64,000 nt of DNA, from NCBI GenBank assembly GCA_938036875.1, contig CALHVX010000017.1:62001-126000 (forward strand). Reading direction: 5' to 3'. Below the pieces are notes generated by a model, which ran no database searches, had not been told where the DNA came from, and saw only the letters and a program-made list of their open reading frames with translations. Below are positions 1-64,000 of the stretch, one piece after another; position 1 is the first letter of the stretch, and each line of letters starts with the position of its first letter. Origin of the DNA: an uncultured Pseudomonadales bacterium (GTDB lineage: Bacteria > Pseudomonadota > Gammaproteobacteria > Pseudomonadales > Azotimanducaceae). Made by a program: the position numbers and the translations under genes.

Positions 1-1712
1 AAAGCAGCAGCGAGATCGTGTGCGGAGCGGCCGTCGGTTTTAAGCTGCACATCTACCTCTAAGGCCCCACCTTTGAGCTCTTCTTGGGGCACAAACCCAA
101 AGCTCTCCAACTCAACGTCGTTGACTTGCAATGACACCAGCGCGGCAACAGCATCCGCAGCCGTATCTTTGTTAGTAAGCCCAAGCTCAACCGCGCCACT
201 AAAACCGCCGTTGCCAATGGTTGCGGCAAAGGGTTCCAGCTTTAACTGACCATCTGCACTGTTGAGTTGCACATTGAAATCGGTGAATACCGCATCCTGC
301 AACTTTAACTCCTGGGCGGTGAGGGCAACGTCAACTTGAGCTGCCTGCAACCAACTCCAGTCTAAGGGTTCCTCGGCAAACACTGGCGCCGGGTCTGTTT
401 TTGTTTGTGCTTTGTCGACATCAACAGGAACCTCAGCCTGTTCAGCACTTGCTTCTGGAGGGGCATCGGATGAGGTCACCAAAGGCAAGTACAAGCGTTG
501 CGCTTGGAGATCTGCTGTTACTTTGAGCGGCCCATCAAATGCAAGGTTCAAGGCACCTGCAAATTGATTGGTCGGGGACTCAAAGTTCAGCGCCGACAGC
601 GCCAGTGCTGCAGCGCTCGCCTGCACTTCACTAGCCAACGTTAACGGGAACAAATCCGCATCAACATAAGGCTGCACCGCAAAGGCTGGCGGCAGACCTT
701 TACTGCTTAGGTCCAGCTGACCGTGCCAACTGTCGGCGGCTTTGGTTGATAAAGTTTCTAAGGTGATCAAAGACTGACCAATCTCAGCCGTGCCATCCAC
801 CTGCCAGGCGCCCGCCGGCGTTCCTCCCACAAGGTTTAGCGCAAAATCCAGCGGCGCATCCCACCCCGGCGCTTGGTACTGACCCGTTAACTGCTGCAGC
901 TCAACACCATCGCTGCCACCAACCTCCACCACCTTGATCGTACCCGCCAGCTGAGGCAACAAATGTTTGTCAGCACCTAAGACAACATCAACGTTGCCGC
1001 TGCGCAACAAGATAGAAGGGGTTTTGCCCCCAGCCAGCTCACCGACCAGAGCAAGCCTGGTTTGCATCTCATCGGACTCTAATGAGCTGGCGCCTCCTTG
1101 CAAATCAAAGCCCAAGGTCTTTGCGCTGCGAGTTAACGTACCCGCCAACTCAAACGCGGTACCCGCTGCTTCGCCGGTTGCGGTTAACGCGATGTCTTGG
1201 GCTTGCTCGCCGGCAGCCTGTTGACCCGCATTAAGCTGAAGCCGCAACACCGGTGCCGCAACACCGTCTTGCTCAACCAACAACTCCCCAACGCGCACTT
1301 TGGTAAAGGTGAGGTAGCTCAAAAAATCTAAGGGTGTTGATTTGGCATCGGTGGACTCCTCGACAACGGTTTCTTCATCAGCGATCTCAGCTGCACCAAG
1401 TTGCACGTCAGCACGGTCGACCTCAACCAACCAAAACGGCTCATCCGTCCACCAAGCGCTAAAGTTTGCTTGGGTGCTTACATTGGCAAGCTTCACCCTT
1501 TGCTCCCCGGGTAGATCCAGATCAAGCGCCCCCACTTGTAACTCCAGCGGATCAAAATGCACCGACATCCCATCAGCGCTCACTAGAACATCGCTTTGCA
1601 CAGCGTTTGCCGCTGATACCAACCACTGGGGTTGAAAGCGCACAACCGCCACGAGCACTAACACCAACAAGACTATCAATGCCAACAGGTAGCCAAACAA
1701 TTTGATCAACAT
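1..1712 (-). CDS. AsmA-like inner-membrane-anchored protein (partial, runs off the window)
   Basis: The frame is open from an ATG at 1712 to the window edge, so about 570 residues are visible and the C-terminus is missing. The N-terminus (MLIKLFGYLLALIVLLVLV) is one hydrophobic anchor. It is followed by long stretches of alternating polar and hydrophobic residues typical of the AsmA/beta-groove lipid-transfer superfamily. The last visible part (EVDVQLKTDGRSAHDLAAA) resembles the AsmA C-terminal repeat, where a 'LxxxGxSxxDLxxxL' pattern is usual. An acidic, Pro/Ala-rich linker lies at about residues 415-440. These proteins span the periplasm and are linked to phospholipid transport to the outer membrane. 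The start lies 9 bp downstream of the glk stop, so the two probably share a transcript. The family call is from pattern; the exact subfamily (AsmA, YhjG, DUF748) cannot be fixed from a partial protein. Confidence 0.75.
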   Translation of the reverse strand, partial: MLIKLFGYLLALIVLLVLVLVAVVRFQPQWLVSAANAVQSDVLVSADGMSVHFDPLELQVGALDLDLPGEQRVKLANVSTQANFSAWWTDEPFWLVEVDRADVQLGAAEIADEETVVEESTDAKSTPLDFLSYLTFTKVRVGELLVEQDGVAAPVLRLQLNAGQQAAGEQAQDIALTATGEAAGTAFELAGTLTRSAKTLGFDLQGGASSLESDEMQTRLALVGELAGGKTPSILLRSGNVDVVLGADKHLLPQLAGTIKVVEVGGSDGVELQQLTGQYQAPGWDAPLDFALNLVGGTPAGAWQVDGTAEIGQSLITLETLSTKAADSWHGQLDLSSKGLPPAFAVQPYVDADLFPLTLASEVQASAAALALSALNFESPTNQFAGALNLAFDGPLKVTADLQAQRLYLPLVTSSDAPPEASAEQAEVPVDVDKAQTKTDPAPVFAEEPLDWSWLQAAQVDVALTAQELKLQDAVFTDFNVQLNSADGQLKLEPFAATIGNGGFSGAVELGLTNKDTAADAVAALVSLQVNDVELESFGFVPQEELKGGALEVDVQLKTDGRSAHDLAAA

Positions 1713-1721
1713 AACCGCTCT

Positions 1722-2669
1722 CTAAAGATGGCGCCGGAGCAGCGCTAGCGCGCCATCCAGCCCAGGATAAGAATCCAAAATTAAATACAAGGGGATGCTG
1801 CTCACCAAATCAGACATATCACCACGCTCCTCAAAGCAGCGTCGCATTGAGCTAGTCCGCGCAAAGGCCTCTAACTTAGGGGCAATACCACCACCCACAT
1901 ACACGCCACCGGTTGCGTAACCTAGCAAAGCTAGGTTGCCCGCAGCGGAGCCTAGAAAACCAAAAAACATATCTAAGGTCTGATGGCACAAGGGCACTTG
2001 TGCATCAACCCCTTGATCGCTGATCCACTCTGGTGTGACCACCTCAACCGGATAACCCCACAGCTCAGCCAAGGCTTGATACAAGTTCACAAGTCCTGGT
2101 CCAGACAGCACTGTCTCCCAAGACACATGTTCAAATCGCTGTTGTAAGCGCTGCAAAACGGCTAACTCAAGCTCATTGGTGCACGCAAGATCCGCATAGC
2201 CACCTTCGGACGGCAGCACGTTAAAACGGCCGTCATCTTGAGGCAATATCAAGCTCATACCAAGACCGCTACCAGCGCCGATCACTGCCTTTACGCCCGC
2301 CCGGGGCTCGTCGCCGCCCAACTGGGCTAAGTTAGAAAATGCCGGCACCCCATGGGCCAAGGCATAAAAATCGTTAACCAACAACATGGGGCAAGCAAAG
2401 GCCTCAGCCAAGCTCGCTTGCTCCAGCTCTAACGTGCCATTGGTAATCTTTATGCTGCCATCTTGTGACGGACCGGCCATAGCAACACAGCCAGCGGCAA
2501 ACTTACCCAAACCTAAGGCTTGCTCCACCTGCGCATGAAAAGCACGGCCATCACCCAAGTCTGCGGTAGGCAAGACAACCACATGGCTAACCCCCGCTTG
2601 CGGCTCGGCGATGGCAAGTCGGGCGTTGGTAGCGCCAATATCGGCAACAAATATCAGATCAGCAGGCAT
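1722..2669 (-). CDS. glk: Glucokinase (Glk family)
   Basis: This 315-residue protein phosphorylates glucose to glucose-6-phosphate with ATP in the cytosol. It belongs to the non-ROK bacterial glucokinase family (E. coli Glk is 321 aa). Visible motifs are the N-terminal phosphate-binding loop DIGATNARLA (residues 10-19), the sugar-binding LLVNDFYALAHG, the glycine-rich IGAGSGLG, LPSEGGYAD with the following EL-rich helix, VLSGPGLVNLYQ and the C-terminal adenosine-side GGVYVGGGIAPKL. All are in the expected order and spacing. The gene is divergent from the LLM gene that starts at 2732, with 62 bp between the starts, and lies 9 bp upstream of the asmA-like gene. No pathway partners such as edd or zwf are in the window. 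Confidence 0.95.
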   Translation of the reverse strand: MPADLIFVADIGATNARLAIAEPQAGVSHVVVLPTADLGDGRAFHAQVEQALGLGKFAAGCVAMAGPSQDGSIKITNGTLELEQASLAEAFACPMLLVNDFYALAHGVPAFSNLAQLGGDEPRAGVKAVIGAGSGLGMSLILPQDDGRFNVLPSEGGYADLACTNELELAVLQRLQQRFEHVSWETVLSGPGLVNLYQALAELWGYPVEVVTPEWISDQGVDAQVPLCHQTLDMFFGFLGSAAGNLALLGYATGGVYVGGGIAPKLEAFARTSSMRRCFEERGDMSDLVSSIPLYLILDSYPGLDGALALLRRHL

Positions 2670-2698
2670 GCGGGGCAGTATAGCGTTTACGCCGTGTC

Positions 2699-2704
2699 TA
2701 TAAT
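2699..2704 (+). promoter_or_regulatory. Possible -10 box upstream of LLM gene
   Basis: A perfect TATAAT lies 27 bp before the ATG at 2732, between the divergent glk and LLM genes. No good -35 hexamer is visible at 16-18 bp spacing, so this is only a candidate promoter. Confidence 0.35.
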
Positions 2705-2731
2705 GCGTTTTTAGGCCAAGGAAACGACCAG

Positions 2732-3658
2732 ATGACCATCAGCGCAGGTTTAGGAATCGCAAACTTTCCCTTCGCCGATGCGCGCGGTTTTTGGCGCTGG
2801 GTTGATCTTTGTGAGAACGGCGGCCTGGACTCGCTGTGGCAAAGTGACCGCCTTATCAGCAACGAGCCAAACCTCGAGGTGATGAGCGTGATGGCTGCCC
2901 TAGCGGGTGGTACCAAACGCTTAAAATTTGGAATGAACGTTGCCAGCTTAGGTTTGCGGGATCCGGTGCTTATGGCCAAAGCCTGCGCCACCATCGATGT
3001 GCTTAGCAATGGTCGACTGCTGCCCGCGTTTGGCATTGGTAGCGCCCGGTCACGAGACTATATTGCCACCAACACCCCCACCAAAGGACGCGGTGCAAGG
3101 TCAGCAGAAGGTTTAGAGGTCATGACCCGTCTATGGTCAGAACCAGAGGTCACCTTCGCCGGTCAGTATTACCAGCTAGATGCAGCCAGCATTGCACCCC
3201 AACCGGTGCAACGGCCCTTGCCACTTTGGGTTGGCGGCTCGGCCAAACAAGCTATCGAACGCACTGCTCGTTGGGGCACCGGTTGGCAAGCGGGAATTGA
3301 GTCACCCAGCGAGGTTGCTCCGGTAATCCAGGCGATTAAAGCTGCGTTACCAACTTACCAAAGAACCATTGATGAAGACCACTTCGGCGCAGGCTTTGCC
3401 TTTAGGTTTGGCTCCGCAAAAGACGCGGTGGTGACCAACTACCAGGACTTTTTAAGCAAAAGGCTACAAAAAGATCCCGCAGACTTTATGGCTGTGGGCA
3501 ATACAAGCGACATCCTGGCCTTGGCAACTAAGTTTCATCAAGCTGGGGTACACAAGTTCATCTTGCGCCCCCTTGCGGTTGACGCCGATGATGTTTTGCA
3601 CCAAACCAAACTCTTTATCGAGCAAGCGCTACCCGGATTTAAGTCGATTGGTGCCTAA
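2732..3658 (+). CDS. LLM-class (luciferase-like) flavin/F420-dependent oxidoreductase
   Basis: This is a 308-residue TIM-barrel enzyme of the bacterial luciferase-like superfamily. The typical core is present: an early 'WVDLCENGGLDSLWQSDR' strand-helix unit, KRLKFGMNVASLGLRDPVLMAK (the 'xG..V.....r.P..lA' element), the 'LSNGRLLPAFGIG' glycine motif, and a later 'PLPLWVGGSAKQAIERTARWG' segment that often lines the cofactor phosphate site. Members use FMNH2 or F420H2 to hydroxylate or reduce small organics; the substrate is unknown. The ATG is preceded by AAGGA at a spacing of about 9. The stop overlaps the stop of the convergent LLM gene by 4 bp. The location directly before the F420 operon makes F420 the likely cofactor, by inference. 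Confidence 0.85.
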   Translation: MTISAGLGIANFPFADARGFWRWVDLCENGGLDSLWQSDRLISNEPNLEVMSVMAALAGGTKRLKFGMNVASLGLRDPVLMAKACATIDVLSNGRLLPAFGIGSARSRDYIATNTPTKGRGARSAEGLEVMTRLWSEPEVTFAGQYYQLDAASIAPQPVQRPLPLWVGGSAKQAIERTARWGTGWQAGIESPSEVAPVIQAIKAALPTYQRTIDEDHFGAGFAFRFGSAKDAVVTNYQDFLSKRLQKDPADFMAVGNTSDILALATKFHQAGVHKFILRPLAVDADDVLHQTKLFIEQALPGFKSIGA

Positions 3659-4569
3659 CCCCGCATGGATCCCAAAAATTCTAGGGTCCGGGCGTAAGCG
3701 CCGTCTTCAACATCCATAATGGCGGCGTTGAAGTGGGTGACACCCATATCTTCTAAGCGTTTGATCTCACCACGAAGCCGATTTTCATCGCCCACAATGG
3801 CAATGTCTGCTGGGCCCGCCGCACCTTCGCGATCCAACATGGCACGATAGCTGGGCAGTTGGCCGTAGATGGTTAGATTTTCAGCAATCTTGGCTTTAGC
3901 TGCATCGATATTGCTGGTCAAGGCTATTGGAAAACCACCGACCACTTTCGGATCGGGTTTACCAGCGGCTGCAGCAGCACCGTTAAGCTGCTTAATAATG
4001 TGGCCTTCCATCGTTTTTGGCCCCACCATCCAAGTGTTGGTGCCATCCGCTACCTCACCGGCCAGCTTCAACATGATCGGACCCAACCCTGCGATAACCA
4101 CCGGCACATTGTCCGCCCCGGGTATGTCGAGCTGAACGCCATTGACCTGGTAATGCTCCCCGTTGAACGCAACCGCCTCACCATGCAGCAAAGGGATCAG
4201 GACATTCAGATATTCCCGCATGTGCCGCGCCGGCTTGTCGTAGGAAAAGCCCAACATGTCTTCGATGACCACCTTGTGTGACAAGCCGATACCCAACACA
4301 AAGCGATTGTTTGCCGCAGCAGCCGTGGTGAGCGCTTGCTGGGCCAGCGCGGTTGGATGGCGCGGGTAAGTGGGTGTGACCGCCGTGCCAACACCAATAC
4401 GTTTGGTTTCTCGCCCGATGATGCCAAGGGTGGTGATGGCATCAAAAGAGAAGATATTGGACAGCCAAACATCGTCAAGCCCGGCCTGCTCCACGTTTTG
4501 CGCCATTCCAACCACGTCATCTATGGTTGCCCTGGTGCCATCTGCCCCTATCATTACCCCAATTCGCAT
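3655..4569 (-). CDS. LLM-class F420-dependent oxidoreductase (MSMEG_4879-like)
   Basis: A 304-residue luciferase-like protein. It begins MRIGVMIGADGTRATIDDVV and carries KRIGVGTAVTPTYPRHPTALA (typical of mycobacterial-type F420 LLM enzymes), NNRFVLGIGLSHKVVIEDMLG, and a late IVGDENRLRGEIKRLEDMGV element that matches the 'G....v...l..l...GvT' end of the barrel. A good GGGGAG site lies 5 bp before the ATG. It is transcribed away from the F420 operon (start 4569; npdG start 4762), so the two could share a divergent control region of about 190 bp. The sequence resembles the TIGR03564-type subfamily; the substrate is not identifiable. Confidence 0.85.
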   Translation of the reverse strand: MRIGVMIGADGTRATIDDVVGMAQNVEQAGLDDVWLSNIFSFDAITTLGIIGRETKRIGVGTAVTPTYPRHPTALAQQALTTAAAANNRFVLGIGLSHKVVIEDMLGFSYDKPARHMREYLNVLIPLLHGEAVAFNGEHYQVNGVQLDIPGADNVPVVIAGLGPIMLKLAGEVADGTNTWMVGPKTMEGHIIKQLNGAAAAAGKPDPKVVGGFPIALTSNIDAAKAKIAENLTIYGQLPSYRAMLDREGAAGPADIAIVGDENRLRGEIKRLEDMGVTHFNAAIMDVEDGAYARTLEFLGSMRG

Positions 4570-4761
4570 GCTTACTCCCCTCTCCTAGATCAAATTTAAC
4601 GTAAAAATTTCGCTGCATCGTTCACCAAGCACGCCAGCAACGCAACCGGCCCTATTGGGCGGTCATTTGGGTATCAGCAACACAGCACAAGCACTAGCAG
4701 CAAATTGAACCACAAACCGGCATAATCGACGGCTTTTCGACCTATAGACATTGAGGCACAC

Positions 4762-5424
4762 ATGGCACAAGACACCATCGCAATTCTCGGCGGCACCGGC
4801 GATCTCGGTACCGGACTAGCAATCCGCTGGGCCAAGGCGGGACACAAGATCATTATCGGCTCCCGTACCCTAGAGAAAGCTGAAACCGCAGTCACTAACC
4901 TGCAAAAAACTAGCCCAGACACACCGGCTCAAGCTATGGAAAACGGCGACGCGGCGGCAGCTGGCGACATCGTGGTGCTCACCGTGCCAGCAGATCACCA
5001 GCTATCGACCCTAGATAGCGTTCGCGACAGCCTGAAGGGCAAGATCCTCATCGACGTCACCGTACCTTTGGTTCCACCCAAGGTTGGCACCGTCCAGTTG
5101 CCCCCCGAAGGTAGCGCTGGCAAGCGGGCTCAAGACCTCTTGGGCGACGACGTTATGGTGGTTACCGCCTTCCAAAACATCGCGGCCCATTTGCTGCAAG
5201 AAGACGTCAAGATCGAGTGCGACGTGTTGATTGCTGGCAACAAAAAAGCGGCGCGCGACAGGGTGATGGAGCTAGTTGAAGAAGCTGGCATGAACGGCTG
5301 GCACGCTGGTCCTATCGAGAACTCGGCGGCCGCTGAAGCGCTGACCTCTATCTTGATTCAAATCAACCGCAAACACGACATCAGCCATTCTGGCATTAAA
5401 GTTGTGGGTCAAGCTGACCACTAG
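4762..5424 (+). CDS. npdG: F420H2:NADP+ oxidoreductase (F420-dependent NADP reductase)
   Basis: This 220-residue protein transfers hydride between NADP(H) and coenzyme F420. In bacteria it usually makes F420H2 from NADPH. The N-terminal Rossmann motif is ILGGTGDLGTGLAIRWA (residues 8-24), followed by IIIGSRTLEKAE, the Arg-containing NADP-phosphate pocket. Later 'DIVVLTVPADH', 'ILIDVTVPLVPPK' and the helical C-terminal region with ENSAAAEALTSILIQIN match the Fno/NpdG family. Length is normal (about 210-230). It is the first gene of the F420 operon: its TAG stop overlaps the GTG start of cofE (TAGTG), so the electron-supply gene is translationally coupled to cofactor synthesis. Also called fno. 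Confidence 0.93.
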   Translation: MAQDTIAILGGTGDLGTGLAIRWAKAGHKIIIGSRTLEKAETAVTNLQKTSPDTPAQAMENGDAAAAGDIVVLTVPADHQLSTLDSVRDSLKGKILIDVTVPLVPPKVGTVQLPPEGSAGKRAQDLLGDDVMVVTAFQNIAAHLLQEDVKIECDVLIAGNKKAARDRVMELVEEAGMNGWHAGPIENSAAAEALTSILIQINRKHDISHSGIKVVGQADH

Positions 5425-6197
5425 TGTCTAGCTTCAGGGTAACCCCAGTTCCCGGCATGCCCCTAGTGGTGGCCGGGGACAACTTGGCTGAGCAAATCTG
5501 CACCGCGCTAGCAGCACAGAACATTACTCTGGGCAGCGGAGACATTGTGTGCGTTGCCCAAAAAGTGGTCTCCAAGGCAGAAGGGCAATTGATCCCGCTC
5601 GCCTCGGTAACCCCTTCTGAAGAAGCGCTGGCGCTGGCAGCAGAAACCGACAAGGACCCCCGCTTAGTGCAGCTCATTTTGAATGAGTCCACCGATATAC
5701 TGCGTAAACGCCCTGGGGTTCTCATCGTGCGCCATCGCCTAGGGATGGTTGGCGCGAACGCGGGCATTGATCAATCGAATATTGAACATGAGGGAGGCGA
5801 AGCCGCCCTGCTGTTGCCGGTTGCACCAGATGAGTCCGCCAAAGGTTTGCAGCAAAGCCTACAAAAGACCTTCGGCGTTGGCTTAGGCGTGGTTATCACC
5901 GACAGCCACAATCGACCTTGGCGACTTGGCACCATCGGTGCGGCCATTGGTTGCGCCGGCTTAGAAGTACTAGAGGATCATCGCGGCGGCCAAGATATGT
6001 ACGGGCGCGAACTCAAGGTGACCTTAATCAACCGCGCCGATGCCATCGCCGGCGCTGCTACTTTGGTGATGGGTGAAACCATCGAAAAGATTCCACTAGC
6101 CGTGGTCAGCGGCTTACCCTTAGCAGATCCCGACTTTGCAGCAACCCAGTCGGCAGCAATGATTAACCGACCTTTAGCCGAGGACTTGTTTACCTAA
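5424..6197 (+). CDS. cofE: Coenzyme F420-0:L-glutamate ligase
   Basis: A 257-residue GTP-dependent ligase that adds L-glutamates to F420-0. Family motifs are LGSGDIVCVAQKVVSKAEGQ near the N-terminus, VITDSHNRPWRLGTIGAAIG (canonical 'GRPWRxGxxGxAIG') and GGQDMYGRELKVT followed by ADAIAGAATLVMGE. It has the length of archaeal CofE and lacks the C-terminal nitroreductase-like domain of actinobacterial FbiB (about 450 aa), so it should only ligate glutamate. The start is the GTG at 5424, which overlaps the npdG stop. The stop TAA overlaps the ATG of cofD (TAATG). The number of glutamates added cannot be read from the sequence. Confidence 0.93.
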   Translation: MSSFRVTPVPGMPLVVAGDNLAEQICTALAAQNITLGSGDIVCVAQKVVSKAEGQLIPLASVTPSEEALALAAETDKDPRLVQLILNESTDILRKRPGVLIVRHRLGMVGANAGIDQSNIEHEGGEAALLLPVAPDESAKGLQQSLQKTFGVGLGVVITDSHNRPWRLGTIGAAIGCAGLEVLEDHRGGQDMYGRELKVTLINRADAIAGAATLVMGETIEKIPLAVVSGLPLADPDFAATQSAAMINRPLAEDLFT

Positions 6198-7144
6198 TGA
6201 GCCAGCAAAATCCAAAAATTTTGGCGCTTACCGGCGGGGTCGGTGGTGCCAAGTTAGCGTTGGGGCTAGCCAATTTACTAACGCCAGATCAACTGATGCT
6301 GGCCGTTAACACCGGTGATGATTTCGAGCATTTTGGTTTGCATATCTCACCCGATGTAGACACCTTGACCTACACCTTAAGCTCCCTGGCGAACACCGAA
6401 TACGGCTGGGGTCGCCAAGATGAAAGCTGGGCCTGCATGGAGTCGATCGCGCAGTTGGGCGGCGAGACTTGGTTCAACTTAGGGGATCGCGACCTGGCCC
6501 TGCATCTGCGTCGTACCGAGATGCTGCGCCAAGGCCAAACCCTTAGCCAAGCCACCACGGCAATTGCACAAGCTTTGGGTATCCGACACCCGATTGTCCC
6601 GATGAGCGATGACAGCGTGCGCACCCAAGTGCATACCAAAGATGGGGAGCTACCTTTTCAACACTACTTTGTGCGCGATGCGTGCAAACCCAAAGTCACC
6701 GGCTTTGAATTTACTGGCATCGAGCAAGCGAGCGTTCAGCCCCAGCTGCTGGAATGGCTGCAGGATGCCACCGCGGTCATCATTTGCCCGTCTAACCCCT
6801 TTGTCTCCGTTGACCCCATATTGAACTTGCCCGGCATGCGCGAAGCGCTGGCCAACTCACCAGCTAAAGTCATTGCGGTATCCCCCATTGTTGGTGGCAG
6901 TGCCATCAAAGGACCAACCGCAAAAATGATGCGCGAGCTCAACATTCCGTGCATGGCGGATGAAGTGGCCAACCACTACGGAGGCTTGCTCGACGGTTTT
7001 GTTCTCGATGAGCTGGACAAATATCTCCATGGCGAGCTGAACGTCACCACCGCGGTAGCGCAATCCGTGATGACTTCACTCGACGACAAGATCAATCTAG
7101 CTCGCACCACGTTGGCGTTTGCTGACGATCTCAACGGAATCTAG
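6197..7144 (+). CDS. cofD: 2-phospho-L-lactate transferase (F420-0 synthase)
   Basis: This 315-residue enzyme transfers the phospho-acid moiety from a guanylylated intermediate (lactyl-, enolpyruvyl- or glyceryl-2-diphospho-guanosine) to FO, giving F420-0 or its analogue. It begins ILALTGGVGGAKLALGLA, the CofD/UPF0052 phosphate-binding loop. It contains LMLAVNTGDDFEHFGLHISPD (FO- and Mg-binding Asp residues), GDRDLALHLRR, PMSDDSVRTQV and VIICPSNPFVSVDPIL, all hallmarks of the family. Length equals the usual 305-330. Translation is coupled to cofE through the TAATG overlap. Which donor it accepts depends on CofC and is unresolved here. Confidence 0.95.
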   Translation: MSQQNPKILALTGGVGGAKLALGLANLLTPDQLMLAVNTGDDFEHFGLHISPDVDTLTYTLSSLANTEYGWGRQDESWACMESIAQLGGETWFNLGDRDLALHLRRTEMLRQGQTLSQATTAIAQALGIRHPIVPMSDDSVRTQVHTKDGELPFQHYFVRDACKPKVTGFEFTGIEQASVQPQLLEWLQDATAVIICPSNPFVSVDPILNLPGMREALANSPAKVIAVSPIVGGSAIKGPTAKMMRELNIPCMADEVANHYGGLLDGFVLDELDKYLHGELNVTTAVAQSVMTSLDDKINLARTTLAFADDLNGI

Positions 7145-7147
7145 GTC

Positions 7148-7840
7148 ATGTGGGCGCTGGTCCCGTTAAAATCCCTGGGCAGCGCCAAGCAGCGTCTGTC
7201 GAACACCCTGTCCAGCGCGGAACGCCGGGACCTCATGCTGGCGATGGTGCGTGACGTTCTAACCGCGCTGAAACAAGCACAGCAACTAACCGGGGTGTTG
7301 ATCGTGTCCCGCACCAACGAGTCCATTGCTCTGGCCCAGGCATTTAGCACCGAGCGGTACGCGGAAAGCGAAGGCGGCAATCTATCTGACGCCCTCACCG
7401 AAGCAGCAGACTATGCCACCAACATACTAGGCGCCCGGGGGGTCATGATTATCCCTGGGGACGTCCCGCTGCTCACCGCCGCCGAGATTGACGCCATGCT
7501 AGAGCAACACGAGCAGGTCACCGTGGTACCGGATAGCGACCACGTTGGCACCAATTGCCTGGTCTGTAGCCCGGCAAATTGTCTTACATTTCAGTTTGAT
7601 GGGCGCTCCTTCACCCCTCATCTGGAATCCGCCGTGATGGCCAATTTGGACCCAAAAGTCTTTGAAAGCCCCGGTTTTGGGCTCGATATAGACACGCCAG
7701 CTGACCTCACAACCCTCCTAACCCGCCATCCAGGCAGCCAAACAGGCACATTCTTAGACAAATCGGGTATAGCCCGGCGTCTGAAAGGTCAGGATAATGG
7801 GGCTACTGAACGAATTCGGGGAACCGATGCTAAATCTTGA
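7148..7840 (+). CDS. cofC: 2-phospho-L-lactate (or PEP/3-PG) guanylyltransferase
   Basis: This 230-residue nucleotidyltransferase activates a three-carbon phospho-acid with GTP for CofD. The N-terminal GTP-binding segment WALVPLKSLGSAKQRLS matches the family 'PvK....aKsRL'. The metal/GTP site MIIPGDVPLLTAAEI (canonical GDvPLl) and 'GTNCLVCSP' also match, as does the C-terminal FGLDIDTPADLTTLL. Archaeal CofC uses 2-phospho-L-lactate, mycobacterial FbiD uses PEP, and some proteobacterial enzymes use 3-phosphoglycerate; the sequence alone does not settle this case. It starts 3 bp after cofD and overlaps the start of fbiC by 14 or 44 bp, depending on which fbiC start is used. About 25 C-terminal residues after the conserved core look disordered. 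Confidence 0.92.
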   Translation: MWALVPLKSLGSAKQRLSNTLSSAERRDLMLAMVRDVLTALKQAQQLTGVLIVSRTNESIALAQAFSTERYAESEGGNLSDALTEAADYATNILGARGVMIIPGDVPLLTAAEIDAMLEQHEQVTVVPDSDHVGTNCLVCSPANCLTFQFDGRSFTPHLESAVMANLDPKVFESPGFGLDIDTPADLTTLLTRHPGSQTGTFLDKSGIARRLKGQDNGATERIRGTDAKS

Positions 7841-10310
7841 TCAAGTGCTCGCTGACTGCATAGATGGCCAACCTCTAACCCGTGCTGATGCACTGGCTCT
7901 GGCAAACGAAGAAGACACTGCAACGCTTGCAGCGGCAGCGGCAACGCTACGCGATCAAGGGTTCCACAATGTGGTGACCTACTCACGCAAAGTGTTCATC
8001 CCACTGACCCACTTATGTCGTGACGTCTGCCATTACTGCACCTTTGCTGAGGTCCCACGCAAGGTCCAAGCACCCTACATGAGCCTTGAGCAAGTGCTTG
8101 AGGTCGCGCGCGAAGGCGCCGCCATGGGCTGCAAAGAAGCGCTATTTACCTTGGGCGAAAAGCCTGAGCTACGTTACAAAGCGGCGCGTGAAGCCTTGGC
8201 CGAGATGGGCTTCGACTCAACCTTGGACTACTTGCTACATTGCGCCGAGGCGGTTTTCAAAGAAACCGGCCTGCTACCCCATCTAAACCCAGGCAATCTA
8301 ACGCCTGAAGAGCTGACACGCCTGAAAGCGGTGTCTCCGTCTATGGGCATCATGTTGGAGTCCGCCTCCGATCGTCTGTGCGAAAAGGGTATGCCCCACT
8401 ACGGTTCTCCAGACAAAGTACCCGCGGTACGCCTACAAACCTTAGACGATGCTGGCGCCGCAAAAATTCCGTTTACCACCGGCATTTTGATCGGCATTGG
8501 TGAAACTCGCCTGGAACGCATCGAATCGTTGCTAGCCATACGTGACGTGCACAACCGCCACGGGCACGTACAAGAGATCATCGTGCAGAACTTCCGCGCT
8601 AAAGAAGACACCAAGATGTCTCAAGCGCCGGAGCCGGACCTAAACGAGCTGCTGTGGACCATTGCCATAGCGCGCCTTATTTTTGGATCCAGCATGAGCG
8701 TCCAAGCACCACCCAACTTAAGCCCAGGTGTGTTGCAGCAAATTGTGAATGCAGGCATTAACGACTGGGGTGGTGTGTCACCGGTTACCCCAGACTTCGT
8801 GAACCCAGAAGCACCTTGGCCACACCTAGAAGATCTGGCACGCGAGACGCGTTCTTGCGGTAAACACCTGCACGAACGGCTAACGGTTTATCCAAGCTAT
8901 GTTCAGGATTTAGATACTTGGGTACACGAAGATCTGCATATTGCGGTGCTAGACTTTGTCGACGCCGACGGTTTTCCGCGCACAGACGCCTGGGCACCCG
9001 GTGATCCAAATACACCCCCACCAACCGAATACCTAGAGGCTATTACCACCGCTCCACGTCAAGTCTCGGCCGACATCACCTCCATCTTGGCAAAAGCGGC
9101 TAAACACGAAGACCTCACCGAGGCGGAAGTGGTTCGCTTGTTCCAAGCACGCGGAGACGACTTCAATGCGGTCACCCAAGCGGCAAACGACGCAAGGGCT
9201 CAACAAAACGGCAATGTGGTTAGCTATGTTGTAAACCGCAACATCAACTACACCAACGTTTGCTACTTCAAGTGCCAGTTTTGCGCTTTCTCAAAGGGCA
9301 AGCTGTCCGAGAACCTACGTGGCCGACCTTACGATTTGTCCCACGAAGAGATTCAACGCAGAACCCAAGAAGCCTGGGCACGTGGCGCCACCGAAGTTTG
9401 CATGCAAGGTGGCATCCACCCGGACTACACCGGCGATACCTACACCGAAATTTTGAAGGCAGTCAAAGCGGCAGTGCCCGAGATGCACATTCATGCCTTC
9501 TCACCGCTTGAAGTTTGGCAGGGTGCAGCAACCTTAGAAATTGATCTCCCAACGTACTTGGCGCAAGTGAAAGCAGCAGGTCTAGACACGCTACCCGGCA
9601 CTGCAGCAGAGATATTGGATGACGAGGTCCGGCAAATCATCTGCGCTGACAAGATCAACACCCAGCAATGGCTTGACGTGATGGAGGCGAGCCACAAAGC
9701 CGGCTTCAAAACCACCGCTACCATCATGTACGGCCATGTCGAAAAGCCCGTGCACTGGGCGCGTCACTTGCTGAGAATCCGCAATCTGCAGCAAAAGACG
9801 GGTGGTTTCACCGAATTTGTCCCACTGCCCTTTGTCCATATGGAAGCGCCCATGTACTTAAAGGGCAAAGCGCGCAAAGGACCCACCTTCCGCGAGGCAA
9901 TCTTGATGCACAGCGTGGCACGGCTAACCTTGTGCCCACACATCCCGAATATTCAAACCAGTTGGGTGAAGATGGGTCACGAAGGTGTGGTGGCTTGCTT
10001 TAAAGCGGGCTGCAACGACATGGGCGGCACCTTGATGAACGAGAGCATCTCCCGCGCTGCGGGCACCTTGCACGGCCAAGAAACGTCTCCAGAGGAGATG
10101 ATTGAAATGATCGAAGCCGCGGGTCGAACCCCCAAACAACGCAACACACTCTATGGCGACGTGTCTGATGAGCGTATTGCCGCAGGCAAAGATGCAATGG
10201 AGATAACCGATATCATCAATACCCCGGCGCGCAAGTACGAACGCAAACGCAAAGGTCCATTGATCAAACCCGGGCTTATCGATTTAGCAGACGCATCCGG
10301 TCAGAAGTAG
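7797..10310 (+). CDS. fbiC: FO synthase, fused CofG-CofH (FbiC)
   Basis: An 837-residue double radical-SAM enzyme that makes the deazaflavin FO from tyrosine and 5-amino-6-ribitylamino-uracil. The N-terminal CofG half (about residues 45-380) carries CRDVCHYC (Cys74, Cys78, Cys81). The CofH half (about 430-800) carries CYFKCQFC (Cys489, Cys493, Cys496), preceded by RNINYTNV as in CofH. Other matches are 'GFHNVVTYSRKVFIPLTH', 'EVCMQGGIHPDYTG' and the 'NIQTSWVKMGHEG' element. Two starts are possible: ATG 7797, or ATG 7827, which has GGGGAA just upstream and a more typical N-terminus (MLNLDQVLAD). Either way the gene overlaps cofC and ends the operon. The fused form is the actinobacterial arrangement; archaea and cyanobacteria encode CofG and CofH separately. 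Confidence 0.96.
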   Translation: MGLLNEFGEPMLNLDQVLADCIDGQPLTRADALALANEEDTATLAAAAATLRDQGFHNVVTYSRKVFIPLTHLCRDVCHYCTFAEVPRKVQAPYMSLEQVLEVAREGAAMGCKEALFTLGEKPELRYKAAREALAEMGFDSTLDYLLHCAEAVFKETGLLPHLNPGNLTPEELTRLKAVSPSMGIMLESASDRLCEKGMPHYGSPDKVPAVRLQTLDDAGAAKIPFTTGILIGIGETRLERIESLLAIRDVHNRHGHVQEIIVQNFRAKEDTKMSQAPEPDLNELLWTIAIARLIFGSSMSVQAPPNLSPGVLQQIVNAGINDWGGVSPVTPDFVNPEAPWPHLEDLARETRSCGKHLHERLTVYPSYVQDLDTWVHEDLHIAVLDFVDADGFPRTDAWAPGDPNTPPPTEYLEAITTAPRQVSADITSILAKAAKHEDLTEAEVVRLFQARGDDFNAVTQAANDARAQQNGNVVSYVVNRNINYTNVCYFKCQFCAFSKGKLSENLRGRPYDLSHEEIQRRTQEAWARGATEVCMQGGIHPDYTGDTYTEILKAVKAAVPEMHIHAFSPLEVWQGAATLEIDLPTYLAQVKAAGLDTLPGTAAEILDDEVRQIICADKINTQQWLDVMEASHKAGFKTTATIMYGHVEKPVHWARHLLRIRNLQQKTGGFTEFVPLPFVHMEAPMYLKGKARKGPTFREAILMHSVARLTLCPHIPNIQTSWVKMGHEGVVACFKAGCNDMGGTLMNESISRAAGTLHGQETSPEEMIEMIEAAGRTPKQRNTLYGDVSDERIAAGKDAMEITDIINTPARKYERKRKGPLIKPGLIDLADASGQK

Positions 10311-10317
10311 TCGAACG

Positions 10318-10347
10318 AAGACCTAGACTAAGACCCAAACTAAGACC
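10318..10347. repeat. Short 12-bp tandem repeat, 2.5 copies
   Basis: The unit AAGACC(T/C)A(G/A)ACT occurs at 10318-10329 and 10330-10341, with a half copy at 10342-10347, in the gap between the convergent fbiC and histidine-kinase genes. No terminator hairpin is visible here. Confidence 0.6.
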
Positions 10348-10374
10348 GGGCAAAATTCGCAGTAAGGCGAGGCG

Positions 10375-12078
10375 TTAAAGAGGCATCGGCGCAGCAGTTT
10401 GCTTCACAGGCAGGTTCGATTGAATCGCAGCGGCCAACTCCGCTAACTTGTAGGGCTTACGTAAAAAGGTAGAGATACCAAGCGCCGTAGCGATGCGCAC
10501 GTCATCTGGCTCCAGCAAACCGCTAGAAACAATGGCTTTTTGCTGGGGCTCAATGCGCAACGCTGCCGCATAGGTCTCATGCCCATTAAGACCCGGCATC
10601 GCCATATCCAGAACCAACAGCGCAAAGCGTTCTTTACGCATGAGTGCCAGCGCCTCGTCACCTGAACCCGCAGTCGTCACCGCGTAACCCAACACCTCTA
10701 ACATAGCGCCGAGCACGTCTCTCTGGCTGGGCTCATCGTCTACAACCAAAATGCGCTGATTGCCATCCTCAAGGTTGTCATGTCTGCCAGACTCATCCAT
10801 CACCAGCTCCGAAGCTGGAAAATACAGATTAAACACCGTGCCTGCAGATGTGCTCTCCACCACCGCGTGCCCGCCATGGTCAGCCAAAATATTCCAAACC
10901 GCCGTCAATCCTAGGCCGCTCCCGGTATGCCCTAACTCTTTGGTGGTGTAGTAGGGTTCAAAGATACGTTGCTGCTCGGCTAGCGGTAACTCAGGACCAT
11001 TATCGCCGACACTCAAAACAACGTAGCTACCCGCTTGCAGCGGTATGCTGCTTTGATCCCCCAACCTTTTACAGCACGAGGAGATTAGCAACTCACCACC
11101 AGCTACAAGCATCTCAACGGAATGATGCAACAAGTTAGCCAAACATTTAGTCACCGAAATCGGCAAGGAATCGATATAAGGCACACCTGCTTCCAGCGCC
11201 GTGGATATCTTGATTTGGCGGTTTGCCGTTTGCAGCGCGATGCCTTCTGACGAGCTTAGGTAATCGTCAACAATCTCGTTAACATTGACTTGCTCCTTTG
11301 TTTTCGGATGCGGCCGTGCCACCGCAAGCAAATCATCAACCACACTTGCCGCACGCAAACCGGAATCTCTTATGGTGAGCAGCGCATCACTCATGGGGTG
11401 AGCATCACCGAGCTGCGCTAGCAGGGTATCTGGATAGCTAACAACACCCGATAGGATATTGTTTAAATCGTGTGCTACCCCACCTGCCAAAACGCTTAGG
11501 GATTCCATTTTCTGAGCCTGGCGGAGAGATTGCTCAAGCTTCAGTCGCTGCGCCATCTCAGCACGCAGTTCAGCCGTACGCTGCTCAACCAACAAACCCA
11601 GATGGTCGTTGGAATCGATCAAGCCTTGCTCAAACTCGATGAGCCGGAATTCAGATTCAATTTGCTCTTTAAATTGCCGCAACAAACTTTGCTGGCCGCG
11701 CGCGTGGTCTCTTGCTCTAGTATCCAACACGCACAAGGTGCCAAACTTGCTGCCATCCGGCCAGAACAAAGGCATCCCTAAGTAGTGCACCATGCCCAGG
11801 CTCAAGTCAGGGTTGTGGTCCCAGTCCGAATCGCGCAGCGCATCAACCACCTGCAGCTCATCGCTAGTCTCCAACACGGTTTCACAATAAAGGCCGGAGT
11901 TTAGGTGCTCAGTAGCACCTTCTTGATAGGGGTTGGCCGAGTTTTCGCTTGCAACCAACACCTCAATCGTCGACTCATTCAAGCGCATGATTAGCGCCGC
12001 TGGCACGTCAAAGGTATCAGCGGCCAAATTTAGCAGCCGGCGCCACTTAGCGAGAAACTTGATTGGAATACTTTCCAT
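10375..12078 (-). CDS. Hybrid sensor histidine kinase (GAF-HisKA-HATPase-REC)
   Basis: This 567-residue cytosolic kinase has no membrane segment. A GAF-like sensor occupies about residues 10-150 (FGTLCVLDTRAR is the usual GAF end), then a coiled coil (160-195). The HisKA H-box has phospho-acceptor His203 in GGVAHDLNNILSG, and the ATPase domain shows DNGPEL, FEPYYTTK and GSGLGL (359-391). The C-terminal receiver (442-560) has Asp447/448 and phospho-acceptor Asp491 in LVLDMAMPGLNG. In the N-box the second Asn, which normally coordinates Mg-ATP, reads His: ANLLHHSVEM instead of NLxxNAxxA. Autokinase activity may therefore be weak or altered. A GGGAGG site lies before the ATG. No partner regulator is adjacent and the signal is unknown. 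It converges with fbiC. Confidence 0.88.
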   Translation of the reverse strand: MESIPIKFLAKWRRLLNLAADTFDVPAALIMRLNESTIEVLVASENSANPYQEGATEHLNSGLYCETVLETSDELQVVDALRDSDWDHNPDLSLGMVHYLGMPLFWPDGSKFGTLCVLDTRARDHARGQQSLLRQFKEQIESEFRLIEFEQGLIDSNDHLGLLVEQRTAELRAEMAQRLKLEQSLRQAQKMESLSVLAGGVAHDLNNILSGVVSYPDTLLAQLGDAHPMSDALLTIRDSGLRAASVVDDLLAVARPHPKTKEQVNVNEIVDDYLSSSEGIALQTANRQIKISTALEAGVPYIDSLPISVTKCLANLLHHSVEMLVAGGELLISSCCKRLGDQSSIPLQAGSYVVLSVGDNGPELPLAEQQRIFEPYYTTKELGHTGSGLGLTAVWNILADHGGHAVVESTSAGTVFNLYFPASELVMDESGRHDNLEDGNQRILVVDDEPSQRDVLGAMLEVLGYAVTTAGSGDEALALMRKERFALLVLDMAMPGLNGHETYAAALRIEPQQKAIVSSGLLEPDDVRIATALGISTFLRKPYKLAELAAAIQSNLPVKQTAAPMPL

Positions 12079-12219
12079 CGCTCGTGCCTCCCTGACAACT
12101 TAATCCGCAACCAAAAACCGCGTACAAAGGACTTAGCAACCCACCAATCCTGCCACCCTTGCCCTCAAAAATCGACAATAGTTTTGCTATCTTTGCTGCA
12201 GGCTAAGCTCAAGTTGCAC

Positions 12220-13548
12220 TTAGCCATCGCTGCCCGCCCGCTCTGCTTTTGGTACCGCAAGCACCAAAGGCAACAGCAAGGTTAACGCTAACACCGCTGA
12301 GACCACCGCTAGCAACCATAAGACCGCAGGCATACGCCACAAGTCGTAGGCGTAGCCAATTAACGGCCCAGTCAGCACAAAACCCGCACGAAAGCCAAAG
12401 CTTGCAACCGAATTTGCGGTTGCACGAAACTCGCTAGGCACCCGCCGATTCAAACCGTCACGCAACACCACCAAGCCCCAGCCTCGAGCTAGGAAAAAAG
12501 TGCTGACCGCAATCAGTCCGCCAACCCTATCAAAGCTAGCCATACTCATGTAGCCAACGACCGGCAAAAGCCCAATCAGCACTAGCAGCACGCGCGAACC
12601 AAGCCGGTCTTCCACGCTATGTGCATACCGCCCAGCAAAGGTTGCAATCAAGGCATACACCGCCCACAGGTAGCCAAAGTGAACCAGGCCAATACCCTGC
12701 TGCTGCCACAGCTCTTGGATCAACCAAACCGCATAAAAAGTGCTCAATGGCCAGAGGCACAAAGCTAGAAGACAACGCCTGAGCAATTCATCCGTATTCC
12801 ACAGGTGATGCAATATGCTACGCACATTCTGCCAGTGGCCGTCTGCCGACATGCTCGCCTGGGGTGGCTCAACCAGAGTTAAAGCAACCAATAGTGGCAA
12901 CCAGCCAACCACTGCCTGCACCCAAACGGCTTCTGGCATGGACCAGTACAACAGCAACAGAGTGCAAAACACTCCCGCGGCAGCTTCAGACAAGGTTCTA
13001 ACCGCAAAGAGCTTTCCTACCACCTGTCGTTGTCGATGTTGCTGGCTTGCCTCGCGATCCAACATTTGCTGTTCGCTTTGGGTTGACGCCGCACGTTGGG
13101 CCCGATGCTCACCTAGCACTAACTCGGTGTCATAAGCCAACGCCAAATCTGCACCAGACACTAAGCTATGGCTGATCGCCAAAGCCGCCTCGAACATCGC
13201 CAATGTCCAAAACCCATCGGCCACCAACAACAACGAATGCCCAATGCCGGCAAACAATCCACCGATGATCAAGGTACGCTTTCGACCCAATAGGTCAGCG
13301 ACATAACCCGATGGCACCTCAGTGACCAATACCAACAACGCAAACACCGCTTGCAGCGTAAAGACCTCTTGCATCGACAAGCCTTTACTTTGAAAGAACG
13401 GCACAGCAATAGGCATGATCACCATAAATACCTGGCTGAAGGCCAGCCATAGCACTCGATGGCGATTGTTGCGCAAGCGCTGCGCAGCTGGCTCGCTGAG
13501 CCTTAGGTTACCCTCCGATTTGCTCTGCTGTGGGTCGGTCGTATTCAC
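12220..13548 (-). CDS. MFS transporter
   Basis: A 442-residue major facilitator protein with about 12 membrane segments. The MFS signature between TM2 and TM3 is GYVADLLGRKRTLIIGG (canonical G-x-x-x-D-x-x-G-R-(R/K)). A charged central loop around residues 155-180 (many Gln, Arg, Ser) separates the halves. Substrate and direction are unknown. The start is GTG 13548, with a strong AAGGAG 6 bp upstream. A terminator-like hairpin sits only 53 bp upstream of this start on the same strand, so expression could be set by a terminated leader RNA. No obvious operon partner: the next minus-strand gene downstream (histidine kinase) starts 141 bp away. Confidence 0.85.
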   Translation of the reverse strand: MNTTDPQQSKSEGNLRLSEPAAQRLRNNRHRVLWLAFSQVFMVIMPIAVPFFQSKGLSMQEVFTLQAVFALLVLVTEVPSGYVADLLGRKRTLIIGGLFAGIGHSLLLVADGFWTLAMFEAALAISHSLVSGADLALAYDTELVLGEHRAQRAASTQSEQQMLDREASQQHRQRQVVGKLFAVRTLSEAAAGVFCTLLLLYWSMPEAVWVQAVVGWLPLLVALTLVEPPQASMSADGHWQNVRSILHHLWNTDELLRRCLLALCLWPLSTFYAVWLIQELWQQQGIGLVHFGYLWAVYALIATFAGRYAHSVEDRLGSRVLLVLIGLLPVVGYMSMASFDRVGGLIAVSTFFLARGWGLVVLRDGLNRRVPSEFRATANSVASFGFRAGFVLTGPLIGYAYDLWRMPAVLWLLAVVSAVLALTLLLPLVLAVPKAERAGSDG

Positions 13549-13600
13549 GGCTTTCTCCTTGTTTGCGACCTTTGATTAGGATTTTTCTCCCCCTAAAAGC

Positions 13601-13635
13601 AAAAAACCCCGGAGGCGAGAGGCGCTCCGAGGTTT
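13601..13635 (-). terminator. Intrinsic terminator in the leader of the MFS gene
   Basis: Read on the minus strand, an 11-bp GC-rich stem (AAACCTCGGAG pairing with CTCCGGGGTTT, one G-U pair) is followed by six T residues. It stands upstream of the MFS start (13548), not behind a recognised gene. It therefore ends a leader or a small RNA that begins in 13640-14020. Confidence 0.7.
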
Positions 13636-14041
13636 GCGTTGCTGCTTGTTTTGAAAAGCGGCTAGCCAGCTCGGGGCCTTACAGTTTGGCGACCAATAAA
13701 GGTCATTGATGACAGGGCCACACACAGCACATCACCCAAAAAATACATGGGGTGAGGCCAAGAGGCGGAGCCAGAAATCGGTAAACAACTTAGTCGCAAG
13801 GTATTTCTCTTTAATTCACGGAGGCTTTGGCGGGATAAGCGAGCTCAAAAGCTCGGGCCAACCAAAACTGGGCGCGCATGTTGCCGCTGGGGCACAGGCA
13901 AGTCAACCGCTAGTCGAACCAAACTGCAGGCAGTTCACATTTGCGTCGTTGCAATAGGGTCGCCGACCCAATCTTTGAATTGGCCTAGCCGCGCTGAAAC
14001 CGGCATAGTTCCATGCTTACTTTGTGACCTCAGGGAATCCA
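13636..14041. other. Gene-poor interval with possible leader/small RNA
   Basis: About 400 bp between the MFS leader terminator and the aminotransferase ATG. No convincing gene is present. Minus-strand reading shows an open frame of about 60 codons ending at 13672, with no good ribosome site, and an overlapping nine-codon frame rich in Cys (MCCVWPCHQ) at 13695-13724. A perfect CGAGCT/AGCTCG hairpin lies near 13839-13854. These features could belong to an untranslated RNA or attenuator whose 3' end is the terminator at 13601-13635. They match no RNA family that I can name. Confidence 0.35.
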
Positions 14042-15199
14042 ATGGACGAAATATTGTATGACTTTGGTACCGGCCGGTCTGATCCCAGCACCTTCCCTGT
14101 TGCCGCACTCCAAGCGGCGGCAACCAAAGTTATTGCGGAGCAGATCGAACCGCTAACCAACTATCCAGGTGGCCTAGGCCACGAAGGCTTACGCCGGGCG
14201 ATGGCCGAGCGCGAAAGCAGCCGTGAAGGCGTGCCGGTTGATCCAGACCACATCATTCTAACCAACGGCTCTATGCAAGCGGTCACCCTAACCGCCGAAG
14301 CTCTGCAGGTAGACAAAGGCGACACCGTGATCGTTGAAGAGTTCTCCTACCCGGGCACCTTGAGCGCCTATCGCAGCCTAGGGTATGAGATGCACGGCAT
14401 AGGGCTCGATGAAGGTGGCATGCGCATGGATCAGCTGGAAGATCGTTTGCAAAGCTTGGATGCCAAGGGCAAGCGACCGAAATTTATATACGCCATCTCT
14501 ACCTACCAAAATCCAACCGGCTTTGTGATGCCCAAAGCCAGACGCCTGGAAATGATTGATCTTGCCGCACGCTACGACATCCCCATCGTTGAAGACAACT
14601 GCTACGCCGACGTGCACTACGAAGGTGAGGTAGAACCTGCCATTTTTGCACTGGACGACAATCCCCAGCACCTTTACTTGGGTTCGCTGTCCAAAATTCT
14701 AGCGCCAGGTTTGCGCTTGGGTTATGTGCTAGCGAGACCACCAATGCTTGATAAGGTGTTGGCACGTCGACACGATGCTGGCAGCAACGTACTAGCCGCC
14801 GCCATTGCTGCCGAGTTTTACAAAGACGGGATCAGCGAGCACGCCGCGGTCTCTAACCCGGTGCTAAAAGGCAAACGCGATTTATTGCTGGATGAATTGC
14901 AGGACCATATGAGCGAGCTATGCGTTTGGTCAAAGCCGGTTGGCGGCCTATTCATTTGGGTACGCCTGCCCGATGATGTGAATTTGAAGAGGCTGATGAG
15001 CGAAGCCGCAGCACGTGGTGTTAAATATTTACCCGGCATCAGCTTTCACTATGAGTTTGCTAAGGCACCCTACTTAAGGCTCGCCTTCGGCCACCTAAAC
15101 CACAACCAGATAAGTCTGGGCGTACCGGCACTAACCGCAGCCATTCAAGCCTGTCGTACCAGCAACGAGCCCGTGGCCTTTGACTCGCTGTTTGATTGA
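14042..15199 (+). CDS. PLP-dependent aminotransferase, class I/II
   Basis: A 385-residue fold-type I aminotransferase of the aspartate/2-aminoadipate (KAT II/LysN-like) group. It shows the N-terminal 'LTNYPGGLGHEGLR' substrate region, 'ILTNGSMQAVTLTAEAL', the pyridine-stacking region, ISTYQNPTGFVMPKARR (NPTG), VEDNCYADVHYEG, the PLP-lysine motif LGSLSKILAPGLRLGYV (Lys forms the Schiff base) and the C-terminal LRLAFGH carrying the carboxylate-binding Arg. The start at ATG 14042 is preferred over GTG 14024 because AGGGA precedes it at good spacing. The donor and acceptor amino acids are not deducible. The stop abuts the stop of the convergent SRPBCC gene (15200). Confidence 0.9.
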   Translation: MDEILYDFGTGRSDPSTFPVAALQAAATKVIAEQIEPLTNYPGGLGHEGLRRAMAERESSREGVPVDPDHIILTNGSMQAVTLTAEALQVDKGDTVIVEEFSYPGTLSAYRSLGYEMHGIGLDEGGMRMDQLEDRLQSLDAKGKRPKFIYAISTYQNPTGFVMPKARRLEMIDLAARYDIPIVEDNCYADVHYEGEVEPAIFALDDNPQHLYLGSLSKILAPGLRLGYVLARPPMLDKVLARRHDAGSNVLAAAIAAEFYKDGISEHAAVSNPVLKGKRDLLLDELQDHMSELCVWSKPVGGLFIWVRLPDDVNLKRLMSEAAARGVKYLPGISFHYEFAKAPYLRLAFGHLNHNQISLGVPALTAAIQACRTSNEPVAFDSLFD

Positions 15200-15766
15200 T
15201 CAATCCAGAGGTTTGCGACCTCGTTGCGAATAGTTCTGCAGATATCGTTGCAACCGCTGCAGCTGGCCCAGCTGAACCTGATCCACAGGTCCAGCTAAAG
15301 CTTCCAGGCCAGAAAAGCTGGCTCCACTAACCCGATAGCTATAGCTGAGCACGGTTTCGTCACCCAATGGGGTCAACACAAACTCCATAACGCCCGTGAC
15401 CGCCAAGCCTTGCAATGGGCCCAGCCCACCCGCTAGACGCAATCGCTTGCCCGGTTGGGCAAAGATCACCCGCATATGCTCAACCGAGCCGCCATCGGCG
15501 ATCAGCTCACAAAAACAGCCGCCTGCCTTTGGCTGTAAACGCAGATTTTTAGAGCGGCCAGAGTAAGTGTGTGCGCTATCCCACCAATGTTGGATCTCAC
15601 GTGTGAGTGCTCGGTAAGCCAGCTTGGGCGACGCCGCTAGACGTAGCTGATGTGTTGAGACAAACCCACTGCTGTTGTTTTCTTCCAGCTCAGCGCTAGC
15701 CCCGCCAGACAAAACAAGTGACATCAATAGGGTAACCAGCCAGGCAATTCGATTCGAGCGGAACAA
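15200..15766 (-). CDS. Exported SRPBCC-fold (START/Bet v1-like) protein
   Basis: A 188-residue protein with an N-terminal signal peptide (hydrophobic WLVTLLMSLVLSGGASA, likely cut after ASA). The mature domain looks like the SRPBCC/START-like 'polyketide cyclase' fold: SPKLAYRALTREIQHWW, DGGSVEHMRVIFAQPGKRLRL, and a TGVMEFVLTPLGDETVLSYSY strand pair. These folds bind hydrophobic ligands; here the site would be periplasmic. It starts at TTG 15766, 5 bp after the zinc-ribbon gene stop, so it is probably co-transcribed with that gene. The ligand is unknown. Confidence 0.7.
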   Translation of the reverse strand: MFRSNRIAWLVTLLMSLVLSGGASAELEENNSSGFVSTHQLRLAASPKLAYRALTREIQHWWDSAHTYSGRSKNLRLQPKAGGCFCELIADGGSVEHMRVIFAQPGKRLRLAGGLGPLQGLAVTGVMEFVLTPLGDETVLSYSYRVSGASFSGLEALAGPVDQVQLGQLQRLQRYLQNYSQRGRKPLD

Positions 15767-15771
15767 GCTTG

Positions 15772-16161
15772 CTAGTCCTGCACCGGCCGACGGCCTTTCA
15801 GGAAGTCACGCACACGATCTAAAAAGGTATCAAATTTAAGATCGGTAATTTCGCCCGCATCAAAAAACATACCGTCGCAAGTGGCACAAGCTTCAAACCA
15901 AATATGGGTTTGCTTGTCATCCGCCGTTTTTTGCATCAGGCCGTGCCCTTCGGGGCATTGGATATTATCTAGGCCATCTAGCGCTTTGCCGATTTTAGGG
16001 TCACCAATATCCAGCTCTGCTTCGGCCATCCATTCGCGCTGCACTTCAATCACGACATCGGGTTTACACCATAAGCCGGCGCAGCTATTGCAGCGATGCA
16101 CAACAATGCGCTCACCATAGGTCTTAGCTTCAAGGGTTCCGGTACATTTGGGGCAATTCAT
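15772..16161 (-). CDS. Zinc-ribbon (zf-TFIIB-like) protein
   Basis: This 129-residue soluble protein has two zinc-ribbon modules. The first is CPKCTGTL...HRCNSCAGLWC (residues 3-33). The second is degenerate, CPEGHGLM...FEACATCDGMFFDAGEI (residues 66-104), ending in the 'CxxCxGxFxDxGE' signature of the zf-TFIIB domain common in proteobacterial unknowns. The basic C-terminal helix (DRVRDFLKGRR) is unassigned. Function is not known. It lies between the PPOX-like gene (32 bp upstream) and the SRPBCC gene. Confidence 0.75.
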   Translation of the reverse strand: MNCPKCTGTLEAKTYGERIVVHRCNSCAGLWCKPDVVIEVQREWMAEAELDIGDPKIGKALDGLDNIQCPEGHGLMQKTADDKQTHIWFEACATCDGMFFDAGEITDLKFDTFLDRVRDFLKGRRPVQD

Positions 16162-16193
16162 TTGTGGTGCCTAAAGATAAAATTCCAGCAAAC

Positions 16194-16697
16194 TTAAGTG
16201 GATAACTTGCTACCCGGTGCATAGTAGCGCTGGTGCCATATGCCATCACCCGCTTCATCTGCGACTGGCATCCGCCAAGTAGACAGTTTTGCAGTAGCCA
16301 GGTTCAACCGGAACAAAGCTCTTGGCTGATCGATGGTGTTTTCGATATAGGCATCCGCTTCGGCGGCAGGCACATAACGCCCCGCAATACGACGGTAGAG
16401 GTCACGCCATTGCGCATCCGCGCCCACATCGTGCAGCAACTCAGCGCTGCCCTCAGCCAACACTTTACGATACGGCAATGGTTGCTCATCAATGCATAAG
16501 GCGCAGCGCGAATCGCGACGCAAGCAATCGAACCACTCCGACTTAGCTCTTGGGGTGAAGTAGATGGCATCGTCTTCGTGGGCAAACCAAATGGGTGTCA
16601 CTAGCGGCGAGCCATCTTCGCGGGTGACCGCAATACGCATGACCACCCCGGGCTCAGCAAGGAAACTATCGCGTTCGCTTAACGTTAATTTAGGCAA
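16194..16697 (-). CDS. PPOX-fold (pyridoxamine-phosphate-oxidase-like) flavin/F420-binding protein
   Basis: A 167-residue split-barrel protein. The N-terminal 'RIAVTREDGSPLVTPIWFAHEDDAIYFTPRAKSEW' region (positions 21-55) has the 'DG.P...P.WF...dg.i.f.t...s.k' pattern of PPOX-class FMN/F420 enzymes. It is followed by CALCIDEQPLPYRKVLAEGSAEL. Members bind FMN, F420 or haem, and several actinobacterial ones use F420H2. Given the F420 operon 6 kb away, an F420-dependent role is possible but unproven. Translation begins at TTG 16697 inside the end of the desaturase gene (8 bp overlap), so the pair is translationally coupled. Confidence 0.75.
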   Translation of the reverse strand: MPKLTLSERDSFLAEPGVVMRIAVTREDGSPLVTPIWFAHEDDAIYFTPRAKSEWFDCLRRDSRCALCIDEQPLPYRKVLAEGSAELLHDVGADAQWRDLYRRIAGRYVPAAEADAYIENTIDQPRALFRLNLATAKLSTWRMPVADEAGDGIWHQRYYAPGSKLST

Positions 16698-17676
16698 CCA
16701 AAGCTCTCCTTAGCACCGCCGGATAGCCCGGTTGTATCTCCATCCGTGGCGCCAAGCCTTGCTCCAACAAGCGCTTGTGTAACGCAGGCAATCGGTAGCA
16801 GGGCGCATTGACCAGCAAGTGGTGCTCCAAGTGATAGTTAACAAAATAAGGTGCAATAAACACACGCTCTAGAAAATTGGCATAGGTAGTACGGGTATTG
16901 CGGAGCCGATCGTTGTTGTCCGGTACCGCTGCATGCTCACCAATGTTGCGCAAGCGGGTGACAAAACGATTCCAAGTAAGCGCGGGCACCCACCACAACA
17001 AGAAGTACAAATACCACTTGCCGGAAGCCACAAAGCCCGCCAGAAACACTAGGTTGATCAAAAAGTTAGGGCCCATGCGCCGCAGGCCATTGGCAAAACC
17101 CGGCGCAAAGGCTTCACGGATGCCGGCGCCATACTGCTTGAACCCAGTTTGACCGGTTAGATCACGCCATACCTTACGTCGAAAGCTAGAGCGGCTGATG
17201 GGAAAGGGCTTCGACAACGCCAGATCTGGATCATCCTCTTGCTGCGTATAGCGGTGATGCTTCATGTGATATTTGCGATAGCCATAAACGCTACCACCCA
17301 ACTGAGAACGGCTAAGCAGCCATTCGCTCACCCAATCGTTGACCTTTTTACTGTTGAACAAGGTGTAGTGGGCACCATCGTGAGACAACACAAAGAGTCC
17401 CAACTGGCGGGTCCCAATGACGCCAATAGCCAACAAGATAGTCAGCGGGTTGGTCCAGTACCAAACCACAGCCCAGGTGGCAAAAATAACTAGCCAACAA
17501 TGGGTCACCAGCCAAGCACCGCGCCAGTCCGACACCCGGCGGAACTCAGCTATCTCCTCTTCGCTCAATAGGTCACGCGGCGTCTGAATGGACGCCGCCA
17601 CCTCCGCTTCAGCATCACCAGGCGAGCCAGGCTCACCGGCATAACCTAGATGTTGGGTATCAATTGGATCTGCCAT
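16690..17676 (-). CDS. Membrane fatty-acid desaturase
   Basis: A 328-residue integral-membrane di-iron desaturase. All three His boxes are present: HDGAHY (about residue 100), KYHMKHHRYTQ (about 134-144) and YHLEHHLL near residue 284. Hydrophobic hairpins (FATWAVVWYWTNPLTILLAIGVIG and LINLVFLAGFVASGKWYLYFLLWW regions) flank the boxes. It would introduce a double bond into, or hydroxylate, a lipid or acyl chain; regiospecificity cannot be predicted. The ATG at 17676 is preferred over the TTG one codon earlier. The 3' end overlaps the PPOX-like gene. Confidence 0.9.
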   Translation of the reverse strand: MADPIDTQHLGYAGEPGSPGDAEAEVAASIQTPRDLLSEEEIAEFRRVSDWRGAWLVTHCWLVIFATWAVVWYWTNPLTILLAIGVIGTRQLGLFVLSHDGAHYTLFNSKKVNDWVSEWLLSRSQLGGSVYGYRKYHMKHHRYTQQEDDPDLALSKPFPISRSSFRRKVWRDLTGQTGFKQYGAGIREAFAPGFANGLRRMGPNFLINLVFLAGFVASGKWYLYFLLWWVPALTWNRFVTRLRNIGEHAAVPDNNDRLRNTRTTYANFLERVFIAPYFVNYHLEHHLLVNAPCYRLPALHKRLLEQGLAPRMEIQPGYPAVLRRALVA

Positions 17677-17918
17677 CAATGCGTTCTCAATAGGGTCTGG
17701 ACCGAGAACGGCCAGTTTATCACGGGCCGATCCAAGCTAATACGCGCGACAAAGGCCGCAAGTGACGCTTCATCCCACGCAACCAACCTTTTTATATTAT
17801 ATATTTCAATAACTTACCCACCTTGCGCCGGTTGGGATAGCCCTCCCTTTTGCTGCCTAGAGGCGCCAATTTCACCCGGGCACACAAATCAGCACCAAAC
17901 CGAGCTCTTCAAAACGGC

Positions 17919-17924
17919 TATAAT
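17919..17924 (+). promoter_or_regulatory. Possible -10 box upstream of MBL hydrolase
   Basis: A perfect TATAAT lies 28 bp before the ATG at 17953. It overlaps an alternative in-frame ATG at 17923; if it is a real -10 box, translation must begin at 17953. No clear -35 was found. Confidence 0.35.
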
Positions 17925-17952
17925 GGCCGATTGCCCGCTACCGTTGCTGCCC

Positions 17953-19068
17953 ATGAGTGCACCTGAACTAGCCCTAGAATACCCTCACAGCGAACACCCC
18001 GCTGTCACTACCACTGTCGAGTTGGCGCCAGGCGTACGCTGGCTGACTATGCCCATGGGCGGCTCTTTAACCCACATCAATTTATATTTGCTGGAAGACC
18101 ATCAGGGTTGGTGGGTGGTAGACACCGGCCTAAGCGATACCGCCACCAAAGATTATTGGCACGACCTTTGGGCCAAGGAGCTCGGCGGCAAGCCCGTGGT
18201 TGGGGTGATTTGTACCCACATGCATCCAGACCATATCGGTCAATCAAAAATGATCACCGATGAATTCAAATGCCCGCTCTACATGACGCGCGCTGAGTAC
18301 TATCAAGCACGCAGTTTTTCAGGTAGCGGACCGTCACATCACAGCAGTTGGCAAGGACGCATCTTCTACGAACAGGCGGGCATGCCGGGTGACTACTTAG
18401 AGCAACTGCAAAAGATGTGGAGCCAACGTTCCAGCAGCGGCATGTCCATGCCAGAAATGCCCACCGGCTATAACCGCTTGGTTCACGGACAAGAGTTGAG
18501 CATTGGTCACCACAAGTGGCAGATTGTTGAAGGCTCCGGTCACTCACCGGAACACGCTTGCCTGTACTGCCCAGAGCTAAAGATCTTTATCTCTGGCGAT
18601 CAAATTTTGCCCATCATCACCAGCAACGTTAGCGTGCATCCAACAGAACCAGAAGCCAACCCACTCAAAGATTGGATGGACTCTCACGACCGCTTGTTGA
18701 GTTTACCGGACGACCTCTTTGTCTTGCCCGCACACAATTTGCCCTTTAAAGGCATACGTACACGCTTACGCGAGTTAATCGATCATCACGAAGACCGCAT
18801 GCTGGCACTAGAAGAACATTGTGTTGAGCCATCGGTCGCCAAAGATTTGCTGCCGGTACTGTTTAACCGAGAGCTGGATCCACGGCAAATGATGATGGCA
18901 TTGGGTGAAGCCATTGCACACGCGCACCTGCTAGTGCATCGCAACCGCCTATCTCGTACCTTAGGGGAAGACGGCTGCTACTACTACCGCTCCATTGATC
19001 CCACGCTTGAGCGTCGCGCGCATCCTGACTCGCACAACAAGCCAAACGATCAACCCATTATGGTCTAA
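17953..19068 (+). CDS. Metallo-beta-lactamase-fold hydrolase
   Basis: A 371-residue MBL-fold enzyme (start MSAPELALEY). Metal ligands are seen in THMHPDHIG (HxHxDH), SGHSPEHACLY (third His) and the Asp of ISGDQILP, with a further His in LPAHNLPFKG. The extended C-terminal helical region resembles the RNase Z/glyoxalase-II-like hydrolases that end in a winged-helix-like domain. The substrate (thioester, lactone or other) is unknown. The open frame extends upstream to 17650, but that part has no coding character and overlaps the desaturase, so a start at 17953 (or 17923) is chosen. A 93-residue membrane protein gene follows at 19101. Confidence 0.85.
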   Translation: MSAPELALEYPHSEHPAVTTTVELAPGVRWLTMPMGGSLTHINLYLLEDHQGWWVVDTGLSDTATKDYWHDLWAKELGGKPVVGVICTHMHPDHIGQSKMITDEFKCPLYMTRAEYYQARSFSGSGPSHHSSWQGRIFYEQAGMPGDYLEQLQKMWSQRSSSGMSMPEMPTGYNRLVHGQELSIGHHKWQIVEGSGHSPEHACLYCPELKIFISGDQILPIITSNVSVHPTEPEANPLKDWMDSHDRLLSLPDDLFVLPAHNLPFKGIRTRLRELIDHHEDRMLALEEHCVEPSVAKDLLPVLFNRELDPRQMMMALGEAIAHAHLLVHRNRLSRTLGEDGCYYYRSIDPTLERRAHPDSHNKPNDQPIMV

Positions 19069-19100
19069 CCGATCATCACGCCGAAGCTTGAGCCACGCTA

Positions 19101-19382
19101 ATGGCCGGTAACAAAGATCTGCGAACCAAAATTCGGCGCCTCATGCACCGCATGCTGGTTTGGGGACGAGACAAAGTACCAATGGGGATTCGAACCCTAG
19201 TGGGTCTACTACTTTGTGTAGGCGGTGTCTTCGGGTTCTTGCCAATCCTCGGATTTTGGATGCTCCCACTCGGACTGGCCTTCATCGCCTTGGACGTACC
19301 GCCATTGCGCAGCCGCATAGACCGCTGGATACTCAAATTAGAAACACCGCTGGAAGAAGAACCTAAAAACGGCTCAGATTGA
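19101..19382 (+). CDS. Small two-helix membrane protein (PGPGW-like)
   Basis: A 93-residue protein with a basic N-terminus, two closely spaced hydrophobic segments (TLVGLLLCVGGVFGFLPIL and FWMLPLGLAFIALDVPPLR) and a charged tail. The turn between the helices recalls small proteobacterial 'PGPGW' transmembrane proteins of unknown function. It follows the MBL gene by 32 bp on the same strand and converges with a second MBL gene, whose stop is 2 bp away. Confidence 0.6.
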   Translation: MAGNKDLRTKIRRLMHRMLVWGRDKVPMGIRTLVGLLLCVGGVFGFLPILGFWMLPLGLAFIALDVPPLRSRIDRWILKLETPLEEEPKNGSD

Positions 19383-19384
19383 GT

Positions 19385-20269
19385 CTAGCGATCGCCTACA
19401 TCTAACCAATAAGAGCCTTGTGCCAAGCGTTTGACGTGCCCAGCCGTTGGTGTCGCAAAGTGGGTCCCAATGATCAGGACGTTCGTGTCCACATATTTTT
19501 CCAGCAGCGTTTCTCGAGTTTGCTGGCCTTGCGCTTGATCACTATCGGCTGACGAGCACCAATCTGTGCATGTCATCTGGCATGGGTGATGAATGCAATC
19601 CCCCGTTATCAACGCCTCATTCGAACCCGATTGAATGTGTACGCTGACATGACCGGGTGTATGCCCGGGGGTTGGTTCAAGCCAAACCTCATCACAGACC
19701 TTGTGGTTTTCGCTGACCAAGTCCACTAGTCCAGCCTCTACCACCGGACGTACCGAATCGGCCAAGACCGAGCCGTACACCTTCTCATCTTCGTTCGCAT
19801 CCCAATGACGCCACTCTTTTTCTGCCAGCAGGTAACGCGCGTTCACAAAGGTTGGTACCCAATTGCCGTCCACCAACATGGTGTTCCAGCCAACATGATC
19901 AACATGCAGATGGGTACACATAACGGTATCAATGGACTCTCGAGGGTATCCGGCTTTTGCCAGATCCTCTAGAAAACTTGTTTGCAAATTGCTCCAACTG
20001 GGAATGTTGCGTTCTTTGTCGTTGCCAATACAAGTGTCAACAATGATGCGCCGGGCGCCGGTATCAATAACAAGCGCATGGATGCTCATAATCAGGTTGC
20101 CCTGCTCATCCATAAAATGGGGCTGCATCCAGCCATGCTCAAGACAGGCTTCCCGAGTAGCGGTGGGCAAAATAAACTTAGTCCCCCCCGCTATCTCCAT
20201 TTCGACGATGCGAGTGACTTTAACATCGCCAACCTGCCAAGTTTGGGTGGTTCCCGTGACTGCTAGCAT
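19385..20269 (-). CDS. Metallo-beta-lactamase-fold hydrolase (lactonase-like)
   Basis: A 294-residue MBL-fold enzyme with the complete di-metal site: THLHVDHVGW (HxHxDH), TPGHTPGHVS, TGDCIHHP (bridging Asp) and GTHFATPTAGHV (last His). The order and the 'VDTCIGNDKERNIPSWSNLQ' lead-in match bacterial lactonase/hydrolase proteins related to N-acyl-homoserine lactonases, but no specific activity is claimed. Three Cys lie close together after the Asp motif (CQMTCTDWC). It is unrelated in detail to the MBL enzyme at 17953. It is divergent from the acyl-CoA synthetase at 20449. Confidence 0.87.
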   Translation of the reverse strand: MLAVTGTTQTWQVGDVKVTRIVEMEIAGGTKFILPTATREACLEHGWMQPHFMDEQGNLIMSIHALVIDTGARRIIVDTCIGNDKERNIPSWSNLQTSFLEDLAKAGYPRESIDTVMCTHLHVDHVGWNTMLVDGNWVPTFVNARYLLAEKEWRHWDANEDEKVYGSVLADSVRPVVEAGLVDLVSENHKVCDEVWLEPTPGHTPGHVSVHIQSGSNEALITGDCIHHPCQMTCTDWCSSADSDQAQGQQTRETLLEKYVDTNVLIIGTHFATPTAGHVKRLAQGSYWLDVGDR

Positions 20270-20448
20270 GATCTCTTCCCGATTCTAGGTTTCGCTCCAT
20301 GTTACTGCAGAACTCGCACAATTGGAGCAGCTTACGCTTGCCGTTACCCAAGCGCCTCGCTATGGTCAACCTAGCCATATTTCAGCTAGAACGACTGCAC
20401 CTAACCAGCTGGAATCTAGCACCAGAAATGATGAAGGAATGAGGAATA

Positions 20449-22260
20449 ATGGGGATACTCGATGTTGCCTCGGTACTTGCTGAAGTACCCATGCTGCTTA
20501 AACTCAAGCGGGGTATCAAACCTCGACCTCGCGATACGCTCGATTGTTTTGCGCGGCGGGTTGAGACCAACGCCACGCGTTTCTCGAATCGCGCCGCCAT
20601 TGCCTTTGAGGGCAACGAAGTCACCTGGCATGAGCTGAACTCCATGGCCAATCGCTTTGCTGGCTACCTAGCCGATCAAGGGGTGACCAAAGGCGACACC
20701 GTCAGCGTGCTCATGGAAAACCGCATTGAGTTTCTTGCCACCGTGATTGCGTTGAACAAACTGGGCGCCATCGGCGGTTTGATCAACAGCAACCTAACCG
20801 GCAAACCGCTCACCCACTGCATTACGGTTACCGAGTCCAAAAAATGTATCTTCGGTGCCGAGCTCACACAAAATCTAGCTGATGCCAAAGCCGACTTACC
20901 ACTGGCCGAAGGCCAGGACTACCTGTACTTAAGTGACGCCGCAAGCGATACCCCCTGCCCCAACTGGGCCACCGACCTAGGAACACAGAGTCGTAGCTTT
21001 GATTCAGGCAACCTAGAGCAAACCGACAGCGTTACCCTCGGCGACAATGCGTTATACATCTTCACCTCCGGCACAACGGGTTTACCTAAAGCGGCAGTGC
21101 TCTCCAACGCACGTTTTTTAACCACCGCCACCTTGGTGCACCAAGCGGGTTTACGCTGCACCGAACAAGACTGCATCTACATCTGCTTACCTCTGTATCA
21201 CGGCACCGGGCTTATTATCGGTGTTGGCGCGGCGCTATCTTCCGGCGCCAAAATGTTCGTGCGGCGCAAATTTTCAGCCAGCAATTTTTTGCCCGAAGTA
21301 CGGGAGCAGGGTGCCACTTGTTTAATCTACATTGGCGAGTTGTGCCGCTACCTAACCAACTCTACTGCTGGTGCTGATGACCATGTAAACCCACTCAAAG
21401 CGATGATGGGTAACGGGTTACGACCAGACGTATGGATGGATTTTAAATCACGCTATGGCATTAAACGGGTCACCGAGTTTTATGGCGCCAGCGAAGGCAA
21501 CGCCTCCTTTTTGAATCTACTGAACAAAGATCAGACCATTGGCATGACCAGCAATAGTGTGGCATTGGTGAAATACGATGTAGACGCAGACGAAATTGTT
21601 AAGGATGCGCAGGGTCACTGCATTGCCGTTGAACCAGGCGAGCCTGGGTTACTCCTAGGTGAAATTACCGAAAATTCGGCATTCGAAGGGTACACCGACC
21701 CAGAGGCTACCGAGAAGAAGGTCATCCGCAATGCCTTCACCCAAGGTGACGCTTGGTTCAACTCAGGCGATCTTCTTAAAGTGATCGACGTGGGTTACAC
21801 CCTAGGCTACCCCCACTACCAGTTTGTTGACCGGGTGGGTGATACCTTTCGCTGGAAGTCTGAAAACGTCTCCACCAACGAGGTGGGCGAGATTATCAAC
21901 GCCCATGCGCAGGTTAAATTTTGCAACGTCTACGGCGTTGAAATTCCAGGTGCCGACGGTAAAGCCGGCATGGCGGCGATCACCTTGGCCGAAGATGTGG
22001 AGCAGCTCGACATCAGCAGCTTGGGTGCGCACATAACCGCAGAGTTACCCGCCTATGCCCGTCCAGTATTCTTACGAATTCAACCGGACATCGACGTTAC
22101 CGGCACGTTCAAGATGGTGAAAGGCGAGTTACGCAAAGAAGCCTATGATCTAAACCGGGTGAGCGATGTCATCTACGTAATGAAACCAGGCTCAACCGAC
22201 TACGAAGTTCTCACTACCGAGTTCGCTAACCAGTTAGCAAGTGGTCAAGGCGGTTATTAA
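20449..22260 (+). CDS. Very-long-chain/FATP-like acyl-CoA synthetase
   Basis: A 603-residue ANL-superfamily enzyme that activates a carboxylic acid to its CoA thioester through an acyl-AMP. The P-loop is FTSGTTGLPKAAVLSN. ATCLIYIGELCRYL, FYGASEGNASFLN and GDTFRWKSENVSTNEVG are characteristic of the FATP/very-long-chain (and steroid/bile acid) acyl-CoA synthetase branch, in contrast to FadD. Mycobacterial relatives (FadD6, FadD17) act on long-chain or sterol-derived acids. The ATG has GAGGAAT immediately upstream. It stands alone on its strand and ends 44 bp from the yegD stop. The substrate is inferred only at class level. Confidence 0.88.
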   Translation: MGILDVASVLAEVPMLLKLKRGIKPRPRDTLDCFARRVETNATRFSNRAAIAFEGNEVTWHELNSMANRFAGYLADQGVTKGDTVSVLMENRIEFLATVIALNKLGAIGGLINSNLTGKPLTHCITVTESKKCIFGAELTQNLADAKADLPLAEGQDYLYLSDAASDTPCPNWATDLGTQSRSFDSGNLEQTDSVTLGDNALYIFTSGTTGLPKAAVLSNARFLTTATLVHQAGLRCTEQDCIYICLPLYHGTGLIIGVGAALSSGAKMFVRRKFSASNFLPEVREQGATCLIYIGELCRYLTNSTAGADDHVNPLKAMMGNGLRPDVWMDFKSRYGIKRVTEFYGASEGNASFLNLLNKDQTIGMTSNSVALVKYDVDADEIVKDAQGHCIAVEPGEPGLLLGEITENSAFEGYTDPEATEKKVIRNAFTQGDAWFNSGDLLKVIDVGYTLGYPHYQFVDRVGDTFRWKSENVSTNEVGEIINAHAQVKFCNVYGVEIPGADGKAGMAAITLAEDVEQLDISSLGAHITAELPAYARPVFLRIQPDIDVTGTFKMVKGELRKEAYDLNRVSDVIYVMKPGSTDYEVLTTEFANQLASGQGGY

Positions 22261-22303
22261 ACAAGTGATGCTAGAGCCCTGGGATAATGCTAAACCGCGT
22301 CTT

Positions 22304-23596
22304 CTACTTACCATAGAGACGCTTCGCCCATAGCGTCAAACCTTCGGTTACGCTAGCAAAGTGATCGCTATCCAACTGGGGAATGCCGGCCAACTCTTGG
22401 CTTAAATGATCTCGTACAATAGCGGCCTTGGCCATGCCACCCGTGAGGTACACAACATCCGGTGGCGCCTCGCTTTGCGCTAGCACCTCGCGAATCAGCC
22501 CTTGCAGATGATCCAACAAACGTTCGCTAGCCATACCAAACTCAGTGCGCGAGGCCGGCAGGCGAAAGCCGGGCTCCACAAAATCAAGGTCAACCTCGGC
22601 ATTGGGATGCTCCGATAACGCAATTTTTGTCAGCTCAACCTGTCGTAGCAAGCGATAGGTACCACGACCAGCGCGCAGAGCCAGCAGGCGCTCAAGTTTT
22701 TCAGGGACAACACTTAAAGCAACCAACTCCTGAAGTCGTTCGCCGCAAGCCTTAGCATAAAACCGTTGTTGTGCATTCACGTCGTTGGTCGAAACGGCAT
22801 CCACCAAATAGTTATTCGCAACCAACCGGCCGTTTCTGAGTTCAGCACCGTAGCCTAGCGCCGGCATAACGGCTTGCAAGGCTAAGACTTGATCGTAGTC
22901 ATTACCGCCCAAGCGTTCTCCAGAGTGGCCCAAGACATCTTGCACGCGATCGGACTGCAACGCCTGCTTGGGTCCTACCCGAACAAAAGAGCAATCGGTT
23001 GTACCACCACCCACATCAACCACTAGTACCCGCTGCTCTGCTGACAGCTTTGATTCGTACTCAATCGCAGCGGCCATGGGTTCAAACAAGAAGTTCACCT
23101 CGGCAAATCCGGCTTCTGCTGCCGCTTCGGATAACATCTCTATGGCCTGGCTGTTTTCCGCATTACCACCAGCCGCCTGAAAATTCACCGGGCGGCCAAT
23201 CACCACTTGATCTATTTCGGCACCAAAAGCCGTTTGCGCGCGTTGCCGAACGTTGGCCATCATGGCCGCAACAATAGACACAAAACGCTGCTTAACTTCG
23301 GGCAACAAGCCCGGTGCACCGAGAAAACTCTTGGGGCTTTTTACGAAGTAACCTTGGGTTGGGTCAGCCAAATACGCAGCCAATGCTGCCTCACCAAAGC
23401 GCAAGTCTTGGAACGACTGGCTATCCATATCGAGTTGTTGCTGCGCATCGTGACGAAAATCTAAGTTCGCACGTGGCGCCCACAGCGTACTCGGGATTAG
23501 GCTCGCATCCCCTTCTAGGGGTGCTACTTGCAACCCTGAGTCATGGAAAACGGCTAACGAGCAATGTGAGGTCCCATAGTCAAAACCAGCAAACAC
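22304..23596 (-). CDS. yegD: Hsp70-family protein YegD
   Basis: This 430-residue protein has an actin-like ATPase fold without the DnaK substrate-binding domain. Matches to E. coli YegD are direct: MFAGFDYGTSHCSLAVF at the N-terminus, YFVKSPKSFLGAPGL, QVVIGRPVNFQ, RVLVVDVGGGTTDCSFV (phosphate 2), GHSGERLGGNDYDQ and VVYLTGGMAKAAIV. GTG 23596 is chosen because it gives the YegD start 'MFxGFDYG' and has AGGG upstream; the open frame runs 18 codons further but overlaps the leader. Its client is unknown. A strong terminator lies 57 bp upstream of the start on the same strand. Confidence 0.92.
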   Translation of the reverse strand: MFAGFDYGTSHCSLAVFHDSGLQVAPLEGDASLIPSTLWAPRANLDFRHDAQQQLDMDSQSFQDLRFGEAALAAYLADPTQGYFVKSPKSFLGAPGLLPEVKQRFVSIVAAMMANVRQRAQTAFGAEIDQVVIGRPVNFQAAGGNAENSQAIEMLSEAAAEAGFAEVNFLFEPMAAAIEYESKLSAEQRVLVVDVGGGTTDCSFVRVGPKQALQSDRVQDVLGHSGERLGGNDYDQVLALQAVMPALGYGAELRNGRLVANNYLVDAVSTNDVNAQQRFYAKACGERLQELVALSVVPEKLERLLALRAGRGTYRLLRQVELTKIALSEHPNAEVDLDFVEPGFRLPASRTEFGMASERLLDHLQGLIREVLAQSEAPPDVVYLTGGMAKAAIVRDHLSQELAGIPQLDSDHFASVTEGLTLWAKRLYGK

Positions 23597-23652
23597 AATC
23601 GGTACCCTGCAATTTAAGATGGGGGCCGCGCAAGCTACCACTACTGCCAAGC

Positions 23653-23686
23653 AAAAAAAACCTCACCCGCTCAAAAACGGGTGAGG
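23653..23686 (-). terminator. Intrinsic terminator in the leader of yegD
   Basis: A perfect 9-bp stem, CCTCACCCG/CGGGTGAGG, with an 8-nt loop. On the minus strand it is followed by eight T residues. It precedes yegD and follows no recognised minus-strand gene, because 23847-24602 is coded on the plus strand. It must stop antisense/leader transcripts or a small RNA. Confidence 0.8.
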
Positions 23687-23846
23687 CAATCGCAACGGCT
23701 TACAGGAGGGCATCGGGAAGTTGCCGTGGCGATAGGACAACAGGCCGGTTACCATCACAACCACAAACTACTGAAATGGGCCGGCGTGCTATCTGGTTTC
23801 ACTATGGCTTACTCGCACTGAACCCAAACTGAAGGGAAAATCGCGA

Positions 23847-24602
23847 TTGTTAGACGGATACAGTAAAGACGAATTTGGCATGCGCAGCAGCGAAGGCCAC
23901 GGCATTGTCCACGACGTATACACCCGGGGTAGCGGGCCCGTGGTCATGGTCATCCAAGAGCTACCCGGCATAGGCCCATCGACACTAGCGCTAGCAGACC
24001 GCCTGGTGGAGTCTGGTTTTACCGTTGTTATGCCGCATCTATTTGGGCCACTTGGCGAAATTTCTCTGGCCGGCAATATGGCCCGCGTGTTTTGCATGCG
24101 GCGTGAGTTCCGGTTGTTCGCAAAAAAATCTGGCGGCCCCATTGTTGAGTGGCTGCGCGCTTTATGCCAAGTGACTCGTGCCAAACATGACGTACCGGGT
24201 GTTGGAGTGATCGGCATGTGCCTGACCGGCAACTTTGCGATCTCATTGATGGCTGACAATGCGGTCTTAGCCGGGGTGGCGTCACAGCCGTCCATGCCTA
24301 TCGGGCGGTCACCGGAAGCGCTGCATATGAGTGATGCAGAGATTGCGGCGGCGCGAACCAAGCTCGACGCAGTAGGCCCAATGCTCGCTTATCGATTTGC
24401 CGGGGATAAGCTCTGCAAAGCAGAAAAATTTGAGAGCCTTAACGCAACCTTTAACGATGACAGAGAGCGTATCAAACTCACGACCATTGATGGTCCTGGG
24501 CACTCCGTGTTGACACTAGATTTTGTGGCGGGGGATGGTTCACCAACCCAGGCGGCGCTGGATGAAGTGATCGGCTATTTTGGGCAGCAACTCTCCGACT
24601 GA
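23847..24602 (+). CDS. Dienelactone hydrolase family protein
   Basis: A 251-residue alpha/beta hydrolase. The nucleophile elbow is GVIGMCLTGNFAI, with Cys in place of Ser as in true dienelactone hydrolases. The catalytic His lies in DGPGHSVLTLDF and an acid (Asp) in RFAGDKL or nearby. An early VIQELPGIGPSTLALADRL gives the oxyanion-side Glu seen in DLH. Dienelactone hydrolases open lactones in chlorocatechol-type pathways, but many relatives have other ester substrates, and no aromatic pathway genes are adjacent. The start is TTG 23847 with AAGGG upstream; ATG 23880 is an alternative. Confidence 0.82.
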   Translation: MLDGYSKDEFGMRSSEGHGIVHDVYTRGSGPVVMVIQELPGIGPSTLALADRLVESGFTVVMPHLFGPLGEISLAGNMARVFCMRREFRLFAKKSGGPIVEWLRALCQVTRAKHDVPGVGVIGMCLTGNFAISLMADNAVLAGVASQPSMPIGRSPEALHMSDAEIAAARTKLDAVGPMLAYRFAGDKLCKAEKFESLNATFNDDRERIKLTTIDGPGHSVLTLDFVAGDGSPTQAALDEVIGYFGQQLSD

Positions 24603-24612
24603 GAGCGTTCGG

Positions 24613-25275
24613 TTAAAGCGCCTCGATCGAGTTCAGGTGCTTATCAATTTTTGCGATGTACCGATTCGCTGCTTCGTGATGCTTGCTATAACGACCCACA
24701 TTGTAGGCTTTAAGCGCGCAGGTGTTGTCGCCGCAGATGTCGCGTAAGTGGGCCAAAACCTGGGCACCACAGTAGATGTTCTCTGCGGGATCCGATAGAT
24801 CGCTAGCCCCGCAAAAGCTGCCCCACATCTCGGGCCGCACTTGCGCCGGACCTAGGGCACCCACATGGCTGCGGACTTGCTTACGAAACGAGCTCTCGGT
24901 GAGCACCAGCGAGGCAATGAGCTCTGGCTCGAAATCGTGGCGCTCTGAAGCCTCCAAAATCCAACCTGAAAATTCCTGTGCTGTGGTTGCTCGAACCCCA
25001 AAGGCCCGAGTGACCTTGCTGGCAAACTGGTTTACCTCAACCCCCCAAGGGCGCTGATTCACTGGCTTGGCTGGTACGGCAAAAGCGAGCAGTTCATAGC
25101 GGTAGTCGGGGGTCACTAGATCTTGCAGAGCGGGACGAGCGAAGGCTAGTGTAACAACCGCTACCAAGCCCACCAAAACACCAAGAACAGGACGCGAAGG
25201 CCATACCCTACCTAAGATACTGGGTGCGCTGGATGCCGAGGCATCACTGTCGAGATTGTCTGGGGCAGTTATCAC
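24613..25275 (-). CDS. Membrane-anchored lytic transglycosylase (SLT domain)
   Basis: A 220-residue protein that cleaves peptidoglycan glycan strands in the periplasm. A short cytosolic N-terminus is followed by a TM helix (VLGVLVGLVAVVTLAFA, about residues 33-49) and a C-terminal SLT lysozyme-like domain (about 105-215). The catalytic Glu is in LIASLVLTESSFRKQ, followed by GALGPAQVRPEMWG (the usual 'GxxGlmQv.P'), SDPAENIYCGAQVL and ALKAYNVG (the 'aYNaG' motif). It starts at GTG 25275. The 277-bp gap upstream holds no gene. It is convergent with the dienelactone hydrolase gene (10 bp apart). Confidence 0.88.
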   Translation of the reverse strand: MITAPDNLDSDASASSAPSILGRVWPSRPVLGVLVGLVAVVTLAFARPALQDLVTPDYRYELLAFAVPAKPVNQRPWGVEVNQFASKVTRAFGVRATTAQEFSGWILEASERHDFEPELIASLVLTESSFRKQVRSHVGALGPAQVRPEMWGSFCGASDLSDPAENIYCGAQVLAHLRDICGDNTCALKAYNVGRYSKHHEAANRYIAKIDKHLNSIEAL

Positions 25276-25552
25276 GTTGCTCTCTAGCTACCTTCTCTCT
25301 AGCCACCAAAATCGTGGACTTAAGCATGGTCTAAGTTGGCAGTTGCCTGCTAACCCAGTTCTCTATTCTAGCGTTAGCCGAGCCAGGGATGAAGCACTGT
25401 CTGCCGCTATCCCTGATCTCTAACGCCGACGCATCTTCCGCTATCTCGACCCCAGCTTTGTAAGGAGTCGTAAGCCGCACACTAATCGTATGACATAGGT
25501 CACAGATTTGCCGCGCTTATGGTCATTAAGGCTGACAATCGAGCGTCAGGGC

Positions 25553-26560
25553 TTAGCCAGCCCGCAAGCTCGCGATGATTTCCTGACGCTGCTGATCGTC
25601 GGAGATAGGAAAACTAGCTGACGTTCTATCCGCGAAGTCACCATAGCGTTTCAGCATTTGCGGCGCAATCTCATTCGGCTCACCCACCACGGCAAATTCG
25701 GCCAAAATATCATCCGTGATCAGCGTCCCCATCTCCTGCCAGCGCCCTTGCTTCGACATCGCATTCAACTCAGATTGCAACTCACCGACGCCAATGCTCT
25801 CCAAAACCCCGCGATAAGCCGGTGTTGACCCGTAGAAGGCAATGCGCTCCGTAATTGCCTTTTTGCTTGCGGCCATCTCAGCGTCATCACGACCCGTGAC
25901 AACCATGGGCGAATACGAAATCTCAAAGTTGTCACGCTTACGGCCACCCTTGGCTAGCCCAGCCTCAATGGCTGGCAAGGTGGTGGCCCGAATAAACGGC
26001 AAGGTGCTGAACGGGTGAATAATCATCCCATCAGCAACTTCCCCGGATACCTCGGTCATCTTTGGACCAACCGCAGCCAAGATCACCTTGGGCGCTCCGA
26101 ACTCTTTGTTTTCTGGCGTAAATGCTGGGGTCATCAGCGTGTGCTTGTAATGCTTACCCACAAACTGCAGAGGCTCACCCTCATACCAATTGGCCCAAAT
26201 GGCTCGCATGGCCAGCACCAGCTCACGCATTTGTGCTGCTGGAGCCCCCCACTGCATGCTGAAGCGTTTGGTGATGTGCGGTTTGATCTGAGAACCCAGA
26301 CCCAACGTAAATCGGCCTTTGCTGTACGCGTTGAGATCGTGCGCAATGTTGGCCAAGTTCATGGGTGAGCGGGCAAAAGCCACGGCGATGGAGGTGGCAA
26401 TCTCCAGCTTGCTGCTGTGCTCCGCAGCCAGCAGCAACGGAAAGAACGGATCGTGATTCATCTCCGCTGTGCGCACACCATCGTAACCGGCCGCCTCAAG
26501 CTTCTTAACTTTGTCGGCTATACCTTCTAGCTTGTTGGGTAACCCAGCATCTACTTTCAT
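25553..26560 (-). CDS. LLM-class F420-dependent oxidoreductase, tandem paralogue B
   Basis: A 335-residue luciferase-like protein that resembles the TIGR03617-type actinobacterial F420 oxidoreductases. It contains YDGVRTAEMNHDPFFPLLLA, LEIATSIAVAFARSPMNLA, 'KGRFTLGLGSQIKPHITKRF', EVADGMIIHPFST and IAFYGSTPAYRGVLESIG. It is a clear paralogue of the next gene (26593-27600): same length, no long gaps and many identical blocks. AGGAG stands upstream of the ATG. The two genes are 32 bp apart and on one strand, so this is a duplication kept in an operon. Substrate unknown; F420 use is inferred from family and context. Confidence 0.87.
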   Translation of the reverse strand: MKVDAGLPNKLEGIADKVKKLEAAGYDGVRTAEMNHDPFFPLLLAAEHSSKLEIATSIAVAFARSPMNLANIAHDLNAYSKGRFTLGLGSQIKPHITKRFSMQWGAPAAQMRELVLAMRAIWANWYEGEPLQFVGKHYKHTLMTPAFTPENKEFGAPKVILAAVGPKMTEVSGEVADGMIIHPFSTLPFIRATTLPAIEAGLAKGGRKRDNFEISYSPMVVTGRDDAEMAASKKAITERIAFYGSTPAYRGVLESIGVGELQSELNAMSKQGRWQEMGTLITDDILAEFAVVGEPNEIAPQMLKRYGDFADRTSASFPISDDQQRQEIIASLRAG

Positions 26561-26592
26561 CGCTTCTCTCCTAACCTTACCTATTAGTCTTA

Positions 26593-27600
26593 CTAGCCTG
26601 CGTTCAAGTCTTTGATGATTTTTAACCGGTCAGCCTTGGGAATAGTGGCGTAGGCTGCTGAGGTACGATCCACCAAATCGCCGTAGCGTGACGTAATCTG
26701 ACCAGCAATTGTGTTTGGCTCACCAACGACCGCAAACTCCTTGAGAATATCGGGGGTAATCAAGTTACCCATCTCTTCCCAACGCCCCTGCTTTGACATG
26801 GTATTTAGCTCAGGCTGCAACTCACCTGCACCAATGCTATCCAACACAGGCTTGTAAGCAGGCGTTGAGCCGTAAAACGCAATTTGCTTTTGCGCTGCTG
26901 CAGTAGCTTCCGCCATCTCTTCTTCCGTTTGACCGGTTACAACAAACACGGGGTAGCTGATCTCAAAATCAGCACGGGACTTACCACCTTTGGCAAAACC
27001 ACGCTCCAGCGCAGGCAAAGTAACTTCTCGTATGTACCGCTCGGTGGTGAACGCATGGATGATCACGCCATCGGCAACTTCACCGGCAACCTCGGTCATC
27101 AACGGTCCCACGGCCGCCAAAAATACACGTGGCGCACCGTATTGCGTATCCGTTGGTGTGAACATCGGCGTCATCAAGGTATGGGTATAAAATTTGCCGG
27201 TAAACTCTAACGGCGTACCCTCATGCCAGTTGCCCCAAATCGCGCGCATCGCAAGGATGTATTCGCGCATGCGAGGCGCTGGGTTCGACCAAGGCATGCT
27301 AAAACGCTTGGTGATGTGTGGACGAATTTGCGAGCCTAAGCCCAACACAAAACGCCCTTTGCTTGCCGAGTTCAGGTCGTGCCCAATATTCGCCAAGGTC
27401 ATGGGTGAGCGACTAAATGCCACCGCAATACTGGTCACAAGGTCCACGCGCTTGGTGTGCTGAGCCGCAACCAATAGGGGGAAAAAGGGGTCGTGGGATG
27501 TCTCAGCCGTCATTACGCCGGAATACCCCATCTCTTCAAGCTCGGCCGCTTGTGCACCTACTTTGTCTAATTCAAATCCAACGCCGCCATCAACTTTCAT
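26593..27600 (-). CDS. LLM-class F420-dependent oxidoreductase, tandem paralogue A
   Basis: A 335-residue paralogue of the downstream gene. Shared blocks include HDPFFPLL, TSIAVAF-RSPM-LANI-HDLN, KGRF-LGLGSQI-PHITKRFSM, AMRAIW-NW-EG, HTLMTP-FTP, EVADG-IIH and IAFYGSTPAY. Divergence is concentrated at the N-terminus, after the TLPA-E element and at the C-terminus. GGGGAAGG lies just upstream of the ATG. Its leader (27601-27717) is extremely A-rich on the coding strand. It follows a histidine-phosphatase gene by 117 bp on the same strand and may be read from the upstream LLM/enoyl-CoA hydratase promoter. Confidence 0.87.
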   Translation of the reverse strand: MKVDGGVGFELDKVGAQAAELEEMGYSGVMTAETSHDPFFPLLVAAQHTKRVDLVTSIAVAFSRSPMTLANIGHDLNSASKGRFVLGLGSQIRPHITKRFSMPWSNPAPRMREYILAMRAIWGNWHEGTPLEFTGKFYTHTLMTPMFTPTDTQYGAPRVFLAAVGPLMTEVAGEVADGVIIHAFTTERYIREVTLPALERGFAKGGKSRADFEISYPVFVVTGQTEEEMAEATAAAQKQIAFYGSTPAYKPVLDSIGAGELQPELNTMSKQGRWEEMGNLITPDILKEFAVVGEPNTIAGQITSRYGDLVDRTSAAYATIPKADRLKIIKDLNAG

Positions 27601-27648
27601 TGACCTTCCCCTATCTGTTATCTAAAAGTGGTTACCCAGCTAGCCGGG

Positions 27649-27708
27649 TATTCTTATTTCTACGTAACTTTTTGGTTTTCTTTTTTCTATTTTTTTCTTT
27701 CGTTGCTG
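27649..27708 (-). other. A-rich unstructured leader tract
   Basis: On the coding (minus) strand the gap between the phosphatase and the LLM gene is a purine-rich run dominated by A (plus strand: T-rich with interrupted T5-T7 blocks). It lies between two GC-richer flanks. It could be a weak terminator remnant, a translation-enhancing leader or an A-tract bend. Nothing distinguishes these. Confidence 0.5.
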
Positions 27709-27717
27709 GACGCGGGG

Positions 27718-28392
27718 CTACTCGGACTGGGGCTTCAGCGCATCAGGTCGAACCACAGTGCCTTGTGCCGCAGTACGCAGCAAACCATCGTAAGGCCCCA
27801 CACCGTCTAAGAAGTAGCTAGGGCGAATATCTGTGGCCGTAAACTCCAACGCATAGAACAGCTCGTTAGGGTGACGCACGCGATCTGCTTCACCCGGCGT
27901 GAGCGCCAAAAAATGGGTCATGATGGCGCGAGACACCACACCGTGAGTCACCAGCACCACCGACTCGTCCGCCGTTGAGTACAAGCTCTCCAAAAAATCT
28001 TCAATCCGGCTCAGCATGTCTGGCAGATTCTCACCTTCCGGTGGGCGGTGGTTATAAGGATCCAAACCACGTTCGCGCCAATGCTGTGGGTACTTGGCCT
28101 CAATCTCATCAATGGTGAGACCCGACCACTCGCCACAGTCTCGCTCGAGCAGCACATCGTTAACTTGTATCTGCGCAGACAAAAACGAGTTCAGTAGATG
28201 CGCGGTTTCTTGGGTCCGCCCGGAAGGCGAAACCACCATACGATTGGCACCACCTAGCTCACGCAGCTTGCGCCCGTGTCCAAGTACCTGTTCTTTACCC
28301 AGCTCGGTCAAAGGGGAATCCATCCGCCCTTGCATCCGTTGCTCTACATTCCATTGCGTTTGACCGTGGCGCACCACGTAAAGTGTTTTCAA
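27718..28392 (-). CDS. Histidine phosphatase family protein (phosphoglycerate-mutase-like)
   Basis: A 224-residue protein that begins TLYVVRHGQTQWNVEQRMQG. RHG holds the phospho-accepting His, and the following Arg and Asn are phosphate ligands. DSPLTELGKEQ, VVSPSGRTQETA, LLERDCGEWSGLT (acid-base Glu) and VVLVTHGVVSRAI (second His) complete the site. Relatives dephosphorylate sugar phosphates, nucleotides or phosphoglycerate. It starts at TTG 28392, directly after the TGA of the enoyl-CoA hydratase gene (zero gap), so translation is coupled. Confidence 0.88.
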   Translation of the reverse strand: MKTLYVVRHGQTQWNVEQRMQGRMDSPLTELGKEQVLGHGRKLRELGGANRMVVSPSGRTQETAHLLNSFLSAQIQVNDVLLERDCGEWSGLTIDEIEAKYPQHWRERGLDPYNHRPPEGENLPDMLSRIEDFLESLYSTADESVVLVTHGVVSRAIMTHFLALTPGEADRVRHPNELFYALEFTATDIRPSYFLDGVGPYDGLLRTAAQGTVVRPDALKPQSE

Positions 28393-29226
28393 TCAGTCCC
28401 CCGACGTTCGGTAATCACCGAATTCCTTGTCACGCTGCGACAGCGCTTGGGTTAATCCTTTGCGTATCTCCGCAAAGTGGTCTTGTGCGGTTTTGGTAAA
28501 CATCGCTAGCTGTTGCATCTCGGTGCCTGCGCGAATGCCTGCGCGAACCCCCATGGCATCCATCTGTCGATGTACCGCTCGTTTGTTGATTTGTTGCACA
28601 TCCGTTGGCACCTTCGCGATGCGCGAAGCAACCTTCAGCACCTCCGCTTCAAGTTGCTCCGCCGCAAAAGCTCGGTTCGCAAACCCAGACTCCGCCGCCT
28701 CACTACCCGACATATGGTCACCGGTTAACATCAGCTCCATCGCCCGACGCATACCAACAATCCATGGGTAAAACTGGTTATCTGGCGGGCTAATAGTGCG
28801 CACCACCGGATAACCGATCATGGCATCTTCAGCCACGTAGACTAAATCGCATGCGGTTGCCAACTCAGTGCCGCCAGCCAAACAGTAGCCGTGCACCTGA
28901 GCGATGATCGGTTTGGCCATATCCCACATGCGAAAAAAACCATCAACCACGTGCCGGGGCCAGTTGCTTAGACCACCAGGTGTGTAAAACGGCTGGCCCT
29001 GAGCAGAATTGCTGGTTAGATCGTACCCGGCCGAAAAACAGGGTCCGGCACCACGAATGATCATGCAACGAATGCTGTCGTCCTGATCTGCGGTTTCTAA
29101 CGCATGAAACAGCTCAGACCGTAACTCGTTAGATAGCGGGTTACGTTTGTCAGGTCGATTTAAGGTAATGCGTCGAACCGCTGGGAGCGGTTCATCAACA
29201 ATTATCTTGGTGTATTCCGAAGTCAT
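28393..29226 (-). CDS. Enoyl-CoA hydratase/isomerase family protein
   Basis: This 277-residue crotonase-fold protein has the oxyanion-hole segments CFSAGYDLTSN (first NH) and CLAGGTELATACDLVY (second NH). It starts with a typical VRRITLNRPDKRNPLS strand. The usual second catalytic Glu position is hard to place: the segment after the second oxyanion motif reads MIGYPVVRTISPPDNQFYPW, so the reaction may not be simple hydration. It lies between an LLM gene (8 bp gap) and a phosphatase gene (0 bp gap), forming an LLM-crotonase-phosphatase operon. AGGTG precedes the ATG. The acyl-CoA substrate is unknown. Confidence 0.87.
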   Translation of the reverse strand: MTSEYTKIIVDEPLPAVRRITLNRPDKRNPLSNELRSELFHALETADQDDSIRCMIIRGAGPCFSAGYDLTSNSAQGQPFYTPGGLSNWPRHVVDGFFRMWDMAKPIIAQVHGYCLAGGTELATACDLVYVAEDAMIGYPVVRTISPPDNQFYPWIVGMRRAMELMLTGDHMSGSEAAESGFANRAFAAEQLEAEVLKVASRIAKVPTDVQQINKRAVHRQMDAMGVRAGIRAGTEMQQLAMFTKTAQDHFAEIRKGLTQALSQRDKEFGDYRTSGD

Positions 29227-29234
29227 CGCCGCAC

Positions 29235-30254
29235 CTATTTTAGTTGAAACTTATCGCCCGTGAACGCATTGAAGGTGCGCTCGAGATCGTTAGCATCCGC
29301 CGCCATGGGGGCAACAATATGGGTGTGTACACCACCATCCGCGTCGGCCTGGATCCGCTCACGCACTTCGTCTTCGGTGCCAATGATGGCAATTTCATCA
29401 ATCATTTCATCACTCATGGCGCTGGCGGTCTTTTCTCGATCTTTGGCAGCCCAGCCTTCGGTGATCGCCTGTGCAGCATCTTCATAGCCAGCCCAAGCCA
29501 AAAACTTGTTGTACACTGGTGTGGCGTAGTAAGGGCCAAAAGAGGCACGGAATATCGCGCGACCACGTTCCTTGTCATCGGTACAGAGCACCATGGCACG
29601 GTTCACAATCTCCACGTCTTCCCAATTCTTGCCGGCCTTTTGCGCCCCACGCTTCACCGCTTCCATCATCTTGGGTAACGCCCCTTTGGGCCAAAGGTTA
29701 AAGATCACCCCATCACCGATCTCAGCCGCCATCTCAATCATGTTTGGACGTAAGGCTGCTAGATACAGGGGCGGCGGGTTAGCGCAAGGCGCCTGGCGAT
29801 AGCCCTTGCTATATAGGGTATCTAAATCGGTAAAGTTCGACTTTTCGCCGGTAAGCATGGACCGCACCATGATGGCCGTCTCTTTGACCCGAGTTAGCGG
29901 CTTATCCAGCGGGATGCCATTGAACTGCCCCATAATCGTCTGGCTAGAGGAACCCAACCCCATAATAAAACGGTTCGGCATAACCTGAGAAATCACGTCA
30001 GCGGTGGCCGCCAACACGGCTGGGGTCCGGGTATAGACGGGCGTGACAGCAATGCCCACACGGATACTCTTGGTGTGGTGGGCAATGGCTGCTACCTGGG
30101 TCAGGCTATCTGGTGCGCCAGAGTCCGCAAACCATGCGTCCGCGTAGCCATTTTCTTCCGCCCATTGGATGCGCTCAATGGTGGATGCTAATTTTGGTCC
30201 GGCGGGCAAAGTAACCGCCATTCGTTTTGTTGGTGCCTGGTTTGTAGTTGACAC
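29235..30254 (-). CDS. LLM-class flavin/F420-dependent oxidoreductase
   Basis: A 339-residue luciferase-like protein. Features include RIQWAEENGYADAWFADSG, KSIRVGIAVTPVYTRTPAVLA, MPNRFIMGLGSSSQTIMGQF, APCANPPPLYLAALRPNMIEMA, EIGDGVIFNLWPKGALPKM and the C-terminal EIAIIGTEDEVRERIQ. It differs clearly from the paired paralogues downstream and is closer in the N-terminal half to the protein at 3655. It starts at GTG 30254 with GGAGAGGG upstream. It is the first gene of the LLM-crotonase-phosphatase operon and is divergent from the APH-like gene at 30489. Confidence 0.87.
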   Translation of the reverse strand: MSTTNQAPTKRMAVTLPAGPKLASTIERIQWAEENGYADAWFADSGAPDSLTQVAAIAHHTKSIRVGIAVTPVYTRTPAVLAATADVISQVMPNRFIMGLGSSSQTIMGQFNGIPLDKPLTRVKETAIMVRSMLTGEKSNFTDLDTLYSKGYRQAPCANPPPLYLAALRPNMIEMAAEIGDGVIFNLWPKGALPKMMEAVKRGAQKAGKNWEDVEIVNRAMVLCTDDKERGRAIFRASFGPYYATPVYNKFLAWAGYEDAAQAITEGWAAKDREKTASAMSDEMIDEIAIIGTEDEVRERIQADADGGVHTHIVAPMAADANDLERTFNAFTGDKFQLK

Positions 30255-30488
30255 GGAGGCCCTCTCCTGAATTTTAGATGCAAAAGCCCATTTTCAGGGG
30301 ATAACCCTCGCGATTGTACGCGCCAGTTACCACCCCCAGGCTCCACCCTCTAGCCTCGCACTTACTAGCGCCTAAGATCAAGGTAGTCGTGCTCCATGGA
30401 AAAGTGCTAGCAGCACGCTGGAAAGAGACTAGCCGCCAGCTAAACCGCCTGTGTATCCTTCGCCCCAATATTGAATCGGAACCTGAGC

Positions 30489-31571
30489 ATGAGCCCTACC
30501 CCTAGCGATACACCTGAATCCCATAGCGATGTCGAGCTGACCGCCGTCAGGGCAGCCCACCAGTTCGATGAGCCTGCGCTTCACGCCTACATGCTCAGCG
30601 AGGTCGCCGGCTATACGGGCGAACTCAAGGTAAGCCAATTTGAGGGTGGCCAATCCAACCCGACCTTCTTGCTAGAGGCCGGCGGCACCCGCTATGTGCT
30701 GCGCAAGCAACCGCCGGGTGAATTGCTACCCAGCGCGCACCAGGTTGACCGTGAATACAGAGTGATGCATGCCCTGCGCGACACGCCCGTACCCGTGCCA
30801 AAAATGTACGCCCTGTGCGAAGACACCAGCATTATCGGCACCAAGTTCTACATTATGGAGATGGTAGAAGGCCGCTTGTTCAACGAAACTGCCCTACCCA
30901 ACCTACCCAAAGCCGATCAAAAGGCCATCTATCTGGATCTAGCGCGAGTCTTGGCAGAATTGCACAAGGTGGATCCCATCGCTGCAGGTCTGGAAACCTT
31001 CGGCCGCCCAGGTAACTACTATGAGCGCCAAATTGGGCGTTGGACCAAGCAGTACCAAGCCAGCAAAACCGAGCAAATTGACGCTATGGATCGGTTAATG
31101 GCTTGGTTACCCAACAACATACCCAGCGAAACCCAAACCGTCATTGCCCACGGTGACTATCGGGTGGGTAATGTCTTGATCCATCCAACCGAGCCTAAGA
31201 TTGTCGCCGTACTCGATTGGGAGCTATCCACCTTGGGTGACGGTCTCGCTGATGTAGGCTACGTATGTCAGGATTATCATGGCGATTCTTACACCGACGA
31301 AGGATTGTCCAAGGTCGATTTCGCTACGTCAGGCATTCCTACCGAAGCAGAATTTGTTGCCGAGTACTGCAAGCATGCAGGCCGCGACCCCATCGCCAAT
31401 TGGACCTTCTACATCGTCTACAACATGTTTCGTAGCGCTGGCATTATTCAGGGCGTCTACAAACGCGGCCTAGATGGCAACGCCAGCTCAGAAAAGGCGT
31501 TGGAATATGTAGACGCAGCACGGCAACGTTCCGAACGCGCGGTTGTATTGCTGGACGAGGCAGGACTTTAA
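30489..31571 (+). CDS. Aminoglycoside-phosphotransferase-like kinase (ACAD10/11-type)
   Basis: A 360-residue protein with the APH/choline-kinase fold. It shows VSQFEGGQSNPTFLLEAGG (nucleotide loop), YVLRKQPPGELL (catalytic Lys), the Brenner motif IAHGDYRVGNVLIHP (catalytic Asp, Asn) and AVLDWELSTLGD (Mg-binding Asp). It belongs to the branch found beside acyl-CoA dehydrogenases and fused to them in eukaryotic ACAD10/11, where it phosphorylates 4-hydroxyacyl-CoA. Resistance to aminoglycosides is not implied. ATG 30489 is chosen; TTG 30471 is an in-frame alternative. No acyl-CoA dehydrogenase gene is in this window. Confidence 0.87.
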   Translation: MSPTPSDTPESHSDVELTAVRAAHQFDEPALHAYMLSEVAGYTGELKVSQFEGGQSNPTFLLEAGGTRYVLRKQPPGELLPSAHQVDREYRVMHALRDTPVPVPKMYALCEDTSIIGTKFYIMEMVEGRLFNETALPNLPKADQKAIYLDLARVLAELHKVDPIAAGLETFGRPGNYYERQIGRWTKQYQASKTEQIDAMDRLMAWLPNNIPSETQTVIAHGDYRVGNVLIHPTEPKIVAVLDWELSTLGDGLADVGYVCQDYHGDSYTDEGLSKVDFATSGIPTEAEFVAEYCKHAGRDPIANWTFYIVYNMFRSAGIIQGVYKRGLDGNASSEKALEYVDAARQRSERAVVLLDEAGL

Positions 31572-31792
31572 CCCGGCAACCCTAATCGCGGCAGTGGCGA
31601 GACACTAAGGAAAGTCGCTGTCGCCAGCTGAATGCAAACTGAACGACACCATTGCTAGCCGAGCCTAAACCGAGCTTTTTTTGCAAAGTGCGAACCTTGT
31701 CCGGTTGGTAACAAACCGCAACCACTTCTACATCTTTACTCCACATTCTGCACATAGGGTGAGCCGACCTTAACCGTTTTCAGGTAAGCAAT

Positions 31793-33616
31793 ATGAACCC
31801 TTTGAATAGTCTCGCTAGGCTGAGTTGCCTGCTGTTTTGTACCAGTGTCGGACAACCAAGCTTTTCCCAAGACGTGAACGCTACTCTGGCCGATGAGCAA
31901 ACTGACGCCCAAAACGCTCGCCGAGCCAATCCACTCAGCGAGCAAAACCAGACCTCGCCCGTTCGCAAAATTGAACGAAACAGACAACGCGCTCGTGATC
32001 CAGAAAATCCAAACGCAACCGACAGGAGCTACGATGGCAGCGGTAACAACCTAGCCAACAACAATCTAAACCGTGCCGACACGCCTTTGGCTCGATGGGT
32101 AGAGCCAGCATACGGTGACTTGGTTGAATCCCTAGCCGGCCCGGATCGCCCCAGCGCACGCTTTATCAGCAACGCTTTAAGCCGGCAGCAGGAATCTATA
32201 CCCAACCCTGCTGGGGCAAGTGATTTTTTGTGGCAGTGGGGCCAGTTCATCGACCACGATTTCACCTTGACCGACGGCGTTGACCCGGCCGAACCCGCCA
32301 ACATAGCCATACCAAGTGGAGATCCCTGGTTCGATCCAACGGGCTCCGGTGCGCAAACTATGGCTTTCAATCGCTCGCTATACCACCACGACTCTGGCAC
32401 AGGCAGTGCCAACCCACGCGCCCAGATCAACGAGATCACTGGCTGGATCGATGCCTCTCAAGTCTATGGATCAGATGCAGAACGCGCGGCAGCCCTAAGA
32501 ACCAACGATGGCACTGGTGCACTACGCACCTCTGCGGGCAACCTATTGCCGTTCAATGAAGACGGCCTATCTAACGCGGGCGGTTCGGGTGCCAATTTGT
32601 TTTTAGCTGGTGACGTCCGCGCTAACGAGCAAGTTGGTCTGATGACAATGCACACATTGTTTGTCCGCGAACACAATCGCTTGGTAGCCGAGCTCGCCCA
32701 ACGCCAACCGGAACTCTCTGGCGATCAGCTCTATCAAAAGGCCCGGCGCCTAGTGGCAGCTCAGCTACAGGTTATTACTTACCAAGAATTTCTGCCTTTG
32801 CTCCTCGGGGAACGGGCTATACCCGCCTACCAAGGCTACAGCGCAGATCTCGACGCGAGGATTGCAAACCTCTTTTCCGCCGCCGCCTTTCGATTGGGTC
32901 ACAGCATGTTGAGCGCAGAGGTCTTGCGACTTGATGCGCAAGGCAATGCCATAGACCAAGGTCCTCTAGCACTACGCGATGCTTTCTTTGCCCCTGATGA
33001 GCTAATCAATCACCAAGGGATTGAGCCGGTGCTGCGTGGTCTGGCCAGCCAGGTATGCCAACGTATCGATGCACAAGTAGTGGATGAGGTGCGCAATTTT
33101 TTGTTTGGCGCACCTGGAGCCGGCGGTTTCGATCTGGCGGCCCTCAATATTCAACGGGGGCGAGACCACGGCCTGCCAGACTACAACAGCGCACGTCTTG
33201 CACTAGGGCTAAGCGTTCACACAAGCTTCGCTGAAGTATCAAGCTCACCTAGGGTCCAAGCGCAACTGGCTGCCGCTTATGGTTCGGTGGATGACATGGA
33301 CGTTTGGGCTGCTGGACTTGCCGAAGATCCACGACCTGGTTCAATGCTAGGCGAGTTGCTTCACGAAATTGTGCTCGGTCAATTTTTACTGCTCAGAGAC
33401 GGTGATCGCTATTGGTACCAACGCAGCTTTGCTGGTGAAGCCTTGGCAGCGCTAGAAAACACCAAACTAGCGGATATCATTCGGCGCAATACCAGCATCG
33501 ATGGCGAGATTTCTGACGATGTGTTTGTGGTTGCCAACAATCAACGCAACAGCGGTACTAGCCGCGATCGAAACGAGGACTCAGGACAAACCAGAGCTTC
33601 CCGAAGTCGGCGTTAG
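31793..33616 (+). CDS. Exported animal-type haem peroxidase
   Basis: A 607-residue peroxidase of the peroxidase-cyclooxygenase (An_peroxidase) superfamily. The N-terminus has a signal peptide (RLSCLLFCTSVGQPSFSQ, residues 9-26), then a low-complexity Asn/Arg-rich linker to about 85. Catalytic motifs are WGQFIDHDFTLTDG (distal His and Ca-binding Asp), MMTMHTLFVREHNRL-type sequence (catalytic Arg side), AAFRLGHSMLS (proximal haem His) and NIQRGRDHGLPDYNSAR. The C-terminus is basic (SRDRNEDSGQTRASRSRR). It would oxidise halides or phenolics with H2O2 outside the cytosol. It stands alone between the APH-like gene and a convergent LLM gene. Confidence 0.9.
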   Translation: MNPLNSLARLSCLLFCTSVGQPSFSQDVNATLADEQTDAQNARRANPLSEQNQTSPVRKIERNRQRARDPENPNATDRSYDGSGNNLANNNLNRADTPLARWVEPAYGDLVESLAGPDRPSARFISNALSRQQESIPNPAGASDFLWQWGQFIDHDFTLTDGVDPAEPANIAIPSGDPWFDPTGSGAQTMAFNRSLYHHDSGTGSANPRAQINEITGWIDASQVYGSDAERAAALRTNDGTGALRTSAGNLLPFNEDGLSNAGGSGANLFLAGDVRANEQVGLMTMHTLFVREHNRLVAELAQRQPELSGDQLYQKARRLVAAQLQVITYQEFLPLLLGERAIPAYQGYSADLDARIANLFSAAAFRLGHSMLSAEVLRLDAQGNAIDQGPLALRDAFFAPDELINHQGIEPVLRGLASQVCQRIDAQVVDEVRNFLFGAPGAGGFDLAALNIQRGRDHGLPDYNSARLALGLSVHTSFAEVSSSPRVQAQLAAAYGSVDDMDVWAAGLAEDPRPGSMLGELLHEIVLGQFLLLRDGDRYWYQRSFAGEALAALENTKLADIIRRNTSIDGEISDDVFVVANNQRNSGTSRDRNEDSGQTRASRSRR

Positions 33617-33662
33617 GATCAATGCCACAGCAGTTGGTGCTTGAAATCTAACTGGTGAGAAC

Positions 33663-33684
33663 AGGTGCTTGGGACCAAGCACCT
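33663..33684. repeat. Perfect 10-bp inverted repeat
   Basis: AGGTGCTTGG and its complement CCAAGCACCT are separated by GA, in the gap between the convergent peroxidase and LLM genes. A second, weaker hairpin (TGCCAG...CTGGCA, 33693-33716) follows. Neither has a T-tract, so a role as bidirectional transcript-end structure is only suggested. Confidence 0.55.
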
Positions 33685-33742
33685 TAGGAGCATGCCAGAG
33701 CAAAGCTGCCCTGGCAGGTTAGCGCTTTCGATCGCTATATCG

Positions 33743-34795
33743 CTAGAGCATAGACTCCGCCAACAGCTCCAACGCTTGCGGTTGGCCAGAGCCAATCAGC
33801 ATGCTAGAAACATGGCCTTTCTTGCCCGCATCACGCCAGCGCTGCAGTCGATCTTTGATCCGATCTGCTGGACCCACCAAGTGGCAAGCGTCAATCAGCT
33901 CCGCTGGAACGGCAGCCATCGCTTCGTCTTTACGGCCTGCTAGGAACAAATCTTGAATCTTGATCGCGGCTTCTTCAAAACCTAAACGCTTGGCGTAGTC
34001 GTTGTAGAAGTTCTTGTCGCGAGCACCCATGCCACCAATGTAGAGCGCCATGTTGCCGCGGATTGGCACCATACATTCTTCAACGCTATCACCCATAACG
34101 CAGCTGACAAAAGGTGCAATGTTGAACTGGCCTAAGTTTTTGTCGACGCCGGTAGCAGCTTGAGCCTTAGCAAAACCTTTGTTGATCGGCTCTTCAAACA
34201 CGTGATACTGCTCAGGGTCCATCCACACAGGGAAGAATCCATCCGCCACCTCAGCAGATGCGGCAACGCCCGCTGGCGTTATCGTGGCGGCATACACAGG
34301 AATGTCTTCTTCGCAGTGCAGAATGCTTTTAAGCGGCTTACCCAAACCCGTTGCACCAGGACCGGTGTAAGGCATTTGGTACATGTTGCCATCAAAGGTT
34401 GCAGGCCCTTCGCGGCGGAAGATCTGCTTCATAATGGAGATGTACTCTTTGAGACGCGTGACCGGCTTGCCGTAAGGGGTGCCATGCCAGCCCTCAACCA
34501 CTTGGGGACCCGAGGCGCCAACGCCACAGATGAAACGACCGCCAGAGAGTTCCGCTAGGGTCATTGCGGTCATTGCCGCCATAGCCGGTGTTCGCGCAGG
34601 CATCTGCATAATGGCGGTTCCCACCTTCATCTTGGTCGTATTTGCCAGGATCCAGGTTGCCGGGGTAACGGCATCAGAACCATAGGCTTCAGCGGTCCAG
34701 ATGCTGTCATAGCCAAGGTTTTCTGCGTGTTGCACCTGCTTAATGGGGATATTGATTTTGCGGCCTGAATAGCCGGAGATGAGTCCTAACTTCAT
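33743..34795 (-). CDS. LLM-class F420-dependent oxidoreductase (Rv3520c-like)
   Basis: A 350-residue luciferase-like enzyme. It begins MKLGLISGYSGRKINIPIKQ and has NLGYDSIWTAEAYGSDAVTP, KVGTAIMQMPARTPAMAAM, SGGRFICGVGASGPQVVEGW and HGTPYGKPVTRLKEYI. This is the typical sequence of the mycobacterial Rv3520c-like F420 group. Later 'KSILHCEEDIPVYAATITPAG' and 'EVADGFFPVWMDPEQYHVF' form the barrel end. AAGGG lies before the ATG. It is the sixth LLM gene in the window. No operon partner is close (the next minus-strand gene upstream is 160 bp away). Confidence 0.9.
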   Translation of the reverse strand: MKLGLISGYSGRKINIPIKQVQHAENLGYDSIWTAEAYGSDAVTPATWILANTTKMKVGTAIMQMPARTPAMAAMTAMTLAELSGGRFICGVGASGPQVVEGWHGTPYGKPVTRLKEYISIMKQIFRREGPATFDGNMYQMPYTGPGATGLGKPLKSILHCEEDIPVYAATITPAGVAASAEVADGFFPVWMDPEQYHVFEEPINKGFAKAQAATGVDKNLGQFNIAPFVSCVMGDSVEECMVPIRGNMALYIGGMGARDKNFYNDYAKRLGFEEAAIKIQDLFLAGRKDEAMAAVPAELIDACHLVGPADRIKDRLQRWRDAGKKGHVSSMLIGSGQPQALELLAESML

Positions 34796-34957
34796 GATTT
34801 ACCCTTGTTTGCTATTGAAGATCTGTCGTTGAAATTTGTCGATTAAGGTTTGTCGCTAACAATGCTACCGAAAAGCTGCAGGCTACGAATCGATGGGGTG
34901 AACCAAGGCTGAGACAGGCTTTAGCTCCAGAATCACTTGTCATCAGAACCAGGGTGT

Positions 34958-35221
34958 TTAGGCAGAATGCGCCTGCTGTAAATAGGCAATGATATCGGCG
35001 GATTCATATAGCCACTGAACGCTCGCGGATTCACCCTCACCACGCTCGATGCGCAAACACGGGACCTGTCGGCTACCCCCGCCAGCTACCAGAGCATCGT
35101 AGGCGCTACGATCTTGCAAAATGTCCTGCATTTCCATCTCAATGCCGGCCTGATTCAGAAACTGCCGAACTCTCGCGCAAAATGGGCAGGAATCGTATTT
35201 GAAGAGTTGATAAGTTTCCAT
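34958..35221 (-). CDS. Glutaredoxin/GST-N-like thioredoxin-fold protein
   Basis: An 87-residue protein with a glutaredoxin-type redox site CPFC (residues 12-15) near the N-terminus. It also has a cis-Pro glutathione-binding element RQVPCLRIE and a C-terminal 'LYESADIIAYLQ', which matches the 'l.eS.aI..YL' signature of the GST N-terminal domain. It is the length of a single glutaredoxin. It probably reduces disulfides or glutathionylated proteins in the cytosol. AAAGGTGG lies upstream of the ATG. It is divergent from the DsbA-like gene. Confidence 0.85.
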   Translation of the reverse strand: METYQLFKYDSCPFCARVRQFLNQAGIEMEMQDILQDRSAYDALVAGGGSRQVPCLRIERGEGESASVQWLYESADIIAYLQQAHSA

Positions 35222-35527
35222 GCGCCACCTTTCTTGTCGTCTAATTGATGTCCATTAAAGTGCCTAGGCTAGCTGGGCCGGACATAGCCCATCATTATGC
35301 CATGGATACCTAGTGGCGACGACCAATCCCCAGTGAAGTGGCAAACGGCTGGTACCGAGCGATACAGCTCCATGCGCCCCGAGTTGCAGAACCAAAAAGC
35401 TTCAACCAGCCTTGGCAATCCAGAATTCAGGCAAATTCGAGCCAATTTCCGTTGAATCTGCACAGCACCGTGCTGGTGGCTAGCCCAACGCCCCGGTACC
35501 ATCCCTCTTTTGCCTCCTGGAGATATC
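35222..35527. other. Divergent intergenic region
   Basis: 306 bp between the glutaredoxin-like gene and the DsbA-like gene. It holds the ribosome sites of both genes and a short CAGCAC/GTGCTG inverted repeat near 35460. Open frames here (for example 35338-35535) show no protein character. No promoter could be assigned with confidence. Confidence 0.4.
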
Positions 35528-36214
35528 GTGGCTAAATCTGGTAAGAAGTCCGGCAAAGTAGATACCGTCCGCTACCTAATCATCGGCTTCGTGGCCCTGA
35601 TTGCACTGAGTGTGATCGGTTACGGCTTGCTGCACAGCACCGGGGCTGCCGTTGGTGAATTTGTTGAAGGCGAACACTACGACATCATAGAGGATGCGCC
35701 TCGCCGCCGTGCCAGCGACCCAATAGTGGTCACCGAATTTTTTAGCTACGGCTGCATACACTGTAAGAATTTTGATCCGTTGATCGAGAAATGGAAGCCA
35801 AGCCTACCTGCTGGCGCCGAGTTCCAGCGCGCGCCTGTCAGTTTCTCACCCGCCTGGGAGTTACTATCCCGCACCTACCTCGCCTTCGAGGCCATGGGCA
35901 AATTGCCAGGAAACCACGAGCGCGTCTTTCGGGCGATACATGAAAACGGCACCCAATTTCTATCCGCGGATCAATTGGCTAACTTCGCAGCTAAAGGCAA
36001 CATCGACAAAGCGGAATTTTTGGCCGCGTTTAACAGCACGGCCGTGAATCGCCGTCTGAGCCAAATCGAGACCGCAATGACTAACGCAGGCGTTCGCAGC
36101 GTGCCTCAATTGGTTGTTGCCGGAAAATACCGTATCAACAACGATGTTGGGCGCAAGATCTCGCTGGCTGTGGTTGATCACCTAATTGCGCTGGAGCAAG
36201 GCTCCGCACCTTAG
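35528..36214 (+). CDS. DsbA-like thiol:disulfide interchange protein
   Basis: A 228-residue protein with a basic N-terminus, one membrane anchor or uncleaved signal (YLIIGFVALIALSVIGYGLL) and a DsbA-type thioredoxin domain with an inserted helical lobe. The redox site is SYGCIHCKNFDPLIEKW (CxHC, with His as in DsbA), and the cis-Pro loop is GVRSVPQLVVAGKYRI. It would introduce or shuffle disulfides in periplasmic proteins. GTG 35528 is chosen because TGGAGA stands just upstream; the frame opens six codons earlier. It precedes the DUF4126/PBP1b/LpoP genes on the same strand by 28 bp. Confidence 0.88.
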   Translation: MAKSGKKSGKVDTVRYLIIGFVALIALSVIGYGLLHSTGAAVGEFVEGEHYDIIEDAPRRRASDPIVVTEFFSYGCIHCKNFDPLIEKWKPSLPAGAEFQRAPVSFSPAWELLSRTYLAFEAMGKLPGNHERVFRAIHENGTQFLSADQLANFAAKGNIDKAEFLAAFNSTAVNRRLSQIETAMTNAGVRSVPQLVVAGKYRINNDVGRKISLAVVDHLIALEQGSAP

Positions 36215-36242
36215 CTGGCTAGGGCCAACTAACGCGTTCTTT

Positions 36243-36869
36243 ATGGGTGAATATCAGGCATTAATCCAAACCCTCGCGCTAACGATGGGGGTTGCTTGGG
36301 CCAGCGGCTTAAATCTCTACGCTGCCATCGCCGTATTGGGTTTAAGCAGTGCCACAGGTTACGTCGCGTTGCCGGATTCACTAGCGTTGGTTGCCGACCC
36401 TTTGGTGATCTTCGCGGCTAGCGTTATGTACTGCATAGAGTTCATGGCGGATAAAACACCCGGTGTCGACACAGCTTGGGATGCTATCCATACCTTTATC
36501 CGCATTCCCGCTGGCGCTATGCTCGCCGCCGGTGCTGTTGGAGAGGTCACGCCGGCGTTCACTGTCGCAGCAGGTTTACTCGGCGGTGGTGTGACTGCTG
36601 CTACTCACGCTACCAAAGCGGGAGCGCGAGTCATGATCAACACCTCACCTGAACCCTTTTCAAATTGGGGGGCATCCCTAGGCGAGGACTTGGCGGTGTT
36701 TGCAGGTCTTTGGGCTGCGCTGTCACACCCACTGCTATTTGTCGTGGCATTTGTGTTGTTTATGCTTAGCCTGATCTGGGTCATGCCAAGACTTTGGCAA
36801 GGCATTCACAGCCTAGGCCAAAGGCTCGGGCGCAGTTTAGGCTTAATCCCCGATAAACCGGTCACTTAG
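36243..36869 (+). CDS. DUF4126 family membrane protein
   Basis: A 208-residue integral membrane protein with about five hydrophobic segments. LTMGVAWASGLNLYAAIAVLG, FMADKTPGVDTAWDAIHTFIR and GVTAATHATKAGARVMIN are the features of the DUF4126 family, which has unknown function. Segment order and length fit the family. ATG 36243 lacks a clear ribosome site; a TTG at 36186 inside the DsbA gene is an alternative that would add 19 non-conserved residues. The gene ends 2 bp before the TTG start of PBP1b, so the two are coupled. Confidence 0.8.
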   Translation: MGEYQALIQTLALTMGVAWASGLNLYAAIAVLGLSSATGYVALPDSLALVADPLVIFAASVMYCIEFMADKTPGVDTAWDAIHTFIRIPAGAMLAAGAVGEVTPAFTVAAGLLGGGVTAATHATKAGARVMINTSPEPFSNWGASLGEDLAVFAGLWAALSHPLLFVVAFVLFMLSLIWVMPRLWQGIHSLGQRLGRSLGLIPDKPVT

Positions 36870-36871
36870 CC

Positions 36872-39193
36872 TTGCTACGAATTGCCTTCAAAAGCATCGC
36901 GTGGTTGGCGTTAGCAACAGCCCTGCTGTTGGCCGGCTACCTTTGGAAGCTCGACCGAACCATAACCGAAACATTTGAAGGCCGACGTTGGTCTGTGCCT
37001 GCCGTGGTGTATGCACAACCACTAGAAATCTATCCAGGGCTTGAGCTTAGCCAAGCGGATTTTATCAGCGAGCTAAACCGTGTGGGCTACGAAGCCGCTG
37101 GTACGGTCCGCCATCCCGGACAATTTAAGATTGGACCGCAACAGGTACAGGTCCACTTGCGCAGCGTGCAGTTTGTCGAGAGCAAACGTGCCACCACCAC
37201 GGTGACCGTAGACTTCAACCAGCAGCAAATCAGCAGGATTCGTAATCTCCAAGATAGCGAAGAGCCCTTCCTACGTTTGGACCCTGCCGTGATCGGCAGC
37301 TTCTTTCCAAGCCACGGAGAGGACCGGGTCATACTTACTCCTGAACAAGTGCCGGCGTTGCTGCGCGATGCATTAAAAGCGGTTGAAGACCGTAGCTTCG
37401 ATACCCATCACGGTTTTGACTTGCGCGGCATAGCCCGTGCATTTTGGGTCAACTTACAACAACGCAAACTTAGCCAAGGCGGAAGCACGCTTACTCAGCA
37501 ACTGGTCAAAAGCTACTTCTTAGACAATCGCCGCACTTTGCAGCGCAAGCTACGCGAGTTGGCCATGGCGGTAATACTTGAGGTGCGTTTCGAAAAAACC
37601 GACTTGTTGAACGCTTACATCAACGAGATATTTATCGGCCAGGCTGGCGTGCGTGCCATCCACGGGTTTGGTTTAGGTGCACAGTTTTACTTCAACCGAC
37701 CTCTTAGCGAGCTAGAACCCGCCGGCATCGCCACTTTAGTCACCATTATTCGCGGCCCCTCTTACTACAATCCGTTTCGGCATCCTGAACGCGTTCGTGA
37801 GCGACGCGATCGCGTGCTAGAGATCTTGCATCAACAGCAGCACATAGACGACGTACAACTAGCCAAGGCACTAAACTCGCCACTAGACGTGGTGCGCGGT
37901 GCGCGCAAAGGTGGCACCTACTACCCCGCCTTTATGGATTTGGTGCGACGCGATTTAACCACCCAATACGTCGAGCAAGATCTAGCGAGCCAAGGCTTAA
38001 AAGTCTTCACCACCTTATCTCCGCGTTTGCAGGATGCTATGGAAGCAGGCATTAGCAACACGCTTGAGCGCTTGGATAAACACCCCAAGGTTCGCTTGCA
38101 ACAAGAATCTGGGGTGACCGAGCAGGCGTTGCAGGCCGCTGCGGTGGTCACCGATGTGCAAACCGGTGAGGTCCTTGCGCTTGCTGGTGGACGCGATGCC
38201 GGTAGCGATGGATTCAACCGCGCATTAAAGGCTAGCCGTCCAATGGGGTCACTAATAAAGCCGGTGGTCTACGCCTTAGCATTGGAAGATGGCGCGCATT
38301 TGGCAACACATCTGCAAGATCAGGCGGTGGAAGTTAGCCTACCCAAACAAGCCGCATGGACACCACAAAACTTCGACAAGACTGAGCACGGTCAAGTGCC
38401 ACTCATTCGAGCACTGGCTGATTCGTTAAACCTGGCGACGGTCAACCTAGGTTTGCAACTAGGTGTTGCCCGTATTGCCCAGCGTCTCGCTGCGCTCAGC
38501 GGCAAGCCCACCAAAAACGCCTACCCATCGCTATTGTTAGGTGCTGAGCCACGCACACCACTGGAGGTAAGCGAGCTGTACGCGACCTTTGCCAGCGGAG
38601 GCTTCGTAACCAAGCCGAAAACCGTTATCGGGGTACTCAACGAACAAGGGCAAGAGCTATCACACCATCAATTTCAGCTGGAGCAGCGGTTGACCCCCAC
38701 CACCGCAGCGCAACTCACACGCGCGATGCAAGCGGTAATGCAGCAAGGCACTGGGAAAAGTTCACGCCATGCAGGCACGCAGACCGCAGGTAAAACGGGC
38801 ACCTCAGATGACTACCGTGATAGCTGGTTTGCTGGTTATGATGCCTCTCATCTAACCGTGGTATGGCTGGGCCGTGATGACAACACGCCAGCGGGCCTGA
38901 CCGGTGCAGGCGGCGCGCTGAAGGTATGGGATCAAATCATGGCCGACATTGGCAGCAACCCACTTAATCAAAATGTCGGCGCTGGAGACATTGCCAGCCT
39001 AGCCGTCAGCGAACGCCACATTGATTACAGCACCGGCTTGCTGCTTGAAGGAAACTGTCCACTCAGCAACACTGGCGCAGATGTAAGCCTGTTGCTACCG
39101 CTCGACGCGCAGCTGTTGGTACATCCCGGTTGCACCAGCAAAGGTGGGTTCGGCAAACGCCTACAGCGTTGGTTTGGCGCCACACCCGATTAA
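36872..39193 (+). CDS. mrcB: Penicillin-binding protein 1B (bifunctional transglycosylase-transpeptidase)
   Basis: A 773-residue class A PBP that polymerises and cross-links peptidoglycan. The order is: a TM helix (residues 9-25); a UB2H-like domain (about 60-150, 'ELNRVGYEAAGTVRHPGQF'); GT51 with VEDRSFDTHHGFD (catalytic Glu172), GGSTLTQQLVKSYFL and RKLRELAMAVILE; and the transpeptidase with MGSLIKP (Ser460, Lys463), DSLNLATVN (SxN) and AGKTGTSDDYRDSW (KTG 641-643). The UB2H region and the total length match PBP1B, not PBP1A. The start is TTG 36872, 2 bp after the DUF4126 stop. A lipoprotein activator gene follows. Confidence 0.95.
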   Translation: MLRIAFKSIAWLALATALLLAGYLWKLDRTITETFEGRRWSVPAVVYAQPLEIYPGLELSQADFISELNRVGYEAAGTVRHPGQFKIGPQQVQVHLRSVQFVESKRATTTVTVDFNQQQISRIRNLQDSEEPFLRLDPAVIGSFFPSHGEDRVILTPEQVPALLRDALKAVEDRSFDTHHGFDLRGIARAFWVNLQQRKLSQGGSTLTQQLVKSYFLDNRRTLQRKLRELAMAVILEVRFEKTDLLNAYINEIFIGQAGVRAIHGFGLGAQFYFNRPLSELEPAGIATLVTIIRGPSYYNPFRHPERVRERRDRVLEILHQQQHIDDVQLAKALNSPLDVVRGARKGGTYYPAFMDLVRRDLTTQYVEQDLASQGLKVFTTLSPRLQDAMEAGISNTLERLDKHPKVRLQQESGVTEQALQAAAVVTDVQTGEVLALAGGRDAGSDGFNRALKASRPMGSLIKPVVYALALEDGAHLATHLQDQAVEVSLPKQAAWTPQNFDKTEHGQVPLIRALADSLNLATVNLGLQLGVARIAQRLAALSGKPTKNAYPSLLLGAEPRTPLEVSELYATFASGGFVTKPKTVIGVLNEQGQELSHHQFQLEQRLTPTTAAQLTRAMQAVMQQGTGKSSRHAGTQTAGKTGTSDDYRDSWFAGYDASHLTVVWLGRDDNTPAGLTGAGGALKVWDQIMADIGSNPLNQNVGAGDIASLAVSERHIDYSTGLLLEGNCPLSNTGADVSLLLPLDAQLLVHPGCTSKGGFGKRLQRWFGATPD

Positions 39194-39211
39194 CTAAAGC
39201 AGAGGCTCACT

Positions 39212-39772
39212 TTGAATTCATCATCCCTTTCATTCCCCCCTTCATTGCTACGCCCATTTGCATTACTAATATTGTCCGTCCTTTTAGCCGGTTGTATCGG
39301 CGGCGGCGATACCAACTACCCGAGCACTCCTCCTGTGGTTGCGGTAGAAGACCGTTCAACTGTTGGCAACAACAACACAAGCGCCGCATCGACGGATCAG
39401 AGCAGCACCAGGGGTACCGCAACGCCTAGCCAAGCGGAAGTCAGCAAGCACAATGTGACCCTAGCATTGCTCGACAAAAGCGAAGCGGCACGCAGCCAAG
39501 GCAATCTAAAAGAAGCAGTAACACACGTTGAGCGTGCTATCCGCATCAATCCAAGGCGGGCGGATTTGTGGGTTCAACTGGCGCAGCTACAACTGGCGCT
39601 TAACGAACCGACTATCGCCGAAGGTTATGCTCGTAAGGCAATCGCTTTGGCTGGATCACGAATAGATTGGAAGCGTGATGCCTGGCTGGTCATCGCCGAT
39701 GCCAAACAAGCACAAGGCATGACCGGAGAAGCCGACGCCATACGCCAGCGCTGGCGTACCGCCCAAGGTTAA
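39212..39772 (+). CDS. lpoP: LpoP-like TPR lipoprotein, probable PBP1B activator
   Basis: A 186-residue outer-membrane lipoprotein. The lipobox LLAGC gives Cys28 as the acylated residue. It is followed by a Ser/Thr/Asn-rich linker (30-75) and two to three TPR-like helical pairs (LLDKSEAARSQGNLKEAVTHVERAIRI region, then WVQLAQLQLALNEPTIAEGYARKAI). In Pseudomonas aeruginosa a TPR lipoprotein, LpoP, is encoded directly beside the PBP1B gene and activates the enzyme. Here the gene follows mrcB by 18 bp, and both architecture and position agree. The start is TTG 39212 with AGAGG upstream. Homology by sequence was not tested; the assignment rests on context plus domain type. Confidence 0.82.
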   Translation: MNSSSLSFPPSLLRPFALLILSVLLAGCIGGGDTNYPSTPPVVAVEDRSTVGNNNTSAASTDQSSTRGTATPSQAEVSKHNVTLALLDKSEAARSQGNLKEAVTHVERAIRINPRRADLWVQLAQLQLALNEPTIAEGYARKAIALAGSRIDWKRDAWLVIADAKQAQGMTGEADAIRQRWRTAQG

Positions 39773-39778
39773 GCTGGC

Positions 39779-41113
39779 TCAGCGAGCTACCGAGAACAAC
39801 CGGTCGCGATCTAGCTGGAACCGCTTGCCGGCCATGTAGAAGCAGGGAATGCACAACAGCGACAATAGGGTGAAACCTAATAGGGTCATAGAGTAAGGTT
39901 CAGCCACGCCAGATGAGGCAAGTTGATCAACGACAACACCACCTGCCGTAACCCCAATGCCAAGCCCAACAAAATTTAGCGACAAAATGTAGAACGCAAC
40001 CACGGTTGCACGAATTTGCGGTGGAACCAACTCTTGTACCGTCGAGAAGGTGGGGCCATAGAAGCAGCCCAACTGAAAGTAACCGACAAAGATCCCAATC
40101 CAAAACCAGGCACTTTCTGCTGGCACTACTCGGTAAGCGATGTTCAGCGGCGCTAAGATCAATACGATCCAAAACAAAAACATGGCGCGGCCTTGACCCG
40201 TAGCACGCAAAAAAGCATCACCACCCCAACCACCAAACAGATTTCCCATGATTCCAGCAACAATGGCAATAAGCCCGGTAATCTGCGCAATTTCGTCGGG
40301 ATCAAAACCACGCTCATTGGCGTACCAAAGTTGGTCAAAGGTTGCTGCTCCCAACATGAAGTGCAACGCTACACCGCCTGCAATGGTGAAGCAAAGGGCC
40401 GGTGAGGCGCGTAAAGCACGCCCTAGAGTGCTAACAATCTCCCCAAAGCTCTGCTTAGATTGAGCCGGCTGGTCTTGGCCTTGATCTTGGTTAAGGGCAA
40501 GATCAGCAGAAGCCACTCGCAGATGTTTACGCGGGGTTTCTTTTATAAATAGCATAATGATCGCCAGGCACACACCCACGGCACCCAACAAGTAGAAACA
40601 GTTGCGCCAACCAATGGCTGGACCCAAGTAACCCGCAATGAGCAAGCTGGCCCCAATGCCAAGCGGCACACCCATATAGTAGATACCGGAGGCCAAACCT
40701 AGACGTGCGGATGGAAATCGATCGCCAAGGAGCGACATCGCTGTTGGCGTCATAATGGATTCACCAACACCAATAAACATTCGCGGTGCTGCCAACGAGA
40801 TAAAGCCTTTTGCAGCTCCAGACAGAGCGGTTAACAGGCTCCACAACGCCAACCCCGCAGCGATCAAGCGTGTACGGTTGACGGTGTCGGCCAACACCCC
40901 CATAAACAACCCCATCACCGAGTAGAAAAAAATGAAGACTAATCCGGTGAGCAATCCAAATTGAGTGTTGGTCAGCCCTAGCTCGGGAACAATAGAATTT
41001 GAAAAGCTGGCTAACAGCTGTCGGTCTACAAAGTTCATGACGTTCAAAAGCGTCAGGAAACCCAAAAACACGTAGCTACCTTTGGTGACCTTCTCGTCTA
41101 CTGCTGCTGCCAT
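39779..41113 (-). CDS. MFS transporter (spinster-like)
   Basis: A 444-residue protein with 12 predicted membrane segments. It has the 'NFVDRQLLASFSNSIVPELGLTNTQFG' lead-in typical of spinster-type MFS members (residues 25-50), and GVLADTVNRTRLIAAG in place of the classical TM2-3 signature. A long charged central loop lies near residues 190-225. Substrates of such bacterial MFS proteins range from organic acids to sphingolipid-like molecules. It lies 29 bp downstream of glcF in the same direction, so a role in glycolate or other 2-hydroxyacid transport is possible, although glycolate permeases are usually LctP/GlcA. GGGGGAGAG lies before the ATG. Confidence 0.85.
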   Translation of the reverse strand: MAAAVDEKVTKGSYVFLGFLTLLNVMNFVDRQLLASFSNSIVPELGLTNTQFGLLTGLVFIFFYSVMGLFMGVLADTVNRTRLIAAGLALWSLLTALSGAAKGFISLAAPRMFIGVGESIMTPTAMSLLGDRFPSARLGLASGIYYMGVPLGIGASLLIAGYLGPAIGWRNCFYLLGAVGVCLAIIMLFIKETPRKHLRVASADLALNQDQGQDQPAQSKQSFGEIVSTLGRALRASPALCFTIAGGVALHFMLGAATFDQLWYANERGFDPDEIAQITGLIAIVAGIMGNLFGGWGGDAFLRATGQGRAMFLFWIVLILAPLNIAYRVVPAESAWFWIGIFVGYFQLGCFYGPTFSTVQELVPPQIRATVVAFYILSLNFVGLGIGVTAGGVVVDQLASSGVAEPYSMTLLGFTLLSLLCIPCFYMAGKRFQLDRDRLFSVAR

Positions 41114-41142
41114 CTCTCCCCCTCGTGAAAGCTTGCAAGCTA

Positions 41143-42435
41143 CTACTCCAGTAGCGTTAGCCAGTGTACCACCGGAACTTGAGCTGCTGAGCCAATATGG
41201 AGCTGGCAGCCCACGTTAGCCGTGGCAATGATATCTGGTGCTGCTGCTTGCAGCGCTGCAACCTTCTGCTGCTGCAACTGCTCCGACAGCTTCGGTTGCG
41301 TAATGGCGTAAGTTCCGGCAGAACCACAGCAAATGTGCGCATCAGCTACGGGTACCAAAAGATAGCCTGCAGCGGTAAGCAACTTCTCAACCTGACCGGT
41401 TAGCTGCTGCCCGTGCTGCAAAGTGCAAGGAGAGTGCCACGCCACCTTTAACTGAACCCCAGTCGCGTCCTTAGATTCTGGGGCAGCTTGAGCTGTAACC
41501 CCCTTAGGTAGGCGCGAAGTGGTTGTCAACGGTAAAGCGCTTAAGTACTCGCTGGCATCAACTAACTTCTCTGCAAGCTTTACAGCCTTGGGTAAATAAT
41601 CAGCGTCTTGCGCCAATAGGCGCGGATAGTCTTTTAAGGTAACGCCACAGCCACTGGCGCTAGAGATAATGGCGTCTACCTTATCGAGCCAAGGTCCCAC
41701 TTGATCAAGCAACGCGCGCATATGCCCCAGCGCCCCATCACCATCGCCTAAATGGAGCGTTGCTCCACCACAACAACCATCTTCAGCTATACGTTCGACA
41801 CGCACGTTGTGATTCTGGAGTAACTGCTGCAAGTGACTATTGGTGGACGGCGTTGCCGCTTTTTGGACGCAGCCATCCAACAACAAAACCGAGCCCACTT
41901 CATTGTCTGCAGTTGGGTTTAACTCTAGATTTTTAGGCGCAGCCCGGTTCGACTCCAATTTAGGTAGCGGACGGCGCAACATGGCGGGTAACAACCATCG
42001 AAACCAATTGCCCAATCGGGCCCAACGGCGAAACCGGGTGGCATTCGGAATCAACCAGACCAGGCCAGAGCGCTGTAACCGCTGGAACCAGCCACGTTTA
42101 ATCGCCTCACCTACATGAGTCTCTCCAGCCAGGTGCTCGCGACCAATTTCTAGCAACTCACCATAAGCTACCCCTGAAGGGCAGGTGGTCTCGCAGGAGC
42201 GACAGGTTAAGCAACGATCCAAGTGGGTTTGCGCTCGCTGGTTAACCGAATTGCTTTCTAAGAGATCTTTAATCAAGTAGATACGGCCACGTGGTCCATC
42301 CAACTCATCACCCAAAAGTTGATAGGTTGGACAGGTGGCATTGCAAAACCCGCAGTGCACGCAAGAACGCAAGATGGCATCTGCCCGTTGGCCTTTATCC
42401 GTTGCCAAAATATCCGGATGCAGATTAGTTTGCAT
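41143..42435 (-). CDS. glcF: Glycolate oxidase iron-sulfur subunit GlcF
   Basis: A 430-residue [4Fe-4S] protein that takes electrons from GlcD/GlcE and feeds the quinone pool. Two ferredoxin motifs, CVHCGFCNATCP (Cys25, 28, 31, 35) and CLTCRSCETTCP (about 75-86), are followed by two CCG domains (EDGCCGGATLHL and HICCGSAGTY). This is the complete GlcF/LutA-like layout. ATG 42435 is used because MQTNLHPDIL is the conserved N-terminus; the longer open frame (to 42549) overlaps glcE and is not credible. It overlaps the end of glcE by 11 bp. Confidence 0.95.
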   Translation of the reverse strand: MQTNLHPDILATDKGQRADAILRSCVHCGFCNATCPTYQLLGDELDGPRGRIYLIKDLLESNSVNQRAQTHLDRCLTCRSCETTCPSGVAYGELLEIGREHLAGETHVGEAIKRGWFQRLQRSGLVWLIPNATRFRRWARLGNWFRWLLPAMLRRPLPKLESNRAAPKNLELNPTADNEVGSVLLLDGCVQKAATPSTNSHLQQLLQNHNVRVERIAEDGCCGGATLHLGDGDGALGHMRALLDQVGPWLDKVDAIISSASGCGVTLKDYPRLLAQDADYLPKAVKLAEKLVDASEYLSALPLTTTSRLPKGVTAQAAPESKDATGVQLKVAWHSPCTLQHGQQLTGQVEKLLTAAGYLLVPVADAHICCGSAGTYAITQPKLSEQLQQQKVAALQAAAPDIIATANVGCQLHIGSAAQVPVVHWLTLLE

Positions 42436-43519
42436 GTACGTCCAACCCTGGATTGAGTATGTGTTGACTATCAAAAGCAGCCTGCAACCGTTGCAATACG
42501 GCTTGCCCCGCAGCAGGAACAATAGGTCCCAACCCTTGCCCGCCCCCAAAACGTCGTGCGTGCCCGCCTAAGGTTTGTACTCGCGTTAGCAACTCGCGTG
42601 GGTCATGCTCATGGGGCAGTTGAACCCAACGTAACGCACCACCCCACTCCACCAAGGTCGGGTAAGGCAATGCTAGATCAGCCGCACCGAAAGGCACGCT
42701 TACCCGCCAAAGTTCTTGCATCTGCTCGCTGGCGCCAAAAAACTCATGCTTTTGGTCACGCAGCGAGCACCAATATAAATCTGCATCGCTAACGCGCGGC
42801 CCTAGATCCACGCTGGCAGCAGCAACCACGGCTGCAGGTCCAGACAAACGCACATAACAAGGGGCGTCCGGCAAGCTAGGCTCAAAGCTCAACGCGGTCA
42901 CCGGCAACGACCCAACAGCAAAACGTCTCAACCAAGCGTAGGCATCTGGCTCAGAAGCAAGAGAGGTTCGATGGGTTGCTTCAACCATAGGCAGTGGTGC
43001 AAGCCGCAAGCTTACGCTTAGCAAGACGCCCAAGGTACCGCAGGCACCAACCTGCAATCGTGACAAGTCGTACCCGGCAACGTTTTTCATGACCTGGCCG
43101 CCAAAACTTAAACGCTCGCCCATACCATTGAGCAGTTCAACTCCTAATACCGCATCACGTACACCGCCGCGCCAAGGGCGAGCAGGACCAGCCAGACCCG
43201 AGGCGACCGCACCACCAACCGTTCCAAGCTGATCAAACTCAGGTGGGTCAAAGGCCAGCATTTGCTGCTGAGCTGCAAGTACCGACCGCAATTGTGCCAA
43301 AGGCGTCCCTGCACGAACGGTCACCACCAATTCATCTGGTGCATAGTGTTCAATCCCGACATGCTCGCTAACAGACAACATCTGCGCTGCGTCGCTCATC
43401 GGCGGCAACCAGCGCGCTTTGCTTGCCTGGCCCACAACGCGCAGGGGTTGTTGCTCCGCACAAGCCTGCACCACCATCGCTTGCAGCCGTGGTGCATCGT
43501 TGTTGTCATGTCCCAACAT
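42425..43519 (-). CDS. glcE: Glycolate oxidase FAD-binding subunit GlcE
   Basis: A 364-residue FAD_binding_4-type protein that is shorter than GlcD, as expected. The FAD-binding strand shows YAPDELVVTVRAGTPLAQL, FDPPEFDQLGTVGGAVASG and GGQVMKNVAGYDLSRLQVG. This is the GlcE form, with 'KNVAGYD' in place of the HxGDGN substrate motif of GlcD. GlcE is the second flavin subunit of the DEF complex. It sits between glcD (5 bp upstream) and glcF. Starts at ATG 43519. Confidence 0.94.
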   Translation of the reverse strand: MLGHDNNDAPRLQAMVVQACAEQQPLRVVGQASKARWLPPMSDAAQMLSVSEHVGIEHYAPDELVVTVRAGTPLAQLRSVLAAQQQMLAFDPPEFDQLGTVGGAVASGLAGPARPWRGGVRDAVLGVELLNGMGERLSFGGQVMKNVAGYDLSRLQVGACGTLGVLLSVSLRLAPLPMVEATHRTSLASEPDAYAWLRRFAVGSLPVTALSFEPSLPDAPCYVRLSGPAAVVAAASVDLGPRVSDADLYWCSLRDQKHEFFGASEQMQELWRVSVPFGAADLALPYPTLVEWGGALRWVQLPHEHDPRELLTRVQTLGGHARRFGGGQGLGPIVPAAGQAVLQRLQAAFDSQHILNPGLDVHAN

Positions 43520-43524
43520 GCCCG

Positions 43525-44979
43525 CTAAAACCTAGGTAGGTTTTTGAACGGCACATGACCGCCGTGAACATGCATACCACCCAGCTCGCTACAGCGTTGC
43601 AAGGTGGGAATCCCTTTGCCGGGGTTCAGTAGCTCTTGGGGATCAAACGCCGCCTTCACCCGAAAAAATTGCTCTAGCTCCGCACTAGAAAACTGGCTGC
43701 ACATGGGGTTTAGCTTTTCTAAACCAACCCCGTGCTCACCAGTCACCGTACCGCCAACAGCCACACAGAGCCTTAATATCTCATCACCCAAGGCTTCAGC
43801 GTCCTCTAGCTGGCCTGGAACATTAGCATCGTACAAGATCAGTGGATGCAGGTTACCGTCCCCCGCATGGAACACGTTAGCAACCCGTAGACCGTAGCTA
43901 GCCGCTTTGTTGGCAATAGTGGTCAGCACTTTGCTCAGCGCCGCGCGGGGGATTGTGCCGTCCATACAGTAGTAGTCTGGGCCTAGCTGACCCACCGCGG
44001 GAAATGCGTTTTTGCGGCCGGCCCAAAACTGTTGTTGCTCCAGCGGATCTCTAGCCACACGAACTTGTGTTGCACCCGCTTGCTGCAGGACATCTGAGAC
44101 CAAGCGTATAGACTCAGCCAACTCTATCTCATCGCCATCGAGCTCACAGAGCAAAATGGCCGCCGCATCTAACGGGTAACCCGCGTGCACAAAGTTCTCG
44201 GCAGCACTGATGGCCAGTTGGTCCATCATCTCCAAACCAGCCGGAATGATTCCGATGTTGATGATTTGGCTCACCGCATCTGCAGCTTCCGCAAGCTCGG
44301 CAAAAGCGACCAACAACACAGCCCGTTGCGGTGGTGTCGGCAACAGTCGAACCGTTACTTCAGTAACAACGCCCAGCATCCCTTCACTTCCGCACATTAG
44401 CGCCAGCAAATCATAACCCGGATCATCTAAGGTGGCCCCACCCAGCTCAAGTAGCTCACCGTCCATCGTCAGGACTCGCAACCCTAAAACGTTGTTCACC
44501 GTCAGCCCATATTTTAGGCAATGCACACCACCAGCATTTTCTGCCACGTTGCCACCAATGGAGCAGGCAATTTGCGATGACGGATCTGGGGCATAGTACA
44601 AACCGTGCGGCGCAGCGGCTTCGCTGATCGCCAAATTGCGCACACCCGGCTGCAGGCGCGCCGTAGCGCTAACCGGGTCGATGCTCAAAATTTGGCGCAT
44701 CCGTGACAAACCCAGCACGATGCCCTGGGCAATAGGACGTGCACCACCGGAAAGACCAGTTCCAGCGCCGCGCGCCACGACCGGAACATCGTGTCGTGCG
44801 CAGATCTTTAGCAGATCACGAACCTGAGCTTCGGTTTCTGGCAAAGCAACCGCCCATGGCACCTCCCGCAATGCGGTCAAGCCATCGGTCTCATAGGGTT
44901 TTAAACCGGCAGCATCCGTGATTAAGCCATCGGCGGGGAGCTGGGCAGCCAATAGCTGCAAAACGATAGAGCGATCCAT
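43525..44979 (-). CDS. glcD: Glycolate oxidase catalytic subunit GlcD
   Basis: A 484-residue FAD enzyme (E. coli GlcD is 499) that oxidises glycolate, or D-lactate in related enzymes, to the 2-oxo acid. Seen are PVVARGAGTGLSGGARPI (FAD pyrophosphate), DPSSQIACSIGGNVAENAGG, HAGDGNLHPLI (active-site His) and GEHGVGLEKL, with the C-terminal 'KAAFDPQELLNPGK' FAD-oxidase end. ATG 44979 is preferred; the longer TTG frame overlaps the ribosome site GGAGG. It is first in the glcDEF operon. No glcC regulator or malate synthase gene is adjacent. Confidence 0.95.
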   Translation of the reverse strand: MDRSIVLQLLAAQLPADGLITDAAGLKPYETDGLTALREVPWAVALPETEAQVRDLLKICARHDVPVVARGAGTGLSGGARPIAQGIVLGLSRMRQILSIDPVSATARLQPGVRNLAISEAAAPHGLYYAPDPSSQIACSIGGNVAENAGGVHCLKYGLTVNNVLGLRVLTMDGELLELGGATLDDPGYDLLALMCGSEGMLGVVTEVTVRLLPTPPQRAVLLVAFAELAEAADAVSQIINIGIIPAGLEMMDQLAISAAENFVHAGYPLDAAAILLCELDGDEIELAESIRLVSDVLQQAGATQVRVARDPLEQQQFWAGRKNAFPAVGQLGPDYYCMDGTIPRAALSKVLTTIANKAASYGLRVANVFHAGDGNLHPLILYDANVPGQLEDAEALGDEILRLCVAVGGTVTGEHGVGLEKLNPMCSQFSSAELEQFFRVKAAFDPQELLNPGKGIPTLQRCSELGGMHVHGGHVPFKNLPRF

Positions 44980-45163
44980 TGCTACATTGTACCTCCACAA
45001 CGAGGTACCGACACTAGGGGATAGTTAGCTGAGCCGGGAAATTCAGCTGGGGGTTACTTGTGAGGTAGGTGCAAACACATCGAGATTCGTTTGAACCAAG
45101 AAAAGGCTGGCGATATTCAGGCGAATAGCAAGCTCAACAACTAGACCTTAAACCAACAGGGTT

Positions 45164-45919
45164 TTAAAAGTGGTAGTTCAAACCAACGTAGACGCCATCC
45201 ACATCGATCTCAGCCGAATCCACTTCATCAAACTCATCAAGCTCTAGCTTGAATGCGCGATAGCCAACCTCAACACCCAAACCTAAGGCAGACTCCCAAC
45301 CTACCTGAGCATTGGCGTCCAGCAGTTGGTTACCGTCGTAAGACATACCTTGGGCTTGTGCACCGACCCAAAAACCGGTCAAAGGTAAATCCACTCGGGC
45401 CTGTGCGTAAACCATGGGGATCACCCCAGAGAATTCCGCGCTAGCGTTGGTTGTACTGGAAGAAACCTCAACAAAGCCGTCCACATAGCGAGCGGCCAAC
45501 CCCAAATCTAAGGTTAGATAATTATCCAACACTTCGTAGTAGAACACCGCGTCCGATTGGGTAAGGTCGATATCCGTTGCCACCTGTTCTGCTACGGTGA
45601 AGCTATTCCCATTAAACTCGATGGTACGGGTCAACGCGTTGTCACCACCCAATTTGATTTCAGCATGTTGGACCCGAATATTCGGCAGCATGGGCACCGG
45701 GTGCTCTATAGCAACGTAGAACATATTGTTAGAGTCGTCATCCATACCCAGATCGTCTTCAACGTCTAGATCGGTAACACCGGACGCCACGTTGCCAGAC
45801 ACATTTTGCTGCCAACTTGCGACGCCCGCGTAGATACCGAGCAGGGTATCGGCGGATGCAGGCACTGCTGCGGCGCAAAGAGCACTGATTAAACCGGCAG
45901 ATAGGCAAGAACGCAGCAT
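45164..45919 (-). CDS. Outer-membrane beta-barrel protein (TIGR04219-like)
   Basis: A 251-residue exported protein. It has a signal peptide (SCLSAGLISALCAAAVPASA, cut near ASA-DTLLG), then a short acidic segment (DLDVEDDLGMDDDSNN). It ends with alternating hydrophobic strands and a terminal aromatic (VYVGLNYHF), as outer-membrane barrels do. The pattern 'HPVPMLPNIRVQHAEI' plus the acidic region recalls the TIGR04219 family of small barrels. Function is unknown. ATG 45919 is chosen because it begins the signal peptide; the open frame continues upstream to 46003 without a signal sequence. Confidence 0.8.
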   Translation of the reverse strand: MLRSCLSAGLISALCAAAVPASADTLLGIYAGVASWQQNVSGNVASGVTDLDVEDDLGMDDDSNNMFYVAIEHPVPMLPNIRVQHAEIKLGGDNALTRTIEFNGNSFTVAEQVATDIDLTQSDAVFYYEVLDNYLTLDLGLAARYVDGFVEVSSSTTNASAEFSGVIPMVYAQARVDLPLTGFWVGAQAQGMSYDGNQLLDANAQVGWESALGLGVEVGYRAFKLELDEFDEVDSAEIDVDGVYVGLNYHF

Positions 45920-46111
45920 GAGCAAACAACCTTTGGATAAGATGATCTTAGTATAGAAACTTGGAGTGGATACGCCTTGATGCAGCGCACCGTTTAGGCG
46001 CATTTCTCCACCGTTTATCCATTTTTCGCCTTTATGGCGAACTAGGTCACACTTAGAATGCGACAGCTTAGGTGCTCATCGCGCAAAAACTCCAAACCTA
46101 GGTCTCAACGG

Positions 46112-47047
46112 CTAGCGGTACTGGTTCGCTAGGTCACCAATAGTTGCAAAGAACTCTTGTTCAACATCAGCAATGATATCGGCTACCGGGCGGACCGAGT
46201 CGATACGGCCGGCTACCTGACCGGTCAGCGCGATGCTGGATTCCATATCACCGCCAAAGTATAGGTCCGTAGCCTTGCCGAACTCGGTCATGGCATTGGT
46301 ATCAATGGCCTTTTCTAAGCGGGTTGTTTTCTCGGTACGCAACGCACGCAGCGCTGGTGAGTGAAAGCGATTCAAGAATACGGTGTCTGTCTCCTTGGCG
46401 TTCACGATACCCTTCTTCCAATTTTCATGTACTGGGCTCTCAGCGGAAGAAACCATGCGGGTGCCCATCTGTATACCCTCAGCACCCAAAGCAAAAGCGG
46501 CAGCCATGGTTTTGCCATCCAAAAAACCACCCGCAGCGATAATCGGCACATCTACCTTCGACCGAATCAACGGCAACAAGACCATGGTGGACACCTCATT
46601 AGGGTTTTTGAAACCGCCGCCCTCGCCACCTTCCACAACCAAACCATCGACACCGGCCTCCACTGCCTTTAGCGCCGCCCCCAAGCTTGGAACCACATGG
46701 AATACAGTGAGTCCCGCAGCCTTCAACTCACCGGTGAAACGCTCCGGGTTACCAGCAGAAGTGGTGACAAAGCGAACGCCTTGATCAATAACAAACTGGA
46801 CAATGTTCGGATCACGAACAAAAGCTTGCGCGATGTTCACCCCAAACGGCTTATCCGTCAGCGTTTTCATCTTTTTGATCTCTTCTCGCACCGCGTCCAG
46901 CTCGCCAGAAGAGGTTTCGATAATGCCCAGTGCACCAGCATTGGATACAGCTGACGCCAAAGGCGAACGAGCAATCCAGCCCATAGGGGCTTGAACGATG
47001 GGGATGTCGACGCCCAGCATTTGAGTAATTCGATTGTTAAAAGGCAT
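46112..47047 (-). CDS. Nitronate monooxygenase/enoyl reductase-like flavoprotein
   Basis: A 311-residue FMN TIM-barrel. It begins with a conserved 'GVDIPIVQAPMGWIA' (the 2-nitropropane dioxygenase start) and contains PFGVNIAQAF, GLVVEGGEGGGFKNPNEV, VPIIAAGGFLDGKTMAAAFALGAEGIQMGTRM, and a late SALTGQVAGRID-type segment. The FMN-binding 'AAGGF/GAeGIQMGTRF' pair is intact. The family includes class I nitronate monooxygenases and FabK-like enoyl reductases. ATG 47047 with GGAG upstream is preferred to 47125. It follows the glycosyltransferase by 101 bp on the same strand. Confidence 0.88.
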   Translation of the reverse strand: MPFNNRITQMLGVDIPIVQAPMGWIARSPLASAVSNAGALGIIETSSGELDAVREEIKKMKTLTDKPFGVNIAQAFVRDPNIVQFVIDQGVRFVTTSAGNPERFTGELKAAGLTVFHVVPSLGAALKAVEAGVDGLVVEGGEGGGFKNPNEVSTMVLLPLIRSKVDVPIIAAGGFLDGKTMAAAFALGAEGIQMGTRMVSSAESPVHENWKKGIVNAKETDTVFLNRFHSPALRALRTEKTTRLEKAIDTNAMTEFGKATDLYFGGDMESSIALTGQVAGRIDSVRPVADIIADVEQEFFATIGDLANQYR

Positions 47048-47148
47048 AGACACTCCGGTCGGTGAACGATCAAGCAAGGTTAAGGTGGGATTGTACGGGC
47101 AGCACAATGGCCGAACAATCAACAAACTTGGCGAGCGCTAAATCTTGC

Positions 47149-48300
47149 CTAGCCCGACACCCGGTTAGCCAACTGATCCAAAAGCAACTCGGTTTGGTCA
47201 ACCATAACCTTGATGCCATAGTGCTCCTCAATGCTTTGACGAGCGTTATGAATCCGCAGCTGAACCTCAGCGCCACCCGCTTCGACGGTCACGAGCGCCT
47301 GCACCAAAGCTTGCACCAACGCCGGCTCCGAAGCACCCGACACTAACCAGCCCCTGCGACGAGCGTCCGCTTCGGGCCCGGCCAGCAGCTCAACCACGCC
47401 TCCAACCGCGGTTGCAACAACCGGCACTTCATAGGCCATGGCTTCTAACACTGCATTGGGAAGACCCTCAGCCGCCGATAAACTCAGTAGAACATCGACC
47501 CCACCTAGCAAGCGTCCCACGTCCGCGGTGTGCTCCAGAAAACGACAGCGCTCTAGATTCGAAGGCGTTGCCAACACTTGATTCTGCGCCTGCCACTGCT
47601 GAGGTAGCGCAGACACGCCGGCACCTGCAAAAATTAGATGCAGCCCCCGATGCTGCTCTAACAACTGAAGACCAAGCTCCTGCCGCTTTTCTGTAGCCGA
47701 CCGCGCCAAGACCAAGGCGACATAACTCTCATCGGGCAGCCCCAGCTCTGCGCGCAATGGATTTGGTGTCTTCGGGGTTGCTAGGGCCGCATCTGCATCA
47801 GGAAGTTGCACGCCGTTGGTAATCACCGAGACGCGCGCGCCGCCAATACCTTGGGTTTGATAATAGGCCTGCACCGCCTGGGCATTAGCAACCAAGGCAT
47901 CCGCACGAGCAAGCAAACGTTGGCTCAGCCACAAACCAAACCGAGCGAACCGGCCGGTACTGGTATTTGCCGCCCGCAGACCCCAAATCAAAGGGGCGCC
48001 TTGCTTGGGTTTGGCAAGCGCGCAAAAGGCGTTCGCAATATCCAAAAAGCTATAAACCACATCACTACGATGAAATGCAGCACGCAACTCACGCCAACCC
48101 GCAACGCAGTGCCGCAGTTTGGTGATCTGCAAGGCTTGAACCTGTACACCGTCAGCAACCGGATAATCATTGGCCGTGCCTCGCCCCAAGAGCAAAACGC
48201 GCACTGCATGCCCACGTTGAACTAGCTCAGAGCTGAGATAAGCCACTTGGCGTTCGGTACCACCTTTAGCTAGGTAACCTAACACCAACGTAATGTTCAA
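47149..48300 (-). CDS. Glycosyltransferase family 4 (GT-B)
   Basis: A 383-residue retaining GT-B enzyme. It starts NITLVLGYLAKGGTERQVA (the 'GG.er.v..La' acceptor-side element). Around residue 200 it has LVLARSATEKRQELGLQLL (donor domain), and it has SLSAAEGLPNAVLEAMAYEVPVVATA, which carries the E-x7-E nucleotide-sugar motif and the usual 'G.p...EAma.g.PVva' block. It transfers a sugar to an unknown lipid or saccharide acceptor. The start TTG 48300 lies 4 bp after the upstream acyl-CoA synthetase stop, so the two are coupled. It is not part of a visible polysaccharide cluster. Confidence 0.9.
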   Translation of the reverse strand: MNITLVLGYLAKGGTERQVAYLSSELVQRGHAVRVLLLGRGTANDYPVADGVQVQALQITKLRHCVAGWRELRAAFHRSDVVYSFLDIANAFCALAKPKQGAPLIWGLRAANTSTGRFARFGLWLSQRLLARADALVANAQAVQAYYQTQGIGGARVSVITNGVQLPDADAALATPKTPNPLRAELGLPDESYVALVLARSATEKRQELGLQLLEQHRGLHLIFAGAGVSALPQQWQAQNQVLATPSNLERCRFLEHTADVGRLLGGVDVLLSLSAAEGLPNAVLEAMAYEVPVVATAVGGVVELLAGPEADARRRGWLVSGASEPALVQALVQALVTVEAGGAEVQLRIHNARQSIEEHYGIKVMVDQTELLLDQLANRVSG

Positions 48301-48304
48301 GGGT

Positions 48305-49954
48305 TTAGCTAGCCTGACGTTGGTCTGGTAGCTGGTAGCCCTTGGCGTCTAGATCGGCTCGCACCACCTTCTTATCCATTTTGCCCGTTGAGGTTAGCGG
48401 CACGCTATCCACAAAGAGCACGTCATCCGGCAACTGCCATTTGGCAAACGCCGTACCGCAATGTTCCAACACCGCTTCTGCTGACACCTGCGCTCCGGCT
48501 TCGAGTACCACCAACGCCACCGGGCGTTCGTCCCACTTGGGATGCGGATGCGCTACCACACAAGCCTGGGCTACCCCTTTGAGAGCAACAATATGATTCT
48601 CAAGATCTACCGACGAGATCCACTCACCACCACTTTTCACCAGATCTTTGGATCGGTCGCTGATGATGAGGTATTCCTCTGGGTCTATCTTGCCCACGTC
48701 ACCGGTAATCAACCAATCACCGTGAAACTTCTCTGGCTGCGGGTCGTTATAATACTCAGAGCAAATCCAAGGGCCCCGAACAAATATTTCACCGACACTT
48801 TCACCGTCGTGAGCAACCGGCTCAAAGTTCTCGTCAAATATTTCCAGCTCCAGCCCTGGCATTAGCTGCCCGGCTTTCGCCACGTTCTCAAACTGCTCAT
48901 CCTCGCTGAGCTGCAACTGCCCACGCTTCATGACCCGCCGTGACAAGGTAGCCAACGGCGACGTTTCAGTCATACCCCAACCTTGGATCATCTCGGCGTC
49001 CAACTCATCCCAAAACCAGCGAATTAACGAAGGCGGCGGTGAGGATCCACCACAAGTCAAACGGCTGAGCTTAGACAAGTCGTACTTACCAGGTGAGGCT
49101 TCATATAAACCTTTAACCCCTTGCCAAATAGTAGGTACACCAGCGGTCACCGTTACCTCTTCATCCGCCAACAGCTGAATCAATCTCGCTGGGTCCATAA
49201 AACGATGCGGCATCACTTGCTTACAACCCAGCATGGTTGCCGACCAAGGCAAGCCCCAACCCATGGCATGGAACATCGGGACTATTCCAAACAAGGTATC
49301 GGTTCCTGACAGACCCATGGAATCGGTCATGCACTGAGTGATGGTGTGCAGGTATTGAGAGCGGTGCTCGTACTCAACCCCCTTGGGGTTACCCGTGGTG
49401 CCGCTGGTGTAACAGAGCCCAAGCGGAGAGGTCTCCGGAATATTCGGCCAATCATAGTTGGTCGGCTTACCCGCTATAAACGCTTCATAGTCGATCGGGT
49501 TAGGTAGGTCTGTCTTCCAGCCCTCAAAGCCTTCTTCGGTGGCAACCACCACCTGCTTAACGCTCGGCATGCGGCCAATCAGCTTTTCTAGCAGCGGCAA
49601 CGTGTCCGCATCCGCAATGATGATCTTGTCCTGGGCGTGGTCAATGATGTACTCAAGGTCTTTATCTGACAGGCGCACGTTTAAAGTGTGGAGCACCGCA
49701 CCCATACCGGCTGTGGCGTGGTATGCCTCCAAATGCCTTGAGCCGTTCCACATAAAGGTGCCAACCCGATCGCCGATCTCAATGCCGGCATCGGCTAGCG
49801 CATGGGCCAATTGATGCGCGCGATTACGAGTTTCTAAATAGGTTTGCCGCCGCACACCCGTTTCGGTGGCGGTCACAATCTCTTCATTGGGTGCAACTTT
49901 GGCACCTCGATCCAGCAAACGAGACATTAGTAGTGGTGTGTTTTGCATAGCCAT
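48305..49954 (-). CDS. Acyl-CoA synthetase (long/medium-chain)
   Basis: A 549-residue ANL ligase with LCYTSGTTGNPKGVEYEHRS (P-loop), GWGMTETSPLATLSRR, the adenylation hinge ISDRSKDLVKSGGEWIS and the C-terminal TSTGKMDKKVVRADL with the catalytic Lys. The combination resembles the medium/long-chain fatty-acid ligases of the FadD-like branch in proteobacteria and mycobacteria, different from the FATP-like enzyme at 20449. ATG 49954 is used. It is followed without a gap by the glycosyltransferase gene. Confidence 0.88.
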   Translation of the reverse strand: MAMQNTPLLMSRLLDRGAKVAPNEEIVTATETGVRRQTYLETRNRAHQLAHALADAGIEIGDRVGTFMWNGSRHLEAYHATAGMGAVLHTLNVRLSDKDLEYIIDHAQDKIIIADADTLPLLEKLIGRMPSVKQVVVATEEGFEGWKTDLPNPIDYEAFIAGKPTNYDWPNIPETSPLGLCYTSGTTGNPKGVEYEHRSQYLHTITQCMTDSMGLSGTDTLFGIVPMFHAMGWGLPWSATMLGCKQVMPHRFMDPARLIQLLADEEVTVTAGVPTIWQGVKGLYEASPGKYDLSKLSRLTCGGSSPPPSLIRWFWDELDAEMIQGWGMTETSPLATLSRRVMKRGQLQLSEDEQFENVAKAGQLMPGLELEIFDENFEPVAHDGESVGEIFVRGPWICSEYYNDPQPEKFHGDWLITGDVGKIDPEEYLIISDRSKDLVKSGGEWISSVDLENHIVALKGVAQACVVAHPHPKWDERPVALVVLEAGAQVSAEAVLEHCGTAFAKWQLPDDVLFVDSVPLTSTGKMDKKVVRADLDAKGYQLPDQRQAS

Positions 49955-50067
49955 GGCGGCAGTGACCCCCTCAAGTCAGAATAGTCGTTCTAGGTCGATC
50001 TTTGGTATAGACGTCTTATGGAGACATCTTTTGGTTACGTCTTTTGATGGCAAAAGCTTAGCAGATG

Positions 50068-51702
50068 CTAGGCCGCAAACGCCAAATCGGATGCTAGGCG
50101 CGCACGGCAGTGAGCAAGCTGGCGAAGTCGCTCCACTTCACTCCAACCCAACAGCTCAGCGGCGATATCCGCAATGGCGGGCAATGCCGGCTCCGCCTCT
50201 GCAGGTAAGAACCAAGCCAGGCGCAAACGTCGATAGACCACATCTTCTAAGGATTGAGCGCCCTCAATTTGAATCGCCCAGCGAACCTCCTGCGCAAACA
50301 TCGAGGCAGAAATCGGTTCAGGTGAATCACCCAACATGACACAAACCTCATTACCGTATAGGCGCACCAAGCGCTCGGCAATGGCTTGGGGCTGCTGATA
50401 GCGCACCGACACCTCTTCAACCAGCGCGGGTAGATCCGGAATATCCCCCCCAACCAGTGGTTGCTCAGGCCCAGCATCTAGGTCACGCCCCAAGGCTTTA
50501 CCAACCTCAGCAAGCACAGATTCTGCCATCTTGCGGAAGCCGGTAAGCTTGCCGCCCGCAATGCTGATGAACCCATCCACAGCCCAGATTTCGTCTTTAC
50601 GCGACATCTCCTTAGGCGCTTTACCCGGCTCGTTCACCAACGGGCGCAAGCCAGCCCAAGAGGCCACCACGTCGCTTTCGCTCACCGCAGATTTCGGAAA
50701 GTAACGCGCTAAGGGTTCTAGCAAGTAGGCAACGTCAGCCGCGGTAACCTCCGGCCAGGTCTGCGGACCACCCTCGTGGGGAGTATCTGTAGTACCAATA
50801 TAGGTGTGGCGACCTCGCGGAATCACAAACAACATCCGGTTGTCGGTTGTGCCAATCATGACCAGGTTTTTTACCGGCAAGGTTTTGTGGGGAACAACAA
50901 TATGCACACCTTTAGACAGACGCAGTCGCGGCGGCCCTACTTTGGTTGGGAGCAGCGATTCGGCCCAAGGCCCCGCCGCATTCACCACGCTGCTGGCCGT
51001 AACCGAAACCCTTGCACCGAAATCGGCATGGGCTGGATCGCCCTGCGAGCTGGTTAAGGTAACCTGATAGCTGGTTGTATCTTCTTGTTCGAGCGCCGTG
51101 ATATCCGTTACCTTGCAATAGCTGCAAAGCTGCGCGCCATGAGACACGGCACTACGCAAGGTCGCGAGCACCAGACGTGCGTCATCGGTGAGATACTCGC
51201 GGTAAATGCAAGCGTAAGGGTACTCTTCCCAATTAAGATCCGGTTCAGCCGCTTGGACATCCGCATCCGCTGAGTTGCTAAACCGATCGCTATCGAGCAC
51301 CGCCCCTAGAGATTCGTAGACGCGAACGCCAACCCGGTATTTTAGCCATTCAAACATCGACTTTGCGGGCAACACCATCCAACGCGGCTCTGCCAGATGC
51401 GGTGCCATCTCATGTAGTATTTTGCGCTCCAGCGCTGCCTCTCGTACCAAGGCAATATCACCCATGGCCAAATAACGTAGCCCGCCATGAATCAATTTTG
51501 TGGACCGGCTGGAGGTACCAGAGCCGTAGTCGTTAGCTTCCGCTAGCAACACCCGCAAACCGCTGGCCGCCGCATACCGAGCAACCCCCGCGCCCGTGAT
51601 ACCGCCACCAACCACAACCAAATCGTAGTGATTGCCATCAAGCCCACTAAAATCTCGTGTTAGTCGCGGATGCTTAGCTTGATCTAGATGGAGGTTCGGC
51701 AC
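50068..51702 (-). CDS. glpD: Aerobic glycerol-3-phosphate dehydrogenase
   Basis: This 544-residue FAD enzyme oxidises sn-glycerol-3-phosphate to dihydroxyacetone phosphate and passes electrons to quinone at the inner membrane. The N-terminal dinucleotide fold is YDLVVVGGGITGAGVARYAA, followed by LAEANDYGSGTSSRSTKLIHGGLRYL, the signature of GlpD (residues about 54-78). NAAGPWAESLL, FVIPRGRHTYIGTTDTPHEG and a C-terminal helical DAO_C domain complete the family order. The start is GTG 51702 with AGGA upstream. glpF, glpK and glpR are not in the window. Confidence 0.93.
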   Translation of the reverse strand: MPNLHLDQAKHPRLTRDFSGLDGNHYDLVVVGGGITGAGVARYAAASGLRVLLAEANDYGSGTSSRSTKLIHGGLRYLAMGDIALVREAALERKILHEMAPHLAEPRWMVLPAKSMFEWLKYRVGVRVYESLGAVLDSDRFSNSADADVQAAEPDLNWEEYPYACIYREYLTDDARLVLATLRSAVSHGAQLCSYCKVTDITALEQEDTTSYQVTLTSSQGDPAHADFGARVSVTASSVVNAAGPWAESLLPTKVGPPRLRLSKGVHIVVPHKTLPVKNLVMIGTTDNRMLFVIPRGRHTYIGTTDTPHEGGPQTWPEVTAADVAYLLEPLARYFPKSAVSESDVVASWAGLRPLVNEPGKAPKEMSRKDEIWAVDGFISIAGGKLTGFRKMAESVLAEVGKALGRDLDAGPEQPLVGGDIPDLPALVEEVSVRYQQPQAIAERLVRLYGNEVCVMLGDSPEPISASMFAQEVRWAIQIEGAQSLEDVVYRRLRLAWFLPAEAEPALPAIADIAAELLGWSEVERLRQLAHCRARLASDLAFAA

Positions 51703-51803
51703 TTAACATTCCTATTAACGATGGTCGACTGGGTTATCTGGCTGGGGGCCAACAAAGAACTAACGACAAGCAACAGGCAAAGCCCCTCAATACGAGCCGA
51801 CAA

Positions 51804-52889
51804 CTAAAGCTGAGCGGCCAAACGGAGGTTAAACACCACATCCGCCGAACTTCGAGAGCGAATATCTTCGACCAAACCTAAGTCTAAAAATAAACGTTCG
51901 CGAACCCTAATGCGCGCACCCAAGGTTCCCTGCACAGCTGCGCCCTGCGCTTGCTTGACCGGCGAATCAATTATCTCAGTTTGGCCCGCCAATTGGGCAT
52001 GCAGCTGAACGTTAGGGCTAAATTGATAGTACAGCCCAAATTGGCCAAAACCGACCCAGTGGTTCTGCCGCCTGGGCGCCAAATCACCCTCAGCCAGATA
52101 CGCGGAGCCAAGCATCAGGTGCAAACCAATACGATAGGTAGACAGCAACGAATGCTCACCGTACTCCAGCCAAACAGCAAGATCGGTACCACCTGAGCCG
52201 CTGAGGCTTGCCACGGAACCCGTGGGCAATTTTAGTTGAGCGCGGGCGGCTAGACTACGTTTGGGGGTATCAAACCACTGATAGCCGAGCCAACTACGAA
52301 CATCGCCGATACGGGTTTTGGAATCTTGAAAGTTTGCGTAAATCTCGCCATCAACCTGCACTAAATAATCGATGCGGTCGTCCGCGGCAATCGAACGACC
52401 ACCATCACGAAACCCAAACAAGTCATGGAACTGCTCGATAGTGTTGTCGAACACACCACCGCTATGCAAAACCACGGGAATTGCAGCACCCCATTCCCAA
52501 CGCTGCTGCGAAGCATTCGTGAAGCCGCGCCGGATACTGTAATTGGCCACCGTTGTTTCACCATCAAGGAAAACCGATGTTTGCGGTGCACGACCGGTGG
52601 TAAACAGGCTCGCATGCTCGATGTTGAGTGCATATTCAAAGGGCTGCGTGTCAGCGGACGCGGAGTGCCATATCTGGGAACCCAAACCCGCAGGTATCCC
52701 ATAAAGATGTGCTATTGGTGTGATATTGCGGACTTGCAGCGGACCGATCCCTTGGGCGCTGGCAGCGTATACCTGGCTACCTGACCCAAGGGCTAATGCC
52801 AACAAGCCTAGGCAGAGCCAAAGGTTCTTGTGCAACCGCGCATGGCAACAGGCGGGGAAGCGTATTTTGGGGATAAGCGGGTGCAGCAT
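51804..52889 (-). CDS. DUF3187 family outer-membrane-associated protein
   Basis: A 361-residue exported protein of the DUF3187 family: a signal peptide (LWLCLGLLALALGSGSQVYA), then GPLQVRNITPIAHLYGIPAG as the opening of the mature part, 'EFRWGAAIP'-like strands, a long series of alternating hydrophobic strands, and a C-terminal 'VVFNLRLAAQL'. The whole pattern fits an outer-membrane barrel. Function is unknown. ATG 52889 has no clear ribosome site, and a start inside the first 20 residues cannot be excluded. Confidence 0.75.
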   Translation of the reverse strand: MLHPLIPKIRFPACCHARLHKNLWLCLGLLALALGSGSQVYAASAQGIGPLQVRNITPIAHLYGIPAGLGSQIWHSASADTQPFEYALNIEHASLFTTGRAPQTSVFLDGETTVANYSIRRGFTNASQQRWEWGAAIPVVLHSGGVFDNTIEQFHDLFGFRDGGRSIAADDRIDYLVQVDGEIYANFQDSKTRIGDVRSWLGYQWFDTPKRSLAARAQLKLPTGSVASLSGSGGTDLAVWLEYGEHSLLSTYRIGLHLMLGSAYLAEGDLAPRRQNHWVGFGQFGLYYQFSPNVQLHAQLAGQTEIIDSPVKQAQGAAVQGTLGARIRVRERLFLDLGLVEDIRSRSSADVVFNLRLAAQL

Positions 52890-52980
52890 GCGTATATTCT
52901 ACGCCCTTTGCACAAGCACTAGGAGACAACTTAGCAAAGCTGCAACCTGAACCAAGCCCCAATCAAGACGGCGGTCAAGG

Positions 52981-54036
52981 TCAACCTGTGAGGCGGTTCT
53001 CGGTGTTGGGTTTGTTGGCTAGCGTAACCCGATTGCGACCCGCATCTTTAGATGCGTAGAGCGCCTCGTCGGCTCGACCAACAAACTCAGTAGTGGTTTC
53101 ACCTACCGCTAGTTCAGCCACACCAAGGCTAATGGTAACGCTGAGTGGACCGTTGCCTTTGTCATCGGTGAAGGATTGCGCCTCGATAATCGAGCGCAGC
53201 TGTTCTGCCACCAAGGCACCACCCGAACTAGGGGTAGCGGGTAGCAGCACAGCAAACTCTTCACCACCGTAACGAGCGAGCAAGTCTCGCCCTTTGAACA
53301 CCTGCTTCATCTCCTGTGCGACAAAGCGCAACACCTGATCGCCCACAAGGTGACCGTGGGTGTCATTGAAGTTCTTAAAATGATCAATATCAACCATGAT
53401 CAAAGACAAAGGTAACTGGTTGGCTAGCGCTTCCGCGGACATGCTCTTCAGCGCCGCATCAAAAGCTCGACGATTCGCTACCAAGGTGAGCGAGTCGGTT
53501 TGAGAATCGCGGCTCAACCGGTCCACTTGCTCACGCAAAGCGGTTAGCTCATCCGCCATCGAGGCAAGCGACCCTTCAACCTCGCGACTGCGCTTTTGCG
53601 TGACTTCGGTTTCAGCCACTAAGGTAACCACCAGCGAGCGCAAATCGTCTTGCGCAAGCTCGGAGGTTAAGCTGAGTCCAGACTCTTCCAGCACCTGCGC
53701 AAAGTGTCCAATGTCGTTCCCCAAAGCGCCAAGCTCTCGGAGCACAGACTCAACGGTGACTTTGACCGCACCTTGGATACCGTCCACTTCAGCTCGGTGA
53801 TCGTCGACAAAATAGCGTTCATAGATGGACCGACAGGCAGCCGGAGAGAAACCACTCTCAACCTCCATCAGTGCATCAATCTCATCCTTGAGCGCTTCGT
53901 TACCCGCCGCGACATACTCGAACCACACAGCGTAATTTTGTGGGATCGTCGGAATCCCGCGTCGACTCATCAACGGCAACACTTTTTTGCAGATTGCTAC
54001 AGCGTCGTCTACGGTCGTTTCAAAGATGTTTGACAT
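52981..54036 (-). CDS. Diguanylate cyclase (GGDEF domain)
   Basis: A 351-residue cytosolic protein with an N-terminal helical domain (1-165, heptad-like repeats) and a C-terminal GGDEF domain (about 180-340) that makes cyclic di-GMP from two GTP. The active site is ARYGGEEFAVLLP (GGEEF), preceded by SLIMVDIDHFKNFNDTHGHLVGDQVL. The i-site RxxD upstream of GGEEF reads FKGRDLLARYGGEEF, so an RxxD is present and product inhibition is possible. No sensory domain could be named. Confidence 0.9.
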   Translation of the reverse strand: MSNIFETTVDDAVAICKKVLPLMSRRGIPTIPQNYAVWFEYVAAGNEALKDEIDALMEVESGFSPAACRSIYERYFVDDHRAEVDGIQGAVKVTVESVLRELGALGNDIGHFAQVLEESGLSLTSELAQDDLRSLVVTLVAETEVTQKRSREVEGSLASMADELTALREQVDRLSRDSQTDSLTLVANRRAFDAALKSMSAEALANQLPLSLIMVDIDHFKNFNDTHGHLVGDQVLRFVAQEMKQVFKGRDLLARYGGEEFAVLLPATPSSGGALVAEQLRSIIEAQSFTDDKGNGPLSVTISLGVAELAVGETTTEFVGRADEALYASKDAGRNRVTLANKPNTENRLTG

Positions 54037-54140
54037 ATTTCCGGGCTAACAGCCACCAAGGATGTCTTAATCCTAGGTCAAACCCGGTATTTCGCCACAA
54101 AAAGGCCGCGACTTTACTAATTAGCCACAATCAACGAGCA

Positions 54141-55751
54141 CTAGGCCGCCGATTCGGCAACTTTCTTTGCCCATTTATAGTCCGCCTTACCATTGGGGGC
54201 TCGCTGTACCGACTCAACCATAATGACCTGCTTCGGCACTTTGTAACCCGCCACATGCTCTCGGGCATAAGCCACAACATCCGCATCGGTTAAGGCGCTG
54301 GCATCCGCCGCCGAGGCTACTGCTACAACACGCTGACCGAAACGCTCATCCGGCATGCCAACCACCAAACAGTCAACCACCCCAGGGCAGCGTTTGACCG
54401 CCTCTTCAACCTCTTCCGGAAACACCTTTTCACCGGCCGTGTTGATACAAGCACTGCCCCGACCTAGCAGCGTGATGCTGCCATCGGCTTCTACCGTCGC
54501 ATAGTCACCAGGAAAGCTATACCGGACCCCGTCTACTTCACGGAAAGTCGCAGCAGACTTGGTTTCGTCTTTGTAATAACCCAGGGGCACCATGCCGCTG
54601 GTTGCTACCAGGCCAATATCACCAGACCCTGGTTGCACCCGACTGCCATCGTCCGCAATCACCAGCACCCCTTCATTCAACGCAAACTTAGCGGTATCTG
54701 CGGTGGATTCCCGGGTTGTTATTGAGCTGCCCATGCCACCTTCAGATGAACCCATAATGTCGGCCAACACCATATCGTGGTGACGCAACAAACCTTGCTT
54801 CACTTCCGAGCTCCACATGACCCCACTGGAGGTCATCTGCTTCAATGAATTTAGGCTGTAGGGATTGTTGCGCTTGTGTGCGTGATCCAACGCATCCAAC
54901 AAAGGCTTGGCGAAAGCATCGCCCACAATCACCAGGTCAGTCACCTGATGCTCTTCAACCAATCCCCAAATCAAGTCTGGGTCTAAACCCAGCTTTGGCG
55001 AGGTCACCACCGAACCACCCAGGAAGCTAGGCACCATGGCACCGAGCCACATACCAGTACCATGCATCAAGGGACAAGCGGGCAAGTTAACCGGTGGCTC
55101 CTCTATCGCGCGGATATTGGCTTCAACTTCATCCAGGTTGGTAGGAATGGGTAAGCCACGACTCTGAGCACCCAACGCCAACATCCCACCGCAAAAGGCC
55201 CCAATGTTGTACATCACCCCTTTGGGCATACCTGTAGTACCACCGGTGTAGAGCATGTAGACGCCATCCGCGTCGCGCGTGATGGGCGCCATGGGTTGCG
55301 TATCTCGGATCAACTGCTCATAGGCGCTGGCAAAAGCCAGCAATGGCTCGGTGCCATCGTCAACCTGAATAAAGAGTTTGAGGTTGGGCAGACGGTCTTT
55401 AATCTCCCAGATACGCATGGCATAGCTACTTTGAAAGACCAAGGCTTCGGCGTCAGAGTTCTCAAGGAGGTAGACCAACTCGTCGGCTTTGTAGCGATAG
55501 TTAACGTTGATCGGGCATGCACCAACCTTAAACACGCCGAACTGGGCTTCTAAATATTCGTTGCTGTTGTGTAAGTACAAACCAACCTTGCTGCCTTCAC
55601 CGATGCCATGAGCGGCTAGTGACCCCGCCAATCGAGCGGCTCGTTCCTCGTATTCACGCCAACTCCGAGTGACCCCGTTGCAAATCAATGCTGGCCGCTC
55701 TCCAACTGTGGCCGCAATTCGCTCCCAAACCGTCGCAAAATGAAAGGTCAT
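54141..55751 (-). CDS. Acyl-CoA synthetase
   Basis: A 536-residue ANL ligase with VYMLYTGGTTGMPKGVMYN (P-loop), a MGSSEGGMGSSI segment at the usual acyl-binding/YGxTE position, the hinge LLGRGSACINTAGEKVFPEE and the C-terminal APNGKADYKWAKK with catalytic Lys. The position of 'SSEGG' resembles mycobacterial FadD13-type enzymes active on unusual acids. The ATG 55751 (AGGA upstream) is preferred; the frame continues to 55856 without a coding pattern. A 6-3-6 inverted repeat lies 187 bp upstream. Confidence 0.87.
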   Translation of the reverse strand: MTFHFATVWERIAATVGERPALICNGVTRSWREYEERAARLAGSLAAHGIGEGSKVGLYLHNSNEYLEAQFGVFKVGACPINVNYRYKADELVYLLENSDAEALVFQSSYAMRIWEIKDRLPNLKLFIQVDDGTEPLLAFASAYEQLIRDTQPMAPITRDADGVYMLYTGGTTGMPKGVMYNIGAFCGGMLALGAQSRGLPIPTNLDEVEANIRAIEEPPVNLPACPLMHGTGMWLGAMVPSFLGGSVVTSPKLGLDPDLIWGLVEEHQVTDLVIVGDAFAKPLLDALDHAHKRNNPYSLNSLKQMTSSGVMWSSEVKQGLLRHHDMVLADIMGSSEGGMGSSITTRESTADTAKFALNEGVLVIADDGSRVQPGSGDIGLVATSGMVPLGYYKDETKSAATFREVDGVRYSFPGDYATVEADGSITLLGRGSACINTAGEKVFPEEVEEAVKRCPGVVDCLVVGMPDERFGQRVVAVASAADASALTDADVVAYAREHVAGYKVPKQVIMVESVQRAPNGKADYKWAKKVAESAA

Positions 55752-56105
55752 ACCTTGTCCTACCCTATGGTTATCGTTTATCCCCACCTGGGTTCTACCG
55801 CTTGTGATTGAGCACTGCAAGCGGTGTCGGTTTGGCCAACCATTAGTGAATCTCACAACAATGCCGTCACCCGCCCTAACCTCCTTCCAGTTACCCCAGC
55901 ATCAAACCGCGCTAAGACCCTACGCATGCGGTCAACCCTTTGTTTCACAAAGAAATTATTTTTATGCACTTGGTCACCAAAGATGGCACGGCTCTTGAAT
56001 ACAGTCATAGTGAAAGGTCAGGGTGCAACAGGTTAGTGGCGTAGAAGTCGCCGTCTAAACCAACCAAAGCACCAGCTAAGCCAACGAACAAAAGGAGCCA
56101 TCGTT
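55752..56105. other. Divergent control region (acyl-CoA synthetase / small membrane protein)
   Basis: 354 bp with no protein-coding sign. It contains the inverted repeat at 55938-55952, a GGCG...CGCC hairpin near 56038-56053, an A/T-rich block at 55952-55966 and an AAAGGAG ribosome site before 56106. No firm promoter is assigned. Confidence 0.45.
55938..55952. promoter_or_regulatory. Perfect 6-3-6 inverted repeat, possible operator
   Basis: CTTTGT-TTC-ACAAAG is a perfect palindrome with a 3-bp centre. It is near an A/T-rich stretch and centrally placed in the divergent region between an acyl-CoA synthetase and a small membrane-protein gene. The half-site size suits a dimeric regulator; no family is named. 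Confidence 0.4.
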
Positions 56106-56222
56106 ATGCAATCCCAATTACGCTTATCCAGAATCGCTCATCCACGTGCTACTCAGGGCGCCATGGTCCTGCTGCTCACCGCTTTTGTCGTCTTTAGTGC
56201 AGCGGCCGGCATGCTGGGTTAA
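56106..56222 (+). CDS. 38-residue single-TM membrane protein
   Basis: The ORF reads MQSQLRLSRIAHPRATQGAM, then a hydrophobic stretch of about 15 residues (VLLLTAFVVFSAAAG), then MLG and stop. The ribosome site AAAGGAG is 8 bp before the ATG. A basic N-terminus before one membrane helix is the usual build of regulatory small membrane proteins. It ends 5 bp before the OxyR-like site upstream of dps. Function is unknown, and I cannot match it to a family. Evidence for expression is only the ribosome site, the clean frame and the composition. Confidence 0.6.
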   Translation: MQSQLRLSRIAHPRATQGAMVLLLTAFVVFSAAAGMLG

Positions 56223-56227
56223 ATTTG

Positions 56228-56264
56228 ATAGTTAATTGCTATCGTTTTTATAAAATCAATCGAT
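56228..56264 (+). promoter_or_regulatory. OxyR-like binding site upstream of dps
   Basis: Four half-sites, ATAG-N7-CTAT-N7-ATAA-N7-CGAT, lie at exactly the spacing of the OxyR consensus (ATAG-N7-CTAT-N7-ATAG-N7-CTAT), with 14 of 16 positions matching. It is about 85 bp before the dps start. E. coli dps is an OxyR target. It partly overlaps a separate perfect 10-4-10 palindrome (56248-56271, TTATAAAATC/GATTTTATAA). Confidence 0.65.
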
Positions 56265-56348
56265 TTTATAACTAAACCAAACTAGGCCAAAGTCTCTTCC
56301 TCAATTGGTACTGCACTGGGCAGCACCATGACGGGAAGGAGCAGCAAC

Positions 56349-56825
56349 ATGTCGCAACAAAGCGAAATCAACATTGGGTTAACCAACACCGAACGTGAGC
56401 AAGTGGCTACAGGGCTAAAACACCTCCTAGCCGATAGCTACACGCTCTACCTAAAAACCCATCATCATCATTGGAATGTCACGGGCCCCAGATTCAGGGA
56501 CCTGCACTTGTTGTTTGAAGAGCAATACACCGAGCTTGCCACCGCCGTGGATGAAATCGCCGAGCGCATCCGTACGTTGGGGTTCGCCGCACCTGGCACC
56601 TACCGTGAGTTTCACGAGCTCACGCGAGTGCAAGAGCATGAGGGCTTGCTAGATGCAGATGACATGCTGGCAGATTTAGTGATGGCGCAAGAAGCTACGG
56701 TCACCAGCGCCCGAGCGCTGTTACCGCTAACGCAAGATGCTGGCGATGAAAGCAGCGCCAGCCTCATTGCGGATCGACTAGCCATTCACGAAAAAGCCGC
56801 TTGGATGCTGCGCAGTATGCGTTAA
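56349..56825 (+). CDS. dps: Dps ferritin-like DNA-binding protein
   Basis: A 158-residue Dps that forms a dodecamer, oxidises Fe2+ with H2O2 and protects DNA. The family block YLKTHHHHWNVTGPRFRDLH (residues 35-54) has the ferroxidase His, and LATAVDEIAERIRTLG has the Asp/Glu ligands. A short basic-poor N-terminus suggests weak DNA binding. ATG 56349 is chosen because GGAAGGAG is 7 bp upstream; the earlier ATG at 56328 lacks such a site. The gene converges with a DUF6279 lipoprotein gene, overlapping 4 bp. Confidence 0.96.
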   Translation: MSQQSEINIGLTNTEREQVATGLKHLLADSYTLYLKTHHHHWNVTGPRFRDLHLLFEEQYTELATAVDEIAERIRTLGFAAPGTYREFHELTRVQEHEGLLDADDMLADLVMAQEATVTSARALLPLTQDAGDESSASLIADRLAIHEKAAWMLRSMR

Positions 56826-57751
56826 CCAGACACACAGCCAGTCACCGGTACCAAACAGGGCATCGGTGGCGGCTGTTGCTTGGGCAGATCGCTCGCCAGC
56901 TCCGTAAGATCCTCAGCAATGCCTTGCATCACGTCGCTAAATTTTTCTTCTTGAGTTGAGGTTAAATTGCTGAGCAGCCAGGCGCTCACTTCCGCCGCCA
57001 TACGACGATTGGCCATGGTTACCGCCTCAAACTCACCATAGTAGGCCTGCCGATTTGCTGACAGCTCCACCATAAAATCGGCAAACTGCTGGGCGCTCAC
57101 CTCTTGGGCACCCCAGCGCTGCAACCGCTCAAGCATTTGCGCCTGCCAACGCGCACGATACGCTACCCACAAATCTCGTTCCGAACGATAGTTAAGCGAC
57201 ATGGCCTGCACATATTCCCGTTGCTCTGGCGTAAGCCGCCCGATGAAGCGTCGAAAGCCTTTGACCACCGCCTTGCGCCAACGCTGTTGATCTTGGGTTA
57301 AGGTTTTATCTCGCTCGTCTTCTAAAAACTCAGCGTTGGCTTTAGCCAGCCGCACCGGTAGTTTTTGCCGCTGCTTAGCAGACAGTGAGAGCAAAATTTG
57401 GGTAGCTAGAGGTAAGGCCCGCTCTTCGATTTCAGCACCCCATCCTTCAGCCGTCTGCGCAAGCGCTGCAAACTCATCCGTGGTGATGCCTTCGAGTGCA
57501 CGCTGAGGCATGCTGGCAAACAGCTCAGCGTACATGGGCAGCTGCGTTTGCCGATGCCAATAAAGTACGTGGGCCAGTTGACCATCAAAATACGCCCGCT
57601 GCGCTTTATCAAAATCCACAAAGTCAGATACTTCCCAGCGAATCAATCGGTCCGCATTGTTGTAGAGCAGTTTTACGCTGCAGCCACTCATCAGCACAAG
57701 CAACACTAGCCATAACCCAATGCTAGAGGCGTACTTCGACTTAATTCTCAA
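56822..57751 (-). CDS. DUF6279 family lipoprotein
   Basis: A 309-residue lipoprotein with lipobox LLVLMSGC; Cys24 is the acylated residue. The mature part is helical and charged, with YNNADRLIRWEVSDFVDFD just after the lipobox, LTPEQREYVQ and many Trp/Arg-rich amphipathic helices, matching the uncharacterised DUF6279 proteins common in Gammaproteobacteria. The TTG start 57751 is preferred, since GGGAAGG precedes it and the extension to 57805 lacks signal-peptide character; it overlaps the end of the amidotransferase gene by 11 bp. Function is unknown. Confidence 0.8.
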   Translation of the reverse strand: MRIKSKYASSIGLWLVLLVLMSGCSVKLLYNNADRLIRWEVSDFVDFDKAQRAYFDGQLAHVLYWHRQTQLPMYAELFASMPQRALEGITTDEFAALAQTAEGWGAEIEERALPLATQILLSLSAKQRQKLPVRLAKANAEFLEDERDKTLTQDQQRWRKAVVKGFRRFIGRLTPEQREYVQAMSLNYRSERDLWVAYRARWQAQMLERLQRWGAQEVSAQQFADFMVELSANRQAYYGEFEAVTMANRRMAAEVSAWLLSNLTSTQEEKFSDVMQGIAEDLTELASDLPKQQPPPMPCLVPVTGCVSG

Positions 57752-58499
57752 TGGCCTTCCCAACTGGACTGGATTGCAGAAAATTTGCGATCCATTGGCC
57801 AGCAATCTTGGTATCCAATGGACAACCTAGGGTTCCAAGACCTTGCGCAAGCACTGTTGGCCCTAGGGTCTCAGTTCGCAGGTTCATCAGATCGCCAGCA
57901 TAGGCCGCGGAAAATTCTGGGTGGCTCTGCAAACCCAGTGCAATGTTGCCCATAACAAATCCCGCCACTGGGCAATGTTCAGTGCTAGCAATGAGTTGCG
58001 CACCCTTTGGAAGCGCTTGGACTTGGTCTTGATGGCTAGATAGCATGCTCAAGTTATCAGCCGGCGGCTGCATCCATAGCATTTGGGCGAGAACAGCATT
58101 TTGGTGCACGCCAACCGCCCAGCCATTGCTAGCTACCGCCACATGACCACCAAAAAAATGCGCCAGCAGTTGATGACCAAAGCAAATGCCCACCACCTTG
58201 CGCCCAGCGGCCATTGCCGCACCGACAAACTCAGCAAGCTCAGCGATCCAAGGTTCTTTGTCATAGACGCTGCTTTTGCTGCCCGTGATTAAGTAGCCAG
58301 CGTAAGCACTAGGTTCTGGGTATGGCTCTCGCTGAACATCATAAGAATCAATTTGCTCAGCAGCCATGCCAGCATCACCAAGCAGCTGCACAAACATACC
58401 AGGGTAATCACCATGCCGGGGTTGATATTCCGGCACCACAGTGTCCGTTTGCAAAACGGCAAACTTTAACTTTTGCCCTGGAGTTGTTGATGAATCCAA
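57741..58499 (-). CDS. Class I glutamine amidotransferase-like protein
   Basis: A 252-residue protein with the triad glutaminase site: VVGICFGHQLLAHFFGG (nucleophile Cys), GLQSHPEFS (His) and the following Glu-type partner. It resembles the stand-alone GMP-synthase-like amidotransferases (cd01741). The PuuD-type gamma-glutamyl-GABA hydrolases differ in having GICRG. The role is ammonia supply or hydrolysis of a gamma-glutamyl compound. It follows the glutamine-synthetase-like gene by 23 bp and overlaps the DUF6279 gene. The start is TTG 58499. Confidence 0.85.
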   Translation of the reverse strand: MDSSTTPGQKLKFAVLQTDTVVPEYQPRHGDYPGMFVQLLGDAGMAAEQIDSYDVQREPYPEPSAYAGYLITGSKSSVYDKEPWIAELAEFVGAAMAAGRKVVGICFGHQLLAHFFGGHVAVASNGWAVGVHQNAVLAQMLWMQPPADNLSMLSSHQDQVQALPKGAQLIASTEHCPVAGFVMGNIALGLQSHPEFSAAYAGDLMNLRTETLGPTVLAQGLGTLGCPLDTKIAGQWIANFLQSSPVGKAIEN

Positions 58500-58522
58500 T
58501 TTTTATCTCGCCGCTAGTCGTT

Positions 58523-59938
58523 TTAAACAATCTCAAAATAACGGTCGAGTTGCCAATCATCGACCGTTCGCTGGTGCTCGGCTTGCTCCCAACGCCGACT
58601 GTTCGCAAAGTGAGAGACAAAAGCGGAACCGAACGTTGAACGAGCCTCACTGCTGGCACTTAAGCGCTGGGCCGCCATGGCCAGATCAGCAGGGAATTTT
58701 GCTTCATCTCCAAGGCTGGCTTCAAGCTCGTAAGCATTGCCGATCACCGGCTCACCCGGCTCCAATTGCTCTTCTATGCCCAACGCCGCCGCCATGGCTA
58801 CCGCAGCAGCCACCAAGTAGGGGTTGGCATCGGCGCCACCAATGCGACACTCAATACGCTGTGCACCCGCCCCTTCAATAACGCGCAAGGCTGCGGTGCG
58901 GTTGTCCACACCCCAGGTTGCTGCGGTAGGCGCCCAGGCGCCACGGACCAAGCGGGTATAACTGTTCACCGTTGGCGCTAACAAACACAACCATTGGGGT
59001 AGATACTTTAGCAAGCCACCTAGCGCGTAACCTTGAACTGAAGACATGGTATGCGCACCACCAGCATCGTAAAACTGATTAACTCCCGCCGCATCCAACA
59101 AGCTGAAGTGAAAGTGCCCACTTTGACCAGGATACTGCATAGACCATTTCGCCATGAAGGTGGCCATCATGTCGCGCCGCTGAAAAAACACTTTGCAAAA
59201 AGTTTTGAACAAATTGGCACGGTCAGCTGTTTCCAAACCATCCGTGGGTGCAAGCGCTGCTTCCCAGACACCTGGACCGGTTTCACAATGCAACCCTTCA
59301 ACGTCTAGCCCAAGGTCTTGGCAGTAGTTCATCAAGCTAGTAAACAGCGGCGCTTCGGTGCTCGCACGCAGCACCGAGTATCCAAAGTTGCCAGGGGTCA
59401 AGGGCACCAAATTGCGGTAGCCCTTTTCTCTCACGGAACCTGGGGTTTCGGAAAATACAAAAAACTCGTACTCAAAACCTCCACGCAACTGAAAACCCAA
59501 GCCAGCCAAACGGTCCAACGCACGTTGATACAAATTGCGTGGGCAAACCGGATGTGCATCACCCTGAGCACCAACAAATTCACCCAAGAAAAATGGGACG
59601 TTATCTTCGGCAAACCAACGTTCGCTATCGATAAGCAAACGAAAGCGCGCATCCGGAAATCCCGTGTGCCAACCTGTTAAACTTTGCCCTTGCTCGGGTG
59701 ATGGTAACGCATACAACTCATCCGCCATGTCCCAACCTAAGATGCAGTCGCAAAACCCGCCACCATTGCGCAACAAACTAGCGAACTTGTCCAAGCTCAC
59801 ATATTTGCCGCGCAAGACACCGTCGAGATCGGTGAGACCCAATCTAACTTGCCTAACGCCCCGCTCCGCATAGGTAGCCAAACGCGCATCTAGCAATGCA
59901 ATCGGGTCTTGTGTAACCGGTTTTCGTTTGTCTGACAT
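58523..59938 (-). CDS. Glutamine-synthetase-like (gamma-glutamyl-polyamine synthetase type) ligase
   Basis: A 471-residue GS-fold ligase. Motifs are GFEYEFFVF (metal-binding Glu), HCETGPGVWEAAL, SGHFHFSLLD (GxGxHxH form), ANPYLVAAAVAMAAAL and the C-terminal WQLDRYFEIV. Regions and length resemble PuuA-type gamma-glutamyl-polyamine synthetases rather than GlnA. GlnA would show the adenylylation-site Tyr motif, and I do not see it. With the neighbouring amidotransferase, a gamma-glutamylation/deglutamylation route for an amine is plausible. GGAGA lies before the ATG. Substrate unproven. Confidence 0.85.
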   Translation of the reverse strand: MSDKRKPVTQDPIALLDARLATYAERGVRQVRLGLTDLDGVLRGKYVSLDKFASLLRNGGGFCDCILGWDMADELYALPSPEQGQSLTGWHTGFPDARFRLLIDSERWFAEDNVPFFLGEFVGAQGDAHPVCPRNLYQRALDRLAGLGFQLRGGFEYEFFVFSETPGSVREKGYRNLVPLTPGNFGYSVLRASTEAPLFTSLMNYCQDLGLDVEGLHCETGPGVWEAALAPTDGLETADRANLFKTFCKVFFQRRDMMATFMAKWSMQYPGQSGHFHFSLLDAAGVNQFYDAGGAHTMSSVQGYALGGLLKYLPQWLCLLAPTVNSYTRLVRGAWAPTAATWGVDNRTAALRVIEGAGAQRIECRIGGADANPYLVAAAVAMAAALGIEEQLEPGEPVIGNAYELEASLGDEAKFPADLAMAAQRLSASSEARSTFGSAFVSHFANSRRWEQAEHQRTVDDWQLDRYFEIV

Positions 59939-60199
59939 AACGCCGATCTCCGCTCAGGCATACTCCACAGGAGGGAACACGCCTGTGGATAACTCTTGGG
60001 ATAACTTGAGCGCAAAGATTACAAGATTGCCGCCGTTGTCGGGAGCGCTTCTCAGCATTGCGGCAAATAAAACACAAAATACATGAAAAACAGTAGGTTA
60101 CGATAAAAAACCAGGCCGTCAATAAAAATCACAAGCGCCAAAAGAAGGCAAGAAAAACCGAAAAATAATTGTGCATAAAACGCGCGACTTAGCTTGCAG

Positions 60200-60529
60200 C
60201 TACCTGGATGGTTCAGGTCTTAGAGCAGGGCTAGGAACCGCGCTTGAGGTTGGGGTTGGATTAGGGAGCGGCACCAGGTCTTCTTCACGCTGGTCTAAGG
60301 GCAGCTCGATGGCGATATCGGGTGCTGTAAAGGGCGTGATCTGAGTGAACACAGCCGGGTCCAACCGCCAGTTACGGGCATCCAGGGGCGTTTTGCTCGG
60401 CCCTGTTAGCTCCTGTACTGCACTAGCTGCCTCAGGCGGCTGTGCCTGTGCCGCCCAGCCGGGCAAGGGGCTGAAGGCCAGAGAAGTCGCAACCAAGGGT
60501 CCAAGCCAAACAAAGCAATTAGTGCGCAT
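60200..60529 (-). CDS. Small secreted proline-rich protein
   Basis: A 109-residue protein: signal peptide (FVWLGPLVATSLAFSPLPGWAAQA, cut near AQA) and a Pro-rich mature chain (EAASAVQELTGPSKTPLDAR, then a C-terminal run of Pro/Ser). No fold is recognised. ATG 60529 overlaps the TpsB stop (60519), so it is translated from the same mRNA. The open frame to 60565 adds 12 residues without a signal. It could assist secretion or be a short exported product. Confidence 0.6.
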   Translation of the reverse strand: MRTNCFVWLGPLVATSLAFSPLPGWAAQAQPPEAASAVQELTGPSKTPLDARNWRLDPAVFTQITPFTAPDIAIELPLDQREEDLVPLPNPTPTSSAVPSPALRPEPSR

Positions 60530-62528
60530 ATTGAAGTGTCCAGTAGATTCTAGAGCCTTTCTCATTTATACCCGACGAAGAATCACCGGCCAATGGCCAA
60601 GCAATACTCAAGCGGGAGGTAAAACGATCCCGCCAGTCAGCGTTCCAACCAAAGCCAAAGCTGGTGAGCTGACCCCAACCATCATCACGATCATTAAGCA
60701 CCTCGCCATAGCTACTATCCAAAAACACCAAGGCTTCACCAACAGGTAGGGCAGTGCGAAGCTCCAACCCAAGCTGGACCCCCTGGTCCGCAAGATAGCT
60801 CGCTCGGTCAAATGCGCGATTGTGATCCGGACCACCTAAACCGAGCTCACGGGTTGCAGGCAGTTGCGACCCAGCAAACTGATTGGCCAGACGTACAGCG
60901 ATTTTTTGTTGACCGGGTAACCAAGCAATAGAAAAGGGTTTCCAGGCAAACAACTCTGAGTGAAGACGCCAGTAGCTTTGTTGTTGACCAGAAAATCGCC
61001 CGCTAACCACCGTACCCAGCTCAGCGCTGATCAAACCTTCAACGTAAATTTGCAGATCGTCCCACAGCTGATGGCCGCCCAAGCCCGCCTCAACAAACCA
61101 AAATTGTTGATTGCGAAGATCACGCCAGCGCAACTCATGTCGACCAAGGCGTGCAAAAGAGCGCAGGCTCCGCTTGCGGCTTTGGTATTGGGTGCGAGAC
61201 AAGCCAACCTCAAATAACCGACTATCCCCGCCCAGGTCTAAAGCGCCAGCATTAACGTCGTAGCGATTGTTACCCAGCATTAAGTTGAGCTGCCAACTCC
61301 CATCGAAAACCGGCGTTTGGTAATCCAAGTTTATGAACTGCTGATCTGCAGGATCAAAGCTCGACAACACTTGCAACTGCAAGTAGTCACCCACCCCACG
61401 TGGGTTTAACCAGCCCAGCTGCGCTACTAGCCGATCATTGCCCGTGCTGTCATACCCATGGTTATCAATACGCAACAGCGCGTTAAAACGACGCTGCTCT
61501 AACACATCAACATTTAAGGTGGTGGCACCCGGCTCCGAGCCGGGCTGAAAAGCCATCTGTGCTTTTAAGCCTGATAGGTCTTTGAGCGCAGAAAACCGGC
61601 TTTCCATCTCCGATTGCAGCAGTGGTTTACCTAACAGATCCGCGAAGGCCTCTTGCACCAAATCTGTCTCACTGCCACGCGCTACAACCTCACCCAGCAC
61701 GCCCGGCAACAGTTGCAACAGCACCACTCCATCGAGGGGTACCTGGGGTGGCAACACGACCACCGCCAAAAAATAGCCTTGCTTACGAAAGTGGTCCTGG
61801 ACTCGCGCGGCCAACTCCTCAAGCTCAGCAACCGAGACACCACGGCGTGCGCGTTGCTCAGCGATGAGAGATATCAGGTCTTGCGCCGCTGCGGGCGCTA
61901 GCGTGGCATTGGCATCACCTACGCCCAAGGCATTGAGAAACCGCCCCACCTCATGCAACTCGGTTTGGCTAAAACCGTGCTCAGCCAGCGCATGGCGCGC
62001 TCGGATCTCACTTAGCGTTTCGTCAATTAGGCTTTGCACAACAACAGGATCAACCTTGGAATCCAACACCGAGCCCTGCATCTGCACTTGCGTCACTTGC
62101 AGCCTGGGACTGGTCTGGGGATTGGGGTCACGCTCGTTGCGTGGACCAATGTTGTTAACCACCGCAGCCATGCTCTGCATAGCAACAAAACAAAGCACGA
62201 CAATTAGGCTCAACAGCAGCCAATTGCGCCAGCCGCCCGCAGCTTGCGCTGCATCCGCTTTGGTCACGGCTGCAGCGTCTTTTTTGTCTTGCTCTAAGAA
62301 GGTGCTGGTCAGGCTTGCACCAGCCAGCATGGACCCTGCTTGCGGCGACCGGTTGGGAACAACGTCGGCTCTACGTTGGGTATCATCAACTTGTCGGTCG
62401 TTGCGAAAATTTTGAATCACCTCTCGGCGCGCACCCAAATAGTCTTTTGTCGCCACCTCTCCCGCCGCGTGTGCTCGTGCCAAACGACGCAGTCGGGCTG
62501 TTGGTGCAGAAAGTGACATTAACGACAT
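60519..62528 (-). CDS. ShlB/TpsB-type two-partner secretion outer-membrane transporter
   Basis: A 669-residue protein. The order is: a cytosolic N-region of about 100 residues, a single hydrophobic helix (WLLLSLIVVLCFVAMQSMAA, residues 103-122), a short linker, POTRA-like domains (about 150-345, with VVVLPPQVPLDGVVLLQLLP and LNVDVLEQRRFNALLRIDNHGYDSTGN) and a C-terminal beta barrel ending ...YWTLQYAH. TpsB porins export large haemolysin/adhesin-type partners. The usual TpsB start is a plain signal peptide; here 100 extra residues precede the helix. AAGG precedes the ATG. No TpsA-type partner is in the window. Confidence 0.85.
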   Translation of the reverse strand: MSLMSLSAPTARLRRLARAHAAGEVATKDYLGARREVIQNFRNDRQVDDTQRRADVVPNRSPQAGSMLAGASLTSTFLEQDKKDAAAVTKADAAQAAGGWRNWLLLSLIVVLCFVAMQSMAAVVNNIGPRNERDPNPQTSPRLQVTQVQMQGSVLDSKVDPVVVQSLIDETLSEIRARHALAEHGFSQTELHEVGRFLNALGVGDANATLAPAAAQDLISLIAEQRARRGVSVAELEELAARVQDHFRKQGYFLAVVVLPPQVPLDGVVLLQLLPGVLGEVVARGSETDLVQEAFADLLGKPLLQSEMESRFSALKDLSGLKAQMAFQPGSEPGATTLNVDVLEQRRFNALLRIDNHGYDSTGNDRLVAQLGWLNPRGVGDYLQLQVLSSFDPADQQFINLDYQTPVFDGSWQLNLMLGNNRYDVNAGALDLGGDSRLFEVGLSRTQYQSRKRSLRSFARLGRHELRWRDLRNQQFWFVEAGLGGHQLWDDLQIYVEGLISAELGTVVSGRFSGQQQSYWRLHSELFAWKPFSIAWLPGQQKIAVRLANQFAGSQLPATRELGLGGPDHNRAFDRASYLADQGVQLGLELRTALPVGEALVFLDSSYGEVLNDRDDGWGQLTSFGFGWNADWRDRFTSRLSIAWPLAGDSSSGINEKGSRIYWTLQYAH

Positions 62529-62536
62529 GCTTAGCC

Positions 62537-64000
62537 TTATCCCCTAGGAATTTCGCGCAAGATGCGCAATCCGGTGACCTCATCACCTGCCGTTGCCACA
62601 TCGCTAATGCTATCGGCGGTGCAGCTGTCTAGCGGGTCTTGATAAGAACCGCCAGCGGCTTTTGCGCCATCGGCCGTCATCACCCACTCACGCACATTGC
62701 CCAGCGCGTGGATTAATCCGTACTGACCCGCCTGCCCTGCATCTACCGCCAATGGTGCTAACCCTCTTTCTACACCGGCAAGTTGTACACGGCAATTACG
62801 GTTAGGATCTGCAGCAGCTGCGACCGCTTGGTGCCACTCGTCCAGCGTTGGCAAACGGTAACGGTAACCCGTGCGTTCGGTGAGCCATTCAGTAAAAGCA
62901 ATCGCCAAATTTAGTGGCATACCTACCGCCGGAAGCGATGTTTTTTGCTGAATCTCACATCGCTTAGTGGCCCCGCAAAATTGGTTAAACAACCCAATGC
63001 TCACCTCTTCTTTGCCAACCGCAAAGTCAGGCTGGCTATCAAGACCGGGGATAACAACCAGCTTGGGACCCAACAAGACCGCCCCTTGCGAATCGCTGCC
63101 TAGACTGTCTATACAATAACCACGACGACCTACCTGAGCCCCATTACCCACCAGATAAGTTTGAGCACAACTGTCTAGGCGCAGCGCGGTTAGGTTCGGC
63201 AACAATCCAAACTTTGCCAATGCATCAACCTGAAGTTTGGCGGCTCGGTCCTGATCAACCGAGCGCAATTGATTCACGCAACGAACCATCTCTGCATCAA
63301 CACGCTGCAGCCCCACCGCTTGTTGAGATGGGAAAGCCCGAACCAGCTCGCGATAGCGACCGTGCACGGCACCAACGTCAAGCCGCAGACAAGAACCGGA
63401 AAACAAGCCGCTAAGCGACTGGGAAAACTGGGCTTGTTGAACCAAGGTTTGTGCCTGCTCGGCAGATTCTTGCTCATCGTCGCGCGCACCTACGAGATCA
63501 ACGCTGAGTCGGTCGAGCACCGAGTACATGAACATACGCGGTGACAAACGCTTGAGCGCTTCTTCGGCTAAGTTTAGCTCGCGCTGCTCAATAGATTCAC
63601 TAACCATGGATTCCAAGACATCCACCGCCGCTAAGTTCAACTCAGCCCAACGGGGATGCTCAGGAAATTCAGACGCCGCTAACGAAAACGCGCCTTCCAG
63701 CTCCAGCAAATAGTCAATGGAAGGTTCCGGCTGCGCCAAGATATCCGTAATATTTGATTCAAGTCGTTGCTTCAAAAACTCAGCCGCTTGGTCAAGCGGA
63801 CCAAACTGCACCCCTTTGCGGTAACGACTCAAGGCCCTAGTCAAACGCGGTTCCGACACAACCGCATCGGTGTAAACCGCCAGCACGCGCTGAGAGAACC
63901 CTCGCGTTAGGGATTCAGAACCATCTAAGCCGCGTAGCGTCTGCATCTCAGCACGCAACGAGTTATGCCAGCTGGTGTTAAATTTAGGTTCAACCAGCAA
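62537..64000 (-). CDS. SUMF1/FGE-fold protein (partial; N-terminus off the window)
   Basis: The last 487 residues are visible. An N-terminal helical, TPR-like region (to about residue 250) is followed by the C-terminal SUMF1 domain: LNLAIAFTEWLTERTGYRYRLPTLDEWHQA, LIHALGNVREWVM and GGSYQDPLDSC. The FGE active site has two Cys (GGSYMCHxSYC in true formylglycine-generating enzymes). Here only the second position appears to be Cys and the first is Asp, so sulfatase-type catalysis is doubtful. SUMF1-fold proteins without catalysis are also used as sugar or receptor binding modules. The gene is 8 bp upstream of the TpsB porin, in the same operon. Confidence 0.8.
   Translation of the reverse strand: MLVEPKFNTSWHNSLRAEMQTLRGLDGSESLTRGFSQRVLAVYTDAVVSEPRLTRALSRYRKGVQFGPLDQAAEFLKQRLESNITDILAQPEPSIDYLLELEGAFSLAASEFPEHPRWAELNLAAVDVLESMVSESIEQRELNLAEEALKRLSPRMFMYSVLDRLSVDLVGARDDEQESAEQAQTLVQQAQFSQSLSGLFSGSCLRLDVGAVHGRYRELVRAFPSQQAVGLQRVDAEMVRCVNQLRSVDQDRAAKLQVDALAKFGLLPNLTALRLDSCAQTYLVGNGAQVGRRGYCIDSLGSDSQGAVLLGPKLVVIPGLDSQPDFAVGKEEVSIGLFNQFCGATKRCEIQQKTSLPAVGMPLNLAIAFTEWLTERTGYRYRLPTLDEWHQAVAAAADPNRNCRVQLAGVERGLAPLAVDAGQAGQYGLIHALGNVREWVMTADGAKAAGGSYQDPLDSCTADSISDVATAGDEVTGLRILREIPRG

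Follow-up and report, generated by a model that had tools for sequence, protein, structure and literature searches.

The window, a 64,000-nucleotide stretch from the genome of an uncultured Pseudomonadales bacterium, carries a five-gene operon for the synthesis of coenzyme F420 among six genes of the luciferase-like oxidoreductase (LLM) family. F420 is an uncommon redox cofactor, and it is often used by enzymes of the LLM family. Both groups of genes had been proposed in the initial annotation, and both hold up: the operon at 4762–10310 is complete, with each of its five genes above the curated NCBIfam cut-off, and all six genes starting at 2732, 3655, 25553, 26593, 29235 and 33743 belong to the LLM family. 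The features are given below with profile scores and, in brackets, cut-offs.

2732..3658, plus strand: LLM1, luciferase-like oxidoreductase, below cut-offs (TIGR03854, 161.4 against 295.6 bits; TIGR03619, 149.2 against 166.9 bits)
3655..4569, minus strand: LLM2, predicted F420-dependent LLM oxidoreductase of the TIGR03564 family, 322.5 bits (234)
4762..5424, plus strand: npdG/fno, NADPH-dependent F420 reductase, TIGR01915, 205.5 bits (149.8)
5424..6197, plus strand: cofE, F420-0:glutamate ligase, 257 aa, TIGR01916, 255.6 bits (180.65)
6197..7144, plus strand: cofD/fbiA, phosphoacid transferase to FO, TIGR01819, 287.5 bits (257.45)
7148..7840, plus strand: cofC/fbiD, GTP-dependent phosphoacid guanylyltransferase, TIGR03552, 158.5 bits (105)
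7797..10310, plus strand: fbiC, fused CofG-CofH FO synthase, NF006687, 1163.9 bits (1018)
16194..16697, minus strand: PPOX-fold protein, FDOR-B-like, a possible further F420 user, TIGR03618, 56.6 bits, below cut-off (79.05)
20449..22260, plus strand: FATP/FadD6-type long-chain acyl-CoA synthetase, NF006134, 718.3 bits (625)
25553..26560, minus strand: LLM3, TIGR03617 family, 447.6 bits (278)
26593..27600, minus strand: LLM4, TIGR03617 family, 471 bits (278)
27718..28392, minus strand: histidine phosphatase superfamily protein (PF00300), within the LLM3-5 gene run
28393..29226, minus strand: crotonase/enoyl-CoA hydratase superfamily protein, NF006128, 215.7 bits, below cut-off (257)
29235..30254, minus strand: LLM5, nearest to TIGR03841, 202.7 bits, below cut-off (213.65)
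30471..31571, plus strand: APH-fold kinase-like protein, matching phosphotransferase families only, all below cut-off
33743..34795, minus strand: LLM6, TIGR03559 (Rv3520c) family, 372.8 bits (335)

The genes of the operon, in the order npdG/fno-cofE-cofD-cofC-fbiC, are tightly packed: cofE starts at the last base of npdG, cofD starts at the last base of cofE, and cofC and fbiC overlap. CofC, CofD, CofE and the fused CofG and CofH constitute the full biosynthetic set, the CofD product being the sole PF01933 match of the genome and both halves of FbiC carrying a radical-SAM CxxxCxxC motif in translation (CRDVCHYC and CYFKCQFC). These are the enzymes of known bacterial F420 biosynthesis, whether mycobacterial (FbiA/B/C/D) or proteobacterial (CofC-E with a fused FbiC), and npdG adjoins the cof genes here as in five plasmid loci of alpha- and betaproteobacteria. 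Unlike mycobacterial FbiB, the CofE of the window has no C-terminal reductase domain, which is also the case, by annotation, in other Proteobacteria. A scan for promoters and terminators gave no more matches than in shuffled sequence.

Judging by what is known of these families, FbiC would produce FO, CofC would use GTP to activate a three-carbon phosphoacid, CofD would couple the activated phosphoacid to FO, and CofE would add glutamates. NpdG/Fno, the F420-reducing enzyme of the operon, would then transfer a hydride from NADPH to F420; Fgd was not found in a genome search at E 1e-30, so F420 is probably reduced via NADPH. The resulting F420H2 would serve the LLM reductases, a numerous and diverse group of long standing. 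We consider it highly probable that the operon makes coenzyme F420 and that many LLM proteins are hydride-transfer enzymes dependent on F420.

Four of the six LLM proteins (LLM2, LLM3, LLM4 and LLM6) pass the cut-off of an F420-named subfamily, and LLM1 and LLM5 miss it. The F420-named TIGR subfamilies are themselves partly inferred, which makes this naming partly circular; the independent evidence is the co-occurrence with CofD described below. LLM2, LLM4, LLM5 and LLM6 have as their best solved relative the F420 enzyme methylene-H4MPT reductase (Mer). Mer also leads for LLM1, where putative luciferase-like enzymes of the FMN type score nearly as high, and the predicted structure of LLM1 is of low confidence (pLDDT 65.7). 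For the PPOX-fold protein, the best solved relative is 3f7e (28.8 bits). The genome-wide rate of LLM genes would give about 0.3 per 32 kb where six are seen, an after-the-fact figure for a stretch chosen for its LLMs.

The association of LLM genes with the operon recurs in relatives, and this sets the window operon apart from known bacterial F420 operons. Two clades have LLM genes next to the operon, each in its own arrangement. In clade A, LLM1 orthologues (62–71% identical) lie upstream of the operon in 10 loci, and LLM2, divergent from the operon as in the window, lies upstream of npdG in 13 of the 17 testable loci. In clade B, LLM5 is the first LLM gene after fbiC in all 10 loci; LLM6 follows fbiC in 9 of them, and LLM4 accompanies both in 4. 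Another genome of the same family, G643, keeps much of the gene order of the window, with LLM2 and the operon through to LLM6. The FATP gene, LLM3, LLM5, the 30471 gene and LLM6 are grouped in both G643 and a second family genome, G564, the 30471 gene lying between LLM5 and LLM6 in each. The histidine phosphatase gene has a counterpart in the same place in G564 (49% identical). In 5 of the 10 clade-B loci the FATP gene itself lies upstream of npdG, at a distance of up to about 7 kb, with three of the other five loci truncated by contig ends; in G584 and G604 it is divergent and within 2 kb.

This conservation bears on the function of the island. LLM5, LLM4/3 and LLM6 form a conserved core near the fatty-acyl-CoA synthetase, and their substrates, speculatively, would most likely be lipophilic or CoA-activated. 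The initial annotation had proposed an F420-based degradation or detoxification route, with neighbouring genes resembling mycobacterial lipid and sterol catabolic sets. Its FATP-type acyl-CoA synthetase is borne out by the score of the 20449 gene, its crotonase stands at the superfamily level and misses the curated cut-off, its putative ACAD10/11-type kinase is the kinase-like protein at 30471, and its putative nitronate monooxygenase (46112) lies outside the range 2732–34795 to which it was assigned; putative acyl-CoA synthetase genes are also found at 48305 and 54141. The fullest form of the proposal, a single pathway in which the FATP ligase, the crotonase and LLM3-6 catalyse the breakdown of a sterol, terpenoid or long-chain lipid, is conceivable, yet we regard it as rather unlikely. 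The grouping in G643 and G564 and the nearness of the FATP gene to npdG agree with it, as does the listing of Rv3520c, the name-giver of the LLM6 subfamily TIGR03559, at a KstR motif (PMC1995591). However, neither G643 nor G564 showed the crotonase next to its LLM cluster, and the excess of catabolic Pfam families near 40 other LLM loci is small. Among 234 LLM-neighbour genes, ECH_1 occurs six times, and acyl-CoA dehydrogenase and Ring_hydroxyl_A four times each, with none of the three among the 25 listed background families; these tallies cover only the 25 commonest families, and the counts are small. SDRs are similarly common in both sets (11 in 234 and 7 in 137), the background being 137 of 172 genes after 35, many but not all of them short, had been removed by hand, so that it leans to longer genes. 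The proposal is supported as far as a predicted maker and user of F420 is concerned; the conserved acyl-CoA synthetase and the one mycobacterial parallel point weakly to a lipid or sterol pathway.

A new feature of this Pseudomonadales clade is found in CofC, whose published substrate-specificity position (S162 of Mrhiz-CofC) is occupied by Asp. Across 69 CofC rows, aligned from 80 loci of which 12 yielded no row, this position is Asp in 25, Gly in 43 and Asn in one, with no Ser or Thr; the Asp of the window stands where other CofCs have Gly or, in Mycetohabitans, Ser. The closest solved CofC by score is that of Mycetohabitans (7p97, 91.5 bits), followed by FbiD (51.3) and M. mazei CofC (50.9), and the xGxSF loop is shared with 7p97. 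In contrast, the published 3-PG determinants of the Mycetohabitans enzyme (M91, C95, H145 and S162) are replaced by Leu, Leu, Val and Asp. Since Ser or Thr at the S162 position is the criterion for the 3PG-F420 route (PMC8764529), this route was rejected. The Asp-type CofC might instead mark a further side-chain route, starting from an acid that is neither PEP nor 3-PG and sustaining, in these gammaproteobacteria, an F420 metabolism on which tens of LLM enzymes draw; we judge this unlikely, and the acid in question may be 2-phospho-L-lactate or an unrecognised phosphoacid. Such an acid would account for the absence of a match to dehydro-F420 reductase, which belongs to the mycobacterial PEP route as the C-terminal domain of FbiB or as stand-alone FbiE: a profile search of the genome gave no TIGR03553 match above 249.55 bits, the best of seven reaching 50.6 bits. 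Nor did any gene recur consistently among the nitroreductase-like proteins near cof operons.

The window represents only a small part of the LLM repertoire of the organism. LLM matches number 50 in the 4.74-Mb genome, including a few fragments at contig edges. Among 15 genomes hand-picked out of 293, family members carry 10–44 matches and six F420-free genomes 0–2; of three F420-positive genomes from other families, two carry just two matches each. Subfamily typing of 44 near-full-length proteins out of 47 LLM ORFs (a 1440-aa multidomain protein and two contig-edge fragments were dropped, and three further short matches of the 50 were left outside) gave many matches to F420-named subfamilies and few to FMN ones. 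Across the order, TIGR03564 is present in 23 of 293 genomes (22 with CofD), TIGR03617 in 60 (58 with CofD) and TIGR03559 in 70 (68 with CofD). Any of the three is present in 73 genomes, 71 of which have CofD; 16 of the 87 CofD genomes have none, and none of the three was detected in 14 control genomes under the same strict limits. The Fisher test of this co-occurrence treats related genomes as independent; the genomes with any of the three subfamilies span 17 family codes, and CofD is found in all 17. The presence of these LLMs is tied to F420 biosynthesis across the order.

These data weigh against F420 serving only a few users, with most LLMs being FMN-dependent monooxygenases whose nearness to the operon reflects inherited order and no joint function. 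The 44 typed proteins do include known FMN types (two alkanesulfonate monooxygenase-like, one SfnG-like and one luciferase-like at E 1e-45), LLM1 is below every F420 subfamily cut-off, and the COG2141 paralogues of SAR202, a different phylum likewise with tens of LLM paralogues per genome in large, diverse families, are described as flavin-dependent monooxygenases (PMC6946804). The exceptions to the CofD link are G564 (97% complete), with all three subfamilies and 19 LLM genes, and G650 (78%), with two subfamilies; neither has CofD, nor CofH over the cut-off. In G564 the LLM cluster sits in another context, and a short contig with an LLM2-like gene (43% identical to LLM2) has no cof genes. The absence of CofD in the two genomes may reflect an assembly gap, loss or non-F420 use. 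Nevertheless, near-confinement of the three subfamilies to CofD genomes, adjacency to the operon in two different layouts and the kinship of four window LLMs with Mer make a mainly FMN-dependent repertoire quite improbable. Compared with SAR202 as described in that paper, the window has a complete F420 operon among conserved LLM partners, and the LLMs of the genome match F420-named more than monooxygenase subfamilies. The subfamilies that pass their cut-offs are those of the mycobacterial LLM/LLHT repertoire (Rv3520c, MSMEG_2256 and MSMEG_4879 families), here in a gammaproteobacterial host in which no Fgd was found.

With regard to origin, the initial annotation had called F420 patchy, which is true of the order (CofD in 87 of 293 genomes) and the class (15 of 369), though the family, with CofD in 11 of 12 sampled genomes, is not patchy. 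The FbiC of the window is 63–78% identical to the best 80 loci, mostly gammaproteobacterial, and about 49% identical to the long-branched Rhodococcus and Nonomuraea proteins; in the FbiC tree it falls in a 30-row Pseudomonadales clade (SH-aLRT 96), far from actinobacterial FbiC. Recent joint acquisition of the island and its LLM users from actinobacteria is rejected on this tree and by the retention of CofD in the family, and is extremely improbable despite the mycobacterial names of the LLM subfamilies, the patchiness in the class and the plasmid-borne F420 operons of alpha- and betaproteobacteria. As far as these comparisons go, F420 is no recent stray in this lineage; an ancient transfer into it may have occurred.

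A 2021 review lists F420 production as biochemically shown in Actinobacteria, Chloroflexi, Alpha- and Betaproteobacteria and calls for experiments on the role of F420 outside Actinobacteria; in its main text, the producer table aside, the word Gammaproteobacteria does not appear (PMC8498797). No paper on this gammaproteobacterial, Pseudomonadales or Halieaceae F420 system was found among titles and abstract openings of the open-licence papers listed by literature searches. Isolates with the operon include Zhongshania and Litorivivens, both outside the Asp-type CofC clade. Our analysis supports the prediction that this gammaproteobacterium makes and uses F420. A large group, known mostly from MAGs, seems to operate an F420 system that probably has tens of users, and offers in addition a small conserved set of partner enzymes and a distinctive Asp residue in CofC. 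With both the operon and the LLM genes, about fifty of them in this genome, largely common to the sampled close relatives, a little-studied Gram-negative F420 lifestyle becomes testable.

The 64-kb window lies on a 233-kb contig of an assembly of 4.74 Mb in 190 contigs. The F420 operon proposed in the initial annotation is borne out, with five genes, and the positions given there for six luciferase-like (LLM) oxidoreductase genes are all correct:

2732, LLM1: no curated subfamily cut-off attained
3655, LLM2: TIGR03564
4762-10310, npdG/fno, cofE, cofD, cofC and fused fbiC: each above its curated NCBIfam cut-off, the genes overlapping or almost abutting
25553 and 26593, LLM3 and LLM4: TIGR03617
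29235, LLM5
33743, LLM6: TIGR03559

Judged by gene content, the operon is a member of the F420 biosynthesis family. Curated F420-LLM subfamily cut-offs are exceeded by four of the six LLMs (TIGR03564 once, TIGR03617 twice, TIGR03559 once), and LLM5 scores slightly under that of TIGR03841. A glucokinase gene (PF02685, 1722-2669) adjoins LLM1, and a large peroxidase-like protein, of animal heme peroxidase type as judged by eye, is encoded at 31793-33616 between a kinase-like gene and LLM6. Genes for a PLP aminotransferase-fold enzyme, a PPOX-fold protein and a desaturase-like protein form a run at 14024-17679 that is partly conserved in six other loci (L003, L015, L016, L018, L019, L021); its first and last proteins are distantly like guanitoxin GntC/GntB, far under the cut-offs (130.8 of 415 and 94.6 of 380 bits).

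CofD, counted when over cut-off, just under it or split across two contigs, is present in 15 of the 369 genomes sampled across the class; the figure is 87 of 293 for the order and 11 of 12 within the window's own family. A scan of named genome contigs for FbiC yielded at least 586 loci, and the best 80 (63-78% identity) came chiefly from Gammaproteobacteria/Pseudomonadales MAGs; some carried other labels, Alphaproteobacteria among them, and isolates of Zhongshania and Litorivivens were also represented. In a 91-row tree of the window, these 80 loci and 10 plasmid-borne outgroups, the window falls inside a 30-row clade (clade A, SH-aLRT 96) of mostly Gammaproteobacteria/Pseudomonadales MAGs. 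The actinobacterial, Thermomicrobium and most alpha- and betaproteobacterial plasmid rows are distant from it; a Paraburkholderia row sits among gammaproteobacterial rows outside clade A. This placement, in a tree limited to the best 80 of the 586 or more loci, favours vertical descent inside a gammaproteobacterial lineage over recent transfer from actinobacteria. F420 operons also occur in MAGs labelled Klebsiella pneumoniae, Verrucomicrobiaceae and Kuenenia (L033, L042, L080), with FbiC branches among Proteobacteria; these labels or bins are doubtful.

Gene order ties the LLMs to the operon. LLM2 lies upstream of npdG, divergently, in 13 of the 17 clade-A loci, out of 29, that have at least 1.2 kb upstream, and LLM1 is upstream of the operon in 10 clade-A loci. 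Clade B, a separate clade of 10 loci with support 100, has LLM5 downstream of the operon in all 10, LLM6 in nine and LLM4 in four. Within the window's family, G643 keeps the window's order (LLM2-npdG-cofE-cofD-cofC-fbiC-MFS, desaturase, MBL1, FATP-type acyl-CoA synthetase, LLM3, LLM5, kinase-like gene, LLM6, DsbA) without LLM4 and the crotonase, and G584 is arranged as in clade B, its FATP gene running divergently from npdG; the same divergence is seen in G604, whose contig stops shortly past fbiC.

Across the same 293 genomes, TIGR03564 occurs in 23 (22 with CofD), TIGR03617 in 60 (58) and TIGR03559 in 70 (68), with Fisher P values, which ignore relatedness, of 5e-12, 1e-36 and 3e-46. Any of the three is found in 73 genomes, 71 with CofD, spanning 17 family codes, all with CofD; 16 of the 87 CofD genomes have none. 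In the two exceptions, G564 and G650, neither CofD nor CofH over cut-off was found. G564 (loci L162, L163, L175), 97% complete and of the window's family, carries 19 LLM genes and a FATP-LLM3-LLM5-LLM6 cluster; its want of cof genes may reflect an assembly gap, loss, or F420 taken from others.

LLM number, counted in 15 genomes of our choice at E 1e-25, was 41, 31, 44, 10 and 25 in F420-positive genomes of the window's family, 19 in G564, 2, 2 and 16 in those of other families, and 1, 1, 0, 0, 2 and 1 in F420-negative genomes. The window's own genome has 50 LLM-family matches and one CofD. Among the 44 near-full-length LLMs collected from it, the median identity to the best paralogue is 35% (at least 60% in four), so the expansion is no recent burst. 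F420-named subfamilies (E 1e-45; TIGR03619 nine, TIGR03559 seven, TIGR03617 five, TIGR03564 four, plus others) outnumber FMN types (alkanesulfonate monooxygenase two, SfnG one, luciferase-like one). A 1440-aa protein of this genome (L115, C44:76892-87824), possibly an assembly-line enzyme, contains an LLM domain and is also 24% like the acyl-CoA synthetase at 54141. The F420H2 quinone reductase family PF04075 has five matches over cut-off, against none in 14 control genomes:

C164:2760-3158
C135:22611-22976
C31:26458-26667
C99:1-282
C141:7161-7370

In the available text of a 2021 review (PMC8498797), Actinobacteria and Chloroflexi are listed with FDORs.

A role in lipid or sterol degradation, as initially suggested, is a weakly supported possibility. 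The conserved FATP-type synthetase, the window's crotonase (28393) and the listing of Rv3520c at a KstR motif, in the text available (PMC1995591), are the grounds for connecting the core LLM set with lipids or CoA. A control of 234 genes around 40 other LLM loci calls for caution: its counts (ECH_1 six, acyl-CoA dehydrogenase four, Ring_hydroxyl_A four) are too small to conclude from. None of these three ranks within the 25 families most frequent in 137 background genes, but SDRs were equally common in both sets.

CofC selects the three-carbon acid of F420. The closest solved relative of the window's CofC by sequence is the Mycetohabitans 3-PG enzyme 7p97 (91.5 bits; FbiD 51.3, M. mazei 50.9), but the window's protein has Asp at the position of S162 in Mrhiz-CofC (G163 in FbiD), which governs 3-PG use according to the mutagenesis in the available text (PMC8764529). 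Among 69 CofC rows this position holds 25 D, 43 G, one N and no S/T, and in a CofC tree made with the motif removed a single branch separates the D/N rows from the others (support 89, not starred). By that published criterion, as far as the available text gives it, a 3-PG enzyme is ruled out. The variants described there (E, Y, G, A, T) do not include Asp; S162E favoured 2-PL and, to a lesser degree, PEP (PMC8764529), which argues for the ordinary substrates. Use of PEP would require a dehydro-F420 reductase; the window's CofE has no such domain, and a TIGR03553 search of the genome found nothing near cut-off (best 50.6 of 249.55 bits), although a stand-alone FbiE type may score low.

Among the 15 genomes, the LLM expansion characterizes the window's family and reaches at least one genome outside it, but is not common to all F420 makers. 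As read from sequence, this is a gammaproteobacterial version of the F420 cluster whose LLM partners are conserved and whose CofC may form a class of its own; F420H2 made by Fno would most likely feed many LLM reductases.
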